DNA of 64,000 nt from Ulva prolifera (taxonomy: Eukaryota; Chlorophyta; Ulvophyceae; Ulvales; Ulvaceae). Below are positions 1 through 64,000 of this stretch, one piece after another. The stretch spans positions 2,220,800-2,284,799 of the forward strand of contig CM041198.1 in the NCBI GenBank assembly GCA_023078555.1, written 5' to 3'. Numbering within the stretch: the first letter of the stretch is position 1; every line of letters starts with the position of its first letter. Under the pieces are notes generated by a model. The model did not search any database, was not told the DNA's origin, and saw only the letters and a list, made by a program, of their open reading frames with translations. The position numbers and the translations under genes are program-made.

Positions 1-17
1 TTATCTGGGTTTTGACG

Positions 18-352
18 TTTGGGGCCAAGCATCAGCTGATGAACCATCTAGAGCAAATCTCGTACATTTTTACTGATCGGCCGGCCTGGGTCAGCATGCC
101 TGATAGGCAACGGCACTGCTTCTGTATGTAAGAGCTGTAGGCTGCAGCCTGTACCTGCCATATACATGCATGTACATGTTTTCTATGGTGCCATCAACGC
201 AGCTGTGACAAGGCTTGGTGAAAATGCAATATTTAAGCACTGTATTTGAATTGCCAAATTTGAATTCCCGCGCAGGTGTGACAAGGCATATGGTGAAAAT
301 GCATCACAAGAGTTGCATGCCGCAACTGCCATGCCCAATTCATCACTTCTTG
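18..352. repeat. Interspersed repeat R3, copy 1
   Basis: A diverged second copy lies at about 16206-16412. Shared landmarks, in the same order, are 'tttggggcca', 'cactgcttct', 'aagagct', 'gcaggtgtga' and 'catgccca'. No coding potential or terminal repeats are visible. The element class is unknown. Confidence 0.5.
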
Positions 353-358
353 GGAATA

Positions 359-360
<2 letters not shown>

Positions 361-390
<30 letters not shown>
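361..390. repeat. Poly-G tract (30 G)
   Basis: An uninterrupted run of 30 G, 44 bp outside the left end of the hAT element. Similar runs occur at 30861-30888 (G) and 35504-35527 (C). Confidence 0.95.
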
Positions 391-392
<2 letters not shown>

Positions 393-434
393 GAGGATGA
401 CGCCGCGGGGAAGCAGCCCAAGCCGCGTCCTGAC

Positions 435-1340
435 CAGGGCTCTACAAGCCGGTTTTTTCTTGTCGGGGTAAACCGAAGCCATAGCCAATTTTTGTCGGGC
501 TGACCCCGAAAAGCACCCTGCTGGATATCGGGTTGCCCGCCGACCTCCTCAGGTTCTATCGGGCGTGTCAAAAACAATTTTCAGATGCCATTGGCTACCA
601 TGAACGCCACGACGATGAGCAAACGCTCGCTTGAATCAAGATTAATCTTGTAGCGCTCATACATGGCATTATCACAAGGCTTTTCGAGCCCAGCGGCAAG
701 GACCTGTGCTTCGGCTGCGCGCGTGTGGTTGTGTGAGTTCTGATGCTTCCTGAAGTCGTTCCCGTCCTTGAACCTGTATAGTTTCCCTTTGGAGCTTCCC
801 TTACAAGACTCACAAACAGAACAGGTCCAACAGTGAGCTTTATTGACCGGGCCTTGATACATACTCCATGGATACTCAAGCTGGCGTTCGCGAACTTTCT
901 GTTCAGACAATCGTGGCATATCGCCTGAGCGTTCCGCAGCCATCTTCTTCAAACAACTGGCTTCGTTGCTGCCCTGGTCGGCTGATGCACGAGTTTCGGC
1001 CGTGCGCCTGCGCTTTGGCCCTTGACCACTGAACCCGAACGAAAGCAAGGTCATTCTCGCAATGCGCAAGCAGCAAGCAACATTCTTGCGACTCACCTAA
1101 TGAATGCTCTGTAATTGCAATGTGCGTCCGGTGCCTTCAGGCCCGACCGGATTTGGGATCCCGACAAGCTGTCGGCGTTGGTCGGGGTATCCCGAAAAGC
1201 ACCATTGGCGACGTCGGGCACGCCCGCCGGCCCCCCCCCTGGCTTGTCGGGGAAAACCGACGACTCGCTTCGATCGCCGTCGGTTTTTTTTGCCTTTTTC
1301 CAATTTTTCGTCGGGAAACCGATGGGGATGTAGAGCCCTG
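435..1340 (-). mobile_element. Small hAT-type DNA transposon, TIRs and 8-bp TSD intact
   Basis: The ends are perfect 12-bp terminal inverted repeats: CAGGGCTCTACA at 435-446 and its reverse complement at 1329-1340. They are flanked by a perfect 8-bp direct repeat GTCCTGAC (427-434 and 1341-1348). An 8-bp target duplication and a CAGGG start are hallmarks of the hAT superfamily. Subterminal regions (about 450-560 and 1140-1320) share GTCGGG/CCCGAC-rich short inverted motifs, as expected for transposase binding sites. The only ORF inside codes for a zinc finger and no DDE catalytic domain, so the 906-bp element is non-autonomous. The perfect duplication suggests fairly recent insertion. Confidence 0.88.
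581..1096 (-). CDS. Zinc-finger protein carried by the hAT element (transposase N-terminus without catalytic domain)
   Basis: A 171-residue ORF entirely inside the hAT element. A basic stretch (PKRRRT, about residues 27-32) precedes a zinc-binding region at about 88-125. It carries CSVC, then 'FKDGNDFRKHQNSHNH', which matches the F-x-x-G-x-(N/D)-F-R-K-H-x-x-S-x-x-H pattern of the TTF/BED-like finger at the N-terminus of many hAT and ZMYM/C17orf113-like proteins. No hAT dimerisation or DDE motifs follow before the stop. It may be a DNA-binding remnant that could compete for the element's ends, or the first exon of a once longer transposase. Family assignment is inferred from the motif and the element ends. 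Confidence 0.6.
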   Translation of the reverse strand: MSRKNVACCLRIARMTLLSFGFSGQGPKRRRTAETRASADQGSNEASCLKKMAAERSGDMPRLSEQKVRERQLEYPWSMYQGPVNKAHCWTCSVCESCKGSSKGKLYRFKDGNDFRKHQNSHNHTRAAEAQVLAAGLEKPCDNAMYERYKINLDSSERLLIVVAFMVANGI

Positions 1341-1348
1341 GTCCTGAC

Positions 1349-2447
1349 ACCTCTGCTGACGGGGGGAGGGACAAGTCAAAGCCCCCGGCTGCTCCCGGCT
1401 GCTTTTGTAGATGAGCGGGGATGCCCGACATACTGTGATGCGCCACAGGATGCCTGCTGCAGCGTGCGGTGGGGACGGAGGGGACACACCACGCGTAACT
1501 GGAGGGTATACGTATATGCACTTCCGAGTCGGCTTTACCGGTGGCATGCGCCCTGTCTGACTATAGTATACGTGCTTCGGCAGAGCCTCGGTGGGAGGAT
1601 CCCCCACTTTAAGCTTGGGCAGATCGGGGAGGGGAGGCGCGCCGTCAATGCATTGACATGTCAATGCATGTGTGGAGCTGTGCACAGCTCCACATGTACA
1701 CTGCTCATGTGTGCAATGGCTTTAGCGGCTATACCCGACGGTTCGGGTAGAGAGTCGATGTAGCTCAGTGTCGGGATCTGCCCGGACAGCAGGAGCTCTA
1801 CATCAAGACATGTGTGATGGGAGGGCTGCTCTACTGTGACCTCTGAGGGGCGCAGATTACATGTGGGGTTCAGGTGGCAGTGATGATAGTCGCTGACCGC
1901 ACCTGGCAAGCAAATTTAAACCACCGCCAGAGCCCAGTGCTTCCCCGTTATAATTGGGACCGGGAAGAGATTACACCTGTGCCGTCAGGGGGCGGTCGAG
2001 GACAGCCCCTCTGCCCACTGGGCTGGTCTGATGGGCGCTTTCCCGGAGCCGGTCCCCCCATGCTGTAATCAGCGTGCCTCCGACCGTCATATGGATTCGC
2101 AGTAGCATACCCCACATGTCCTGATGGAAGCCTTGGGTCGTTGCATTGGACCTGTACACCATGATGGCATCTGGCCCGCACGGTGCCTCGGTCTGGACCG
2201 CCCGCTCAAAATCTCCTTGGCGCAGCTTCACACACAGCAGCTTCAAATGAATCTTTGCAGCTTTTTAGGGATCAGTGGCCGCCGCGATCTCGCGCAGCAG
2301 CACCACTGCCATGGACACGAAGGCTGCCATCATATGCATCCGGGACTCCGCTGCAGCGATGAAGCATGCTTCATCGCCACAACATTGCGAGCTGGCAAGA
2401 ACACACTATGTAATCATGCATACATACATACATGTGCCATACATGCG
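1349..2447. other. Non-coding stretch with a 24-bp perfect palindrome
   Basis: No convincing gene. Overlapping short ORFs on both strands look like composition artefacts. A perfect palindrome lies at 1671-1694 (arm TGTGGAGCTG around TGCA), just after a second palindrome GTCAATGCATTGAC. The right end (2421-2432) is an ACAT microsatellite into which the first LINE copy is inserted. Confidence 0.6.
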
Positions 2448-3937
2448 CCTCGCTGCGGCGGCGGTGAGCCAAAAGGCGTTCGCAGGAGGCCCCGAGTGCA
2501 TGCAGACGTACCGGGGGCCGCACGGGCAACAATTGCAGGAAACCTGGCAGGCCCTCAACGTCGCTCAGCAGCTCCATCCGGAGCTGCCCGGGCCGGCGAG
2601 CGGCGACACCATCGCCAAGGTGTTACCTGGTATGCAGCAGCGTATCACAAAGTTGGTTGCCCTGCGCCGCCGGGCAGCTCTGCTTGCCAGCCATGACGTC
2701 GCCACGCTCGAGGGTGCATGCAACTTGGCACGGCTTCGCAGCTGTGCTTGCCGTGCAGCCACCCTTTGGTTGAGCACCCTGCCGCTCTCCCAGGCGCTGC
2801 GCATGACTGACATTGAGTTCATGCTGTGCATCAGGTATCTCCTGGGCATGTCCCCAGCCCCTCCCAATGCGGTCGGCTCGCGCTGCGAATGTGGCACTCT
2901 CATACAGCCGCATGATCTCGATCACGCGATGAATTGCACACACAATGCGGGGACCTGGACTTCGCGCCACAATATCGTTGAAAAACAATGGCGCGAGATC
3001 GGGTCCCACGCGTGTGTGGCATCCACGCGCATCCCGCGCACAGCGCCGTTCGTCCGCGCGCGGCTCGCGGCCGCATCGAGGCAGATCCATGCTGGCCCGT
3101 TGGGCCCGCCCCCCCCTGCTCCGCCCCAGCCCGCCTCCCAGGTCGCGGGCCCTTCGCGTGGGGCAGCCTTGCCCGCGGCGCCGATGCCTGCAGCCCCGCC
3201 GCCGCCGCCGACCGCGCGCGCGGACGAGGCGCCGGCACCTACGCCTGCTCCGGCCGCCGACGCCGATGCTGGACACAGCGCCCACATGGGGCGCCACGCG
3301 CCAGACGCAGCGCAGGCTGCGGCCCTGGCGGCGGCGGCGGCGCCGGGTGGTCAGGATCCGGCGGGGCCTGGGGAGCAGGCCGCTGCCGCGCAGGCAACGG
3401 CGCTGGATGAGGTGTTCAGGGCAGTGGCCCAGGAGAAACTGGGGGACATCATGTTTATGCCGCCGGGCGACCCTTTGTGCATAGGAGATGTGTCGGTTGT
3501 GAACCCCTGTGCTGGTTCCTATTGCGGCCGTGCGGCCCGCGAGGACGGGGGTGCTGCGGAGACGCGGGACGTGCAGAAACGCACTGCTTATCGTTTGTAC
3601 GACCCTGATGCGTATAGTTTCGTGCCGTTGTCGCATGAGACGCATGGTCGCTTGGGGCGGCCTGCCATGAATCACTTGAATCGGCTGGCGGAGGTTGCGT
3701 CTCGGTGTGGTAAGGTGAACCGTGCTTTGTTTGTGACGAATGCTCTGCGCCGGTTGAGTGTGGCGTTGTGCAAGGGGAATGCTCTTGTGCTCCGTGCGGG
3801 GCTTCAATCTTTGGCTGGCATCACCGGCCGAGCTGTGGTACGTGCTCGTGCCCGGCCTAGTGCCATGACTGCGTGAGTGGATTTGCGTGTGTATTCCTGG
3901 CAACGGCTCACTGCCCGGCCTCTGTCCTTTGTAACTA
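2448..3937 (+). mobile_element. RLE-type LINE, 5'-truncated copy 1
   Basis: Nearly identical to 7132-8623 of the long copy. It is cut at its 5' end inside the ORF and ends at the common 3' end TTTGTAACTA followed by ACAT repeats. The coding part (to the stop at 3876) is open. It carries the CCHC-like knuckle (CECG...DHAMNC...RHN), a long A/P-rich linker and the endonuclease core: GDIM, then IGDVSVV, then a lysine in QKRTAYRLY, resembling the PD-(D/E)xK fold of restriction-like endonuclease LINEs. The 5' junction is in an ACAT-repeat tract (2421-2432). High identity to the long copy implies recent activity. The upstream extension of the open frame from 2275 is fortuitous. Confidence 0.85.
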
Positions 3938-3973
3938 CATACATGTGTATGTATGCATGATTACATACACATC

Positions 3974-4514
3974 ACGGCGCTGGATGAGGTGTTCAGGGCA
4001 GTGGCCCAGGAGAAACTGGGGGACATCATGTTTATGCCGCCGGGCGACCCTTTGTGCATAGGAGATGTGTCGGTTGTGAACCCCTGTGCTGGTTCCTATT
4101 GCGGCCGTGCGGCCCGCGAGGACGGGGGTGCTGCGGAGACGCGGGACGTGCAGAAACGCACTGCTTATCGTTTGTACGACCCTGATGCGTATAGTTTCGT
4201 GCCGTTGTCGCATGAGACGCATGGTCGCTTGGGGCGGCCTGCCATGAATCACTTGAATCGGCTGGCGGAGGTTGCGTCTCGGTGTGGTAAGGTGAACCGT
4301 GCTTTGTTTGTGACGAATGCTCTGCGCCGGTTGAGTGTGGCGTTGTGCAAGGGGAATGCTCTTGTGCTCCGTGCGGGGCTTCAATCTTTGGCTGGCATCA
4401 CCGGCCGAGCTGTGGTACGTGCTCGTGCCCGGCCTAGTGCCATGCCTGCGTGAGTGGATTTGCGTGTGTATTCCTGGCAACGGCTCGCTGCCCGGCCTCT
4501 GTCCTTTGTAACTA
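3974..4514 (+). mobile_element. RLE-type LINE, 5'-truncated copy 2
   Basis: Starts within the endonuclease region (ACGGCGCTGGATGAGG) immediately after an ACAT/ATGT-rich junction, and ends with TTTGTAACTA plus CATACA. It shares the GATGAG variant with copy 1, whereas the long copy has GATCAG, so copies 1 and 2 are closer to each other. It lies head-to-tail with copies 1 and 3. Confidence 0.85.
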
Positions 4515-4524
4515 CATACATGTG

Positions 4525-4750
4525 GCTTTGTTTGTGACGAATGCTCTGCGCCGGTTGAGTGTGGCGTTGTGCAAGGGGAATGCTCTTGTGCTCCGCGCGG
4601 GGCTTCAATCTTTGGCTGGCATCACCGGCCGAGCTGTGGTACGTGCTCGTGCCCGGCCTAGTGCCATGACTGCGTGAGTGGATTTGCATATGCAAACATA
4701 TGTGTATTCCTGGCAACGGCTCGCTGCCCGGCCTCTGTCCTTTGTAACTA
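4525..4750 (+). mobile_element. RLE-type LINE, 5'-truncated copy 3
   Basis: Only the last ~150 bp of coding sequence plus the 3' untranslated region, again ending TTTGTAACTA followed by CATACATACATAC. It differs from the other copies by a small insertion creating TTTGCATATGCAAA at 4683-4696. The three short copies plus the long one form a head-to-tail series separated only by ACAT-type repeats. Confidence 0.85.
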
Positions 4751-7700
4751 CATACATACATACAAGTTTTGTTGTGTTCCGTTAAAATCGTTAAAAGTGT
4801 CGTTAAAATCGTTAAATCGTTAAATCGTTAAAATCGTTAAAAGTGTTGTGTGTTTGTTGTTTTAGTTTTGTGCCGTCTGGCCGGTTCAATGGCCCGGTAG
4901 ACTGCACCGTTAGTGTGTCCGCTTTCAGCGGAACGAGTCCCTGCGTATGAGCTTTAAGTGTCCATATGACGGATGCAGCGCTAGTCTCTCCTCCCATTCA
5001 AGCCTGTTCACCCACATCCGAGGAATCCATCGCGACGGGCCGAGGCTGCCTACTGCCAAGCTGCACGATCTCAATGCCGCGTACTGCTCTCACTGTGGCA
5101 TATTCGGCTCCACCAAGACCCCTAAGGCGCATAAATGTGTGGGAGGTCAGAACAGGAGCTTGAGGTCAGGTCACTGCGTGCTGCCCACCACACATCCGGC
5201 CCGACAGCCCGCCCCAGCCCACGGGTTGGCAACCCGCCCCAGCCCAGCCCATCCCTGCCCAGCCCGCCCCAGCCCAGCCCGCCCAGCCGCAGCCCGCCCA
5301 GCCGCAGCCTGCCCAGCCTGCCCAGCCGCACCCCCATCAGCCACCCCGTCACTTCACCGAAGCCCCCGCCGCCGCCCACTACACCGCCCAGCCCAGGCCC
5401 TCCCCGAAGGTCCCGGACACCGTCCATCCGGAGTTCGGCGACGCAACGGCCGAGCTCCTCAGAGATTTCAACGATGCCAGCGACGCGTCAAACATCGACG
5501 GAGCACGAGTGGCCCTGGGCCGCTTCCTCGACTTCCCTGGTAAGGTTCTGTCGCTGAAGGGAGGGGACGGCACGGCGCGCCGCGCTCGTACATGCATCAC
5601 GCTGTTCATGGACGGCGAGGAGCCCAGGCTGGCGGAGCCCACTCCGAGCCAGAAGCGCAGAATGAATCAGAACCAGGATCGCCGCCTGGCGGGCTCCGTC
5701 CACAGGTCACTGAGCGACGGTAATGTCCGCAAAGGCGCGGAGAAAGTGGAGGCGCCGCCCATCGCCAGGTACACCCCGGAAGTGCATGAGGCGCTGCGGC
5801 ACCTGCATCCCGCAGAAGCGCTCCCCCCCGACACCCAGCCCGCCGAGCCCGCACCCCCGCTGCAAATCGACGAGGCGACGCTCCGCGCCCTGCTCGACAA
5901 GCTGCCGAAGGGCAGCGCTGCCGAAGGGCTAGCGGCCCAGGCCTGTCGGGGTGGACGTATGAGCACATCCGGGCTGCTGGCACGGCCTCCACGGCCGCAT
6001 TCACGGAGATTCACCGCTTCGTGAACGCGGCCCTCGCCGGCCGGCTGCCCACCTCCCGCGCTTGCTGGACTGCCGCCTCCTCCCGCAGGAGAAGCCACAG
6101 GGAGGCGTCCGCCCTATCGCCATTGCAGAGACGTGGCAGCGCCTGGTAAGCCTGTGCGCCATGACCCTGTGCAGTGGCCTGGGTGCCTCCCTCGCGCCGC
6201 TGCAGGTGGGGGTCGGGGTGCCAGGGGGCGCGCAGAACCTGGGCCATGCTGCGCGCGCCGTGCTGCAAGCGTGGGACGATGTCGTGCTTGTGCAGCTGGA
6301 CTGGAAGAATGCATTCAACATGATGTCCCGTGCAGCCATCTTGGAGGCCGTTGCGTCTCACAAGCCTGCGCTGCTGCCCTTCGCCACCATGCTTTACAGG
6401 TTCCCCGCAAATCTCTACATCGAAGGCGCACCGCCCGGCACCGCTGCAATCACGTCGCAGCGCGGCGTGCGTCAAGGCGACCCCATCAGCCCGCTGCTCT
6501 TCGCCCTGGCCCTCCAGGGCCCCCTCCAGGCAGTGCAGGCCCAGCACCAGCCACCCGGGAGGGAGGTCACGGCCGCCCTCATGGCGTATCATGACGACTG
6601 CACCATCGACGGACAGCGCGTGGACGCCGCCGCCGCATTCCGTGCGCTGGTCTCGGCAGCAGAGCCCCTCGGGCTGGAGCCCCAGCTGCAAAGTGCACGG
6701 CCTACTCGCGCGACCCCCAGCATGCGGGATCCGTCGCAGCCGCGCTCGGCATAACGCATGCCACGGAGGGCACCGTCATCACCGGCACGCCCATCGGCAC
6801 CCCGGCGTTCGAGTCGGCGCACGCGGAAGCGACGGCCGACAAGGTGTGCGCCACCATCGAGAAGATGATGCGCTTGCCCCTGAAAGCGCAAGACCAGTTC
6901 TTGCTGCTCGCGATGTCCTGCCAACGCCGTATGCTGCACTACGCCAGGGCGGTGCCGTGGGCGCACATTTCCGATCACATGCGCCGGACGGAGGCGTCTG
7001 TCCTGGCTGCGGTGAATGAAATCATGCGCGTCCCGCGGGACGACCTTCGTGCGGCCGCACAAGCCGTCCTTCCAGCGCGCCTCGGAGGCCTGGGCGTCAT
7101 GTCAACGCCGCAGGAGGTCGCGGACGGAGCGTACCTCGCTGCAGCGGCGGTGAGCCAAAAGGCGTTCGCAGGAGGCCCCGAGTGCATGCAGCCGTACCGG
7201 GGGCCGCACGGGCAACAATTGCAGGAAACCTGGCAGGCCCTCAACGTCGCTCAGCAGCTCCATCCGGAGCTGCCCGGGCCGGCGAGCGGCGACACCATCG
7301 CCAAGGTGTTACCTGGTATGCAGCAGCGTATCACAAAGTTGGTTGCCCTGCGCCGCCGGGCAGCTCTGCTTGCCAGCCATGACGTCGCCACGCTCGAGGG
7401 TGCATGCAACTTGGCACGGCTTCGCAGCTGTGCTTGCCGTGCAGCCACCCTTTGGTTGAGCACCCTGCCGCTCTCCCAGGCGCTGCGCATGACTGACATT
7501 GAGTTCATGCTGTGCATCAGGTATCTCCTGGGCATGTCCCCAGCCCCTCCCAATGCGGGCGGCTCGCGCTGCGAATGTGGCACTCTCATACAGCCGCATG
7601 ATCTCGACCACGCGATGAATTGCACACACAATGCGGGGACCTGGACTTCGCGCCACAATATCGTTGAAAAACAATGGCGCGAGATTGGGTCCCACGCGTG

Positions 7701-8623
7701 TGTGGCATCCACCCGCATCCCGCGCACAGCGCCGTTCGTCCGCGCGCGGCTCGCGGCCGCATCGAGGCAGATCCATGCTGGCCCGTTGGGCCCGCCCCCC
7801 CCTGCTCCGCCCCAGCCCGCCTCCCAGGTCGCGGGCCCTTCGCGTGGGGCGGCCTTGCCCGCGGCGCCGATGCCTGCAGCCCCGCTGCCGCCGCCAACCG
7901 CGCGCTTGGACGAGGCGCCGGCACCTACGCCTGCTCCGGCCGCCGACGCCGATGCTGGACACAGCGCCCAGATGGGGCGCCACGCGTCAGACGCAGCGCA
8001 GGCTGCGGCCCTGGCGGCGGCGGCGGCGCCGGGTGGTCGGGATCCAGCGGGGCCTGGGGAGCAGGCCGCTGCCGCGCAGGCAACGGCGCTGGATCAGGTG
8101 TTCAGGGCAGTGGCCCAGGAGAAACTGGGGGACATCATGTTTATGCCGCCGGGCGACCCTTTGTGCATAGGAGATGTGTCGGTTGTGAACCCCTGTGCTG
8201 GTTCCTATTGCGGCCGTGCGGCCCGCGAGGACGGGGGTGCTGCGGAGACGCGGGACGTGCAGAAACGCACTGCTTGTCGTTTGTACGACCCTGATGCGTA
8301 TAGTTTCGTGCCGTTGTCGCATGAGACGCATGGTCGCTTGGGGCGGCCAACCATGAATCACTTGAATCGGCTGGCGGAGGTTGCATCTCGGTGTGGTAAG
8401 GTGAACCGTGCTTTGTTTGTGACGAATGCTCTGCGCCGGTTGAGTGTGGCGTTGTGCAAGGGGAATGCTCTTGTGCTCCGTGCGGGGCTTCAATCTTTGG
8501 CTGGCATCACCGGCCGAGCTGTGGTACGTGCTCGTGCCCGGCCTAGTGCCATGACTGCGTGAGTGGATTTGCGTGTGTATTCCTGGCAACGGCTCGCTGC
8601 CCGGCCTCTGTCCTTTGTAACTA
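4751..8623 (+). mobile_element. Near-complete RLE-type non-LTR retrotransposon (R2/NeSL-like architecture)
   Basis: About 3.9 kb, with a 5' leader containing a run of GTTAAA(A)TC units (about 4783-4846), one large ORF region broken by frameshifts (4947-8562), and a 3' UTR ending TTTGTAACTA next to an ACATACATACAC tract. Architecture in order: an N-terminal C2H2 finger (CPYDGC...HIRGIH), a second CxxC...HxxxC motif, a proline/alanine-rich linker, reverse transcriptase, a CCHC knuckle and a restriction-like endonuclease. In known families this plan belongs to site-specific LINEs (R2, NeSL, CRE, Dong). Truncated copies occur across the window on both strands. Confidence 0.85.
4947..8562 (+). pseudogene. 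LINE polyprotein (zinc finger - RT - CCHC - RLE), at least four frameshifts
   Basis: Reading begins at 4947 (MSFKCPYDGC). The frame then changes within the proline-rich segment (about 5200-5405), near 5945, near 6055 and near 6690. Joining the segments by homology logic gives roughly 1200 residues. Reverse transcriptase signatures: GWTYEHIR (near 5950), 'VQLDWKNAFN' (near 6292), 'RGVRQGDPISPLLFA' (near 6470) and the catalytic 'AYHDD' (near 6585). The knuckle CECG-x(8)-DHAMNC is followed by RHN (about 7570-7660). The endonuclease core lies at about 8128-8280. The last segment (6844-8562) is open for 572 residues. The shifts make it inactive unless some are assembly errors. Confidence 0.8.
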
Positions 8624-8870
8624 CATACATACACACACCCCGTTCTCTGAAAATTTGCGGTGCGTGAGGAGATGGTTTCCTGCTGGCTGTACGCCAGCGC
8701 TGTTTGCTGCAACGGCTTTGACGGTCATGCGACGAGGGGCTGCGTGGTTGATGACTGGCTGCTGCCTTGTGAAGCTGGATGCCTGTGTTTTTTCTAATTG
8801 TGAAGACGCTTTTGAAGTTTCTCATGTGCAGTGCACTTGCCTGTAGTGGGTGTGCACTGGCCTGGTGAAT

Positions 8871-8933
8871 GAGTGGATTTGCGTGTGAGTTCCTAGCAAT
8901 GGCTCGGTGCCCGGCCTCTGTCCTTTGTAACTA
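8871..8933 (+). mobile_element. LINE 3'-end stub
   Basis: About 63 bp matching only the terminal 3' UTR (GAGTGGATTTGCGTGTG ... TTTGTAACTA), followed by ACATACACACACA. An extreme 5' truncation of the same element, inserted downstream of the long copy in another ACAY tract. Confidence 0.75.
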
Positions 8934-9171
8934 CATACACACACAAACACACCGACGCGGTTTCAATCATGTCTACGTTGCATAGGCATGCGTCTCACAT
9001 GCGCTCTGCAAAGCGTCTGCAGCGGTGCAGGTGGCCCAGCGCAGGAAGGTACCCCTTCCGAGGCCTGCCAAGGTGGCGGGCAGGACTGCGTGGATGCTAT
9101 GCATCAGAGACTGTCCTCCCAGGTGGTGACAACTTGAAGGACCCTACATACAGAAGTACCGCTGTGCGTTT

Positions 9172-9730
9172 TGTGCGGACGAGAACGTTGCAGTGCTGGC
9201 CAGCCGCACCGCGCTGCAGACCCTAGCCGTCGGCGACGCCGATATATCAATATCCCTCGCGCGCTGCATGTGCCCCTTGTGGCCGCCCTCTGGCCGCGTA
9301 CGGTGCTGCAAAGGCTCGAGCTGTCTGAATGCAGCCTGGCAGACGCGGTTGCGGCTCCGCTGGCGGCGGCTGTGCCGACCTGCTCCAGCTCACGTTGGGG
9401 TGCAGCAAGCTGGTTGAGCCTGCCGCAGAGGAAGTACTTCTAGTGTTGCAGGATGTCGCGCGACTGCCGCAGTTCAAGCTTTAAGCCTTAAGGAGCTCAC
9501 GTTTGTGGCCGCGGAGTGGGAGAAAGGGGCCAATCACGGCAAGAAGCGGCTCACCCGTCCAACGCACTATGCAGCCGTCGATGATGTGGGCAGCGACATG
9601 ATGAGCGTACAGTCGCTAGATCTCGGGCAGGACCGGCATCGTGCATCCCAGCTGATGCTGCATCCAGAGCGGGCGAGGTTGATAGAGCTCGCGGGAAGCT
9701 GCAGGTGGCGCTGAAGTGGTGTGATGGTAC
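9172..9730 (+). pseudogene. Leucine-rich-repeat protein relic
   Basis: Three leucine-rich units are readable only by changing frame: 'RTALQTLAVGDADIS' (from about 9208), 'LQRLELSECSLADAVAAPLA' (from about 9308) and 'LLQLTLGCSKLVEPAA' (from about 9380), then 'LKELTFVAAEW' (near 9488) and 'VQSLDLGQD' (near 9610). The spacing suits ribonuclease-inhibitor-like repeats. At least two frameshifts and a stop after 'QFKL' break it. No start or neighbouring exon could be identified. An unmodelled intron instead of decay is possible but less likely. Confidence 0.45.
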
Positions 9731-10565
9731 GGGAGCGGCCTGACGAGTGTTCGGTCGCCGCGGCCGGCCGGGCCCGATTACATGGAAGGTCTCCAAGCAT
9801 CTAGGCTTGATGCCTGGGTTGATCGCTGCAAACCGGCCCAAACCTGGTCCTGAAGCTATGGGTATGGCTCCTTCGGATTCCCCTGGGCGCAGAGCTGTGG
9901 TGATCCCGCCCCCTGTATAAATCTGCTTAGAGTGCGTGTGCATATGTGATCTGGCTGCCACTTGGGGTACAGATTTTGTGTCACGTGTGGCTGAGGCGCG
10001 CTTGCGGATATAAGGGGGTTTGGCAGGAAACAGTGGATCAATGACACACATTCAATGAAGTAGTACGTTTGTGTTCAATGAAGTTCCTGACGGACTCCAT
10101 GCATATGACGACCGCCGGTTCAGGGTTTCGGACTTGAGATGTAACGCCTGGTGTTGATGTGGGAGAAGGTAGCGCTGCGTGCTGGGCTGTGCGAGAGAGG
10201 TGGTGGGGCTGGCGGGTGGCAACTCCTCTCTGCTATCACGAGCGCCTGCCTAAGGGGAGCAGCACACCCATACACTGGATTAACACTGTGCAAGCCGCAC
10301 ATCCCGGCCGCTGCCGGGGTGTGGCTGTTCTGTGTTTCTGTGCTCAATGTTTTTGTGGGGTTCTGCCTGCCCCTCTAGCTTGTCGGTGTAGCTCGAACCT
10401 TTGATGCAGCATGCACACGTACACACGCTGTCAGGGCGGCCCCCGGCAGTCGGGCGGCCATGCTTGGCGGCCTCAGGCAGCAGTGTGTTGAGTGTGGCCC
10501 TTTCCTGTGGGTGTGGCCCTGTCGTACGGCGGCGGGCGTTGTGGTGTCAGCGGTTGTGTTGTTGT
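9731..10565. other. No gene seen
   Basis: Short overlapping open frames only. No domain, splice-site-bounded exon or repeat was recognised with confidence. Confidence 0.5.
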
Positions 10566-11123
10566 GTGTGTTACACAGGAAAAAGCCGGAGGGGCCGGTA
10601 GCACCGCCAGGACCAAAAGGGAGAGCACAAGAAGCGCAATGCGCACGCAGCAGGAGAGCCACAGCCAACGCCAAGGCACAACAAGCACCCACACACCCCC
10701 ACGCTCCCACACACTACCACACGAACCACACACTGAAACCCGACCCACGCACCCACGCACCCGCACGCGGCCCAGACCCAACCCCCAACACACACACCCA
10801 CACGCCAACACGCTACACGACCCCGCCGCCCGCGCGGCCGTTGCAGCCCCATGCAGCGGCCTGGCCGGCGCGGCCCCCGCACGGTGTGGTTGTGTGTGGG
10901 CCGTGGGGTCTGTGCGTGGCCACGGGTGCGTGGGTGTGTGGGTGTACACATGTGTGCTTGGCGGTCTGCGGATCTGTGTCGTTTGCTGCGCCGGTGATGG
11001 ATTGTCTGGGCGTGGTGGGTGTTGCGTGCGGGGGTGTCTGGGTGTGTGCTTCGTCTGCTTGCTTCTTTCGCGGTACTGCCCGCCTTGCTGCCTTTACAGG
11101 ACACATTTGTCCTTGTAACACAC
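10566..11123. mobile_element. Terminal-inverted-repeat element of family R2, strand-skewed interior
   Basis: The left end GTGTGTTACACAGGA and the right end (reverse complement GTGTGTTACAAGGA) match over the first 10 bp. Just inside, GGCCGGTAGCACCGCCAGGA on the left is mirrored by CGCGGTACTGCCCGCC on the right. The interior switches from CA/ACACCC-rich (10680-10820) to GTGTGG-rich (10880-11050), so the whole unit could fold on itself. The long open frames inside are composition artefacts. No target duplication was found. Related ends occur near 32404, 36366, 58652 and 63841. Confidence 0.5.
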
Positions 11124-11743
11124 GCCGTCACCTGTTGGATGTCCATCTGGGGCCCTGGGGCCCTGGGGCCCTGCAGGTGATCATGAGGCCTTCATCGCCT
11201 GCGCAGGTGTGCCATGCATGCAGTGCATGCCTCCTTGTAATAATATGAAGTCAATATGATTGACCGAGCTCGAGCCTTAAGGATAAATTTGGCTTCTTCT
11301 TGTGGCCAGTGCATCTTGCTACAGTATCTTGCGGCAGTGTAAGCACACTGGGTCTTTGGCTGCAGGGTCAGGACGCCCCGTAGGCCTGCTACAAATCGAT
11401 TTCGATCGCCCCTCAAGCCCTGAACCCTGTTGTTCATCTGAGCCGTTGCACCAAGGAGTAGTTCCTCCGGTGTTGAGCTGTCTGTGTCAGTGTGCCAATG
11501 CATATGGATGGGTATATATGTCGCCAACACACATGTGCGTGCACTGCATGCATGCTCTGTCAGTGACAGATCTGTCTCGAGAGGTACATGTACATATGCA
11601 AATGCATATGCACGGATGCACGCCTCCACACATAAGACTCTCCGGCTGTTTGCTTGTACATAGATCAAAAGCACTAAATTCATTTCAATTCGAAGTTCCA
11701 GGTGATGTACCCCTTCAACATGTGGTCCCATTCATTCAATTTC

Positions 11744-11843
11744 TGTGGCAATCCAGTGATATGGCCGCTATACCACTGGACCCTTGCACGTCGCGACGTG
11801 CAAGGATCCAGTGGTATAGCGGCCATATCACTGGATTGCCACA
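11744..11843. mobile_element. Foldback MITE, family F, copy 1 (5-bp TSD ATTTC)
   Basis: A 100-bp near-perfect palindrome. The arm starts TGTGGCAATCCAGTGATATG and the centre is TTGCACGTCGCGACGTGCAA. It is flanked directly by ATTTC on both sides (11739-11743 and 11844-11848). Relatives occur at 13155-13233, 50791-50893, 56848-56947 and 58574-58637. With no coding capacity and near full-length symmetry it is best called a foldback/MITE. The superfamily is unknown. Confidence 0.8.
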
Positions 11844-11890
11844 ATTTCCCCTGCAGGATACGGCTCGGTACATCCAGGTCTACTCTACTA

Positions 11891-11964
11891 GTCACATGAT
11901 CAAGCTTAAGGCCCCGGGTGCCACAGTACTGCCAGTGTGGCACCCGGGGCCCCGATCAGGTGAC
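11891..11964. repeat. Nested perfect hairpin
   Basis: Inner arms of 16 bp match perfectly (GGCCCCGGGTGCCACA at 11910-11925 and its complement at 11936-11951) around a 10-nt loop. Outer arms GTCACATGATC (11891-11901) and 11954-11964 match 10 of 11. No relative was seen elsewhere in the window. Confidence 0.75.
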
Positions 11965-12448
11965 GTCTCTGCAGGGTGTATCTCTCAGATTGCACATATC
12001 TGGTCGACATATCTTAGCCTGATTTTGAATGCATCATGGAAGCCACGTGGTACCAGCCTGAGTTAACTGAGTTAACTATACAATTGCAATGGCGACCCAC
12101 GTTGTACACAGCCGCGGCGGCGACCACCTACACCTCCTGTTGCATGGCAGTGGGCCGCACAAGTGTACCATGTACTACCCTGGTGCATCACACTCAGTCG
12201 CTTGAGCTCAGAGATGCAGGGGTTCACTATATATCGCTAGATCACCTTGAGATGAGATATTCACCCAAAACTGATAGAGCAGAAACCTTTATCGTTCCAC
12301 GCGTTTGCCTACGTTGCCTACTTCGGTCAGAACCCCGCCGGCCGGCGGGACCACGTGGCGACGGCTCCCACTAAGAAAACCTCTCCCTGTGTCCACGCCG
12401 CATGTCGCAAAGGAATACCAAACGCACAAAATAGCTGCATGCATTGCG

Positions 12449-14980
12449 TCACAGGTCCGCAAGTTGGCCCAGGACGTTGAGAACGTGCATGTGGTCCCCG
12501 TCGGCGTGGTCCCCGTCGGCGTGCTGCGGCGTGCTGCGGCGTGCTGCGGCGTGCTGCGGCGGGGGTGCGTTCGCGATGCTCTGCATCAGCTCGGTGTCCC
12601 GCAGCCCCTCCGCCGCGGCCTGCGCCCCCGCCGGGTCTCCCTCCCGCCGCAGGCGCATCGCCATGCGGCCTCTCTGCTGCTCCAGCCACTCCCTCCGCCA
12701 TTTATGCCGCCCAAAGCGGGGATTATCCAGCCGCCCGGACATCGCCATGTTGGCCAGCGTGATCGCCGTGTACACCGGCTTCTCGGTCTTGTAGCGCAGC
12801 GTGTTGGTGAACTGCGGCAGCTCCGTGCATTCCAGCAGAAACATGTCCACCTCCGGATGCTTTCGCAGCGTGTCCTGGGCGAGCTTGATAATGCCGGGCT
12901 CCGCAAGTTCATAGACGATTGGCTCACCGTGCGCGACCTCACAGCCAAAGTATGGGACGTCCTGGCAGCCAACAACGACGTAGCGGTCGCGTGGGGCGCG
13001 GCTTATGCTGTATGCGGACGTGTGGCCACAGCTCCTCTCCTGTTTCTTTAGCAGTTCGAGCATGTGTTCGAAGCTCTTGCTGTTTGCCGTCATGATCGCT
13101 ACTTTCTGCACAAGGACAGGGCGAGGGTTGACAATTGACGTAAGGCGGCCAGAGTGTGCATGGCAGTCCAGTGATAGACATCGCGACGTGCAAGTGTCCA
13201 GTGGTAGAGCGGTCTTATCACTGGACTGCCATACAGAGCTACGGATGTGCACAGATTTGCATAGGTTGTCGTTCAGGCCTAGGGTGCAGCTGCCACTGCA
13301 TTGCAGCTGCCCCTGCATCATGCGCATGACTCCGTGAGAGGAACATGTACAGAAGCCCAAACTGCGCTGCGAAGCGGCCCGGGCCTGTGCGGCTGCGGAT
13401 GTCTGAGCGGCTGCGGAGGATGCCCGGGGCGTGCGACGTTAACGTTAACGTTATCAGACGCCACAGTTCTCTCGATCTCGACATCTGGAAGTGTTGTATG
13501 CATATGAGGTCCGACATGTCGACCCAATACTAGTGTTGCACTGGTCCGCAGATGATCATGAAGGGGCACATTGATCCTGCTATCAGGATCACATCATTCA
13601 TACGATATGGACATGCACGCATGCACGCAGCAGCGGCAGTGGCCATGTATACAGGGGGCATGCATATGTGCAGCACTGTGACAAGCGTTTTCAACCTGAA
13701 GTCTGGACGGCGCGCTGACCTCCCGAAACAGCCTGGGCGCAGGCAGGGCTCGGTGCTGATGCATATGCACCATATATGTTTTCGCAGCCTGCCTGATCAT
13801 GAGGGGGCCAGCATGGACCCAGGCCTGGGTCCTCCTAGGAGGAACAGTACCAGAGCTTGATCAAGCTGAGCCAGTACCAGAGCTTGATCAAGCTGAGCTG
13901 AGCCAGCTGATGTTGTGTTCGTCAGCACCGCAGGATGCACATGTTTTCACAAAAGAGTAAACGGGAGATGGGATGCCACATGCCGCATGCAGTGCATGCG
14001 TACGGCCTAGCCGTGAGGGGCAAAGGCATCGCCGAGGCGTGTTGACTCATGAGTGATCACTTTCACTCGCAGGGATCGATCGTAGCTACGAACCGGTATG
14101 CTGAAATCAAATTGAACAGTGAGACCATATGGCACTGCACAATTAATTCAATATGGGCTCGAGGATTCGGGTGTCTTCATGTACGAACATTATGTACATG
14201 GATGTACAATTATTGCAAGCTGCAAGCTGCAAACTTAAGAGCACAGATGCAGGATCTCTCTAGCTGTCAAACTTGTGACACATGTACATGAACCTCTCAT
14301 GACCATATGCAAAGCTCAGCATGACCATATGCAAGGCTTTGGAGTGCAGTGCACACCTTTTTCGGACCCAGGGCCGTGATCAAGGTGGGCAGCTGGCTCA
14401 GGGGGGAGAGCAGCAATATGCTCGGCCTGTTGGGGATGGTGACTGCATCCTGCTGGAACTGGAACATGAAGCCGCAGTCCCCTATGATCACGTCACAGCC
14501 TTTGTCGTGCAGCTTTTTGATAGCCTTCTTGAAGTTTTGATCAACTTGTGGATGGTCTGTCAAGTCACCTTTCTGGCACAGCTCGAAAGTCAGGCCTTTG
14601 ACTTTCTTGTATTTAACCGGATATTCAAACGAGTCCTTGTGATCAACATCTCCGAGAGCGGGTGGGTATTTGTAGTCTATCCTGAGCACTCCTAACGTTG
14701 GGTTCAGGATCGCGGTGTCTTCCACAGGCGTCAGTGGAACCGCCTGCAGCTGCAGCGCTAGCCCGCCGCTTTCATCGCGCTGTACAAACTCGCCCGGGGC
14801 GGGCGGCGCTGGCAGCTCGGACTTCCGCAGATGCATGACGAGGTCATCGGCGACACGCAGCAGTTTGAGCCGCGACTCTGGGTCAAGGCTGGCCACGGCA
14901 CTCGCCAGAGGATCTCGAGACATTGCAATTGCATCTCCGTTGCCGTCTGCATCCATGGTATACGTATCGCAGCGAGACAA
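12449..14980 (-). CDS. Asp/Glu-racemase-family protein, two exons
   Basis: Exons 14980-14357 and 13105-12449 join in frame (...ALGPKK|KVAIMTAN...) through a GTGTGC...TGCAG intron for 426 residues. Exon 1 carries 'LGVLRIDYKYPPALGDV' (from about residue 87), matching the N-terminal GVLxLDxxFPRxPGD of the family, and the first catalytic cysteine in 'IIGDCGFMFQFQ'. Exon 2 carries the second cysteine in 'MFLLECTELP', then 'TEKPVYTAITLANM' in place of the usual PVFDxVTLVN. Both catalytic cysteines are kept, so racemase/isomerase-type activity is plausible; the substrate cannot be told. There is a ~85-residue N-terminal extension and a C-terminal tail built from a short tandem repeat. The intron holds a foldback element. 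A later start at the MDADGNG methionine is possible. Confidence 0.8.
12478..12558. repeat. Short tandem repeats in the racemase-family 3' end
   Basis: Two copies of GTGGTCCCCGTCGGC are followed by about four copies of CGTGCTGCGG. On the minus strand they encode the PQHAAARRSTPQHADGDHAD tail. The tail resembles AQHA/TQHA linkers in the neighbouring SRA and SET genes. Confidence 0.7.
13155..13233. mobile_element. Foldback MITE, family F, copy 2, inside the racemase-family intron
   Basis: Arms TGGCAGTCCAGTGAT and its complement enclose the family centre GCGACGTGCAAGTGTCCAGT. CAGAG flanks both sides (13150-13154 and 13234-13238) if the left terminus is slightly degenerate. It sits about 50 bp upstream of the 3' splice site at 13106. 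Confidence 0.7.
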
Positions 14981-17237
14981 GCTTATCTAGTCGACTCGAA
15001 CGCAGTAGCTATGCAGAGATGCCGCAAAGACAATTGCTTGCCGCCAGCTGAAGTGCGCGACGTCTGATGCCAAGCCGTCGTTGATAGGACCTGCAACTAA
15101 GACTCTGCCGTAACAAGCTGATCTTTTGAAATCACAGCTAGCTGATCGATGACCCCGAGGACGTCCGCACTATATACAGTGGTGCCGACAAGAGCAAGCG
15201 GGTGCAGACGCACACATCCAAATAGATCTCTTCCGGAATCCGAGGCATGCAGGATCACATCATCATTGCACTGCCTCACAGTGACTCCCGATCGGCCGCG
15301 AATTCGAATCCGGGGGCGCCACGTCGGATGCACCGGTACCACGGTGTGAAGGCGGGAGTCACAAAGCGCCGCGCACAATACCCAGCTAATATGCCATGGC
15401 CATATGCCATGGCCATATCACAGTGGCTGATTCACTGTGATGAACTTCTCGCTGCGATGCCCGCCGGGTGAAGGCGCGTGTGTTTATGCTGCAGCGCATA
15501 AGCTTGCAATTGCTGCTTAAAAGTATTTACAAAAGAGTGAACGGGAGAAAACAAACACTGAAACCGAATTGCTGCTGCATCAGTCCGCGATGCTGCTACT
15601 TCGCGCGAAATGCTTCAAACTTGGCGCGCGTAATGCAGCTGATTGTGCGCGTGCACGTGCACGTCGTTGACAAGCACAGTCACGATATTTTCATGGCATT
15701 ATGTGTGCCACGTGGCAGCAGCTAGCACTCAGGCTGGCGCAGCCTGCTCTGAGATGATCCCAACCGTGAAAGCTAGGGTGACAAAAGAACTGGTTACCAA
15801 GGAGTGAAGTGGAGAGGACAAACATCACGAAAGACTCTCATCCGAATCAAGCCTGACAAATTTAAAAGCAAGCTAGCGTGACATGCATGCATGTCGCCTC
15901 GTGACATGCTCGAGGGATTCCTATATCAGACCGATGTACTCATGGAATTCCCCAGCATGACCTGCATGGAATTCCCCAGCATGACCTGGATGCAAGCAGT
16001 TGCTTCGTGATCTTGATGCAAGCAGCTGCCTGCATCAACTTGAAGGTCACGTTGAATTTCGGGGAAATTTGTTCCATATGGCACAAGTTTCCCGAAATTG
16101 AGATATATAGCTGGTCGGCTGGTTGGGAGTGGGATGAAATATCCTTGCATGCTGCATGGACCAATGAAGAATCCAGAGTTGTAGGTCACTCTTCCTGCCA
16201 GTGATGTTTGGGGCCATAATACAGAGTAAATCTCATACAGGAGATGGCATGCCTGGTGGCCACCAGCACTGCTTCTACATGCAAGAGCTACAGCTGCCAT
16301 GTACTGCATGAGGTCTCCCACGCAGGTGTGAGCAGGCCTGGTGAGAATACGTATACAGCCTGCACTGTGTATGAGATTCGCAAGAGCTGTATCTGTCATG
16401 CCCACCGCATCCCTGCAAACTTAGAAACATGCACATGTGTGGTCCTGCTTTTTCGCGAGCGCTGCATGTAGGTCGCTCGCGACACACCTACGATCGCTGA
16501 CTGCGTCGCACGTGCCGATGCAGGTATGCACCGAGTCCATTCAAGTGTGCAACTACTCCGCAAACATCTCTACTTCACTTTCGCCACGCCACGTCACGCC
16601 TGTTCCGGAAGACATGAAGAGTACATGTGTGGTCCTGCTTTCACCCGCGGCGCGCGTTGCGATTGTTGTCTGTATCGTTGCAGCGGGGTATCTTTGACAT
16701 GTATCAGAAGTTTGCAGTGGCCATCTCGTTGACATGTATCAGAAGTTTGCAGTGGCCATCTCGCGTGGTACAATGCGGGCCTGGTGGACCCGATCTTGCA
16801 GGACTGAGGCGTGTGTTCATACGCATGCATGCAGTCGTGCAGTACTACTTTACTCCCGCATAGTTCAGGCCGTAGCCTGCACCCTTCCATGTATCGTGGC
16901 ATTGGCGCTCGAAGACCATCACACTGCACAGCAGTGCTGGGTCGTCGAGACCGATCATATGAAACAATTCTGAATATTCAGGCTTGATTTCTGGCTGGCA
17001 GCCCTATAAATGCTGCACAGCGACCCGACACTGCTGCACAGCCCGGGTACTGAGCCGCCTGCAGAGAAACTCACTCCATCATACCGCCCCTAGGGAATCC
17101 GCAGTTTGGCTTTACACCTCTGGCGCTGAGGCTGTGTGGCGCCCCATGGCTCACCGTGGGATCGTCCCATGGCTCACCATGGCAATTGCCCCTTCCACTC
17201 GAAATCCCCCCCCCCCCCCCCTTTCGTTTGTGTCGCC
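14981..17237. other. No gene; several short repeats
   Basis: GC content falls and no exon-like frame is supported. Holds repeat R4 at 15525-15570 (nearly identical to 25636-25680, weaker at 13945-13968 and 15792-15856), a 24-bp tandem duplication at 15941-15988, a hairpin with arms 16054-16071 and 16084-16100, repeat R3 copy 2 (16206-16412), a 35-bp exact tandem duplication (16694-16728 and 16729-16763) and a C-run near 17207-17221. Confidence 0.6.
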
Positions 17238-20200
17238 TCAATACAGCCACTTTCGGCATCCAACGCTGCCGCAATGGCACCGCACGCTCGCCCGCGCCAC
17301 CTCCACGGCGGCCATCCCATAGTAATTCCACCGCAGCTCCGTCATCGCGGGGATGTCCTCGTCCGCAAACAGCGCGACGCCGTATAGCAGCGCGGCGCCG
17401 GCGCCCGGCAGCAGCACATTCTGGAGGGCCACGTTGGCGGCGCAGCTGTGGTTGAGGAAGCGCGCGACACTACCGGCGTGCTCCGCGTCGATCACGAGGT
17501 GCTCTGCGTCCTCCGGGATGTCGTGCGCAGCTGGCAGGTCCTCGCGCGACCTGCATGCATGCATGTATCGGCTCCACCGCTGCAGGTAGCACCATGCTGA
17601 CGCATCGAAGTTGACTGGACAGCAACATGGGGTCAGGAAGGGGGGGGGGGCGGGGGGGGGAGGCTGTTTCTGTTTGTGTCGGTGGTGAGTGGTGTGAGCG
17701 TCGTGTGTGCGAACTTACGAGCTGGAAGAATCAGCTGAGCCTTGAAGAAAGATAAGGATTGAGACACAGGCGGGCCCTCCAGTGAAGAAGTCAATACACA
17801 GATTCCGTGCTTGCAACATACACGTAATGCCAGGCGCACATTCGCAGTGAGGAAAGAGAGCGGACCTCGCAATGCTGCACAGCCGCACATGCATGCTAGT
17901 GGACACTACACAGCTGGCGTAAGGACACAGTGAGTGCAAATGGCAGGTATAGGTACCTACATAGTGCAGGCGCACCTGTAGGGTGTCCACCGGCATTTGG
18001 CTGTCGGAACAGGCGCTGGCGGCACCCGGCCGCCGTGGCATGAGCCTGCGGCGCGCGGCGCAGAGGGGGGGTTTGCTGCTAATGCCTGAAGCTCTCGGGC
18101 ACACATCCGCTTGTGCTTGGGCTTCTCTGCTCGTGCATGCATGGCCCCTTCGTATCTCGCTCCGCCTGCTGCCTGACAACAGGCACCGGCGTCCGGAGGC
18201 GCTGCGGCTGCCGCCTGCAGCTCTTCAAACCTCACCTTTCGCTTCTTGTTCTTGCCCACTGCAGTCGAGCTGAGGCACGAGGGCTCCCGCACCAGCGCTG
18301 CACATGGCGCTGGGGCCCCCGGCGCTGCAAGCGGCGGCACCGCCGCCGGCCGCTCTTCGCCGTCCACAGTAGGCGTGGCGCCTGTGAGACCCAGGCGCGG
18401 CCTGCTGGACGCGTGTGAATGCATGTGCTCCATGCATTTGACACCACGCACCGCCAGTTGTGTGCGCCCCTGTAGTTCTGGCGGCATTGTGTCGTCCGCG
18501 CCGCATTGTACCAGCGGCTGCACCTGTTGCGCTGCGCTTGCCGTCGTGCGCAGCGCTGCGTGTGCTGCGGCTGCCGGCGCACATGCATGAGGGTGAGGCT
18601 TGCCATCGGGCTCGGCGTCGCTGGCGGCATTGCTGCGATCCGGCAATGCGGCGTCGGCGGCGGTTGCGGGGGTAGGGACTTCATCTTGATGGCAATGCGC
18701 ATGCACCTTTGTGGCGCATGCGGCATCTGTGACATGCGCCGCATCGGGAAGCGCCGCCGCAGCGGAGGGCTGCAGCGGCTTTGCGATCAAGTGAGCCAGC
18801 AGCGGCGACACCGTGGCACCGCCGTTGCGGTGGACACGATAAATACGCGGCACACGCAGTGGCCAGCGATCCGGGGCTGCAGCAGCCTCATCAGCACGTG
18901 GCTGCCGATTGAGATCACTCGCCAAGGACGGCTGGGCCTCCGGGACGCATGCATGCGTAGATGTGTCGCTGGCGTTGGCGTTGCTCCCGGACTTGCTCCC
19001 CGTCGGATCCGACACACCCCCGCCAGTTGCAAGCTGCTGTGAGGTCTGCGAGACACCGCCGCACGCATGCATGCTGTGTGTGCTGTGCGCACTGCGCTCC
19101 AGGGTGCTGCGGTCGCATGACGACGGCAGGTGCCGGATGCCGTCAAGTGTGTTCGACACTTTGGGCGGCTGCGTGCTGTGGTCAGAACCCTGAGAGCAGA
19201 CAACTCTCAGCTGAGCTGCAGGCTCTGGAGGAACCGGGGTCAGGGCATCAGGCAGCTCGGCGCCGTGCATGCATGTGTCTTCCCCCAAGCATGAGCTGTC
19301 CTGGCTGATACGGACCACACCATCCGGTGCCCCGTTCGATGCGTTGCAATGTAGCACCCCAGCCACTTCGGCTCCAGGCTGCCCGTCTTCCGACGTCACA
19401 GCATGCACAGCAGCAGCCCCCGCATGCATCGCGGACGAGTCCGCAACAGCAGAAGACGCAGAGGTGAGCCCAGCACGCGCAGCAGGATCGCCCGGCCTGT
19501 GCAGCGTGATCGCGTCGGTACACTGCGGGGGCAGTGTCCCACGGCGCTGAGGTGGCGGGTGGCCGCCGCGCGTCCACGTCACGAGGTCCGCGGCTGCCGC
19601 GGACTTGTGTTTGAACATTGGCATCCTGGGAGCTGCGCGGGGGAGGGTGGCGCAGGGGATGACGGGGAAGCGGTGTAGCTCCTCCTGCACATGCAGGCTG
19701 CCTGTGGAGGCGCGGCATACCATGACGAGTGATCATCGGCGCTGACATTGGAGGCAGCCCGACATGACACATACTGGATGTTCACACTGATCATGAAGCA
19801 CTTGTGCACGAAGCATCCATTTGAAATTGTCTACAGTGACCGCGTCGCAGCGCCTGCACACTCAAGGCAACCCTATCACGTATTCCCACAGTGACCTCTA
19901 CTTTGAGCCGCCGCGGACACGCTGTGCTGCTCTTTCTGGCAATGCATCAAACAGATGCATGAGCAGGCCAGTACAGAATCGAGCCCCCCTCATCGAACCT
20001 TCGCGAAAATATGCAAATCTGTTGTGAATGCCATTGGGCGCGTTGAATCCGACGATCAGGGGATCACGGGGGAGCGGAACCGTGCGGAGATCCTCGGGGC
20101 GGTGGCTCAGCGTGAAGCAGGCGCGCGTGTAGTGGTCCAGCGACATGGTGTAGCGCCTGCGCTCCGGCACCTCCGAGTTCACGGCCACGGTGCCCGTGTA

Positions 20201-20330
20201 CGACGTCAGGAAGGTGCCCGCCGCGACGTCCACGGCGCAGCGCACGCCCCAGCCGGTGGGAGCCGGAGAGCCGTCAGGGTTCTGGTGCAGGAACAGCTGG
20301 AGCGGCAGAAACGCGCCGCGTGCTGTGACC
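17238..20330 (-). CDS. SET-A SET and post-SET exons split by a long insert
   Basis: Exon 20330-20081 encodes 'GAFLPLQLFLHQNPDGSPAP' and the GWGVR/YTG half of SET. Exon 19684-17976 begins EELHRFPV and is a 569-residue low-complexity insert rich in A, H, P and S, ending WTPY. Exon 17550-17238 encodes the NHSC half, the catalytic tyrosine region and post-SET CxCxxxxC, and stops. All phases match (0, 2, then 1 nt). The insert lies where the variable SET-I region sits in SET folds. Confidence 0.8.
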
Positions 20331-23300
20331 CTGCACATGGCGGGAGCGATGGCGTAGCTGGCCCGGAGCAAGAGGCATTTTTCCTTTCTACACAATGCTT
20401 CGGATGAGTGGTACAGGAATGTCATCTTGGACCAGGCCTCGGACGGGGGGAGGCGCACGACTTGAGGGGGCAGGAGCAGCCCGGCTCGCACTCCACCAGC
20501 GGCGTGTGGTTCCCCAGTGCCTCGAGCCGGCCACCCCTGCCGATGCGCACACTGCCTTCCTCCCGCATCCGCGCCAACACTGCAGCACACTCTGAAGATC
20601 GTCAAGCCAGCCCACACGTCCATGTCCAGCAGAATCCGACCCTACGGACGGGCCACACAACGCCCGTGGCAGAGTCTGCATCTGTTCGGCCATGCATGCA
20701 GCACGCCATCAGAATTCGAGCGCAGGAGATGCGAGATTTGTTTGCGATATGGCTCACTACCCGCCATCAAGGCATTGCAGAGCTCCTGTACGTCTGTGGG
20801 TGCTTCCGGCACCCCATATACGGTTTGGCTGCTAGCAGTGCGCGCCCCGACGCATCAGCACTCGGCAAATGTTTTACGCGCCACATGTCCGACGGCAGTG
20901 CACATGCTGTGGGTTGACGCGTACACAACGGAGAGAACGCACTGTCCGGTGGCCCCTCTGTCTGCTTGCACCCCGCCCACATGTCTGCCGGCCGGGACGG
21001 GGGGTACACAGCGTCCAGAAACTCTCGCGCGGCGGGCGTTGCGGGCAGCGCGGCAGGATCGGTGCAGTAGGTGAAGCTGTCGGGGAAGATCGGCGGCGGC
21101 GCGAGGCCGGAGGCGCGCAGCGCAGCCGGGTCGTCGATCACCGCCGGGATCGGGAATGCCTCTGCCCCTGCGCTGATATCCGCGCAGTACACATATTGCT
21201 GGCCCTGCACATGCATGGGGGTCATGCGTGGATACAAAGCAGGTCTGATCACAGGCCAGTGCGTAGTTCAGTCGAGCTCAAGCGACACCAACGTTCTCAT
21301 ATAAGCAATGGTGCTGGTGAGCTATAATCGTTCAAATGTACTGAAATAGCATGATCATGACACCAGCTTGTGTGGCCTCGGGAAGCGGTGCGGCAGTGCC
21401 AGCGCACCTGGACACATTGAGTCACACGCTTGTGCAACCCCACCAGAGTCCCGAGCTTCAAGAGCACCTTCCACCGCTCCTTGTGCACGACCTCACTTGG
21501 CACCTCTAACCGAGGACGCTGACGCTGCACCTCTGCCTCCGCGCCTCTCGCATCTGCCTCATGCATACCTTCGGCCGTGTCCGACCCTCCCGTCGAGGGG
21601 GGGTCTACGACCGCAGTCAAACGGAAACGCAGGAACATGCTGCGTGCTGCGGTGTCTGGCGGCGGGCCGCTCGCTGCGGGTGCCTTGACGTGGCTGGGTG
21701 CGCCTCGTCTGCGCTTCGTCTTGGGCACGCCCCGAATCCGGATCCGTGTGAAGGTCTGCGGATGAGCCGCCGCGCAATCACGCAGCTTCGCACAAGCGGG
21801 CACCGGATTCTGCGCCGGCCTGTTCGAGAGGGTCGTGGTGACAGGGGGAAGGGGCCCGTCTCGGCGAGCACTGAGGGCCTTCGCCATACCGGAGGCGCCT
21901 GCTTTTGCAGCCTCGTGTCCGGATGCATGTGCTGCACCGTGCCGCAGCGTGGGAGGTTCCGCCTGCGCCGCCGCCGGGATACATGCCGCACCGACCCGCG
22001 CACTGGGCAACTCATGCGCTTCCCCCTGTGTGCCGTCCCCCCCGGCAGCAGCCGCCGCCGCATCTGCCCCCCCAGCACCGGCTGAGCTGCCGCCTCTGTA
22101 CGAAGTATCATTGCATGGCGCAGGGGTGTCAGATGCGGCAGGAGGAATCAGCGGTGGCAAATCCCCAACCGTCGGAGCCGCCACGGCTGCGGCCTCCGCG
22201 GCCAGCGCAGCAGGCACAGCATCGGCCACGGCGCAGCGTACCGGCCGCTGCTGCTCTTCCGTCAGCGCACACATCGCCGCGGCCAGGACCTCGTACTCGC
22301 ACGCGTCGTGCCCGGTTCGCTCCAATGCATGGCGTACATGCATTGCGGTCCCGCCGGCGATCCGCACGAGCGAGAGCACGCCCGCGCACCGCGCGCAGAG
22401 GTCGTGCACGGTTCCCGCGTCGTCAATGCTGCGGCTGGAGGCGCCAGGGGTTGCGTGCCCGCATGCGGCGCAAGCGCTGCTGGCCGCTCCAGCGGTGTGT
22501 GCAGCTGCGGCTGCTGGCCCCCATTCGCCACCCGAGGGGGAGGGGGAGCTGGCACAGGCAGCTTTCCCGCCGCACACAGCCACCCCCGACGCCTCTGCGG
22601 CTGAGGCCCCATTGCGAGAAGGTGCACGTGGGTACCCCTCCCGTGCAGGTGGCCCAAACGCATCGCCGGCTGTGGCCCCGCCACAAGCATATGCACATCC
22701 CTCGTGCATAGCGCCTGCATCCGATGCCAGCCCGCATGCTGCCGTACTGGATTTGAGGGGGCCGCGAGAGTCCGCCTCTTGCGCAGCGGGGGTCTGGCGA
22801 GCAGGCTCCCCGCATGCATGGCCTGCAGGCTCCCCGCATGCATGGCCAGGAGCACAACAGCCGCCCTCAGCTTCCCCGGTGCACGCTGCAGAAACAGGCT
22901 GCTGATGCAACGCGCAGGCCGCCGCTGCATGGACGGCAAGCCCCTCTGGATCGACATCCGCAGCTCCCTCCTGCATGCACCATGCACCCCACATCTCCGG
23001 ACCGCCCCATTGCACATCTCGAACAGAGATCGCTGGCGCTGCTGCCACGTTTCTGCGATGTTTGCATACATTTGTGCACTCGACAGAGTGACTGCCGGGC
23101 ACACGCGCGCGCGCGGACAGCCACCGCAGGGCATTCCCATAGCCATGGACTGGAATCAGTGATGACATCGCAGGCGCCTCGATTACGTTCACGCAGCCCT
23201 AGATCTCGGTACACATGGGAAAAGATGCAGACTGCAGTTTCCAGAGCTGCGCTCCGCGACTCAGCAGTGCTGCGCCAGCACCCGTGTTTACAGTCACTGA

Positions 23301-23859
23301 GCACAAGTAGTGAAGTATCGCAAGGATGGGGAAAGTGATCTCGGCAAGGAAAACGCAGGCTAGTGCGTTCGGGCAGAGCGGCGCTGTGAAGGGAACGATG
23401 TGCATGGGCCTCAGCCGATCTACAGCAGACACCCACACGATAACGGCCGCAGGCGACGCCCCATCCCCAAACAGAGCGCCAAATTTCCCCAGTCATTCGA
23501 CAGCAAAGCAATCGTGGGCCTATGAGAGCTGAGAGTGTGCATCCCTACTGGTGTATATGATGTTGGCTGAGGAGAACAGTGCATGCGTGTCCCAGGGTGA
23601 GCGAAAAATTTGGCGTTGCCCTCGCACGCCTGAATGACTATCCGTACATGTAGTGCTCCACGCGTTCATGCTGTACGCCGTATCAGATGAATTCAAACAT
23701 AGGTAAACGACATACCGTGGCAGCAGGTGTGGCATCATCAGCAGCAGCCTGCACAGCCGCTGCTCTCGCCGCCACGGCCACCTCCCGGCGGAAGACCAGC
23801 CGCGGTTTCGCAGCCCGCATTCTCCTGCCCGCGCCGCACCGCTGCCAGCTCGTCACCAG
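17238..23859 (-). CDS. SET-A: SUVH-like histone H3K9-type methyltransferase with CxxC module, catalytic motifs intact
   Basis: Exons, 5' to 3': 23859-23716 (tentative), 22970-21408, 21204 to about 20930, 20551-20459, 20330-20081, 19684-17976, 17550-17238. Order of parts: one CxxC module (CAACGH...CARC...LAGG-like helix, about 22470-22330), a basic linker, 'GTLVGLHKRVTQCVQ', pre-SET opening 'DISAGAEAFPIPAVIDD', the cysteine segment 'ECEPGCSCPLKSC', SET-N 'GWGVRCAVDVAAGTFLTSYT', a 569-residue low-complexity insert, then SET-C 'RFLNHSCAANV', 'ELRWNYYG' and post-SET 'CHCGSVGCRKWLY'. The NHSC and C-terminal tyrosine motifs are intact, so S-adenosylmethionine-dependent lysine methylation in chromatin is likely. 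There is no SRA domain in this gene. The N-terminus is uncertain. Confidence 0.75.
17641..17661. repeat. G-rich tract downstream of SET-A
   Basis: Two runs of about 10 G separated by C. The following 60 bp (GTCGGTGGTGAGTGG...) resemble the G-tract-led sequence at about 32318-32390, so the two may share a repeat. Confidence 0.5.
20459..21204 (-). CDS. SET-A pre-SET exons
   Basis: Exon 21204 to about 20930 holds 'YVYCADISAGAEAFPIP', the DISxGxExxPIP signature that opens pre-SET in SUVH proteins, and ends near 'MWAGCKQ'. Exon 20551-20459 (93 bp, same length and phase as in SET-B) holds 'GRGGRLEALGNHTPLVECEP' and CSCPLKSC, equivalent to NGGxLPYxxxxxLVYECGPxCxCPPxC. Only about five of the nine canonical zinc-cluster cysteines are visible. 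The first donor is not unique (20930 or 20927). Confidence 0.65.
21408..22970 (-). CDS. SET-A large N-terminal exon (one CxxC module, low-complexity linkers)
   Basis: 521 codons, phase 0 to phase 0. The acceptor is GCATGCAG and the donor GTGCGC. Cysteine-rich repeats (ACGEPAGHACGEPA) come first, then the CxxC module with 'RIAGGTAMHVRHALERTG'. A basic stretch 'TRIRIRGVPKTKRRRG' (possible nuclear localisation) and the GLHKRV helix leading into pre-SET follow. The last helix aligns with 'GTLAGLHERVMQAID' of SET-B at the same exon end. Confidence 0.7.
23716..23859 (-). CDS. SET-A candidate first exon
   Basis: 144 bp (48 codons), phase 0 at both ends, between an acceptor (CTTAGCAG) and a strong donor (GTATGT). 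It encodes a basic, alanine-rich segment beginning LVTSWQRCGAGRRM. It would splice in frame to the exon at 22970. No domain is recognised, and it could belong to an unmodelled 5' part. Confidence 0.4.
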
Positions 23860-26534
23860 CTGCTAAGCCCTAGTAATCTCAGAGGCAGGCTGAGGTGGTG
23901 CTCGGCCGCATCTCGCCAGGTCACGATCAGTGCCGCGCCGCCAGCGCCACTCCCCACCGCGCTGGTGGTTAAGAACCCACACTGCTAGCTCTCTGGAGCA
24001 AATGCGGAGCTGCGCCTGCATGGATAGGCGTGATTGGAGGATCATTCATGCATGCGCAGCCGGGCCATGGCGGAATGACCATAACGAGGTGTGGGGGGCT
24101 CGTGGTACGCCCGATTGGCAGGATCGGCGACGTGCGGGGTTCAGGTGGGAGGGGCGGGTGCGACGACAACACGTATTGTGTGCATGGTTATGACTGCGTG
24201 AGGACCACTTGGGGCAATCTACACTGCCTCTAGGTTGCTACATTCGTGCAAGTCTTTGCTTCGTGTGTGTGAGGAGTGAGACGCGGAGTCAGTGGCCAGG
24301 GCTCAGGCCACCTGGTGTGTTCACGAGGTGGTGTATTCACAAGGCGAAGGCAGATAAGCAGGGGTCGACCACTGGACCCACCCAACTGTTGGAGACGACG
24401 CAGCTGCGCTAAGTGGCCACGCCACACACTCAAGGCTGTTTGCACATTTAATAGATCTGCAGCAGCCAGGGCAGTTTGAAGGCGCGGAGTTGCGAGAACG
24501 AATGCAGCGGCTATGCGGCTAGCAGGCAGCTTGCTGTGACAGTCGCTCGCGACATGCAGCTGATCCACAGCCCACAGCGACAGGAGGTGCCAGAGATCGC
24601 CCCATGTGCATGATCAGCGGCTTTGCGGCAAAAAGCAGCAGCTGCGCATTGTTGAAGATGCATTCGTGGCGCGTGGGCGGCGTAAGTTGTTGCTTGCAAC
24701 AGCAACGGTGGGCAGACATGACTCAGAGACACCGAAGCCTGGGCGGGCAAAGTGCTACTAGTGGCACCCGAATGCAGTCTCAGCAAAGCACACCTTCAGC
24801 GTACGCGCTAACCGGATTCTAACAATCTTTGTGCACGTAGCAGTCCACTGCCTGCTCTCGCTGCTGGAAACCGCGGTGTAGCTGCAATATTAATACCTCG
24901 GGCAGTGTCTCGCACGTCGACGCATACAAAAGGAGCCCACCGAGCAGCCAATCAGACACTTCGAGGTAAGTGTCAACAGCTGTGCTGCTGCAAATCCTAG
25001 TTTGCGGCGATACAGTGGCAATGAGAGCTAGCGCACGAACAAAACAGCTGTGTGTTGCTTGCAGCTTGTCGCAAAGTACGCATGTTTATGCATGTGTACG
25101 AGTTGTGGCGGATGAAGGCTGCCATTCTTTATGCTCAAGAACACGGCGTGGCACAGCCAGCGGCATGCGGACTGCCCAGATGCTGTCGCAACCGCGAAGC
25201 CGTAGCACCAACGCCACCTGACAACGGGCCAGACGCGCATCACACTATATAACGAGATACGCTGTTTGCGTTTGAATGCTATGCTCACATGCGCACTGTC
25301 GAACTCACAGATCTACATGCACAGGACGTGTACAGATGCGATCGCAAATCCAGAAGCAAGCGTCATGAGGACAATCTCCCCGCTGAGTAACTCTCGAGCT
25401 CAAGCTGCATGAAATGTGCCGCTAGACGCGGCCGTCCATGCATAGATCCTGGGTGCATGCACCCTGCAGGCCATGGGTGGGTGGCACGCGAATGTGCGGG
25501 TAGTTGAATCTGCGTGCCGCAGGTGTGGCCGTGGATGCACATCGCGTGCCTCCCATCTTGCAATGGGCTCCCATGGGTTCCAACAGGCAAGGCTAGACGT
25601 GGGAAGATCCCAGGTGGCAGGCGCACACAAAGAACCTTTACAAAAGAGTGAACGGGAGAAACCAAACACTGAAACCGAATCTCATCCGAATCAACTGCAA
25701 CATACACTCACACACACACGAACACGCAAAGAAGCTTCGCTATGAGCTGCTCGGCGCTTCACCGCAGTCCCCTGGGACAAGAGGGACTGTCCAATTCGAT
25801 TGTACGATGGCCCGGGCAGCACCACAGCGGGCTACAGACCTGGATGATGACATGCATGGCCACATCAATTGAAATGAATTACAGCTGCTGATGGAGGGTG
25901 TGTGTGGGGGGGGGCGACGTATGGAGATGCTTTGACGTATGGTGCTTCCGCGGGCATCCGTGTGCAATGCGCCACTTCCTGTGAACATCATACACGTGTA
26001 CATGCCAGTGGATGGCAGGCTGTGCTGATGAATGGTTCGTGATCAGAAATGACATTGCACTCTATATTGGCTACTGCAAGTATTCCAAAAGTGTCGCGCG
26101 AACAGCGGCGGCAGCATCCGTGACCAGCATGTACACATCCATCAAGATGTAAACTCAGACCAAGCCTGCTGCAGTGGCGGCAATAGCCGTGACCAGCATG
26201 TACACATCCATCAAGATGTCAGCTCAGACCAAGCCTGCTGCAGCACACCTCTTCACGCAAAAGTGTGCAGCCGACCTATCCTCGCAGTCTCCCATGTATA
26301 CAGCAGATGCAAAGTTCTGGCCTAGCGAGGCTGGCTATGTCACGATACACCTCCCACGCGACAACAGGGCGATGCACCGGCCCCGAAAAGCACGCATGTG
26401 TGTGGCATCAAGGCCGCATCAGCACAAGCAGGCAAGCTGATACAGCAGACAGCCCTGTTGTTCTACTGGTATGCAATGCTGGACATCTCGACCAACCGGG
26501 GACCCCCACAACTGGCTGAGCACTTGTTGACCAG
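23860..26534. other. No gene; tandem duplication and repeat R4
   Basis: No supported exon on either strand. Holds repeat R4 (25636-25694) and a 57-bp sequence present twice with a 69-bp period (26118-26174 and 26187-26243, CCGTGACCAGCATGTACACA...). Short open frames are not domain-like. Confidence 0.55.
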
Positions 26535-27526
26535 TCAACCCACGGTGTCCTCCTTCTTGAGAACCTTCCGCAGCGTGGCCAGCACCGCAGCCCGCGCCTG
26601 GTCCGCTGTTGGCCGCGCCTGGTCCGCTGTCGGCTGATTGGCCGCGGCGGCCGTCTCCACAGATGGCCGCTGCCCCTGACCCCCGGGGTTCCCCCCTGTA
26701 CCCGTCCTACCTGCGCTGACAGCCTCGATGCCCCCGGGCGGACCGCGGCCCCCCGTGTCTGTCGCCTCGGGCTGCTGTTGTGCTGGGGATGGCACTGCTG
26801 CACGCTGTGCGTGCTGTGGCGGTTGGGGTGGGGCGGGGCCGACCTCCCCGCCGCGAACCTGTGATGCTGCGTCAGGGTGCTGTGGCACCACGTCAGCCTC
26901 TGTGATCTGCACGCGTGAGGGTTGAGGCACGAGGGGAGTGGGTGTGTCGCTCGGCGCCGCTGCAGCGGCCGTGTGGGGAGATCGCACAGGCGCGGGGTCC
27001 GCATCAGGAGGGACGGTCCCATCACACGGTTGCGGCGATAGCAAAGACGCGGGGTCCGCATCAGGCGCCACAGCCCGGGCAGCCTCTTGCGGCGATGGCA
27101 CAGGCGCAAGATCTGCATCAGGCGCCGCAGCTCCGTCCCGCGCTTGCAGCGATCGCACAGGCTCGAATCCGGAATCGGGCTCTGCGGTGTCATGACACGT
27201 TTGCGGGGATCGCACGGGCACAAGATCCGCACCAGGCGCCGCAGCCCGGGCAGCCTCTTGCGGCGATGGCACGGGCACAAGATCCGCACCAGGCGCCACA
27301 CCCCCGGCACGAGCATCGCAGTCCTGCGGCGGCTTGACAGGGGTGCCGTGCTGTGCATGCTGCGCAAGGTCTGCGGCAGGCGGAGGGGCGCGTGCTGAGC
27401 TGGCGCCTGCAGGCGCGCCTCCACAGGGTTCATGCGGCGGTTCAGCACGTTTCGGCCCCGCACGCTTGAGACGGCGGACCTTGGCGGCCACACTGTGTAC
27501 GGCACGGGCAACCCGCACGGGTTCCT

Positions 27527-27580
<54 letters not shown>

Positions 27581-30541
27581 CCCGGCCTGCAGGCGCTTGC
27601 CCCGCACCGTCCGCCGCAGCCGCACGTCTCTGTTCGTTCATGTCCGCATCAGTCGCCCCGCACGCCGCTCCGCCGCGCCCGGGCGCTGCTTTCCCCGCGG
27701 CGTCCCCGCCAATGCCGCATGCATGCACCCCATGCATATTCACCACCGCATCGACAGAGACGCTTTTGCTGCACGGCTGATCAGGGGTCGACCGGCCGGT
27801 TTCATGCGCCGCACCACGCGCACGCTTCACGGCGCATGGTGAGTCCTCGCCGGGCCTATCCTGTGCATGAGCCCTCCGCCGCCCGGACCCGTGCGGGCCG
27901 GCTCGCGCGGCCCCCGCATCTACCGCAGCATCTGCCGTAGCATCTGCCACCGCCGGCTTGCCCCCGTCCTCCTCATGCGCCCCGCTCGAACCCCCTCCCC
28001 TCCGTTTACACGCACGGCACAACGCGTTCATGTTTGGATGATTCGGATGCCCGCAGCCGACACACAGGGTGCCGGCGTCGATGTGTCCCGCCGCGGCGAC
28101 GTGGCGGCACAGCTGCGCTACGGTCGCGTCCACTCCGAGTTCCGCAAACGCGGTGCGTAGGTGCTGGGACACCCCCCGGCATTTGAGTTTGCCACGCAGC
28201 CGATGACAGGTTCCGCAGTACAAGTACCTCGTCGACTTCGTGGCTTCATTCCGGCCGCAGATGTTGCACCTCATCTTCCCACCCCCCTGCCGCTCCTCCC
28301 GCTCCGCCACCGACCACCTGAAGCGAACCCTGGGCTTCTCCGCGGCGGCCTCGGACCCGCTGCCGCCTGGCCGCGCCGCCGAGCCGCCGGACACAAGCTT
28401 CCCATCGCCCGTCCCTGCGGCGCTGCTCGCGTCGATCCCGCAACCCCCACTGGGAGCCTCTGCATCCGCAGCCCCCTCCTCGTCGCTGCCCCCACTACTG
28501 ATGCTCCCCGACGCGTCGTCCGCGTGCTGCCACTGCAGCAGCTGCTGCGCAAACGCAAGCACCGCCGCCCACGCCGCGTCCTGGCCGAGGTTCTCGTACG
28601 CGGCACGCAGGCAGTGCAGCGCCTCGTCGCCGTGCAGCTGCTGCCGCAGCTGCTTGCACATAGCGCAGCACAGCATGGATGCCGCACGGTCGCGGCCGCG
28701 GCAGATACGGCACTTGTCGCCGGCGTCCGGAAGAGCCTCCAGCTCCTCCACGGGCCGCCGCCTCTTGCGGGCCCCCTCTACTGCTGCTGTCCCCGCTGCT
28801 GCTCCACCACCGGCATCGGCGGGGCTCGCAGATTGCTCGGCGGCTGCTGGCGCCGCACGGGAGGCCGCGCCGGGGGCCTTTCTGCAACCAGCATCCCCAC
28901 GGGACAGGTCGTCAGTGCACGACGCTCGAGCAGGGTGTTCAGCGCTGCCGCGTGCTGCGTGCTGCGCGGCCTGCGCGATGAAGGCGGCCGGAGCGGTGGC
29001 TTCAGGCGTCGCCGGGGCAGGGTCGACGCTCGCTCCCCCGCCGCATGGTGCACTTCCCCGTTGACGATGGGCGTCAGGGCGCTGGGCGTGCTGTGCATGC
29101 TTTGCGCGCCGGCCGTTCGTGCCGTTTGAGGACTTTGCCGGCACGCCATCGGGGGACATGCGTTGCGCCGCGGTCTGGGGGGTGTCTGGGAAGGCCTTGC
29201 AGATTCCGGGGTCTGGGGACGTGTCGCGTGGCGGGGGCGTGCGGTGTGCTGGGCTTTTGCTGCGGCACGGCAGAGACTGGCCGCGCATTCCGAGCAACGT
29301 GAAGACGAACTCGTGGCGATCTTCGTCTTGATCTGGCGGGGTGGGGGCAGCTGCTGCAAGGCTGGCTGTGCTCCTGCATGTGGCTGCCCGCGGTGAGCAC
29401 TCTCCGAACGGCAACGGAGCTGACCATGCACACATCATCAGTCTAGCGTAAGGTCCACTTTCGCACGCGATCCTGGCTGCAACGGCACGCTGCCGGTGCC
29501 CCTCACCAACCTCACTCCTTGATACCGCATCTCCATAATGGCACCATAATGGCATTCTTCCCTGTTCATCCCACACGGCAAGGTACGGGAGCGCACCGGC
29601 CGCTTGAGACCACCCGGAAGAGGCCCTCATAAGTGTACTCGAACTGTTGCGTGGCTTCGCCCGGGCGCGTTTGCGGCGCGGTCGCAGTGGCGGTTGCACG
29701 CACGACGCGGATCAGCGTGCCCCACACAAACGCTTGCATCATCGCGCTCGCCTCCTGCAACCCCACACCCGTCACGATACTGCTGCTGGCCACACTGAGG
29801 CACACAGACAGTGCATGTCCAGCTCAGCTGACCTGATCCACCTCACAAGTGCCCCGCCAAATGGTTCGATCGCCCAGCTATGCGGCCATTAAAAAAACAT
29901 TCGTCGAGGTACCCTCCAGCTGAATATTCTGTAGGCAATACGCTTTGAAAGACCTGATTTTCACCGGTACGCAGCTGCCATCCAGTCTAGAGAGGCATGT
30001 ACTCTGGCTCTCTCATCAGGGGTGATCGTTGCAGTTCCGTGGCCGACAAAAGCATTGAAATCGTTTGAATGTTGCATGCGTCGGGCCAACAGCACACCTC
30101 ACGAGAATCCCTGTCAACGTGTGCTACCACTACACTCAGCTCCAGCTGCGACACCCCATCAGCCACACCGCTCCAGACTCCACCATAAGCCACCAAAGAC
30201 GTCACCTGGACGCCCCCCGCCACGCGCTTCTGGCCACTCTGCCGGAGAAGCGCAATCGGCCGCTGCGTCGGCACGTGGATGCGCGCGGCGGCAAGCTCTG
30301 CTCGTGTGGTGAAGGTGGTGCCCCGGACGGCGAAGCCGGAGTGGCCAGGGGCGTCCGCATGCGTGGCCGGCGAGGTGAGGGGCCGCGTCATTACCTGGGG
30401 GGCCTGTACAGTATGCGTGGTGTTCAAGATTTGTCTGCATGGACATGGCCTGGGAGGCAGCTAGCACCACCGGATGCGGCAAGTGGCAGCAATCGCATGG
30501 GTGTTGCATTAGTTTACTCTGCATGATATGGTGTGCTTACC
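26535..30541 (-). CDS. SRA-B: SRA (YDG) domain protein with CxxC modules, no SET
   Basis: Core exons 30403-30098, 29754-29597 and 29361-26535 join in frame (1096 residues to the stop). A likely upstream exon ends at 30541 (...VQCLHCK, donor GTAAGC). The SRA N-half reads 'GHSGFAVRGTTFTTRAELAA' and the C-half 'TLIRVVRA' and 'YTYEGLFRVV', the YDGLYxV signature. 'HEFVFTLLGMRGQS' matches the FKLxRxPGQ stretch that ends the domain. The last exon carries two full modules (CRIC...CAMC...LRAAYENLG, 28712-28528; CNIC...CGTC...LRTAFAELG, 28268-28090), a CxxC pair (28068-28003), poly-alanine and near-tandem APDADLAPVPSP-type repeats. Expected role: reading methylated DNA in chromatin. The stop at 26535 separates it from SET-A unless an unseen splice skips it. 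Confidence 0.75.
27527..27579. repeat. CAG/CTG trinucleotide run encoding poly-alanine
   Basis: About 17 uninterrupted CAG units. In the minus-strand SRA-B frame they read as GCT and give about 18 alanines after GRDA. Poly-leucine or poly-serine readings in other frames are shadows. Confidence 0.9.
29597..30403 (-). CDS. SRA-B SRA-domain exons
   Basis: Exons 30403-30098 (102 codons, donor GTGTGC) and 29754-29597 (donor GTGCGC, phase 2). The boundary positions and phases are identical in SRA-A and SRA-C, which strongly supports the models. Confidence 0.75.
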
Positions 30542-30786
30542 TTGCAGTGCAGACATTGTACATCCAGCCCTGCGAATGGAGGAGGATCCAGAGGTTGTGG
30601 AGACGTGCGCGTGGAAGGTTCTGGCGCAGCACAGGGGTCAGCTGTGCAAGAAGGACAGGGCCGGAGAAGTAGGTATACTGCTTCTATAGCACCGCAGAAT
30701 TCGCGCGAATGACGCGCACAGGAACACCACATATGCAGTCGTATCGACCGGTGGGAGGTGTGCGTCGGTGCCGCCAGTGCGGACAC

Positions 30787-33053
30787 TATTGGCGTGACAG
30801 CACTTCAGAACCGGACATGTCATCATACCCGGGCTGCCCGGGCTGCTGAAGTGTCTGGGTGGGGGGGGGGGGGGGGGGGGGGGGGGGGCTCAGGCTTGGG
30901 ACTGCTGTGGGCCACCACAGTATAGGCAGAAGTAGCACGCAAGCGACATCCACATCTCAGTATGACTGTCAGAGCAGGGCAGGGTGAGGCCGGAACATGC
31001 AACGCTGATGTGCAGAAGCCTCTGGGGTCTAGACAAACGGTCTCTGTCTGACATCAGCGCACTGGGCATAGCATGCACGACCGCTAGAGCGTGTATAGCA
31101 TGAATCTCGTACAGCATGTCGGCGCAGACGACCGCCTAAACTGGACACTGCAGCAGAGTAGGCTGCGCTACGCAGGGCTTCAGATACGTAGAGGACCCAC
31201 AGCGCAGAGTCGGACTTTGCGATCTATGCAAGGAGAATGTGGGCTCTGTGGTCGCTGCATATGTCCCGCACTGAGAACGCTGCAAACGAAGCGTGGCTGA
31301 GGCAGTTGTCCCAGTCACAAACCACAGTACGCTCGCCAAGGTTCCGCTTTTTCAGTCGACGGACAGCGTGACATTCGTTTTACGTTGCCAACGACTCCAA
31401 TCATTGGGATATCGTCGCTTTCAAAGCAACGGCGTCACGGCGTGGGAACGAGTGCAAGTGGGACAACCCGCGATATCGGGTCAACAGCTCGCTATCACAT
31501 TCCTATGTATTCCTTACTGCAACTTGAAACATCGACGCCGACTGTGAAGGGCCAGACGCAGCTCTGTGACACATCGCTTGGCCGAACGTGGCCTCCCACG
31601 GAGCGCTTCTACGACGTTCGCGGCAACAGGAGCACGGGCAGGGGCACAGACACTGGGCAAGTAGCCATGGTACAGCTCTGGATCCAAGTATTAATTCGCA
31701 CCGTCATGGCATCTGGTGTATGTCTCTAGATCGACCTTGCCAGCAGAAGCTGGCTCTTCTCCGGATCCCGGCAGCTGCTGCCGACGAGGTGCGAGGCACC
31801 GCTGGCCTACGGATATCGGACGATAGCACTGTGTTGCAAAGTTTACGTCAGCTTGTTTGCAAGTGGGGCGGTGTCGCGGTATACGGCCAGAAGGTATCGG
31901 CCAGGATACGTCCAGATCTACATCTACAGTGCTCGAGCGACGCCTGCAATCTACACAGCGCAGATATACAACACTTGTGCATCAGGCCATTGCGACAACG
32001 AAGTGATGTAGCATGCGAACCAGCCCCGACTACCCCAAGCACACGTCTCGAACAACAGTAAGGGCAGGCTGTGTCAAGGGCAAGGCTTCCTCACTACTGC
32101 TTTCGCGCTGTCGCCACTCCACACCCACCTGCATGCTGCAGCTGCAGCGCGCACTGTCCCAAGCATGGCGGTGACGAAGCCTGCATGCATGTGCATGCCT
32201 ATTGAGCGATAATCCAGCATCACCTGCCTATGCATGATCCGGGGTGGGGTTGAGGCATCATGAGGTCTCGTCTCTGTCCTGACCACAGCTAGGCTTTTGC
32301 GCCAGCTGTGCTGGCAGGGGGGGGGGGGTTTGCTTCATTGTGTCAGTGGCGAGTGGGGTATGAGTGCGCACGGGGTGCACATCTGCGAGCCGGCGTGAGT
32401 GGATGTGTGTTACAAGGACAACGCCGGAGGGGCCGGTAGCGCCGCCAGGACAACGAGCAACCACACGAGCAGCCCAAGCACGCGCGGCAGGAGAGCGGCT
32501 GCCGCGTTGATCTCATCCGCCCGATCTCAGGGCCCAGGTCGAAACAAGCACCCGCACACAGTGCCCCACCAGTGCGTGGATGAGCGCACAGATGGGTGGG
32601 AGACTGCCCTGGAGCGGCCGGGCTGACTCAAGACTGTTGTGCATTCAGAGGCACCTTAGCTGTGATTGTGGCACTGTGCGATGTGGATATGTGTTCAAAG
32701 GGTGAACTTCAAACCTTGACTGCCTTCTAGTGCCCCATCGAACGCCGTGGCAAGAGCCCCTTCTTACATCTTATACACCGTGGCATCCTCATCCCTGGAG
32801 TAGCACCGTCATCCAGTCACGCACATCAGATCACGACTACAAACTTCCTAACTCACAGTCAGCCGCCCCTTCCACCCCTCCCCACAGGCAATGCGCCAGA
32901 GACCCGCACTCGGCAGCAGCAGCCAACAAAGCACCCCTACTCGTGCTGGTGTCAGGCCGTAGCAATCTCAGCAGGCACAGCAGATCGCGACGCATGGACG
33001 CAGAGCGCCGCACAGCAGCACCCCCTGCAGGAGCACCCCGCCACACGCCGGCG
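30787..33053. other. No gene; poly-G and R2-type repeat
   Basis: Contains a 28-G run (30861-30888), a G-run near 32320-32330 and an R2-family end at 32404-32450 (GTGTGTTACAAGGAC ... GGCCGGTAGCGCCGCC). Composition near 31-32 kb is less GC-rich, and no exon-like frame was found. Confidence 0.55.
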
Positions 33054-36000
33054 TCACGCCGCAGCACGCTCAGCACGCGCGCGGCCGCGCCGGGCCTGCC
33101 GCCGCCCCGTGCCGCCTTCCTGTGTCGATTCGTCGCTCGCCGGCGCATCCTCCGGCCGCGCCCACAGCAGCATCTGCTGCGCAAGCAGCCGTATCTTTTC
33201 CTGCGCTGCGCGGTGCCCGAGGCTCTCATACGCCATTCGCAGGAAGTGCCGCGCCCGCGTGCCGCGCAGCTGCCGCCGCATCTGGGTGCACACCGCGCAC
33301 TCCCGCTCGGGCTCCGCGCGGGCGCGGAACCCGCAGATGTCGCACGCCGCGCCCGCCTCCGCGGGCACCTCCGCCATCTCCGCAGGCACGCCCGCGCCTG
33401 GGCCGGGCGGATCTCCGACTGCTGCGGACTCAGCCCGGGGGTCTCGCTCCGCGCTCCTGCTGGCTGCTCCGGATGCAGCTGCGGCAGCCGCCGGAGCCGG
33501 CGCCGCGGCCGCCGCAGATGCGGTGGCCGCGGGAGCATCCGGGGGAGGGTCCAGGGGAGTGTCCGGGGCAGTAGCGAGGGGGGTGTCAGTAAGAGCGTCG
33601 GCAGCACCGCCGGCGTCAGCTGACGTGGCGGGGGATGCAGGCCGCGGCGAGCCGCTCGCGAGGGCCAGCGCAGCCTCCCGGGTCGCAGAGTCGCCGAGCT
33701 CCGCGTATGCATCCCGCAACCGTGTCGCCGCACGCGGTGGGCGGAGCTTCGCTCGGTCGCGCGTGCACTCTGAGCAGTAGGAGAAGTTTGGCAGCTTGGG
33801 CCGGCGGAAGCAGATCGCACAATCCCGCGCGCCCCCTGGTGTGCCTCCAGCCGCGCCATCTCGTTCCGGCGCTCCGTGTCCACAGGCGGGGGAGGCTTGT
33901 GCGGGTGACGGTGGCGCCGCGCCGGCGCCGCGGCCGGCGGGGGTCGCAGGGGTGGAGTGCCGGCGCTTGTAGTGCAGCATCGGGCCACCGAGGCCGGGGA
34001 CAAGCTGCCGCGCGCAGTCCACGAGCGCGTCCCGGTCCGCGTGGGGCCCGAGGCGCGTGTACGCGTCCCGCAACGCCTGGATGCTGCCGCGGCCGATGCG
34101 CGCCCGCACCTGGTTGCAGAAGTTGCAGTATGGCTTGGCCGCGGTGCCCTGCGCGCGGTGCAGGCACACCGTGCACACCCGCGAGCACGCCACCACCTCT
34201 GCATCGTCGTCCGTGGCTGCCGTGGCATGCGAGGAGCGCGCGGCGGCTGGAGCTCCGCTGGACGCACGCTGCGTGCTGTGTGCTGTGCGCTGGCTGCTGG
34301 ACTTCTGCCCCGCATTGTTGCCCCCGGAAGGAGGCTGGCATGCGGTGCCGATCTCCGCGCCTGCTGCGTGCTGTGCACGCTGTGCCGCGGGTGCCTGTTC
34401 GTTTTCAACTGGCGACCGCTGAAGAGGCGGTGGAGTTGGCGCCTCGCGCGCATGTGGGGACAGCAGTGCATGCGCACCCTGCCCTGCGTGCTGTGCTGCG
34501 TGCTGGGACGAAGCGGCGACAGGGGCCGCATCGTCAGCGGCCACAGGTGCGGCATCGGTCTGGCACGCTGCGCTGGGGTGGTCGGGGGTGGCCGCATGCT
34601 GCGCGTGCTGGGCGCGCTGCGCGTGTGCTAGGGAATCCCCCGGCACACCCTGAAGGACAAACACAAAGTCACGCTCATCGCCCTCGTCCTCCGACAGGGT
34701 GGCATCAGCCGCGACGTCACTGGACTGATCCCTGCATGCATGGAGTGATGTGTTGATCCAAGAACAAAAAACCGTGTTTGAGGACAGGCGATGATGGCGT
34801 GCACACGCAGGAGTCCACGCTCGGGGGGCGCGCTGCGCCTGCCCTGGCACGTGCACTGATGCTGTCATTCTCGGCGCAGCTCTGTCATGGACGCCGGGCG
34901 CGACCGCACGGATTCAACCCTGAAGGCCTCCCACCAGCCTCCCGGACCTCCGTGTAACAACTACCTGGCCACTACGGTGGCGGCATTTGTCCGCCTGTCC
35001 CCACAGACTATCTGCGCGTGGTTGCACAGCTCAATATATCCTGGGACGAAAGGGTTCGGTGCATGTGCGGGGGTGGTGCCAAATACAGCAGTGCATGTAC
35101 AGGGCTGGTGCGTTTGTGGCGTTTGTGCGGGTGAAGCTGGGGACCGGCATACCTGCCGCAGCCGACGACAGTGAACAGGCCTTCGTACGTGTACTGGACA
35201 CCCCGGCTGGCGGTGGGGCGGGGCGCGGCTGCGGGCGCGCTTGCGGCGCGCACAACCCTGATTTTTGTGCGCGTTGTGTAGGCGCACGCCATAGCCACCG
35301 TCTCCTGCACGGCACCCCCTCGGTCGACACGTGTGCGGCGGGGCCGGCGGCAATGCATGTGCAGTGCGCTGACGCCCTGCACTCTCGTGTGCCACTTCGC
35401 AATATGGCTTCTTCAGGAAGTTGCTGATGCAGGCAAAGGGCGCAGGAGTCCTGAATATGCCGGACAAACAAACGAGAATTGTACGGAAGAAACAGCGCCG
35501 CCGCCCCCCCCCCCCCCCCCCCCCCCCACACGTAGTAAATCAAGACAGCTCTACGTGAGCTCAGGCTTGTTCGCAGCAGGGCACCAAGACAGATGTGAGA
35601 GCAACACAGACTCACGCATCACATGCACGGAGAACTAGTTGCTGACTGCAGGAATCATGCAGGCATCAGCCGCCCCTCCCCTGGCGAAGTCTTTGGCCAG
35701 CCTGTGGGCAGCCTCGCCAGCCTGCGCTTCGCCCCCACCCATCACATCTGGTCCCACCGTGTCCGCCATGTGTCGCAATGCATGAACATCATGCATGTAC
35801 GCCACACGCACCTCGTCCGCGGCGCTGTCTGCCGGCAGCCGCAGCTCCACGACCTGAGACCCATCGGCGGCGGCGAGACTGGCCGCTTCGCCAGGGACCA
35901 TCACCGAGGTGACCCGGGGCCGCTTCCGCCGGATGCCGCCTGCCGCCGCGGCGCAGCCGACGCGCGGGTGGCGGATCGCGACGGCGCGGTCCCGCGGCAG

Positions 36001-36123
36001 GTGCACGGCCGCGGCTGCGAGGTCGGCGCGGGAGGCGAAGGTGGCGCCGATGATCGCGCTGAAGGGGTGGCCGGGGTGGTCCACAGATGGGGGTGGCTCG
36101 CTGAGCGGGCTCGCGATGGGCGC
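33054..36123 (-). CDS. SRA-A: SRA (YDG) domain protein with three CxxC modules, no SET
   Basis: Exons 36123-35812, 35304-35153 and 34731-33054 join in frame for 713 residues to the stop. An acceptor at the start shows that at least one upstream exon is missing. SRA signatures: 'GHPFSAIIGATFASRADLAA', 'RVTSVMVPGEAAS', 'TKIRVVRA', 'YTYEGLFTVV'; then 'RDFVFVLQGVPGDS'. Three modules follow: CTVC...CNFC...LRDAYTRLG (34175-34001), CAIC...CSEC...LRDAYAELG (33821-33645) and CDIC...CAVC...LRMAYESLG (33344-33157). The tail is arginine-rich. Intron 1 holds a 24-C tract. Like SRA-B it ends without pre-SET or SET, so it is read as a DNA-methylation reader, possibly acting with SET-A in trans. Confidence 0.75.
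35153..36123 (-). CDS. SRA-A SRA-domain exons
   Basis: Exon 36123-35812 (104 codons, donor GTGCGT) and exon 35304-35153 (donor GTATGC, leaving two bases). Open sequence beyond 35812 on the minus strand is intronic if this donor is used. The paralogues SRA-B and SRA-C have a donor at the equivalent codon. Confidence 0.72.
35504..35527. repeat. Poly-C tract (24 C) in SRA-A intron
   Basis: Uninterrupted C run on the plus strand, G on the transcribed RNA, inside the first modelled intron (35811-35305). A potential G-quadruplex in the transcript. Confidence 0.9.
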
Positions 36124-36365
36124 CTGCATAGCACGCATGCGCCCCGACTACATTACTGTTTCAAGAGAGATCTGTTGCTGGCGGGGACTCTGCGGTGCAG
36201 TTGGACATGGGCCCGGGCTGAAGCGCCATGTCACCTCTGATCCGTGGGACCGAGCCCGATGCATTGAGTGTGTTTACAGAGCTCACCTCACTGCCTAGAG
36301 AGGCCTTGTGCTGGATTTTGTGTGCCTGTTGAGGGATCGCAGCGGCCGTGCGGGACCATGGTGTG

Positions 36366-36420
36366 TTATGACGAGGAAGGCGGAGAGGCGGGCAGCACCG
36401 CGACAGCAACCAGTGGCGCG
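36366..36420. repeat. R2-family terminal fragment
   Basis: GTTATGACGAGGAAGGCGGA ... GGCAGCACCGCGACAGCAACCA resembles the R2 left end at 10566-10612 and 32404-32455. It is adjacent to a LINE insertion. Confidence 0.4.
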
Positions 36421-36458
36421 TGAACACAATCACCAATGCGGTCCATGGTGTGCATATA

Positions 36459-36977
36459 GTTACAAAGGACAGAGGCCGGGCAGCGAGCCGTTGCCAGGAA
36501 TACACACGCAAATCCACTCACGCAGTCATGGCACTAGGCCGGGCACGAGCACGTACCACAGCTCGGCCGGTGATGCCAGCCAAAGATTGAAGCCCCGCAC
36601 GGAGCACAAGAGCATTCCCCTTGCACAACGCCACACTCAACCGGCGCAGAGCATTCGTCACAAACAAAGCACGGTTCACCTTACCACACCGAGACGCAAC
36701 CTCCGCCAGCCGATGCAAGTGATTCATGGCAGGCCGCCCCAAGCGACCATGCGTCTCATGCGACAACGGCACGAAACTATACGCATCACGGTCGTACAAA
36801 CGATAAGCAGCGCGTTTCTGCACGTCCCGCGTCTCCGCAGCACCCCCGTCCTCGCGGGCCGCACGGCCGCAATAGGAACCAGCACAGGGGTTCACAACCG
36901 ACACATCTCCTATGCACAAAGGGTCGCCCGGCGGCATAAACATGATGTCCCCCAGTTTCTCCTGGGCCACTGCCCTG
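36459..36977 (-). mobile_element. RLE-type LINE, 5'-truncated copy with 11-bp TSD
   Basis: 519 bp of the LINE 3' end on the minus strand (endonuclease part, open to the stop at 36518, then 3' UTR ending TTTGTAACTA). It is flanked by the perfect direct repeat GTGTGCATATA at 36448-36458 and 36978-36988. It lies between SET-B and SRA-A. Confidence 0.9.
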
Positions 36978-36988
36978 TGTGCATATAT

Positions 36989-39900
36989 GCATGATTACGT
37001 GTTTATAGCGTAGCATAGGCGGAGGCTGCGTGAGCTCCGTTAGATCTTCTAAATGGAATTTCTCGAGGTATCACGTCGCCGTCTGGAGCCGAGCGTCCGA
37101 TATTATCAAGATCAGGTAAGGGTATGAATGGGAAGCCCAAAGATGATTTATTAGGTGGGGGATGCGGTGTGGCTTCAGGGGGCTCCAGATGTGCTGCGCG
37201 TTTCAGTGTACAGAAGACTAACAACCACACACACGACAGCATGCATTCCAGGGGGATGCGCAGCTGGTGCAGCTATGCAGGTGGTGACGCAGTGTGACAC
37301 ACCGAGCATTATACGAGCCTGGGGTGCATGCATGCACCCCGATACGCCGGATGCCTGCAGGCTGTGAACGCATCGGGCGCGTGAAGTCATAAGCTTTTGT
37401 AAATGTTTACTCCTTGTCGCGACCGACGAGCGCTGCCCGATGCCAACCATGGCTGCAGGAATGTTCATCGTGCATCATCTACTTGGCCTGCGCTGTTGCG
37501 TGACACCAGATATCATACAAAAACATCAATATCCGCAATGATAATGATGAATCTGTACACGCTTTGCCCAACAGTCTTTCAATGCGGGCAGTGGTGACAT
37601 CGCATGACCATGGCAGTGTATGCATCGATGGTAACAGCCGCTCATCCGGACTGTGCACATATCCGACGTTCACGAAAGTCATGTACAGGTCAATCGAAAC
37701 ATCTTGACGAGTGCCGCAATTCCGTGCACGTGATAACCTGCTATCCGCGTCTCGTATTTGCTCTGGCTACTTCTGCCGAGACCTTACAGCAGAATGCAGT
37801 CTGCTGTCACCGGTCACCCGAAATGCAGTCCGCCCTGCAAAATAGCTTCGGAAGATAGCAAGTATTCACACGGCCACCTATCTTCGTGTTCGAGCCAGGC
37901 ATCAATTGCAAGCATGCACGTCGCTGATGTGCGCACTGGCTTGTGCCGGCGTCGACGCAAACTGACAAACAAAATTCCCTACGCAGCATCTACGCCGAGA
38001 AATAATGCGCACCATTGGTGGTCGTTGGGATTGCTCCATCGCCGCTATCACGGACCGCAGGGGCACTTGCGATGGCGCAGCGTTTGCTACTCTCTGTCGA
38101 CGTCCACAGCTTGATCGGACAGTTCCAGCATCTATGTAGGTCTCAGACTAGACGTATAGTTAACCTGGCGCAGAAGCGCTCTCTTCAGTCCGCGCGCCCA
38201 GGTAGAATTCAGGTGTCGCCTGACGCAAGCTGCAAGCTGCATTTGGTCGCACGCGCACCTCCAAACAATGCAGCCCGCTAGATACAACGAGCCTCCAAGT
38301 ATAACCTTTCAGATCAAGGTCTGAGCTATCTATCACTTGACACCAAGATTTCAGCCGACGAGGGAGCCCTCTAGTCGTCCCAGGACATCCACCCGGCGTT
38401 CAACGACGGAATGCGCTTGAATATCCGAAGTAGCCATTGCACAATCTGCTGTCGGATGAGTCCAGTGCACCTCGTCCTAGGGCGCAAGATCGATCCAAGA
38501 TCATGTGCAACTGCCGTAGCTACGCCCACCTGCTGCAGCCCTCAGAACCTGCAGGGCTTCGGTCTCCGACCATCACGGCCGTAGCCATGCATGCACCGAC
38601 ACGACACTCTTGCGCCTGCAGCCTCTGGTACGTATGCTTGCATGATCTGGTAGGATTGGACTCGTCACGTGAAATCTGGTTTCATCAGAATCGCAAAAGA
38701 CCAGGGCTGACGCTGCCACGAACAGGTGCCAACACATCCACATGCATGGTGATGCGACGGCGAAATGCTTTTGTTCCTGTACAGAATATGCTCGATGTAT
38801 ATACGTGGGTGAAGCGTCTAGAAGTACATGCATGCCTGCACATTAAAAACCAACCGGCACATCCTTCGAGCACGACGCGTGCCCCGGGACCACAACAGCA
38901 TGGTCAGCGCTTTCACACCAGCAGCATGGAGTCACGCTGGATCTGCAACGGCGTGCTTACATCTCACATCTCACTCTTCCTCATATCACCAAATTGGCTT
39001 CCAGGCTGGAAGTTCCAGCTCAAGCAATCCCTCATCCCAAGAACGGACTACCATCTCGCAGCTCCTCTGACTGCGTGCACATCCCACCTGCAGTAGCTGG
39101 GCGGATCATTGCAGCGGGTGGTCCGTCACAGGCCCAGCCCTCAAAGCAGCCTACCTACACCTGAGGTAACCACCCGACCTCGGAGAACGCCTGAACTCAT
39201 CACAAAACTTGTCTGCGCGTGTGCCCCGAAGCAGAATCAACATCACAAAACTGCCCTCGCTCTGCATGCAGTCCCCGGCCATGCATCCAGGGACTGCACA
39301 TTGGGGCGGCACAGGGTTTCGCGTGGGCCGCACCCTCACACCTCGCCAGCAGATGCCACACCACCGAGGCCCGCAGCGCTGCCTGCCTGCCTCCTCACCA
39401 TCGTCACTGTGAACCACCGATGACACTGTCTAAAACACTGATCCACAACCATGGCGCTGCACCAACACCCCCCCTCTTTAATGCGTGGTGCTGCTATTCA
39501 AACCACCACAACACGACGCAGCGCTGACCCCCCCTCACCCCCCCCTGAATATCTAGTGCAATCTGCTCGCGGGCCACACACTCGCAAGCCATGTGGCACA
39601 AAAAATGGCACCGCTCGCCACGCACACTCTTGGCCCCGTGCACCTCACACCCAGACGCTTACCTGCACACCAACCGACGGCGAACACCTCCATGCGTCCA
39701 GGCGCGTCCTCCACCCGGCACGTGTGCACCCAGCACACACCTCTGTCCACCAACAAATCCGCCAAGCGTACGCAAGCGCTCACCCCCTCAGCCACCAACA
39801 AATGGTTGCCCCGCCACACAACGCACGTGCCGCCGTCAGCCGCCTACCGTAAACAGGGCATGCAACGTGGCATTCAACGCGGCACACGTCGAGTGCGGGG
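36989..39900. other. No gene seen
   Basis: Nearly 3 kb of lower GC, mostly unique-looking sequence between SRA-A and the 3' end of SET-B. Short overlapping frames on both strands, with no domains or paired splice sites. Confidence 0.6.
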
Positions 39901-42900
39901 TCAGTCCCGGCAGCCCCATCGCAGCTCCGTCATCGCGGGGATGTCCCGCGACGCGAAGAACGCGGCGCCGTAGAGGAGCGCGCTGCCGGCGCCTGGGAGG
40001 AGGACCGGCTGGACGGCGACGTTGCCAGCGTGAGCGCGGGTGCGCTTGAGGAAGCGGGAGACGTTGCCCATGTGCTGCGCGTCGAGCACGAGGTGCTCCA
40101 CGTCCGCGGGGACGTCGCCTGGCCAGGGCACGGCGCCGTGGCCTCTGCAGCGCAACCGCATGCGTTCAGGGCTGCACATTCGGTAGCACCTGCGGAAGCG
40201 CGGCACGCAGCAGGTGCCAAGTGTGCCCCCGAGGGCCGCACCGTCAGTGAGAATCAGACGAGCACAGCACGCAGCATATGCCAAGAACGTGTCGGACCTG
40301 AAACGCTTGCACAGGGTAGCATAGATCTGCAGAACTGTTATATGCGCCCACTAATAATTGCTGTTGCTGAAAGCGCCCGTCTGTCTGAGGCGCGTGCAGC
40401 TCGTTTCCGCGTGTGGCCGCACACAGCGATGGACGAATGCATATGCATGCATCAGTGGCACACGCATGTAGCCCAAGTCAGCGCTTTGACGATTCTTGAC
40501 GACATACAGCTGAGGGATAGGAAAAAAGAAGGGGGTGGGGGGGTCTCACCTGTACGGCGACCAGCAACATGCCTCAGTTTGGTCCACCGAGATCGGCGCG
40601 GCGTTCGGTTGCAAGACGTCGTTGTTTGGGTGGCGGGGCCACTCATCCGCGACCAGCACCACCGCACATGACCCGGCCTGCGCCGCGCCGGGCGCTTGCG
40701 CCGTGGCTGCGGTGCCGGGGGTTGTGGCAGGGGCCGGGAAGGGGATCGGGCCGGGCACGGAAGGTGACGGGTAGGTATCGTGTCCCGTTTGCCGGTGGGA
40801 CGGCGGCTGCTGCTGTGGGCGTGCTGCGGCGGCTGAATGACTTCCTGCAGCGTGGGGAGTGCCGCTAACGCACGCACGGCTTGAGCATTCTAGCAATGAG
40901 GTCATGGTCATCAATGTGAGCTGAACCGAAACGGGGTCCACTAGTGGACACCTGGTCCGACGGGTTGTTTTTTGTTAAACGAGACACAATGAGTGGTGAT
41001 GTCGCTTCTGCAAGTACCAGCCGTCAAAGCCTGTGCAAGGCCTAGCACTGGACTCTACCGCGAGCCAAACGACAGGCGGCGCCGATACCCACTCTACCTG
41101 CATCGCGTTGCCGCGGCCTCACACCGCGCTGACTCAGGCTCAGCCGCAGCGTGCAGCAGCTGGACAGCACACCACACACGCTGTACAAGTAACCTCGCAG
41201 TGCGAGCGGATTCGTACCTGCACCCGCCTGCTGTGCCGCGGGCGTCGGCGCAGCGGCGGAGGCCGACGGCTGCCGCAGCGCCTGCTCCACAACCGCCGTG
41301 CCGCGGCTCATGCCGTGCCGGAACAGCGGCGGCACCCACACCACGCTGTCGTAGCTGTCGCAACCTTCCTCCCCCTCCCCCTCCTCCTCCGCCTGCGCAC
41401 CGCCGTGCTGTGCTCTGTGCTGTGCGCCGTGCTGTGCGCCGTGCTGAGCGCCGTGCTGTGCGACACGGTGCCGCGTGAGTAGCAGCGCATCGCTTGCCTC
41501 TGTCTCTGCCGGCACGGCAGGTGCTTCGGTGGCTGCGTGCGGGGGCGCTTGTGGAGGGGGGGCCTGTGCCGCCGCCGGGGGGCCAGGAGTGGGCGCGCCC
41601 GGATGGAGAGGATCGACCGCGAAGCGCCAGGGTACGTAATCCTGCAGGGCGTCGTCGGAGGCGACGGCGGCGGAAGAGTCGAACGCCGGCGCGGCCGGGT
41701 CCGTGCGGCGGAGGGTGGCTGAGGGGACGACTGGGAAGCGGTGCAGCTCTTCCTGTAGTGGGGTACCACGGTCGGTGGGCCCTGATTGTGCTGAGCTGGT
41801 CGTACCGGTGGCACTCAAGTGACCCTTTGTAAACCCAGTCCGGGCCTGCGCAACCAGGCTGTTGTGCATCTCGCGGTGGCCGCGATCGCTGGGATGGACG
41901 GGTGGGTGACGCAGCGCCCAGGGCGGACACAGGTGCATGCACATCTGCGTGGCGGACTTGGCCCACAGCCACGTTTACCCATGACAGCGGCAACAACTTC
42001 GAACGAAGTGTGCGTGGTGTGGCACTATTACATGCATGACACACATGCGTGTCGTGAGCAGAACCTGGAGGGGGGTGCACGCACAGGTATAGGCTGCTCG
42101 CAGCCGCTGCCGCCCCGCAGAGCAGGGGCCCAGCGCACGAAGTGATCCAAGGGAACGATGTGTTTTCCCGCCTCCGGCACGCCGGCCCGGGCCGCCGCGG
42201 CGGTCTCGGACCGCGTCGCGACAAAGCCGGTGGCGACGCTGATGAACGTGCCCTTCGCGATGTTCACCGCGCAGCGCACGCCCCAGCCGTCGGGAGCCGG
42301 GGAGCCGTCGGGGTTCTGGTGGAGGAAGAGCTGCAGCGGCAGGAACGCGCCGCGGCCGGTCACCCTACAGCAGTCACCAGGGTGTGCATCTTCTGTTGCT
42401 CGGCATGGGTCCGCGACTGCCTTTGCTTGAATCCGCATACTTGCCTGATGCTGGATCGAGTAAAAGCATTTGTGGAACTGCAATCCAGATATCAACCCAG
42501 ATATTCTGGGATTGTTGTATTTGAGCGGGCGTGAAGAAGCGACACAAGTGTGCAGGTGCCGAACCACAGACCCAAGCGGGGCAGCGGGAGAGGGGGGGTG
42601 CGCACGACTTGAGGGGGCAGTGGCAGCCGGGCTCGCACTCCAGAAGCGGTGTGAAGTTACTGAACGCGACGAGGCGGCCCCGTTTGCGCAGCTTCACACT
42701 GCACGCCTGCTGGTCCAACAGCTGCGCCGCCACTGCATACCATACGCTGTATGTTAAGGAGAATGGGAAAAATTGTAATTATTATAATATGATGATTATT
42801 ATTCTGATATATATAATATATTTTTATATTATGCAAAATATAATATAAAAATAAAAGTCGTGAGCCACCAGCCTGCTTGCAACCTCCATGACCACTCGTA

Positions 42901-43407
42901 TGTCCATCAAGCGAAATGGCTGTGGCTAGCTGAGATCAAGCACATCCTGCTCTGTGAAAAATGATCACAGACACCTGCACGTGGAATGTGGTCCCCTTCA
43001 TTCGGTGTTTCAATGCCGTCTTCAGAGATAGGCCAAGTAAATCCAGTTTAACATCACCTCGCTACAACAGAACAGAACAAAGGAGGGAGCAAATGGCAGT
43101 TGGGGCAGTGGAGACAGTCGCCTCACTCCAGATTACAGGCCGCACCTGCACCGTCAGCGTACGTCTTCCGGCATCCGGCCCACATGTTGGCAGGACCCGA
43201 GGCGGGATATGCCTCGTCGAGGAGCTGCCGCGCAGCAGGCGTCATGCACAGCTTGGCCGGGCGGTTGTGATACCGGAACCCCTCCGGGTAGATCGGCGGG
43301 GGGGACGTGCCCCAGACGCGCAGAGCCGCGTAGTCGTCGATGATCGCCGGGATGGGGCCGGTCTCCATTCCGCCGCTGATGTCACGCTCGTACACAAACA
43401 TCTGCTC
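39901..43407 (-). CDS. SET-B pre-SET and split SET exons
   Basis: Pre-SET 43407-43163 and 42698-42606; SET-N 42364-42085; insert 41752-41218 and 40844-40550 (276 residues, starting EELHRFPV and ending WSPY exactly as in SET-A, but cut by an extra intron); SET-C 40144-39901. Phases match throughout, including a one-base carry from 41218 into 40844. The NHSC, tyrosine and post-SET motifs are absent. Confidence 0.78.
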
Positions 43408-46400
43408 CTGCAGCAGCGGATAAGCACGTGATCACATTGGTGCTGATTTGGAACCTGTCCCAGCATTTATGACGGCTGAGCAGTGACGGAAGGACTGTCG
43501 ATATGCCCCGGAAACGGGTAGCATCACTTCTGCTGGCGACAGGTCTACACGATGCAGGATATGCATGGCAACGCATACGCCGTCAGCATGCCGATACACT
43601 AGCCCACACCGCACAGCTCAAATCGACATGTTGAGGGGATACGGCAGCAATACACCGGTAGCGTGGGGGGGATCGCACATCGATGGCCTGCATGACACGC
43701 TCATGCAGCCCGGCCAGCGTGCCGCGCTTCCGCGTTGCGCGCCACGCGCTGTGCTGCGCGACATCGGCCGGCAGCGCCAGCACGCCGCGCCTGCCGAGCA
43801 CCCGCGCCGTGCCGACCCCGCCCCCGTCGTTCTCCACCACGACGCACGCGCCGGACGACGCCTCCGCATCGTCCTCCGGCTCCACGGCAGCGGCCGCGGC
43901 TGCGGCGTGCGCCGCCGGAGGGGCGGCAGCTGCGTCCGCGGTGTAGGCTGCGACGGTGTGCTCCGTCTCAGGGTCCGCCTCCATCTCCACCTCTGGCGGG
44001 GCCGCAGTGGCCAGAGGCTCTTCGGCAGCCGCGGTGAGGCCGCTAGCGCCGGCAGGCTCCCGGGCAGCCTCTACACTGCGGTGGCCCCCACTCTCCGCGG
44101 CACCCCAAAGCTCCGGGAGCCCCCCAGCTGCGGGGGCCGCGGCGCGTGCCTCAGCGGGGCTGGCGACGCCTGGCCCCTCCACATTCGCGGCACACATCTT
44201 CTCGCGCACGCGCTCCGCGACCGCCTCGCGTGGCGCGTGCTGCCCGAGCTCAGCATACACAGCACGCAGGGCCGCCACAACCCCGGGGCCGCTCAGACGC
44301 ATGCGCATCCGGTCACACTCAAAGCAGTACACCCTCCCGCTTGCCACAGGGTGCCATGTGCAGATACCGCACGGCGATCGCACGCGGGGAACCGCCGCCG
44401 CGCTGCTGTCCGCAACACCGCCGGTGGCCACTTGCCCGGCAGCGGACGTGGCGCCAGCTCTAGCGTCGCCGCTGCGGCGTGAGGTCCGCCCCTTGGCTGG
44501 GCTGCGCCCGCTCTGCGGCGGCTGCCGGGGCGGCCCTGCCGCAGCTGCCCCTACAGAGTGCACACGCCTCGCGCCGCTGGCATGCGTCTCCGCCGGTTCA
44601 CTGCGAACCTGCCGCTGTGCCGCAGCTTTGACTGCGAGCTCGAAGAGGTCGGCCTCGGAGGTTCCCGGTCCATGCTGGGGTAGAACTTCCCGCATGAGGT
44701 CAACGGCTCTGTGGACTCCGCTGCGGTGGAGCTTGTTTTGTAACCGTTCGCATTTGGGGCAGTAGGGCCGCGCCAGGTACACAGCGCGCGGGTTCGGCTG
44801 GTGGCAAACCCTGCACGCCGGCGGGGCACCGGCGACTTGCTCCTGCGACTGTTCCTGCTGGCCCCACTGAATCGACCACCGAGGGAACTTCACTCGGTCG
44901 GAGGCTGAAGGGTCGGCAAAGTCCGCAGGCTGCCCCACCGACTTGCTCCGGGTGTGCCGTGCAGGGTTTGCGCCCACGCTGTGCGCGAGCCGCGAGGGCG
45001 CCGCGTGGCGCGGCGTGGACGCCACTCGCGCGCTGCGCGCGCGCTGTGCGGGTGCCGCCGGGGTCGTGTGCCCGGCCTGCGCCGCCGATCTTCCGCCCGC
45101 ATGCTTTGCGGCCGTCTCTGCTACAGCGGCCGGCGCGACAGCCCCCCCTGCTGGCATACTCGCTCTCCTACCTCTACGCGGCTGGCGTGCTTCGTCAGCA
45201 ACCGCACTGTCTGCCGCCCCCCGCCGTGCTGACGCACGGACGGCCCGCGTAGATGATGGCGCCGCAACGGCAGGCGCCGTCTTGGCCCCGACAGCCGCGA
45301 CAGCTGCCGCGCCTCCGTCCGCCTTCCTCCGCTTCTCGTCCGGCCCCCCCGGCAGCTCCTCTGTCAGCCGCCGCCGCTTCGGCACCCCCTCTGCGCCCCC
45401 GCGGGCAGCAGCTGACGGCGCGCTTCCTCTCCGCCGCCTCAGCCCGCCCGCCTTGGCCAACTTCACCACATCTTCCACCGCTGCCGCACTGCCGAGCTGC
45501 CGGTATGCCTCGCGCAGTTGCGGCAAGCCGCAGGCACGTCCCGTGTCGCGGCGCAAATTCCCACCTTCCTTTTCGCAGCGCGCACAATATTTGTAGCGGC
45601 GCTCCGGCGGTAGCGGCTCCCGGCCGCATATGTTGCACAGGGCCTGGCTCCCCGTGCCGGCGAGGGCTGCCGGTGGACTCTCGAGAGGTGCGGCTCGAAT
45701 GAATCCGGCTGGGGCCGCCGCCGCAGCCTGCGGAGGACTGGCTGGCGCGGGGGGAGGAGGTGCGGAGGCCCGGGTGACCCGGGACACAGCCCGCCGATGC
45801 CGCGCTGTTGCGGGGGCAGCTGTGTTGCCGAGGGTGGCCACAGGGGCCACCGGCTGCGGATGCGACCGGGCGCGCCGTGTTCGTGTCACCGCGGGGGTAG
45901 CAGGACCCCCAGCTGTAGGCGGTGGCGCAGCGTTGTGGGCGGGGGTGGCCGCGGGGGCCGCAGGCCGCGGCTGTGACGCAGCACGCCGCTGACGCGTCGT
46001 CACGGCAGGGGCAGTGGGACGCCCAGCCGCCGGCAGCAGTGGTGGCGCAGGGGTGTGGGTAGGCGGTGGAGCTGCAGGCTGCGGATGGGATGCACCACGC
46101 CGCTGACGCGTCATGGCCGGGGAAGCGGGTTGCGGCACCGCCGACTGCGGTGGTGGCACAGGGGTGTGGCTGTAGCGCGGCGCTGCAGCCGCAATCTGCG
46201 GCTGGGAAACGGCACGCCGCCGACGTGTCACTGCCGGAGAGGATTGGTTCTCGGCCGCCTGGAGTGGAGGTGGCGGCGGCGCGGCAGCGCGGCTGTGGCT
46301 AGGCGCGGGAGCCGCAGGCCGCGGACGGGACCCCGCACGCCGCGAACGCATTGCCAATGCTGGGGCAGTGGCACGTGCGGCTGTCGGCAGCGGCGGTGGC

Positions 46401-47636
46401 GCGGGAGTTGCGGCGGGGCCGGCCGGCGGTGGGGCCATCTCGGAGTCTTCCTTCCGCCGCATGGCAAACGCGGCGGTGGAGGCGATGCCAGTGGCAGCTG
46501 GCGTGGAGCTGGCGATTTTCAGCGCAGCCTGCAGCAGGATAACAGCCCCAATTAAGAGTATTTTTGGAGACCGGAGTGGCACCTCAGGCGTGTGTCACCT
46601 TTGTTTCCAGGGGGCAGCAGCGGCAGTCACAGAATACAACGACATGTTCTGTTTCTGCTATTTTTTTTATGCAAATGAGAGTTTCGGGCGCGGGGCAGGG
46701 GTGCTCGGTCTTGTGCAGGCCGGTGAGGCACCTGGTGCATGAGCGATACCACACTTGATCAGAACACGAGCGTGCAGGCCTGTGAGGCCACACGAACCCG
46801 CTGAACACGACGGCGGCCTGGCTGGAATGGGTGCCACGCAGTCCAGGCATGCACCGTACATGCACCCCCATGTGCTTGGACAGCGTGCCCAGAGGCTGCA
46901 CATCCACTGGATCAGATCTACCGCCAGCGCATGCGAGCAGGTATCGACCACAGCAGACTGCATCGTAGCAGAGGAGGCACTCAGCGACATCGGCCACGGG
47001 ATCAAGGAGGCAGGCAGGGCCCGCGGGAAGTGAAGGCTGGAGGGCGCGGCCGCCTCGGCGGTGGCTGCTCGGGCTAACCGGCCGTAAGTGGAGGGCAGAG
47101 GAGCGACGTGCCCCGCCGCTCGTGCAGTTTCACATGAAAAAAGATCGTTACATGCGGCTCATTCGGCGAGCAGTTCGACATGCCTGGGTGCGAGGATCTC
47201 TGCGGGGATCTGCACGAGCCAGCATTGAGCAGGGGGGTTGGGGGGAGGCCCCAGCAGCGCAGATTGCATTCGCGAGCCCACGGGTGGTCAGCCGGCAGCG
47301 TGCAGACAGGGTGGGTGCACGTAGCATGCCCAGATAGCCTTGTGCACAAGGGGCCGATGACAATTCCAAACCGGGTGCCCGCGGGTGCCCGCGTGCAAGA
47401 CGGAGGTGCAACGGGGCGAGAGGCGGGCGCACCCGCAGCACCATCAGGTCCTCCGCGTCAGGGCCAACGCGCATCAGCGCCTCGCAGAGGTGTTCCGCGG
47501 TGCCCCCGGCCAGCGACACGACCTCCATGAGGCGCGCGACGCGGCTCCGCTCCGGCGCCACGCCGCCGCCCGCCGCCGCCGCTCCGCTGTCACTGGGGCC
47601 GGCCGCCTGCTGCATCTGCGCAGAGGAGATGTCCAT
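39901..47636 (-). CDS. SET-B: SUVH-like SET protein with three CxxC modules, catalytic motifs lost
   Basis: Eight exons: 47636-47433, 46528-43679, 43407-43163, 42698-42606, 42364-42085, 41752-41218, 40844-40550 and 40144-39901. They sum to 4746 bp and read 1581 residues in one frame. Start MDISSAQ, then the helix 'LMEVVSLAGGTAEHLCEALM'. The 950-codon exon has proline/alanine repeats, three modules (CNIC...CARC near 45636, CRVC...CPKC near 44812, CGIC...CFEC near 44360) and 'GTLAGLHERVMQAID'. Pre-SET 'DISGGMETGPIPAIIDD' and 'ECEPGCHCPLKSC' follow. SET has 'GWGVRCAVNIAKGTF' but ATG for YTG, 'RFLKRTRAHAGNV' for NHSC, and it stops after 'ELRWGCRD' with no post-SET. Probably non-catalytic; possibly a scaffold or a decaying copy. 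Confidence 0.78.
42764..42858. other. AT-rich island in SET-B intron
   Basis: About 95 bp that is nearly all A/T (TTATTATAATATGATG ... ATAATATATTTTTATATT) within GC-rich sequence, inside the intron between the two pre-SET exons (43162-42699). It could be an organellar DNA insertion or expanded AT repeat. No gene is readable in it. Confidence 0.7.
43679..46528 (-). CDS. SET-B large exon with three CxxC modules
   Basis: 950 codons, phase 0 at both ends, acceptor CTGCTGCAG, donor GTGCGA. The N-terminal third is a series of proline-rich repeats around 'TRxRRAxSxPQPxAP', basic and probably disordered. Each module has CxxC, 9-14 residues, CxxC, then a helix pair ending LRxxYxxLG or similar. The C-terminal part is acidic and alanine-rich. 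Confidence 0.75.
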
Positions 47637-47867
47637 CGCGGGTGGTCACAGGGGGCGCCGCGATGGAGGTTCGGGGTGTGGATGGGGCCTGCACTCGGGC
47701 GCTGATGGTTGCTGTCCGTATTCAGATTGACATGAATGTCGGCTGGAGTGAATTTGATTTTGAATGGGGCTTGTGGAGCAGAGGGCGGAGGGGCGCGTGT
47801 CAGTCAGGATGTCTTGATGTAGCGAGAAAGTGGCAGGTACATGTGTACCAGGTGCAGAGGCATATGT

Positions 47868-48100
47868 CATTACAAAGGACAGAGGTCAGGCATCGAGCCG
47901 TTTCCCGGAATCTACTCACTCAATCATGGCACTAGGCCAGGCACGAGCGCGTACCACATCCATGCCGGTGATTCCAGCCAAAGATTGAAGCCCCGCACGG
48001 AGCACAAGCGCATTCCCTTTGCATGATGCCACCCTCAACCGGCGCAAAGCATTCGTCACGAACAAACCACGGTTCACACCACACCACACCACACCACACC
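47868..48100 (-). mobile_element. RLE-type LINE, short diverged copy with 11-bp TSD
   Basis: The 3' UTR and last coding part of the LINE on the minus strand, more diverged than other copies. It is flanked by the perfect direct repeat GAGGCATATGT (47857-47867 and 48101-48111). Its 5' junction carries about five CACAC/ACCAC units, a non-templated or slipped junction. It lies just upstream of SET-B. Confidence 0.85.
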
Positions 48101-48111
48101 GAGGCATATGT

Positions 48112-50790
48112 ATGCAGGCAGCGGAGGCGACATGGTTTGGTTGGCGACATGGGTTTAGCGACATGCAGACATGTGCATGGGGCTCAGCCTACAGGAGCAG
48201 GTGTTGCATGCACTGAAAGGCAGAGTCTCTGTGGCGAAGTGCTGACCACCTCAGATGCTACCTCTAGAGAGTGTGCCTACGAGGAAATGGATTCAAAGAG
48301 TGCCAGCCAGATAGCCACCAGTGTTGACACAGGAACCTGCTTGAGGATAGTGAGGCTTTGGTGAACTACAAGCAGCACGTGATCATAGATGATGATATCC
48401 TGCTCAGCTGCAGTTGTGCACTTGCTGCAGTGTACCTCAGTGGAGGTCATCTGCTGTCATGCATGATGCAGCCAATGCGTTCGAGAACAAGACAACACAG
48501 GATTGCCACTCTGTCGCATACCGTGTTGTGGAAAACTACATGTGCGTCACAAATTGCCCACATCGAAGCTGGAGGTGAGCGCATATGCGGAAAGGCGAGA
48601 TGTCGAAGAAAACACCGTCGCGCATGGGCGGCACTGGCGTACATGAGTGGATACATCGTACAGCATGATCTTTGCAAATTCTCAATCTACGATGCATTGC
48701 AAGTAGTTCATGGCCACCTGTTGAGAATGGAAGGCCTGCGGGATCCAGCGCGCGTCGCTTCCGAGAAGCGATGCCTCGGTGAGACTTGACGCGACGCCAG
48801 CACAACGCCTGCGTTTGCTTCCAGACAGACTGATTTGGTTGTGACTTCGGAATGTGGCTGTGTGGAAGTGTGATCGTACGCGAAGCTCTGAGCAATACGA
48901 AGCAGCTTCGACGCGTTGAACGGCGACTGGCGGGCGCAGGACATCGGCTAGCCTGGCAATTTGAAGATGTGACATACTTCTGTAATACGTACCAGAGTCA
49001 GACTCGTTCTAGACAGTGTTCAAGATCAGATCGCGCACTTCCACCTAACAAGCACGGGCGAAAAACGATGCCGACACGGCACATCAAGAACGCGAACATA
49101 GCATTGACGGGACAACTACGGCAATACATGTTCTTTTCAAAGTTTTCAAGTCGGCTGCGCTGCGCTTGACAACAACCCTTGCGCACGCGCACGCTGGGTG
49201 TCACCATCAACGGTCTGCGACATGGCAGAACAATTGAAAGCCCAGCCATGACAATGTGAGTAAAGATCAGCCTTATTTCAATTCTCATAGCCCATGTGCA
49301 TTTCGCAATGAGATCACTGAAACAGTTGCGAGAGCGCACTTTGTGATGGTCAGGCGTTATCCAGGAGAAGTGCCATCATCCGCAAAACGTTGACGAAATT
49401 AGACGACACCTATATGATCGTCGATTGCATGTTTACGGAATGTGACATGTGCATGTAGACCACTGCGCGATGGTGCTGGGCAAGCGGCGCTGTTTTCGAC
49501 GGAACAGGCGTGGCACCTAGAATGCATCTGCAACAAATATCGGACGTGGGACATGGTTTTGCTTGTGTCGGCGGTTCGAGACGGACGGAGCATGCAGAAT
49601 TGCCTCCGAGTGGCATTCACCTTTGTACATGTACACGGAATCTCAGGACCTCACCCGAAAGCCCGACATGCCCCATCAACGCCGAGCGGACAACGAGTAG
49701 AAGGACCGCCGCAGATCACAGAAATTCCATGTCACCATGGATGGGTCAGCATGAGTAGCACGCAAACAGGCATCGGTGTCGCCCCTGTCCCCCGTCACAA
49801 GTCTGTGACATGTGGTCTTGCTGACCATGCTCCTGATGAGTTCCACCTTGTGTGCGGTAGTCTGTCCAGCTTTGTAAATATGTTCAGCAGCATGGTACAT
49901 TCGAGCAAATCAGCTTCACTTCTCAGACTGTCCTCGTCAGTGCAGCGCGCAAGGGCTCTGCAGATAGTCGCACAGCTCCCATGACCGTGGTCATTGACCA
50001 GCAGCAGCCCGCATCATCTGCACCGTTCCGGGCCGGGTAAGGTCTACAAGTTTTTCTGAAGTCGAAGGGCTACGTGGTGATGTTCGCGGCTCTGTGATGA
50101 AAGTGCCTTTCCACAAGTGCACAACAGCTTTCTCATCTTGCACCTTTTAGAAGCCCGGAAACAACCTGTAGCCTGAGCCTGAATTCGAAAGGCGATGCCG
50201 AATGTTACGCTGTATGACGCTGCTCGCCTGCAAGCGGAAGAGGTGGAGAGGGGAGCACAGACAGCCATGGTACACCCCTTGAACCTTGTCCATTGAACCC
50301 CTCTGCTTATCTCAGAGATACATGCCAGCAACCAGGGCCGTTCCAGCCGAAATGTCTCACCCGAACAGCATCACTGTCTCGCATGCGTTCCCTGTAGGTG
50401 AGGGCGTGCTGACTCAGGCTGACTTCGGTGTGTTTCTGACAGTCCATTGACTTCTCGATGTCCGGCTTATTTCCGATGGCATTACCAGTCTACGCCCCAT
50501 GCACCTGAGGGATGGCCACCGGAAGGCCATAGCATTATCCGAGTGCGAGTTTCAGAAAGCAGAAGCTGGTCATGTGATGGTAGTGTTCGGGTGTGTTGTG
50601 GGACCCGGGCTGCAGGCAATGGTTCAGCGCTGACAACGCAAAGTGGGAACTGTCCCTGTTGAGGATCTACAAACTCTCGCTTAGAAACAGGAGACTTCAT
50701 GAGCATGCTATCTCCCGCGAGAATTGTGCATGAGTATCTGCCTCACTGAATGTGGCCTTGCAGCAAAAGCGCAACACCCAACAGCATGGC
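48112..50790. other. No gene seen
   Basis: Lower-GC sequence upstream of SET-B. Several open frames of 60-180 codons exist on both strands, but none shows a domain, coherent codon bias or paired splice sites. Confidence 0.55.
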
Positions 50791-50893
50791 TGTGGCAATG
50801 TAGTGATCACCGCTGTGCCACTGTATCCTTGCACTTCGCGAGATGCAGGAGCCAAGTGGTACAGCACTCATTTCACTGGACCTTCGCAATGCC
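50791..50893. mobile_element. Foldback MITE, family F, diverged copy
   Basis: Starts TGTGGCAATGTAGTGAT, centre CCTTGCACTTCGCGAG, ends near CGCAATGCC. Recognisable but with many mismatches between arms, so the oldest copy seen here. No target duplication found. Confidence 0.55.
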
Positions 50894-51492
50894 CTGTTCG
50901 TCATGGTATCTGCAAGTCCTCCATTCAACGCGAAGCAAGGTTGCACTCTCCCACCGAGCTCTACACCAGCTGCTTTCCGTACGCAGCCGCAAACCCGAAG
51001 CAACCGCGTCAAGTCCACAAAAAGGCCAGCAGTCCAAGACGCAAGAGCACCGTTTGCGATTCCCCTGAGATGTTCATTCATCCCGATCGAAGACATGCAG
51101 ATCAACACGGTGAGACCAACACCCTCAGCGAGCTCTCGCAGCACTGCCGCAGCAGACAAACAACAACACTCGAGTCACGCTAGAATAACATTGACATTCA
51201 CATGGGATTACATTGGCTGGATGAGGTGGACGCAGCTGCAGCCTGGGTCACTGCACGCTGTGTTCAACACAGGCTGACGACACCCGTTGAGGCATAGACC
51301 GACCACAAGCACACACAAACACCCTCCTCCACTGCAGCACGGATGACTGTGGGAAGCTTCTGCTCCCCTAGTACACAGAGACACAGAGGTCATCTCCTGC
51401 CGTGCATGCGTTGGGGCGTTGGCATGCATGTTTGTTGCCCAGGCGGTGGTACCGGCCACTCCAACTTCTGTTGTTCTGCCGCAGTGACGGCG

Positions 51493-52983
51493 TCATCGCC
51501 CTCTGCCGGGAGCACGACCGGGACGGCCAGCGCGGCCCCCATGGGCCCCCCCACGGCCCCCAGCAGGCGCAGTACGGCCCCCAGTGGACACGCCACGGCC
51601 ACCTCGGCCGGCTCCAGCAGCGGCCGAACGGCCGCCTGCAGGCGCAGAGCGGGCCCCGGCACCGGGCCCTGGAAGTCCCTGAGCAGGCATAGCGCGTCCC
51701 CCAGCAGGCAGATTGCGCCCCCGGGCCGCAAAACCAGGTCGCCCTGCTGGCGCAGCACGTCCCCCAGCAGAGAGCGCACGACCCCCTGCAGGCAAAGGAA
51801 GTCCCCGAGCAGGCGCAGCACGCCCCCCAGCAGGCACAGGCCGTCTGCCAGCAGGCGCAGCACGTCCCCCAGCAGGCACAGCACGTCCCCCAGCAGGCAC
51901 AGCGCGTCCACCAGCAGGCGCAGCACGTCCCCCAGCAGGCACAGGCCGTCCGCAAGCAGGCGCAGCACGTCCCCCAGCAGGCACAGCGCGTCCACCAGCA
52001 GGCGCAGCACGTCCCCCAGCAGGCACAGGCCGTCCGCAAGCAGGCGCAGCACGTCCCCCAGCAGGCACAGCGCGTCCACCAGCAGGCGCAGCACGTCCCC
52101 CAGCAGGCACAGGCCGTCCACCAGCAGGTATGGCACGTCCCCGGGCAAGTGCAGCATACCCCCCAGCAGCCGGAGCACGCCGCCCAGCATGGCTCCTGCC
52201 TGGGCAAGAGGGGCCTTTAGCGGGGGACAACCCGGGCCGCCTGCTGCTAGGCACAGATCCGGCTTTCACAGGCGCGGCCTGAGCCTTCATAGGCAGCAGC
52301 ACGCCCTGGGGCCCGAGCGGAGTCCTGCTAGCCCGCGCGCTCCTGAAAGCGCCGCGCGCAGCATGCACAGCACGCGCAGCGCGCGCAGTTGCGGACGTGC
52401 CGCTGCCTCTCGCCTCCGAAGGCTGGCGCCGAGGCGTTGCTGCCAGGCCACGGCCCAATCCGGCACCGCATTTCAGCCGCGCAGCACGCGCCACAGCACG
52501 CGCAGCACGCCCAGCACGCCCAGCACCCGGGTTTTGCATGCCGCCAGAGCGCGCGGACCTGAGAGCAGTGGCCCCGGTGCCTCTGGTCGCTGCTTTCGTG
52601 TCGGGGGCTGTGAGTGTGTGCCGGGGGTGGGCAGCCGGTGCATGGGTTGACCACGGCTTGGGCCAGCCAGCGCTGTACATGCTGGCGGCCTGTGCTACGG
52701 CGACTGCCATGCCGATGTTGCGCAGGTATCGCGGAGCAACAGCCAAGCTGAGGCTGTGCCAGCACAGCTCTGCAGGGAGGGCCACCCGTGACGGTAACGA
52801 CAACTGCTTTGCATCTAAACTATTAGCGGGTATGTTATCATCAGGGTGCGCAAGTAAATTTGGCGCAAACCATACTAAACTAAAAAGAATTGCAAATAGT
52901 AGAAGCCCTACGCGGTCGGAGATGAATCCTGCGCTCGGTTCCGTGCACACGCATTCAAGTCCGTAGCATGCAAGCACCGCCAC
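51493..52983 (-). CDS. Low-complexity ORF spanning a minisatellite (doubtful gene)
   Basis: 496 codons on the minus strand: a short hydrophobic stretch near residues 27-45, an alanine/arginine-rich middle, then about 20 heptads of the type PAGGRAV/PACGRPV. Because the 21-bp repeat is a multiple of three, several frames on both strands are open, including a leucine-rich LLGDVLR reading and an RS-like plus-strand reading. Openness is therefore weak evidence. It lies directly downstream of SETN-C and could be part of it, or not coding at all. Confidence 0.25.
   Translation of the reverse strand: MAVLACYGLECVCTEPSAGFISDRVGLLLFAILFSLVWFAPNLLAHPDDNIPANSLDAKQLSLPSRVALPAELCWHSLSLAVAPRYLRNIGMAVAVAQAASMYSAGWPKPWSTHAPAAHPRHTLTAPDTKAATRGTGATALRSARSGGMQNPGAGRAGRAARAVARAARLKCGAGLGRGLAATPRRQPSEARGSGTSATARAARAVHAARGAFRSARASRTPLGPQGVLLPMKAQAAPVKAGSVPSSRRPGLSPAKGPSCPGRSHAGRRAPAAGGYAALARGRAIPAGGRPVPAGGRAAPAGGRAVPAGGRAAPACGRPVPAGGRAAPAGGRAVPAGGRAAPACGRPVPAGGRAAPAGGRAVPAGGRAVPAGGRAAPAGRRPVPAGGRAAPARGLPLPAGGRALSAGGRAAPAGRPGFAARGRNLPAGGRAMPAQGLPGPGAGARSAPAGGRSAAAGAGRGGRGVSTGGRTAPAGGRGGAHGGRAGRPGRAPGRGR
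51690..52140. repeat. 21-bp minisatellite with an 84-bp higher-order period
   Basis: Unit about CAGCAGGCGCAGCACGTCCC (21 bp with variants). In 51900-52110 four variant units recur as an 84-bp block, seen as the order RAA, RPV, RAA, RAV in the minus-strand reading. Earlier units are more diverged. Interval ends are approximate. Confidence 0.85.
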
Positions 52984-53042
52984 CCAGAAGCAAGACTGAT
53001 GATGCCAGCGATGGGGCGCCTACGGGAGAGCGGCATGGTGCA

Positions 53043-54340
53043 TCAGAGCCACAACGGCTCACATGACAACATACTATATGCTGTGACACGAGCATGCTCT
53101 GCAGCGACAGGACCGCCGCAGCACGGCAGCACACCTCGGGTCCGCCTGCGCCCCATCCCAAAGCTGCACGGCGCCGACATCGGCAACACGGCAAGCGGCA
53201 TCTCGTCGAGCACGGCCCGGTGCGGCGCCGCCTCGACCGACACCCGCAGCCCCGCAGCCGGCACGGACACCGTACTGCCGCTGCAAACGCTCAGCTCGAT
53301 CGGCGGCTCCCTGTGCTGCGCATGCTGGGCGTGCTGCGGCACAGGGTCTGCGACATGTTGTGGCATCTGCTCCTCGCAATCGGCGACGTCGTCCACCAGC
53401 CGTGCCGCAGAGGGGTGCGCATGCTGCGCGTGCTGTGCGTGCTGCGGGGCAGCAATGATGAGCGGAGGCACCTCATCCACAAACGCGCCGTCCCCGCCAA
53501 ACATGTACGTATCCTGCGACGGCTGAGCCCCCGATGTTGCCCCCACGGCATAGGGTTCGTCCGCCGACATTTCGGTATGGATCCGCGGTGCATCCAGCGT
53601 CGCTATGTGGCCCCCCGCAACCTCCAGCCAGCTGCCATGTTCAGAGATGGGGACTGCGGCCGCTGCTGCAGCCGGGTTCGGCGTTTCTACTGCTGGGCTT
53701 CTGCTATGTGGGGCCGCAGCGTCCGCAGTGAAGCCCTCCGGTGCGAACGCCTCTGCGTCTTGGTCGGCAGCATGCGCAGCCGATCTAGCATTCTGTATCG
53801 CTGCCTGCAGAAGAGGTCCCATGGTGGGGGCCTTTCAAAGGCGCTACGGTGGACACCATCCTGCTGGGTGGAAGAAAAACACTCGTCATTAGTTTTGTGT
53901 GAATGCAGGCACGGCAACGGGTACATGCATGCGTTGCGCAAGTACGCACGGTTCAACAAGCCATGCGGATGCTGCTCTGGCCGCCTGGGGCTCGGAGCAC
54001 GGAGTGCCGCGCGTTTCCCCACAAATCAAACACTGCACCATCACAAGTGGAGCTGTGGTGGCAGCTCACACCACACGGAGCCGCCTGCGGCTCTGTTCAG
54101 GGAGGCCTGTGTGCAATGCATGTGCTACATGCATGTGTGCCGCACCTTAAGCACCTCGCAGTCCTCCGCGCCTGGCCCGACCTGCAGCAGCGCGGCGCAG
54201 AGGTCCTCCGCGGACCCCCCGGCCAGGGCCACCACCTCTAGCAGCTGCGCGCACCTCCGCTGCCGCTCCGCCGGTGTCGGCGCCGTCGCCGCCGGCGGCG
54301 CGGCTGAGGGGTCCTCAGGCGGCTGCACCGTCACATCCAT
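53043..54340 (-). CDS. SETN-C: orphan paralogue of the SET-gene N-terminus
   Basis: Exon 54340-54146 (65 codons, MDVTVQ...LAGGSAEDLCAALLQVG...EVLK) aligns with the first exon of SET-B (MDIS...LAGGTAEHLCEALMRVG...MVLR), with the same start and a phase-0 GTGCGG donor. Exon 2 starts at 53804 (AAIQNARSAAHA, versus AALKIASSTPAA in SET-B) and is open to the stop at 53043. It holds acidic and AQHAQHA-rich linker but no CxxC module, pre-SET or SET. It may be a truncated duplicate or a small protein sharing the N-terminal helix domain. Confidence 0.6.
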
Positions 54341-56377
54341 ACCCCCACTGTTTCTGCAGCAATTAATGCATCGAATAGCGGACACTACGGGGGGCGCCGC
54401 GCCGGGTCCCCTGGAACAGACACCACTCTTGGGGTCAGATTGCTGAGGGTGCAGCTGGTGCGAACAGAGGGCGGCCGTGACCCACACGTCTCGGTGCGGC
54501 ATATGCCGAGGACACCAGGAACGGAAGTCTCGAATGTCGGCCAACGCTGATGAGTTGGGTGCACGGGAGGATGGGTGCATCAACACTGTGTGGCACAATG
54601 CAGAGAACAACTGTGGCAGCGGGTGAGATCATGATTCCAGGACTGGATCGGATGATTGGCCGCACGGGCGTGGTGACACTGGCAGGGCACCCTTCCATCG
54701 GCTCAGTTCCGGCGCAACTTACCCTAGGTTACAGAGCTCTGTGTTGTGCTGGCCGGGTCGCTGAAGCGGAGACTCGCAATCGCAAGCTCCTCACCGATAG
54801 TGCCACTAGGTGGGGCAGACGCACACCGAAGCTCCATGCTCCTGGACCCTCGCCGCCACATGGGGCAGGCACATTGGCGAGTGCTTGATACAGCTAATGC
54901 AGAGGGTTTCACCATATGGGGAGTGGGCAAGCTGTGACGAGGGACAGAGCAAGGTGACAGCCTGTATCTCAGTATCTACAGAGATAGAGGAAGATCTGCG
55001 TCGCTAGAGAATGCTGGCGTCACCGCTTCACGTTTTAGGTTACCTGATGGGAAAATTTTAAAAGGCAGATGAGTCCATTTTCTTTGCGGATGTGCGATAC
55101 GTATAAAGTCCTGCGCTTGCGAAGCGTCCGGCCTTCCAATCACGTACGAGCTGAAAACCTGGCTGTCTCGGAGGCCGACCAATTTACATTCAGATTACCA
55201 CGGGACATGCTATGAATGGTGATATCCTCACCTGTTCAGTCAAGGACGAGCTGTCAGTTATCTGGTGTATCTGGCGATGGTACGTCTGATCTCGTCGACA
55301 CAAGCTCAATTGCAAGCCAGCGGGCCGTTTTGTGACCTCAGCTCAGTCCTGTTCCAGAGAAGCTAGATTGTACTCGACCGACATGAGCTCTGATGACATC
55401 AACATACATGTTCAAAACGGCTGCGCGACGCAACGATCATCACGGCTCTTGTTGCCCATGGGACTCGGGCTTTACGCACGTCCAGTGACAACGCGGGCAC
55501 CTCTGCAAATCCATAGGATTCGCCGGATTTCTGATTTCTCCTGTAGCCTTGTTTTGTACCGCTCGGCGAGACCCACCTGTTCAAGGGTAAGCGTATGCAT
55601 GGTTCAGAAAAACCACAACTTTCGTCTCTGGGCGCACGTCGACAACCACAGCACGGCCTTTTGGGCCAGGAGACTCTCTGAATGTTACCGAATTGTTTTT
55701 CTGGTGCTTTGGGGTGCTGTGGGCGACATGCTTGCCATATGGACTGATGTTTGTCGCCTATCGCCTGCTGCAGCCTCCATGGATTCTCCCAAGGAGCTGC
55801 TGTACGCGTGTAGAGCACCAAAGAAGCATCAATTCGTGGTTTTTGCACTGCCAATTATGCCCGCCCCCCCCGCCCCGCCCCCCCAAATGTCTCTGATAGC
55901 AGCGTTTCTCTATGCCAGCATGCGCAAGCACCAGATCGAGCAAAGCATGTGCCTGCAGGTGATTAGCAACTTCTTTTCTTCACATGACTCACCAAGACCT
56001 CCGCCTTACCTAACCCTGAGCTTGTGGGATCATGTGTGCGCTTACACCAGGCAATCGATCATCGATTGATTGCATTGGCACTCGCGGACACTGCACATGC
56101 ATGAGATCCCCCGATACAAGTAGCCTAGTCTCTACCGGGATCTGGAGCAGGGGCGAGTCATCGGGCCCGATCACACATAACAATCCCATTTAAACAGGTC
56201 AAACTTTTGAGCAGCAGCCCTGGAAGACGACCCGGCCCTGCTGTAGAGGCACACGCGCCAAGCGCACTCTCGGACACAGCGCTGATGCACATCCACGTCG
56301 CCCGGGCCTGGCAGCACTGCGGGAGCTCCATTGACCCAAGCACTCGCACTACTGATCGCTCCTGGTCTCCTTAACCT
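54341..56377. other. No gene seen
   Basis: Lower-GC stretch between SETN-C and the unrecognised gene. A plus-strand frame at 55332-56069 is open for 245 codons but has no domain, and its composition matches the surroundings. Confidence 0.5.
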
Positions 56378-57624
56378 TCACTCAACAGCGTCACTCGCGA
56401 GCGCTTTGTCCAGAATCGCAGACACGTGCTCAAGTGAACCAAACAGCTTGTCATACGGGACACGGGAAGATCGAATCATGTACACGCAGGGGTAATCGGC
56501 CTTCCACCGCTCCGGTATGGCCTTGTAGAACGGAATGGGTGCGTGCCGGTAGTCGTGGGGGTCCGGGTACTCCCGCAGCTGGCGGCTGACGACCCCTCTG
56601 AACTCTTCAAAGGCAGAGACGGCATCGATTGAAGTGGCTCTGCTCATCTGCACGCACACAAATCTGTCAGACACAGCACGAGGACACACACTGTGGCCCC
56701 ACACAACGTCGTAGGCGGCATTGGTGACTACTCATGGCTGTGGGCGCGCTCTTGTATTCGTTCATGCATGCCAGAGCCTGAATTCGTGCGGGTGTGCGTG
56801 GCAAGAGCCCGTTCAAGGCATGGGACCGACAGGTGGCATGGGCCTGTTGTGGCAGTCCAGTGATAAGACCGTTCTACCACTGGACACTTGCACATCGCTA
56901 CGTGCAACGATCCAGTGATAAGACCGCTCTACCACTGGTCTGCCACACCTGTGTCCGCGCGGGCATGCAGACGGTTTCCACTCAACAAATCTGGGCCACA
57001 TTCACACACAACGTGGTAGGCGAGTTTGAAAGGCAGCAGCGGTGTCTCGGTGGTGCTCTGTGCTGTGCTGCACCGATGAGTCTCAGGCCGCACCTCTGCA
57101 AAGGAGACGCCAAACATGTTCATCTGCAGCAGGCAGTCCAGCCCCTCCGAGAAGGTCGGGTTGATGAAGCCATTGGGCAACACCGACGTCCAGCCGCTGC
57201 ACCGCTCCAGCAGCTCCAACTGATCCGCCATCGTCTCACAGCCATCGATCAGCTCCTGACTGTCCCGCAGCTCCGGGCGAGCTTGCAGGAAGGACTTGAT
57301 TAATGGGTGCGGAGGCCAGTGCCCTGGAATCCGGTCGTCCAGGCACGACTTGAGGTTGAGCCCACGTTTCGCCGGGCGTCTGAGGCTCAGCAGGAGAGGT
57401 TGCTCGTCATGTTCCCAATGCTTGTGTGCCAGTCGCAGCATCATTTTGGTGTACAGAAACGCATTGGACAACACGACGGGGTCGAGATCCTGTTCTGTTG
57501 CGCCAAGAGCATAGAGTAGCTCAGCGTTGCGGTATGTTGGGAGGTGTTCCCCAGAGAATCGTCGCTTGATTGGTGCGGCCGGCTGCTTCACGCGCTTGGC
57601 TGTTGTCTGGGTCCCAATCTGCAT
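56378..57624 (-). CDS. Unrecognised two-exon gene
   Basis: Exons 57624-57094 and 56647-56378 join in frame (...FGVSFAE|MSRATSID...) across a GTGCGG...TGCAG intron for 266 residues. It looks like a globular protein, with balanced composition and no low-complexity runs, unlike its neighbours. Landmarks: 'LLYALGATEQDLDPVVLSNA', 'RRPAKRGLNLKSCLDDRIPG', 'FYKAIPERWKADYPCVYMIR'. I do not recognise the family. The frame is open upstream to 57849. An acceptor (CATGCAG) at 57619 suggests a further 5' exon instead of a start at 57624. The intron contains a foldback element. Confidence 0.6.
56848..56947. mobile_element. Foldback MITE, family F, copy in intron (5-bp TSD CCTGT)
   Basis: Starts TGTGGCAGTCCAGTGATAAG and ends in its near complement. 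It is flanked by CCTGT at 56843-56847 and 56948-56952. The length of 100 bp equals the copy at 11744. It lies inside the intron 57093-56648 of the unrecognised gene. Confidence 0.8.
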
Positions 57625-57849
57625 GTATTCAACCACTGGTGATCTCACGCAGGGCACATCAATGAGCAATGCCACCAGCGGGGGCAGAGGTTGACTGTCT
57701 CTGAATGAACTCAGGCGCTGTTGCCCGCACAGCTGTGCCGCCACTGCTGCTCTGGCAGAAGCCAACGGGTGGCTCCGAGCACACAGATTTCTCATGCGGA
57801 AACTCCTCGAGATTGGCTCCGACCTTCCAGGTCGACCCTCGAGCTCCAA

Positions 57850-59094
57850 CAGTGACTCAGGGCAGCAAATTCAAGCGCGCTCTGCTGAACTTCATGCATA
57901 GATCGTTCACAAAAGCCACGTGTCAGGTTCACCGAGGTTGTACCGTGTTACAACAGACAGAAACGAGCACACATCCGTTGCACCTCCATGGACAGTGCAC
58001 TGCAGCCACAATTCGTGACTGACTTTGTGTCTCACAACAGCAGCTCCCTAGTGTAAGGTGCGGAGGTACAGTAAGAGAAATGTTGGTTCACTAATACCGG
58101 TATATGATAACTTAGCCGCCATCTGCAGAGAACACTGACAAATCTGGTCAAACATCAACACACACAAGCCGCAGGGGTGCAACCACCCCGCAAACTCCCC
58201 CCATGGCAGAGAAGTTCAGACAACTCGTGTGCATAGGCGGATATCCACGAGGATCTGCAAGGGGGCCCGCACATCTGCTACTGTGCGGCAGGTACCGCTG
58301 TGGCCCGCATCACCATCTTTGCTCCCCACTGGCCTCACCGCATCCGTCTGTACTAGTACTGTGCCTCCTGCGGTCTCAGAGGTTCCTCCGCCTGATTGGG
58401 TCGCAGCTGTACGTATGTGCTTGACCTGGCTGGCTTCTTCTGTGGCAGCAGCTGCAGCTGCGGCATCGATTGGGCGCCTTGGTGAGGCGTCCGGGGCAGT
58501 CGCCACGCAGGCCCCTGCAGCAAGACTATGGACTGTTGCAATCGCTCTCCAGGTAGCACGACCTAATGCCGCATGTGGCAATCCAGTGATATGGCCGCTA
58601 TACCACTGGATCCCTGCACGTCGCGTCGATTGCCACGTCGAATGTGCAACTGTGTTACACGGACACAGCCAGAGGGCCAGGTAGCACCGCAGGCCACAAA
58701 CACACCGCCGCAACCACCAGCACGCAACACAGACCAGCACATGTACAGCACTGTGTGTGTGGAGCTACATATGCATGCACACTGCCAGCGCCACAATCTC
58801 CATGGTACCAGCCAGCACTCCGGAGCGGAGGATGCAACGCTGCAGTGCAGCCACAATGAGCTCCGAGCTCATTCTCAGAGTCTGGGAAGATAGGCATCAT
58901 GTTACGCAACGTGCTCTGCTACGCCCACGCACACTCATCTGCAAAGCCCACATGTACAAAGCACCGAGGCGGCCACTGCTTACACCGCAGACACATGCAC
59001 TCGCATGAAACATTCACGCACTGTCCCGGCCACACGCATACGCATACCGATGACCAAGCCTGCATCATGCCGTATCTAACAGAGCTGTTGGGAA
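57850..59094. other. No gene apart from repeat fragments
   Basis: Apart from the foldback and R2 fragments above, only short overlapping frames are present. No domain or splice-bounded exon was seen. Confidence 0.5.
58574..58637. mobile_element. Foldback MITE, family F, half-deleted copy
   Basis: The left arm and centre are intact (TGTGGCAATCCAGTGATATG ... CTGCACGTCGCG), but the right arm is reduced to GATTGCCA. It is followed 15 bp later by an R2-family end (about 58652-58715, GTGTTACACGGACACAGCCA). Confidence 0.65.
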
Positions 59095-61064
59095 TTAATT
59101 GCCACGACAGGTCAGCACACCTGCAGAGTCGCTGGCCGTGTGCTCCATGGCGCCATCCCATTCGCGCCTATCGACCACACCACCGCTGCCATCTACGGCG
59201 ACTGCTCCTTCGCTGGCCTCACTTCGGTTCTGCTGGGCTTGACTTTGGAACGTTCCACTGCTGACGTTTGAGCAGCCTGGCCCAGTGTCACATGAGGGTG
59301 GTCGCAGGCGCGGTGACGGCACACATGCGTGCGCGGCTTCGTCGCTGGCCTCCACCTCCGCGCACTCAAGGCCCGGACCTGGAGCATGCATATCTGGCGC
59401 AGAAGGTCCGACCCCGGGGTGGCCACCCTCGGCAGCCGTGCCCGCTGGAAGAGCTGGCCCCGTAATGAGTGTTTGAACAGCAGCCTCTTCCGATGGCTGT
59501 GGGGTTGCGGCGTGCTGCGTGCTGTGCATGCTGGCACACTCGCGCCGCCGCTTCCGCGGCCCTGCCGCCGCGACCCCTTGTTCGGCAGAGCATGCGGTGC
59601 CGCGCCCGGGAGGTGCGGTAGAGTGGCCGGGGATCCCGGTCAGTGAGAACACAAACGTGTGCTGCTGCTGGCCCTCAGCTGCTGGAATCCTGCAAACTGT
59701 TCCCTGTCTGAACGCGCGTGCGAGAGTTCAAGCTTTACCTCTCGATTGGCTGTGCACGCCGTTGCAAACATGTGGCATGAGAGACTGCGTGGACGAACGC
59801 ACTAGCTCAGAGACACTTCACCACAACGGCCACTGCCCGCACAGAAATCTGGAGCCGAATTCAGGTTGATGTGTACGCACGAAAAGCCGTGAGGTTATGC
59901 ACAATTTGAGCAGGCAAATCAGGACCAGAGAACGGCCAGAAATTGACGTCCGAGCACTGGACTAGTGAGGTAATACACTGGTAAACTTACTCGGCAACTG
60001 GCAGGCCGTTTACGGTACAGCCTTAGTGTGGCCCATCGGCCGTAGAGGGGATGAAACACGACCGGGGGGGGGGGGGCACACTTGCTGCACTGCATGACCT
60101 CAAACAGGCCGTGGTACGTGTACACGCATTGTGGGGCCGCTTCCACGAGATCGGGCGCTCCAGCCACGCACACTCGCACGGGGGAGCTCAACGCGAGCGC
60201 CATCGCCAGTGCCGCTGCTTCCTGCACGCAGACATCTCGCATGAGATGATCGTGCAGATCCTACAAGTCTGGTTCATCATGCAAAACGGTGTGATGTGTC
60301 GGTTTGACAGGTGGAGGACTCGCCGCTGCGCTGTGCATGCTGTGACTTGAAGTGCATTGGGAAGAGACGGGGGGCTGCTGCGGCAGCACCTGACGCACCA
60401 CCGTCAATGGAACGCGCCGGCTGCCGGATGCTGGCTGATACGTGTTGCTTCAGCGCACGCATCGAAGCTCATGATGCCGGTGCCATTCGCACAGAGTAGG
60501 CCCACACCGCTACCACATCATTCAGTGCATACATGCATGCCCGGCAGGGCTGTGGTACAAGCGCGGGCCCGGCCTCGCGCAATGAATGAGTGCGTGGGTG
60601 TGCGAGTGACCTCCGAGAACCGGCTTCATATCCGGCCTCGGTCCTTTGTAAATACACGCATCCGCATTCATGCATGCAGAGGCTGCGCGGCACTGTGCCC
60701 AGGTGTGCCCCGCTCCGGCCGCCCCCAGACGCTTTGCACGCACAAGCATGGCCCGCACCAGGCTCGGCTCCGCGGCAGACTCACAGCGGACCCTTATCTC
60801 TGCACGCGGCTGGCCGCTGTCCGATGCCTGCATGCCGGCGCCGTCGACGAGGACCGACGTCGCGGCCATGGAGGCCCCCACCGGGTGCGCATGGGCCGCG
60901 GCAGCACCAGGCGCTGGCGCTGCTACGTCACGCACCTGCGGGACGTGCGCGCCTGCGGCGGAGAGATCCGTACGGCTGTGGAAAGTGGCTCCGAGTGCGA
61001 CGCCCGGAGGATGGCCAGGGGTGTCCATGGGCACCATACCCGGCACAATTGGCTTAAGCCGACC
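59095..61064 (-). CDS. SRA-C: SRA (YDG) domain protein without CxxC modules
   Basis: Exons 61064-60759, 60221-60082 and 59689-59095 join in frame (346 residues to the stop) with the same boundary codons and phases as SRA-A and SRA-B. Signatures: 'GHPPGVALGATFHSRTDLSA', 'ATSVLVDGAGM', 'SPVRVCVAG', 'YTYHGLFEVM', then 'QQHTFVFSLTGIPGHS'. An acceptor at 61065 implies an unseen upstream exon. The last exon is a short disordered tail (KRRRECASMHSTQHA...) with no module, so it is a shortened paralogue or its 3' exons are not recognised. Intron 1 contains an old LINE remnant and intron 2 starts with a G-run. Confidence 0.68.
60539..60659 (+). mobile_element. Old LINE 3'-end remnant in SRA-C intron
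   Basis: GGGCTGTGGTAC ... GCCCGGCCT ... GAGTGCGTGGG ... CCGGCCTCGGTCCTTTGTAA follows the LINE 3' end in order but with many differences, then TACACGCAT. It is antisense to SRA-C. Much older than the other copies. Confidence 0.6.
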
Positions 61065-61136
61065 CTGCATCATGGAACCCAATGGTTGAAGTGGAAATGT
61101 GAGTGCAGCGGTTGCCTGCGTGCGACACTCTGCCAT

Positions 61137-63840
61137 GGGTCGTGCAGATTACGGACGTGAGCTCTGATCATCGATGCACTGTACTTGTTGTTACAGCGCC
61201 ATGCATGTGCAGACATGTCTGTAGTTGATCGTACGCGGCATAGACTGCGAATGCGCCCCTCATAGGACGCGGGCAGGTATGCAGTGAGTCTAGACAACCG
61301 CGATATATGCCCGTGGCAACGTTCAGTGCAAGTTGATGCGATGGTGCATGGTGCATGGGCATACATTGGGTTGCGAGCCCAGGATGTGCTCCTGGCTGCA
61401 GCAGTGTAACAGCGCACATGCACGACAGAAAATAGAGGCCTGACCATGGCGTGTAGTTGACGCTGCTAGGGAGATTGTCGGGCATGCGATGGTGTTGTGG
61501 GTTTTGGCAGTAGACGGCTGCGAGCAGTACTGCGTTGCGGTCGGCCTGATGTGCGGCAGGAGCTGACTTGTGGTCACTGTACGCGACACGCTTTGATACC
61601 GGGCGACGACGACCCTGATTATAGACTCTGTAGCATGATTCGGTCCCTCTGATTGCTACAAAGTATCCATCTTCGCCTGTCTTACAGCCTCGAGCGCGTG
61701 CAGTGCTCAGGAGCAGATCCGCGCGCGGATGTGCACGTACGTGCAACAGCGTGGTCTTGCCCACAAAAGTACGCGATATGACGCGAATTGTCACATATGG
61801 CCTGGTATTGTCGATGTTGTGCGATTTAATCGCATTGCGCAGAGGCATCCCCCGTGTTGAACGGTTGCGACCAGCGAGAGTGTGCTGAAGAGACACTTGT
61901 TTGTCCGGATTGCGGCAGACGGACAGAAACAGAACCCATCCCGGCAGCGTTTACGCAGTCGTGCTTATGTGTATTGCTTACGTATGTGCGAGGTAGAGCT
62001 AGTCACGCAAGCCGGTGTCAGCAGGGAGACGACTGTACAGCGTGTACGTATGGGCAAAGCAGACCGAACCCAACTGTCAACAAGAAGCGCACCACCTCTA
62101 AATGGTGTTCCAACAGTTCACAGGCTTTCTGATCGAAGACTGATCGCCGTCAAGCTGGCGTAGTGTCGATGCGTGGTAATCGCCAAGGTATCTGGCGCCC
62201 TGCTGACCGACCAATCCGCAGGCTTTGGTCCGACAGCGAACAAGCAGGAACACATAAGCCAAAATGTCATCAGCCGCTGAAGGGAACTCGCAGAGATATG
62301 CAACGGTCGGCCCCACCCGGGCCCTGCAGGCACAGATTCTGAGCCCCTTCGCCATTCACGGATAACGGCAGCGATGAAGTTGACTGTACGGACGGGTGCA
62401 CGTCACGACTGACACTTGCCATTGTGTATCCGAGATTGATGTAGGCCTCGGCACAGGGCAATTGTGCTATCGATACATGTGTATTGGACCATGAAATGCT
62501 GTGTACATAACAGCGCTGTCAAATCGCAAGCGACGATCTGAGATATCCCAAAATATGAGCGAGAGGCAAGTTTAAAGTCCGCAGGCACTGGTCATGGCTG
62601 CAGCAAGTCTTGGCGCTGTCCAGTGCTCCGTGTCGGGACGCAGGCAGCCCCATCTCACCGGTCAACAAACAGCCATGGACTCTGTGGCAATGTGAAGTGG
62701 AAAATATCAACAATCAGTGTCTGGAGGCGGGCACGTTCCGCGCGTCACCTTCCGTCGCTCCACAGGCTTGGGCTCGACTACCAGCTCTAGAGGTGACCCG
62801 ACCTCGAGTTGCGTGACCAGCAAGTCGCACAGATAACTTTGTAGCCCGATACATCGTCATGTGTGTTTCGCACTGAATCATCCCCTGTTATGTGATGCTT
62901 CCGTCCGCTGCTGGCTCCCTAGATGTGTTGCTCAGCGTTTGGCCAGTTAGTAAGGTCAGCTGGTTGTCTTTGTACCCGATCGTGCATTACCAGCGTTGCT
63001 TGAGATACGTTATACGTGAATGCTCCGTTAGCCAGTTGTTGTCCGTGCAAATTTCCATCTGCCATGGCTGTAGCTGTGTTCGTGGGCTGCATTGTCTGAG
63101 TGCCAGCCCGGAACTGGAAGCATCCAGCGATGGGATGTTCCTCCCGAGCGCCTGGTATGAACTAGTCATGCGCTATCTCGGCCTCAGTTTTCCCTGCTGT
63201 GTGATTATCGTCTGTCAGCATTATTGCTCACCTGCTGTCCGCCATGTTGACCACAGCTGCAGACACAAGCCACCTCCTCATGTAGCAAATGAACCAACAC
63301 AGCCCCATGAGCAATGCATGAGTACTTGCGATGCTGAAAAACCTGATCCACATTGCATTGTCAGCTCCAGCGGCTGTGGACCACTGTGCATCGCCGGCAT
63401 GAACAGCCATTCTCGGCTTCCACTGGCATCCTTGTGATTACATCTTGGAGGATTATGTCTACGCAGGCAGGGGGATGCCTAGCTACAGTGTGAACCTGTG
63501 CCTCTTGTTAGCTGTGTTATACGAGTTTGGTGTTTCCGTGGACTCCCTCATACATCCGGTCTGTGCTATGTTGTGATCCTTTGCCTAATGCATCAACAGC
63601 TACATCGCATCCGACGAATCACCATTTCAATACGTCGGGATGCTCCCCTGCCATGCACATTGCCACCTACGACCTCCTTGCCTTGTTTCTTGTCTTTGAG
63701 GTCGGCGTGCTTTGTCAGGTGGCTGCATTTTGACACCGTTCGCATCCGCATTACATGCGTAGCTTGCTTGATGGCACAGACATGATCCTATCGAGGTCCA
63801 CTTGGACCTCACCATTCCTGTGTGACTCATATTGATATCT
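61137..63840. other. No gene seen
   Basis: 2.7 kb of moderate GC with short frames only. The frame at 61896-61168 (minus) is open for 242 codons but shows no domain. Any 5' exon of SRA-C should lie at the start of this stretch but was not identified. Confidence 0.5.
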
Positions 63841-63971
63841 GTGTGTATTACAGGGATGAACATGCCGAGGTTGGCAGCACCGCGTAATCTCCAGGCAAGT
63901 CAAGCACACAGCAGCCCTGCTTGCTTCTTTCGCGGTGCTGCACGCCTCGCCGCATTCATCATTGTAGCACA
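63841..63971. mobile_element. Compact R2-family foldback
   Basis: Arms of about 30 bp (GATGAACATGCCGAGG...GGCAGCACCGCG at 63855-63884 and its imperfect complement near 63933-63963) lie inside GTGTGTATTACAGG ... ATTGTAGCACA ends. It is a short version of the 10566-11123 element; CTTGCTTCTTTCGCGG is shared with 11067-11082. Confidence 0.55.
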
Positions 63972-64000
63972 GCCCCCCGGTCCAACGGACCCGTGTCCTC

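Follow-up and report, generated by a model that had tools for sequence, protein, structure and literature searches.

A probably SUVH-derived gene cluster in Ulva prolifera with SRA and SET domains on apparently separate genes

Results

The window, a stretch of 64,000 nucleotides of Ulva prolifera contig CM041198.1 (assembly GCA_023078555.1), carries five genes, the SRA genes C, A, and B and the preSET-SET genes SET-B and SET-A, all on the minus strand (Table 1). We scanned them with Pfam in two ways: exon by exon, and then with the exon pieces joined across the introns, where the joints are approximate and some residues between exons are omitted. In the exon-by-exon scan, the SRA matches are weak in gene C (E 3.5e-4 and 1.8e-3) and gene B (0.017), and none was found in the two gene A frames scanned; the SET matches are 2.7e-9 and 0.011 in SET-A, and 0.0097 and 0.26 in SET-B. 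After joining, the SRA domains of A (1.7e-8), B (1.8e-8), and C (6.4e-12) all exceed the PF02182 cut-off, and the SET domain of SET-B (3.6e-7) is likewise above its Pfam cut-off. The domains of the cluster are therefore not due to chance, and we rejected an explanation by chance frames. The preSET of SET-A and SET-B is clear against the paralogues and the gene on contig C5 described below; in Pfam, the joined SET-B preSET reaches 14.2 of 29.1 bits, under the cut-off. A search of the genome with PF05033 (preSET) gave no match anywhere, and its controls were likewise silent. The genome searched comprises 88.9 Mb, and the region C3:2304800-2387999 was covered by the genome-wide searches. A sequence-only reading had placed all five genes on one strand and had ended the three SRA genes in stop codons (33054, 26535, and 59095); the analysis confirms the strand and the frame ends.

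Table 1. Genes of the cluster and their exons, in window coordinates
Feature	Position	Strand	Remarks	Source
Gene C (SRA)	61.1-59.1 kb	-	frame stop at 59095	
Gene C, SRA N-terminal exon	60774..61025	-	pocket residues absent	Pfam, profile scan
Gene C, SRA middle exon	60081..60224	-		Pfam, profile scan
Gene C, frame with SRA C-terminal strand and tail	59095..59727	-	strand at 59611-59682; stop 59095	profile scan
SET-B (preSET-SET)	47.6-39.9 kb	-	stop at 39901	
SET-B exon 1	47433..47636	-	own ATG; 68-aa helical module; donor gtgcgc, phase 0	
SET-B exon 2	43679..46528	-	CxxC 45446-45646, 44618-44824, 44192-44380, then linker (43673-43762 in scan)	
SET-B preSET part 1	43171..43392	-		profile scan
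SET-B preSET part 2	42593..42724	-		profile scan
SET-B SET domain, N-terminal part	42133..42366	-		Pfam, profile scan
SET-B insert exon	41213..41782	-	LQEELHRFP motif 41669-41758	profile scan
SET-B SET domain, C-terminal part	39901..40116	-	stop 39901	Pfam, profile scan
Gene A (SRA)	36.1-33.1 kb	-	frame stop at 33054	
Gene A, exon with SRA N-terminal half	35812..36129	-	pocket residues absent	profile scan
Gene A, exon with SRA middle part	35153..35304	-		profile scan
Gene A, exon with SRA C-terminal strand	33054..34731	-	CxxC 33999-34187, 33651-33830, 33171-33353; stop 33054	
Gene B (SRA)	30.4-26.5 kb	-	frame stop at 26535	
Gene B, SRA N-terminal exon	30125..30355	-	pocket residues absent	Pfam, profile scan
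Gene B, SRA middle exon	29599..29757	-		profile scan
Gene B, SRA C-terminal strand and long tail	26535..29336	-	strand at 29265-29336; CxxC 28536-28721, 28083-28277; stop 26535	
SET-A (preSET-SET)	about 23-17.2 kb	-	stop at 17238	
SET-A module exon	21408..22970	-	degenerate CxxC/helical module by eye (about 22308-22490); linker (21402-21494 in scan); donor cag/gtgcgc; 5' end uncertain	
SET-A preSET part 1	20968..21189	-		profile scan
SET-A preSET part 2	20449..20580	-		profile scan
SET-A SET domain, N-terminal part	20123..20332	-		Pfam, profile scan
SET-A insert exon	18011..19687	-	LQEELHRFP motif 19601-19687; long low-complexity stretch	
SET-A SET C-terminal part	17238..17522	-	NHSC, tyrosine region, post-SET CxCxxxxC; stop 17238	

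The same reading had noticed a CxxC module shared by most of the genes, and we find it in four of the five. The scans detect three modules in gene A, two and a half in gene B, and three in SET-B; the single module of SET-A was missed by the scans and recognized by eye, and none was found in gene C, including its tail frame. The four cysteines are kept in all nine of the window modules that were aligned. Eleven copies compared with Pfam gave no match to a curated family: the best hit is DZR_2 (E 0.019; 15.2 of 27 bits), the weak matches are spread over nine families, each matched by a single copy, and the PHD match of one copy (E 0.021) is not significant. In a profile search of the PDB, designed helical filaments match the helical half (E 5.8e-5) and RBBP6 matches the cysteine half (E 0.031). 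The cluster presents a family expansion in a multicellular green alga that carries a module without a convincing Pfam match.

Elsewhere in the genome, contig C5 encodes an ordinary fused SUVH, intact and with its SRA pocket residues. A copy at C3:2.40-2.41 Mb (C3b), about 120 kb from the window, has the order SRA-CxxC-preSET-SET; its SRA and CxxC-SET parts are 0.6 kb apart with phase-compatible splice sites, and it is probably a single fused gene. The cluster can therefore not be taken to stand for the whole genome. Another SET copy, at C3:1.76 Mb, carries CxxC modules, and the 11 kb scanned upstream of it gave no match to SRA. RWP-RK is linked to the mating-type locus; both RWP-RK matches (C2:10.0 Mb and C3:5.36 Mb) lie away from the window, and we discarded the idea that the cluster belongs to such a locus.

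Next, we consider the SRA domains. An excerpt of PMC4740795 describes Tyr416, Asp418, and Tyr428 of SUVH5 as the residues that hold the flipped base. Their equivalents are absent in the SRA domains of genes A, B, and C, and present in the C5 SUVH. In the tree, the SRA domains of A, B, and C cluster with that of the C4 copy (100/99), separate from C3b and the pocket-bearing SRAs. The loss of the pocket may leave room for another kind of DNA binding. Read from stop to stop, the open frames of genes A and B span 619 and 1058 codons, respectively, with coding-like codon use. The pN/pS values of the SRA pairs are 0.63-0.77 (six of six pairs), and their dN/dS values of 0.33-0.64 indicate weak constraint. 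Used as a database query, gene A matched none of the 8000 scored candidates at E 0.01; its low-complexity parts had probably filled the candidate list.

The two SET genes differ in their active sites. SET-A keeps the catalytic SET motifs and the post-SET cysteines, and the top solved relatives of its preSET-SET region are H3K9 methyltransferases (H3K9-specific enzymes, Clr4, SUVH6, and DIM-5, followed by EHMT2). The preSET-SET regions of SET-A, C3b, and C3c give dN/dS values of 0.31-0.37 in all three pairs. In SET-B, by contrast, the C-terminal SET part lacks NHSC, the tyrosine region, and the post-SET cysteines; the three preSET-SET pairs that include it give dN/dS values of 0.38-0.61 and pN/pS values of 0.50-0.69. 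A tree of the SET C-terminal part supported none of its seven branches. Two close SET relatives in U. mutabilis carry the names of one scaffold; the U. mutabilis models begin within the SET insert or close to it and therefore leave the 5' end out of view.

Where do the genes begin and end? In SET-B, the junction of exon 1 restores a conserved helix, with a phase-compatible acceptor that ranks first of 72 candidates, which strongly suggests that this gene begins with its own ATG exon; the 3' end of exon 2 was placed by eye at gat/gtgcga. A second copy of the ATG exon lies between gene C and SET-B, and this copy, the ATG exon itself, and a gap of 11.5 kb led us to disfavor SRA-C and SET-B as one gene. 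The profile scan found no SRA in either SET gene. The proposal that both SET genes open with an ATG-type or module exon of their own and show no SRA is supported for SET-B and, as to the missing SRA, for both; the 5' end of SET-A is uncertain. Past gene A on the strand, the first family exons to follow belong to gene B's SRA, not to a SET domain. A stop corresponding to that of gene A was placed by eye in the C4 paralogue; common descent could account for both stops even if they were intronic. The coding signal of gene B climbs to its stop, peaking at 26538, and that of gene C peaks at 59308, 213 nt before its stop, in a test that is blunt: the gene A stop is overshot by 120 nt, one of six donor controls overshoots, and one of three true-stop controls fails. 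A separate coding-signal run, trained on the frames it scored, served for exon mapping only. TGTAA is taken to be the poly(A) signal in algae. It occurs within 300 nt of five of the eight stops tested (SET-A, A, C, C5, and C3c), 652 nt past the gene B stop, and 940 nt past the SET-B stop; none was found within 1 kb past the C3b stop.

Discussion

The domain identities, the gene order, and the motif losses of the cluster are plain from these results. We propose, with a probability of roughly 0.6, that the cluster is an SUVH-derived family that was duplicated, had its domains parted, and partly degenerated. The ancestor would have been a fused SRA-(CxxC)n-preSET-SET gene, like the probable fusion C3b, duplicated in tandem. 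Its halves would now reside in different genes: the SRA, accompanied by CxxC modules or not, in A, B, and C, and CxxC-preSET-SET in SET-A and SET-B. SET-A is predicted from its sequence to be a working H3K9-class histone methyltransferase, which CxxC zinc modules or partners, and not an SRA of its own, may recruit to chromatin. The products of genes A, B, and C would have the SRA fold but would have lost their hold on methylcytosine, and could at most bind DNA or proteins as adaptors or decoys. SET-B would be either a SET protein without catalytic activity or a copy in decay.

Decay might also have gone further, leaving A, B, C, and SET-B as functionless duplicates and SET-A as the only working gene. 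The lost SRA pocket and SET-B catalytic motifs and the pN/pS values of both the SRA pairs and the SET-B pairs point in this direction, as do the dispersed repeats that adjoin the cluster genes and the state of the gene A copies outside the window, which are broken by a frameshift (C4), by frameshifts (C6), or by in-frame stops (C1), or reduced to a fragment (C9). However, genes A and B retain long open frames with coding-like codon use, the dN/dS values of the SRA pairs still lie at 0.33-0.64, and the four cysteines are kept in all the window modules aligned. We therefore hold such complete decay to be possible but doubtful.

Separate SRA and SET genes that descend from a common SRA-CxxC-SET ancestor, as the sequence-only reading had suggested, are the best-supported arrangement: the ATG exon of SET-B, the succession of gene A by gene B's SRA, and the gene B signal up to its stop agree with it, and its less secure part is the separation of gene B from SET-A. 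These two could form one fused SRA-CxxC-preSET-SET gene with an intron of about 3.6 kb and the stop 26535 inside it. C3b has the same order with its halves close together; the coding signal of SET-A starts at 22973, beside a possible acceptor cag/GAG; the last 450 nt of the gene B frame contain three GT[AG]NG sites, one of which, GTGGGT, is in phase 0 and precedes the stop codon by six bases; and TGTAA is absent within 650 nt past this stop. On the other hand, the gene B coding signal rises up to the stop, GTGGGT is preceded by ACC whereas G precedes GT in eight of the nine donors placed by eye, and SET-A could begin at an ATG codon at 22976 or 22994. Moreover, SET-A opens with a helical module like that opening SET-B, which has its own ATG, and the introns inferred in these genes are mostly shorter than 1 kb. 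Such a fusion is unlikely in our judgment, and we infer separate transcripts for gene B and SET-A.

A more speculative extension of the split-family reading is that the Ulva SRA modules, having shed SET and the methylcytosine pocket, took on a new role together with a lineage-specific zinc module: they would read a target other than 5mC and, acting in trans, guide or inhibit the separate SET writers. We consider this quite improbable; if it were true, the reader and the writer of silencing would evolve independently. Finally, the suggestion that the SRA proteins read methylated DNA while the SET proteins write H3K9 methylation in trans, to which the linked and co-oriented genes, the CxxC modules on both halves that could pair, the DNA methylase-like matches in the genome, and the intact SET-A motifs lend some color, is very improbable, since all three SRA domains lack the pocket residues, SET-B lacks the catalytic motifs, and one proposed pair, gene C and SET-B, has degenerate domains on both sides.

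In SUVH proteins, the reader and the writer share one chain, and this is what couples DNA methylation to H3K9 methylation. The split family, with its parted copies, a reader that has lost its pocket, and one probably inactive writer, would offer a natural test of how far reader and writer depend on each other. The cluster resembles the SUVH family (KYP/SUVH4, SUVH5, SUVH6, and SUVH9) in the SRA fold, the linker, and the preSET, and, in SET-A, in a SET domain with NHSC and post-SET; it differs in the apparent placement of SRA and SET in different genes, in the additional CxxC modules, in the missing SRA pocket, and in the catalytic degeneration of SET-B. The volvocine alga Pleodorina has a fused SRA-preSET-SET. 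SET-A, SET-B, and the C3:1.76 Mb copy, which appear to be preSET-SET genes without SRA, are like the SUVR-type and other SRA-less preSET-SET proteins. However, these three copies carry CxxC modules, they are similar to SRA-linked paralogues that share their contig, and the frames scanned gave no match to WIYLD.

UHRF1 and VIM/ORTH are SRA proteins without SET. Genes A, B, and C are similar in having an SRA and no SET in the same frame or the next exons, but their SRA pocket is lost, A and B have CxxC modules instead, and no RING match was found in the frames scanned. In the excerpt of PMC5725981, preSET-SET is tabulated for land plants, charophytes, and Micromonas, and not for Chlorella, Chlamydomonas, or Volvox. 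Among the literature matches listed, no title concerns Ulva SRA/SUVH genes or a split SUVH. SUVH2 and SUVH9 are SUVH proteins thought to have no methyltransferase activity, and SET-B, judged from its motifs, is probably similar to them in this respect. In SUVH9, however, SRA and SET are contained in one chain (PDB 4nj5).

Anatomy of the cluster

The cluster lies on the minus strand of the window (C3:2220800-2284799) in the order gene C, SET-B, gene A, gene B and SET-A, from high to low window coordinates. The sequence-only reading had placed three SRA genes and two SET genes on one strand, and its anatomy is largely right. Exons taken singly give weak Pfam matches. When the exon pieces were joined at approximate joints before scoring, the SRA domains of genes A, B and C reached E values of 1.7e-8, 1.8e-8 and 6.4e-12, and the SET domain of SET-B reached 3.6e-7, all above the family cut-offs. 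The solved structures that best match the joined preSET-SET of SET-A are H3K9-specific methyltransferases (Clr4, SUVH6 and DIM-5, then EHMT2), and its nearest relatives found are the Ulva mutabilis proteins UM105_0031 (66% identity) and UM105_0036 (60% identity), aligned over 30% and 32% of the query, respectively. The cluster is best seen as an SUVH-derived family whose domains have parted and part of which is decaying, beside an ordinary fused SUVH.

Features of the cluster and its repeats, in window coordinates
Feature	Position	Strand	Content
Gene C		minus	SRA
Gene A		minus	SRA and three CxxC modules
Gene B		minus	SRA and two and a half CxxC modules
Dispersed repeat	2448-8639, 36448-36977, 47863-48085, 60535-60676		~73-99% identity between pieces

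The dispersed repeat also occurs at C3:1.750-1.754 Mb (C3 being the contig of the window) and adjoining the fused SUVH gene on contig C5. Gene A has one copy immediately upstream, and in gene C a remnant sits between SRA exons. Window 51371-52650 is a low-complexity tandem repeat; both of its strands have long open frames.

The CxxC module consists of a CxxC, a spacer of variable length, a second CxxC and a helical-looking part, and resembles nothing convincing in the PDB or in Pfam (best E 0.019 among 11 copies). The module is not confined to SUVH genes: at C1:8099769-8104708, a pair of frames (460 and 490 aa) carry two helical modules each, with two CxxC modules in the first and one in the second, and neither SRA nor SET was matched in them. 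A further frame, at C1:8110087-8110224, gave a weak match (E 0.128).

Family members elsewhere in the genome

Across the genome (88.9 Mb, 44 contigs), the Pfam SRA model found six exon matches at three loci, on C10, on C5 and at C3:2.41 Mb, and left the window SRA exons unmatched because they are too diverged. The strongest match, at C10:994085-994763, looks like a canonical SRA and bears a YTGSGG motif. The C5 locus combines an SRA bearing SGGYxDD and YTGxGG, one exon holding the SRA end and the linker, then preSET and a SET with NHSC; by these motifs it is an ordinary SUVH. Its Pleodorina relative has the SRA-preSET-SET architecture. A table in PMC5725981 lists this fusion for Chlorella, Chlamydomonas and Volvox, and the text of that paper also states that Volvox carteri is without Su(var) proteins. 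Since the DNA methylase family gave eight exon matches in the genome, this alga may carry 5mC.

A search with the SET-A protein gave 24 matches. Its CxxC-type loci number four, all on C3: SET-A, SET-B, C3b (2.40 Mb) and C3c (1.76 Mb); the remaining matches are the C5 SUVH and three weak ones on C1 and C6. The 14 matches of the gene A SRA protein comprise the three window genes, C3b and copies on C4 (second module frameshifted), C6 (frameshifts), C9 (first SRA part only) and C1 (in-frame stops). A scan of 10 kb at each of these four copies found no preSET or SET.

C3b runs from SRA through CxxC modules and linker to preSET and SET. Because 0.6 kb separates its SRA from the module frame and the splice sites are phase-compatible, C3b is likely one fused gene. 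For C3c, with its five CxxC modules, linker, preSET and SET, no SRA was found in the 11 kb upstream, and two genome-wide protein searches with SRA queries found none nearby. The scanned flanks (C3:2210800-2220799, 2284800-2304799, 2388000-2397999 and 2418000-2427999) hold no family matches.

Are SRA and SET on separate genes?

SET-B has a start exon of its own (47636-47433), with an ATG in good context, an in-frame stop before it, and 68 residues forming a helical module. Among 72 downstream candidates, the acceptor at 46528 best restores this module (53.6 bits; next 50.9; 43.7 without a second exon), with six unspliced copies from C3c, SET-A and two C1 frames as reference, and a coding-signal scan trained without the frame of exon 2 starts that exon at 46531. 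These observations argue that SET-B most likely begins without an SRA. A second copy of the start exon (MDVTVQPPED...) lies at 54146-54340 on the minus strand; in the coding-like stretch that follows (~53187-53807, minus), the scan matched no CxxC, SRA or SET.

Does gene B end at its stop, or does a long intron join it to SET-A as one gene? The leave-one-out coding-signal peak of gene B, at 26538, adjoins the stop at 26535. Of six control exons that end in a splice donor, five peak 54-177 nt ahead of the frame stop and one 141 nt beyond it. Of three controls with a true stop, two peak 42 nt and 48 nt ahead of it; the C5 gene is the third and fails, probably owing to differing codon use. For genes A and C, the peak lies 120 nt past and 213 nt short of the stop, respectively. 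Because these controls and genes are mixed, the one-gene reading keeps some weight, and we consider it unlikely. On this strand, the next family exons after gene A are the SRA exons of gene B. The end of gene A (ERAAA, stop) has, by eye, a counterpart in the broken C4 copy, a likeness that could reflect descent alone.

TGTAA is the algal poly(A) signal, and occurs at 0.56 per kb on the window minus strand. It lies within 300 nt of five of eight stops (SET-A 122, A 286, C 111, C5 76 and C3c 290 nt), 652 nt past that of gene B and 940 nt past that of SET-B, and was not found in the 1 kb past that of C3b.

The SRA pocket and the SET motifs

In SUVH5, as PMC4740795 describes for 5hmC and likewise 5mC, Tyr416 and Tyr428 flank the flipped base, which Asp418 holds. 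In our alignment, the C5 gene has all three equivalents and C3b keeps both tyrosines and misses the aspartate. Genes A, B and C differ from SUVH5 in having none of the three, which leaves unsupported the proposal that the SRA proteins read methylated DNA in trans for the SET proteins. In the SRA tree, genes A, B (a long branch) and C cluster with the C4 copy (100/99), apart from C3b, so the pocket may have been lost in a single event. SRA dN/dS is 0.33-0.64 across six pairs.

SET-B reads KRTRAHAGN at the NHSC position of other SETs, ends at RWGCRD and misses the post-SET cysteines. NHSC and these cysteines are kept in SET-A, C3b, C3c, C5, both U. mutabilis proteins and ENA protein P0010. Over preSET and SET, dN/dS is 0.31-0.37 among SET-A, C3b and C3c (three pairs) and 0.38-0.61 in the three pairs with SET-B.
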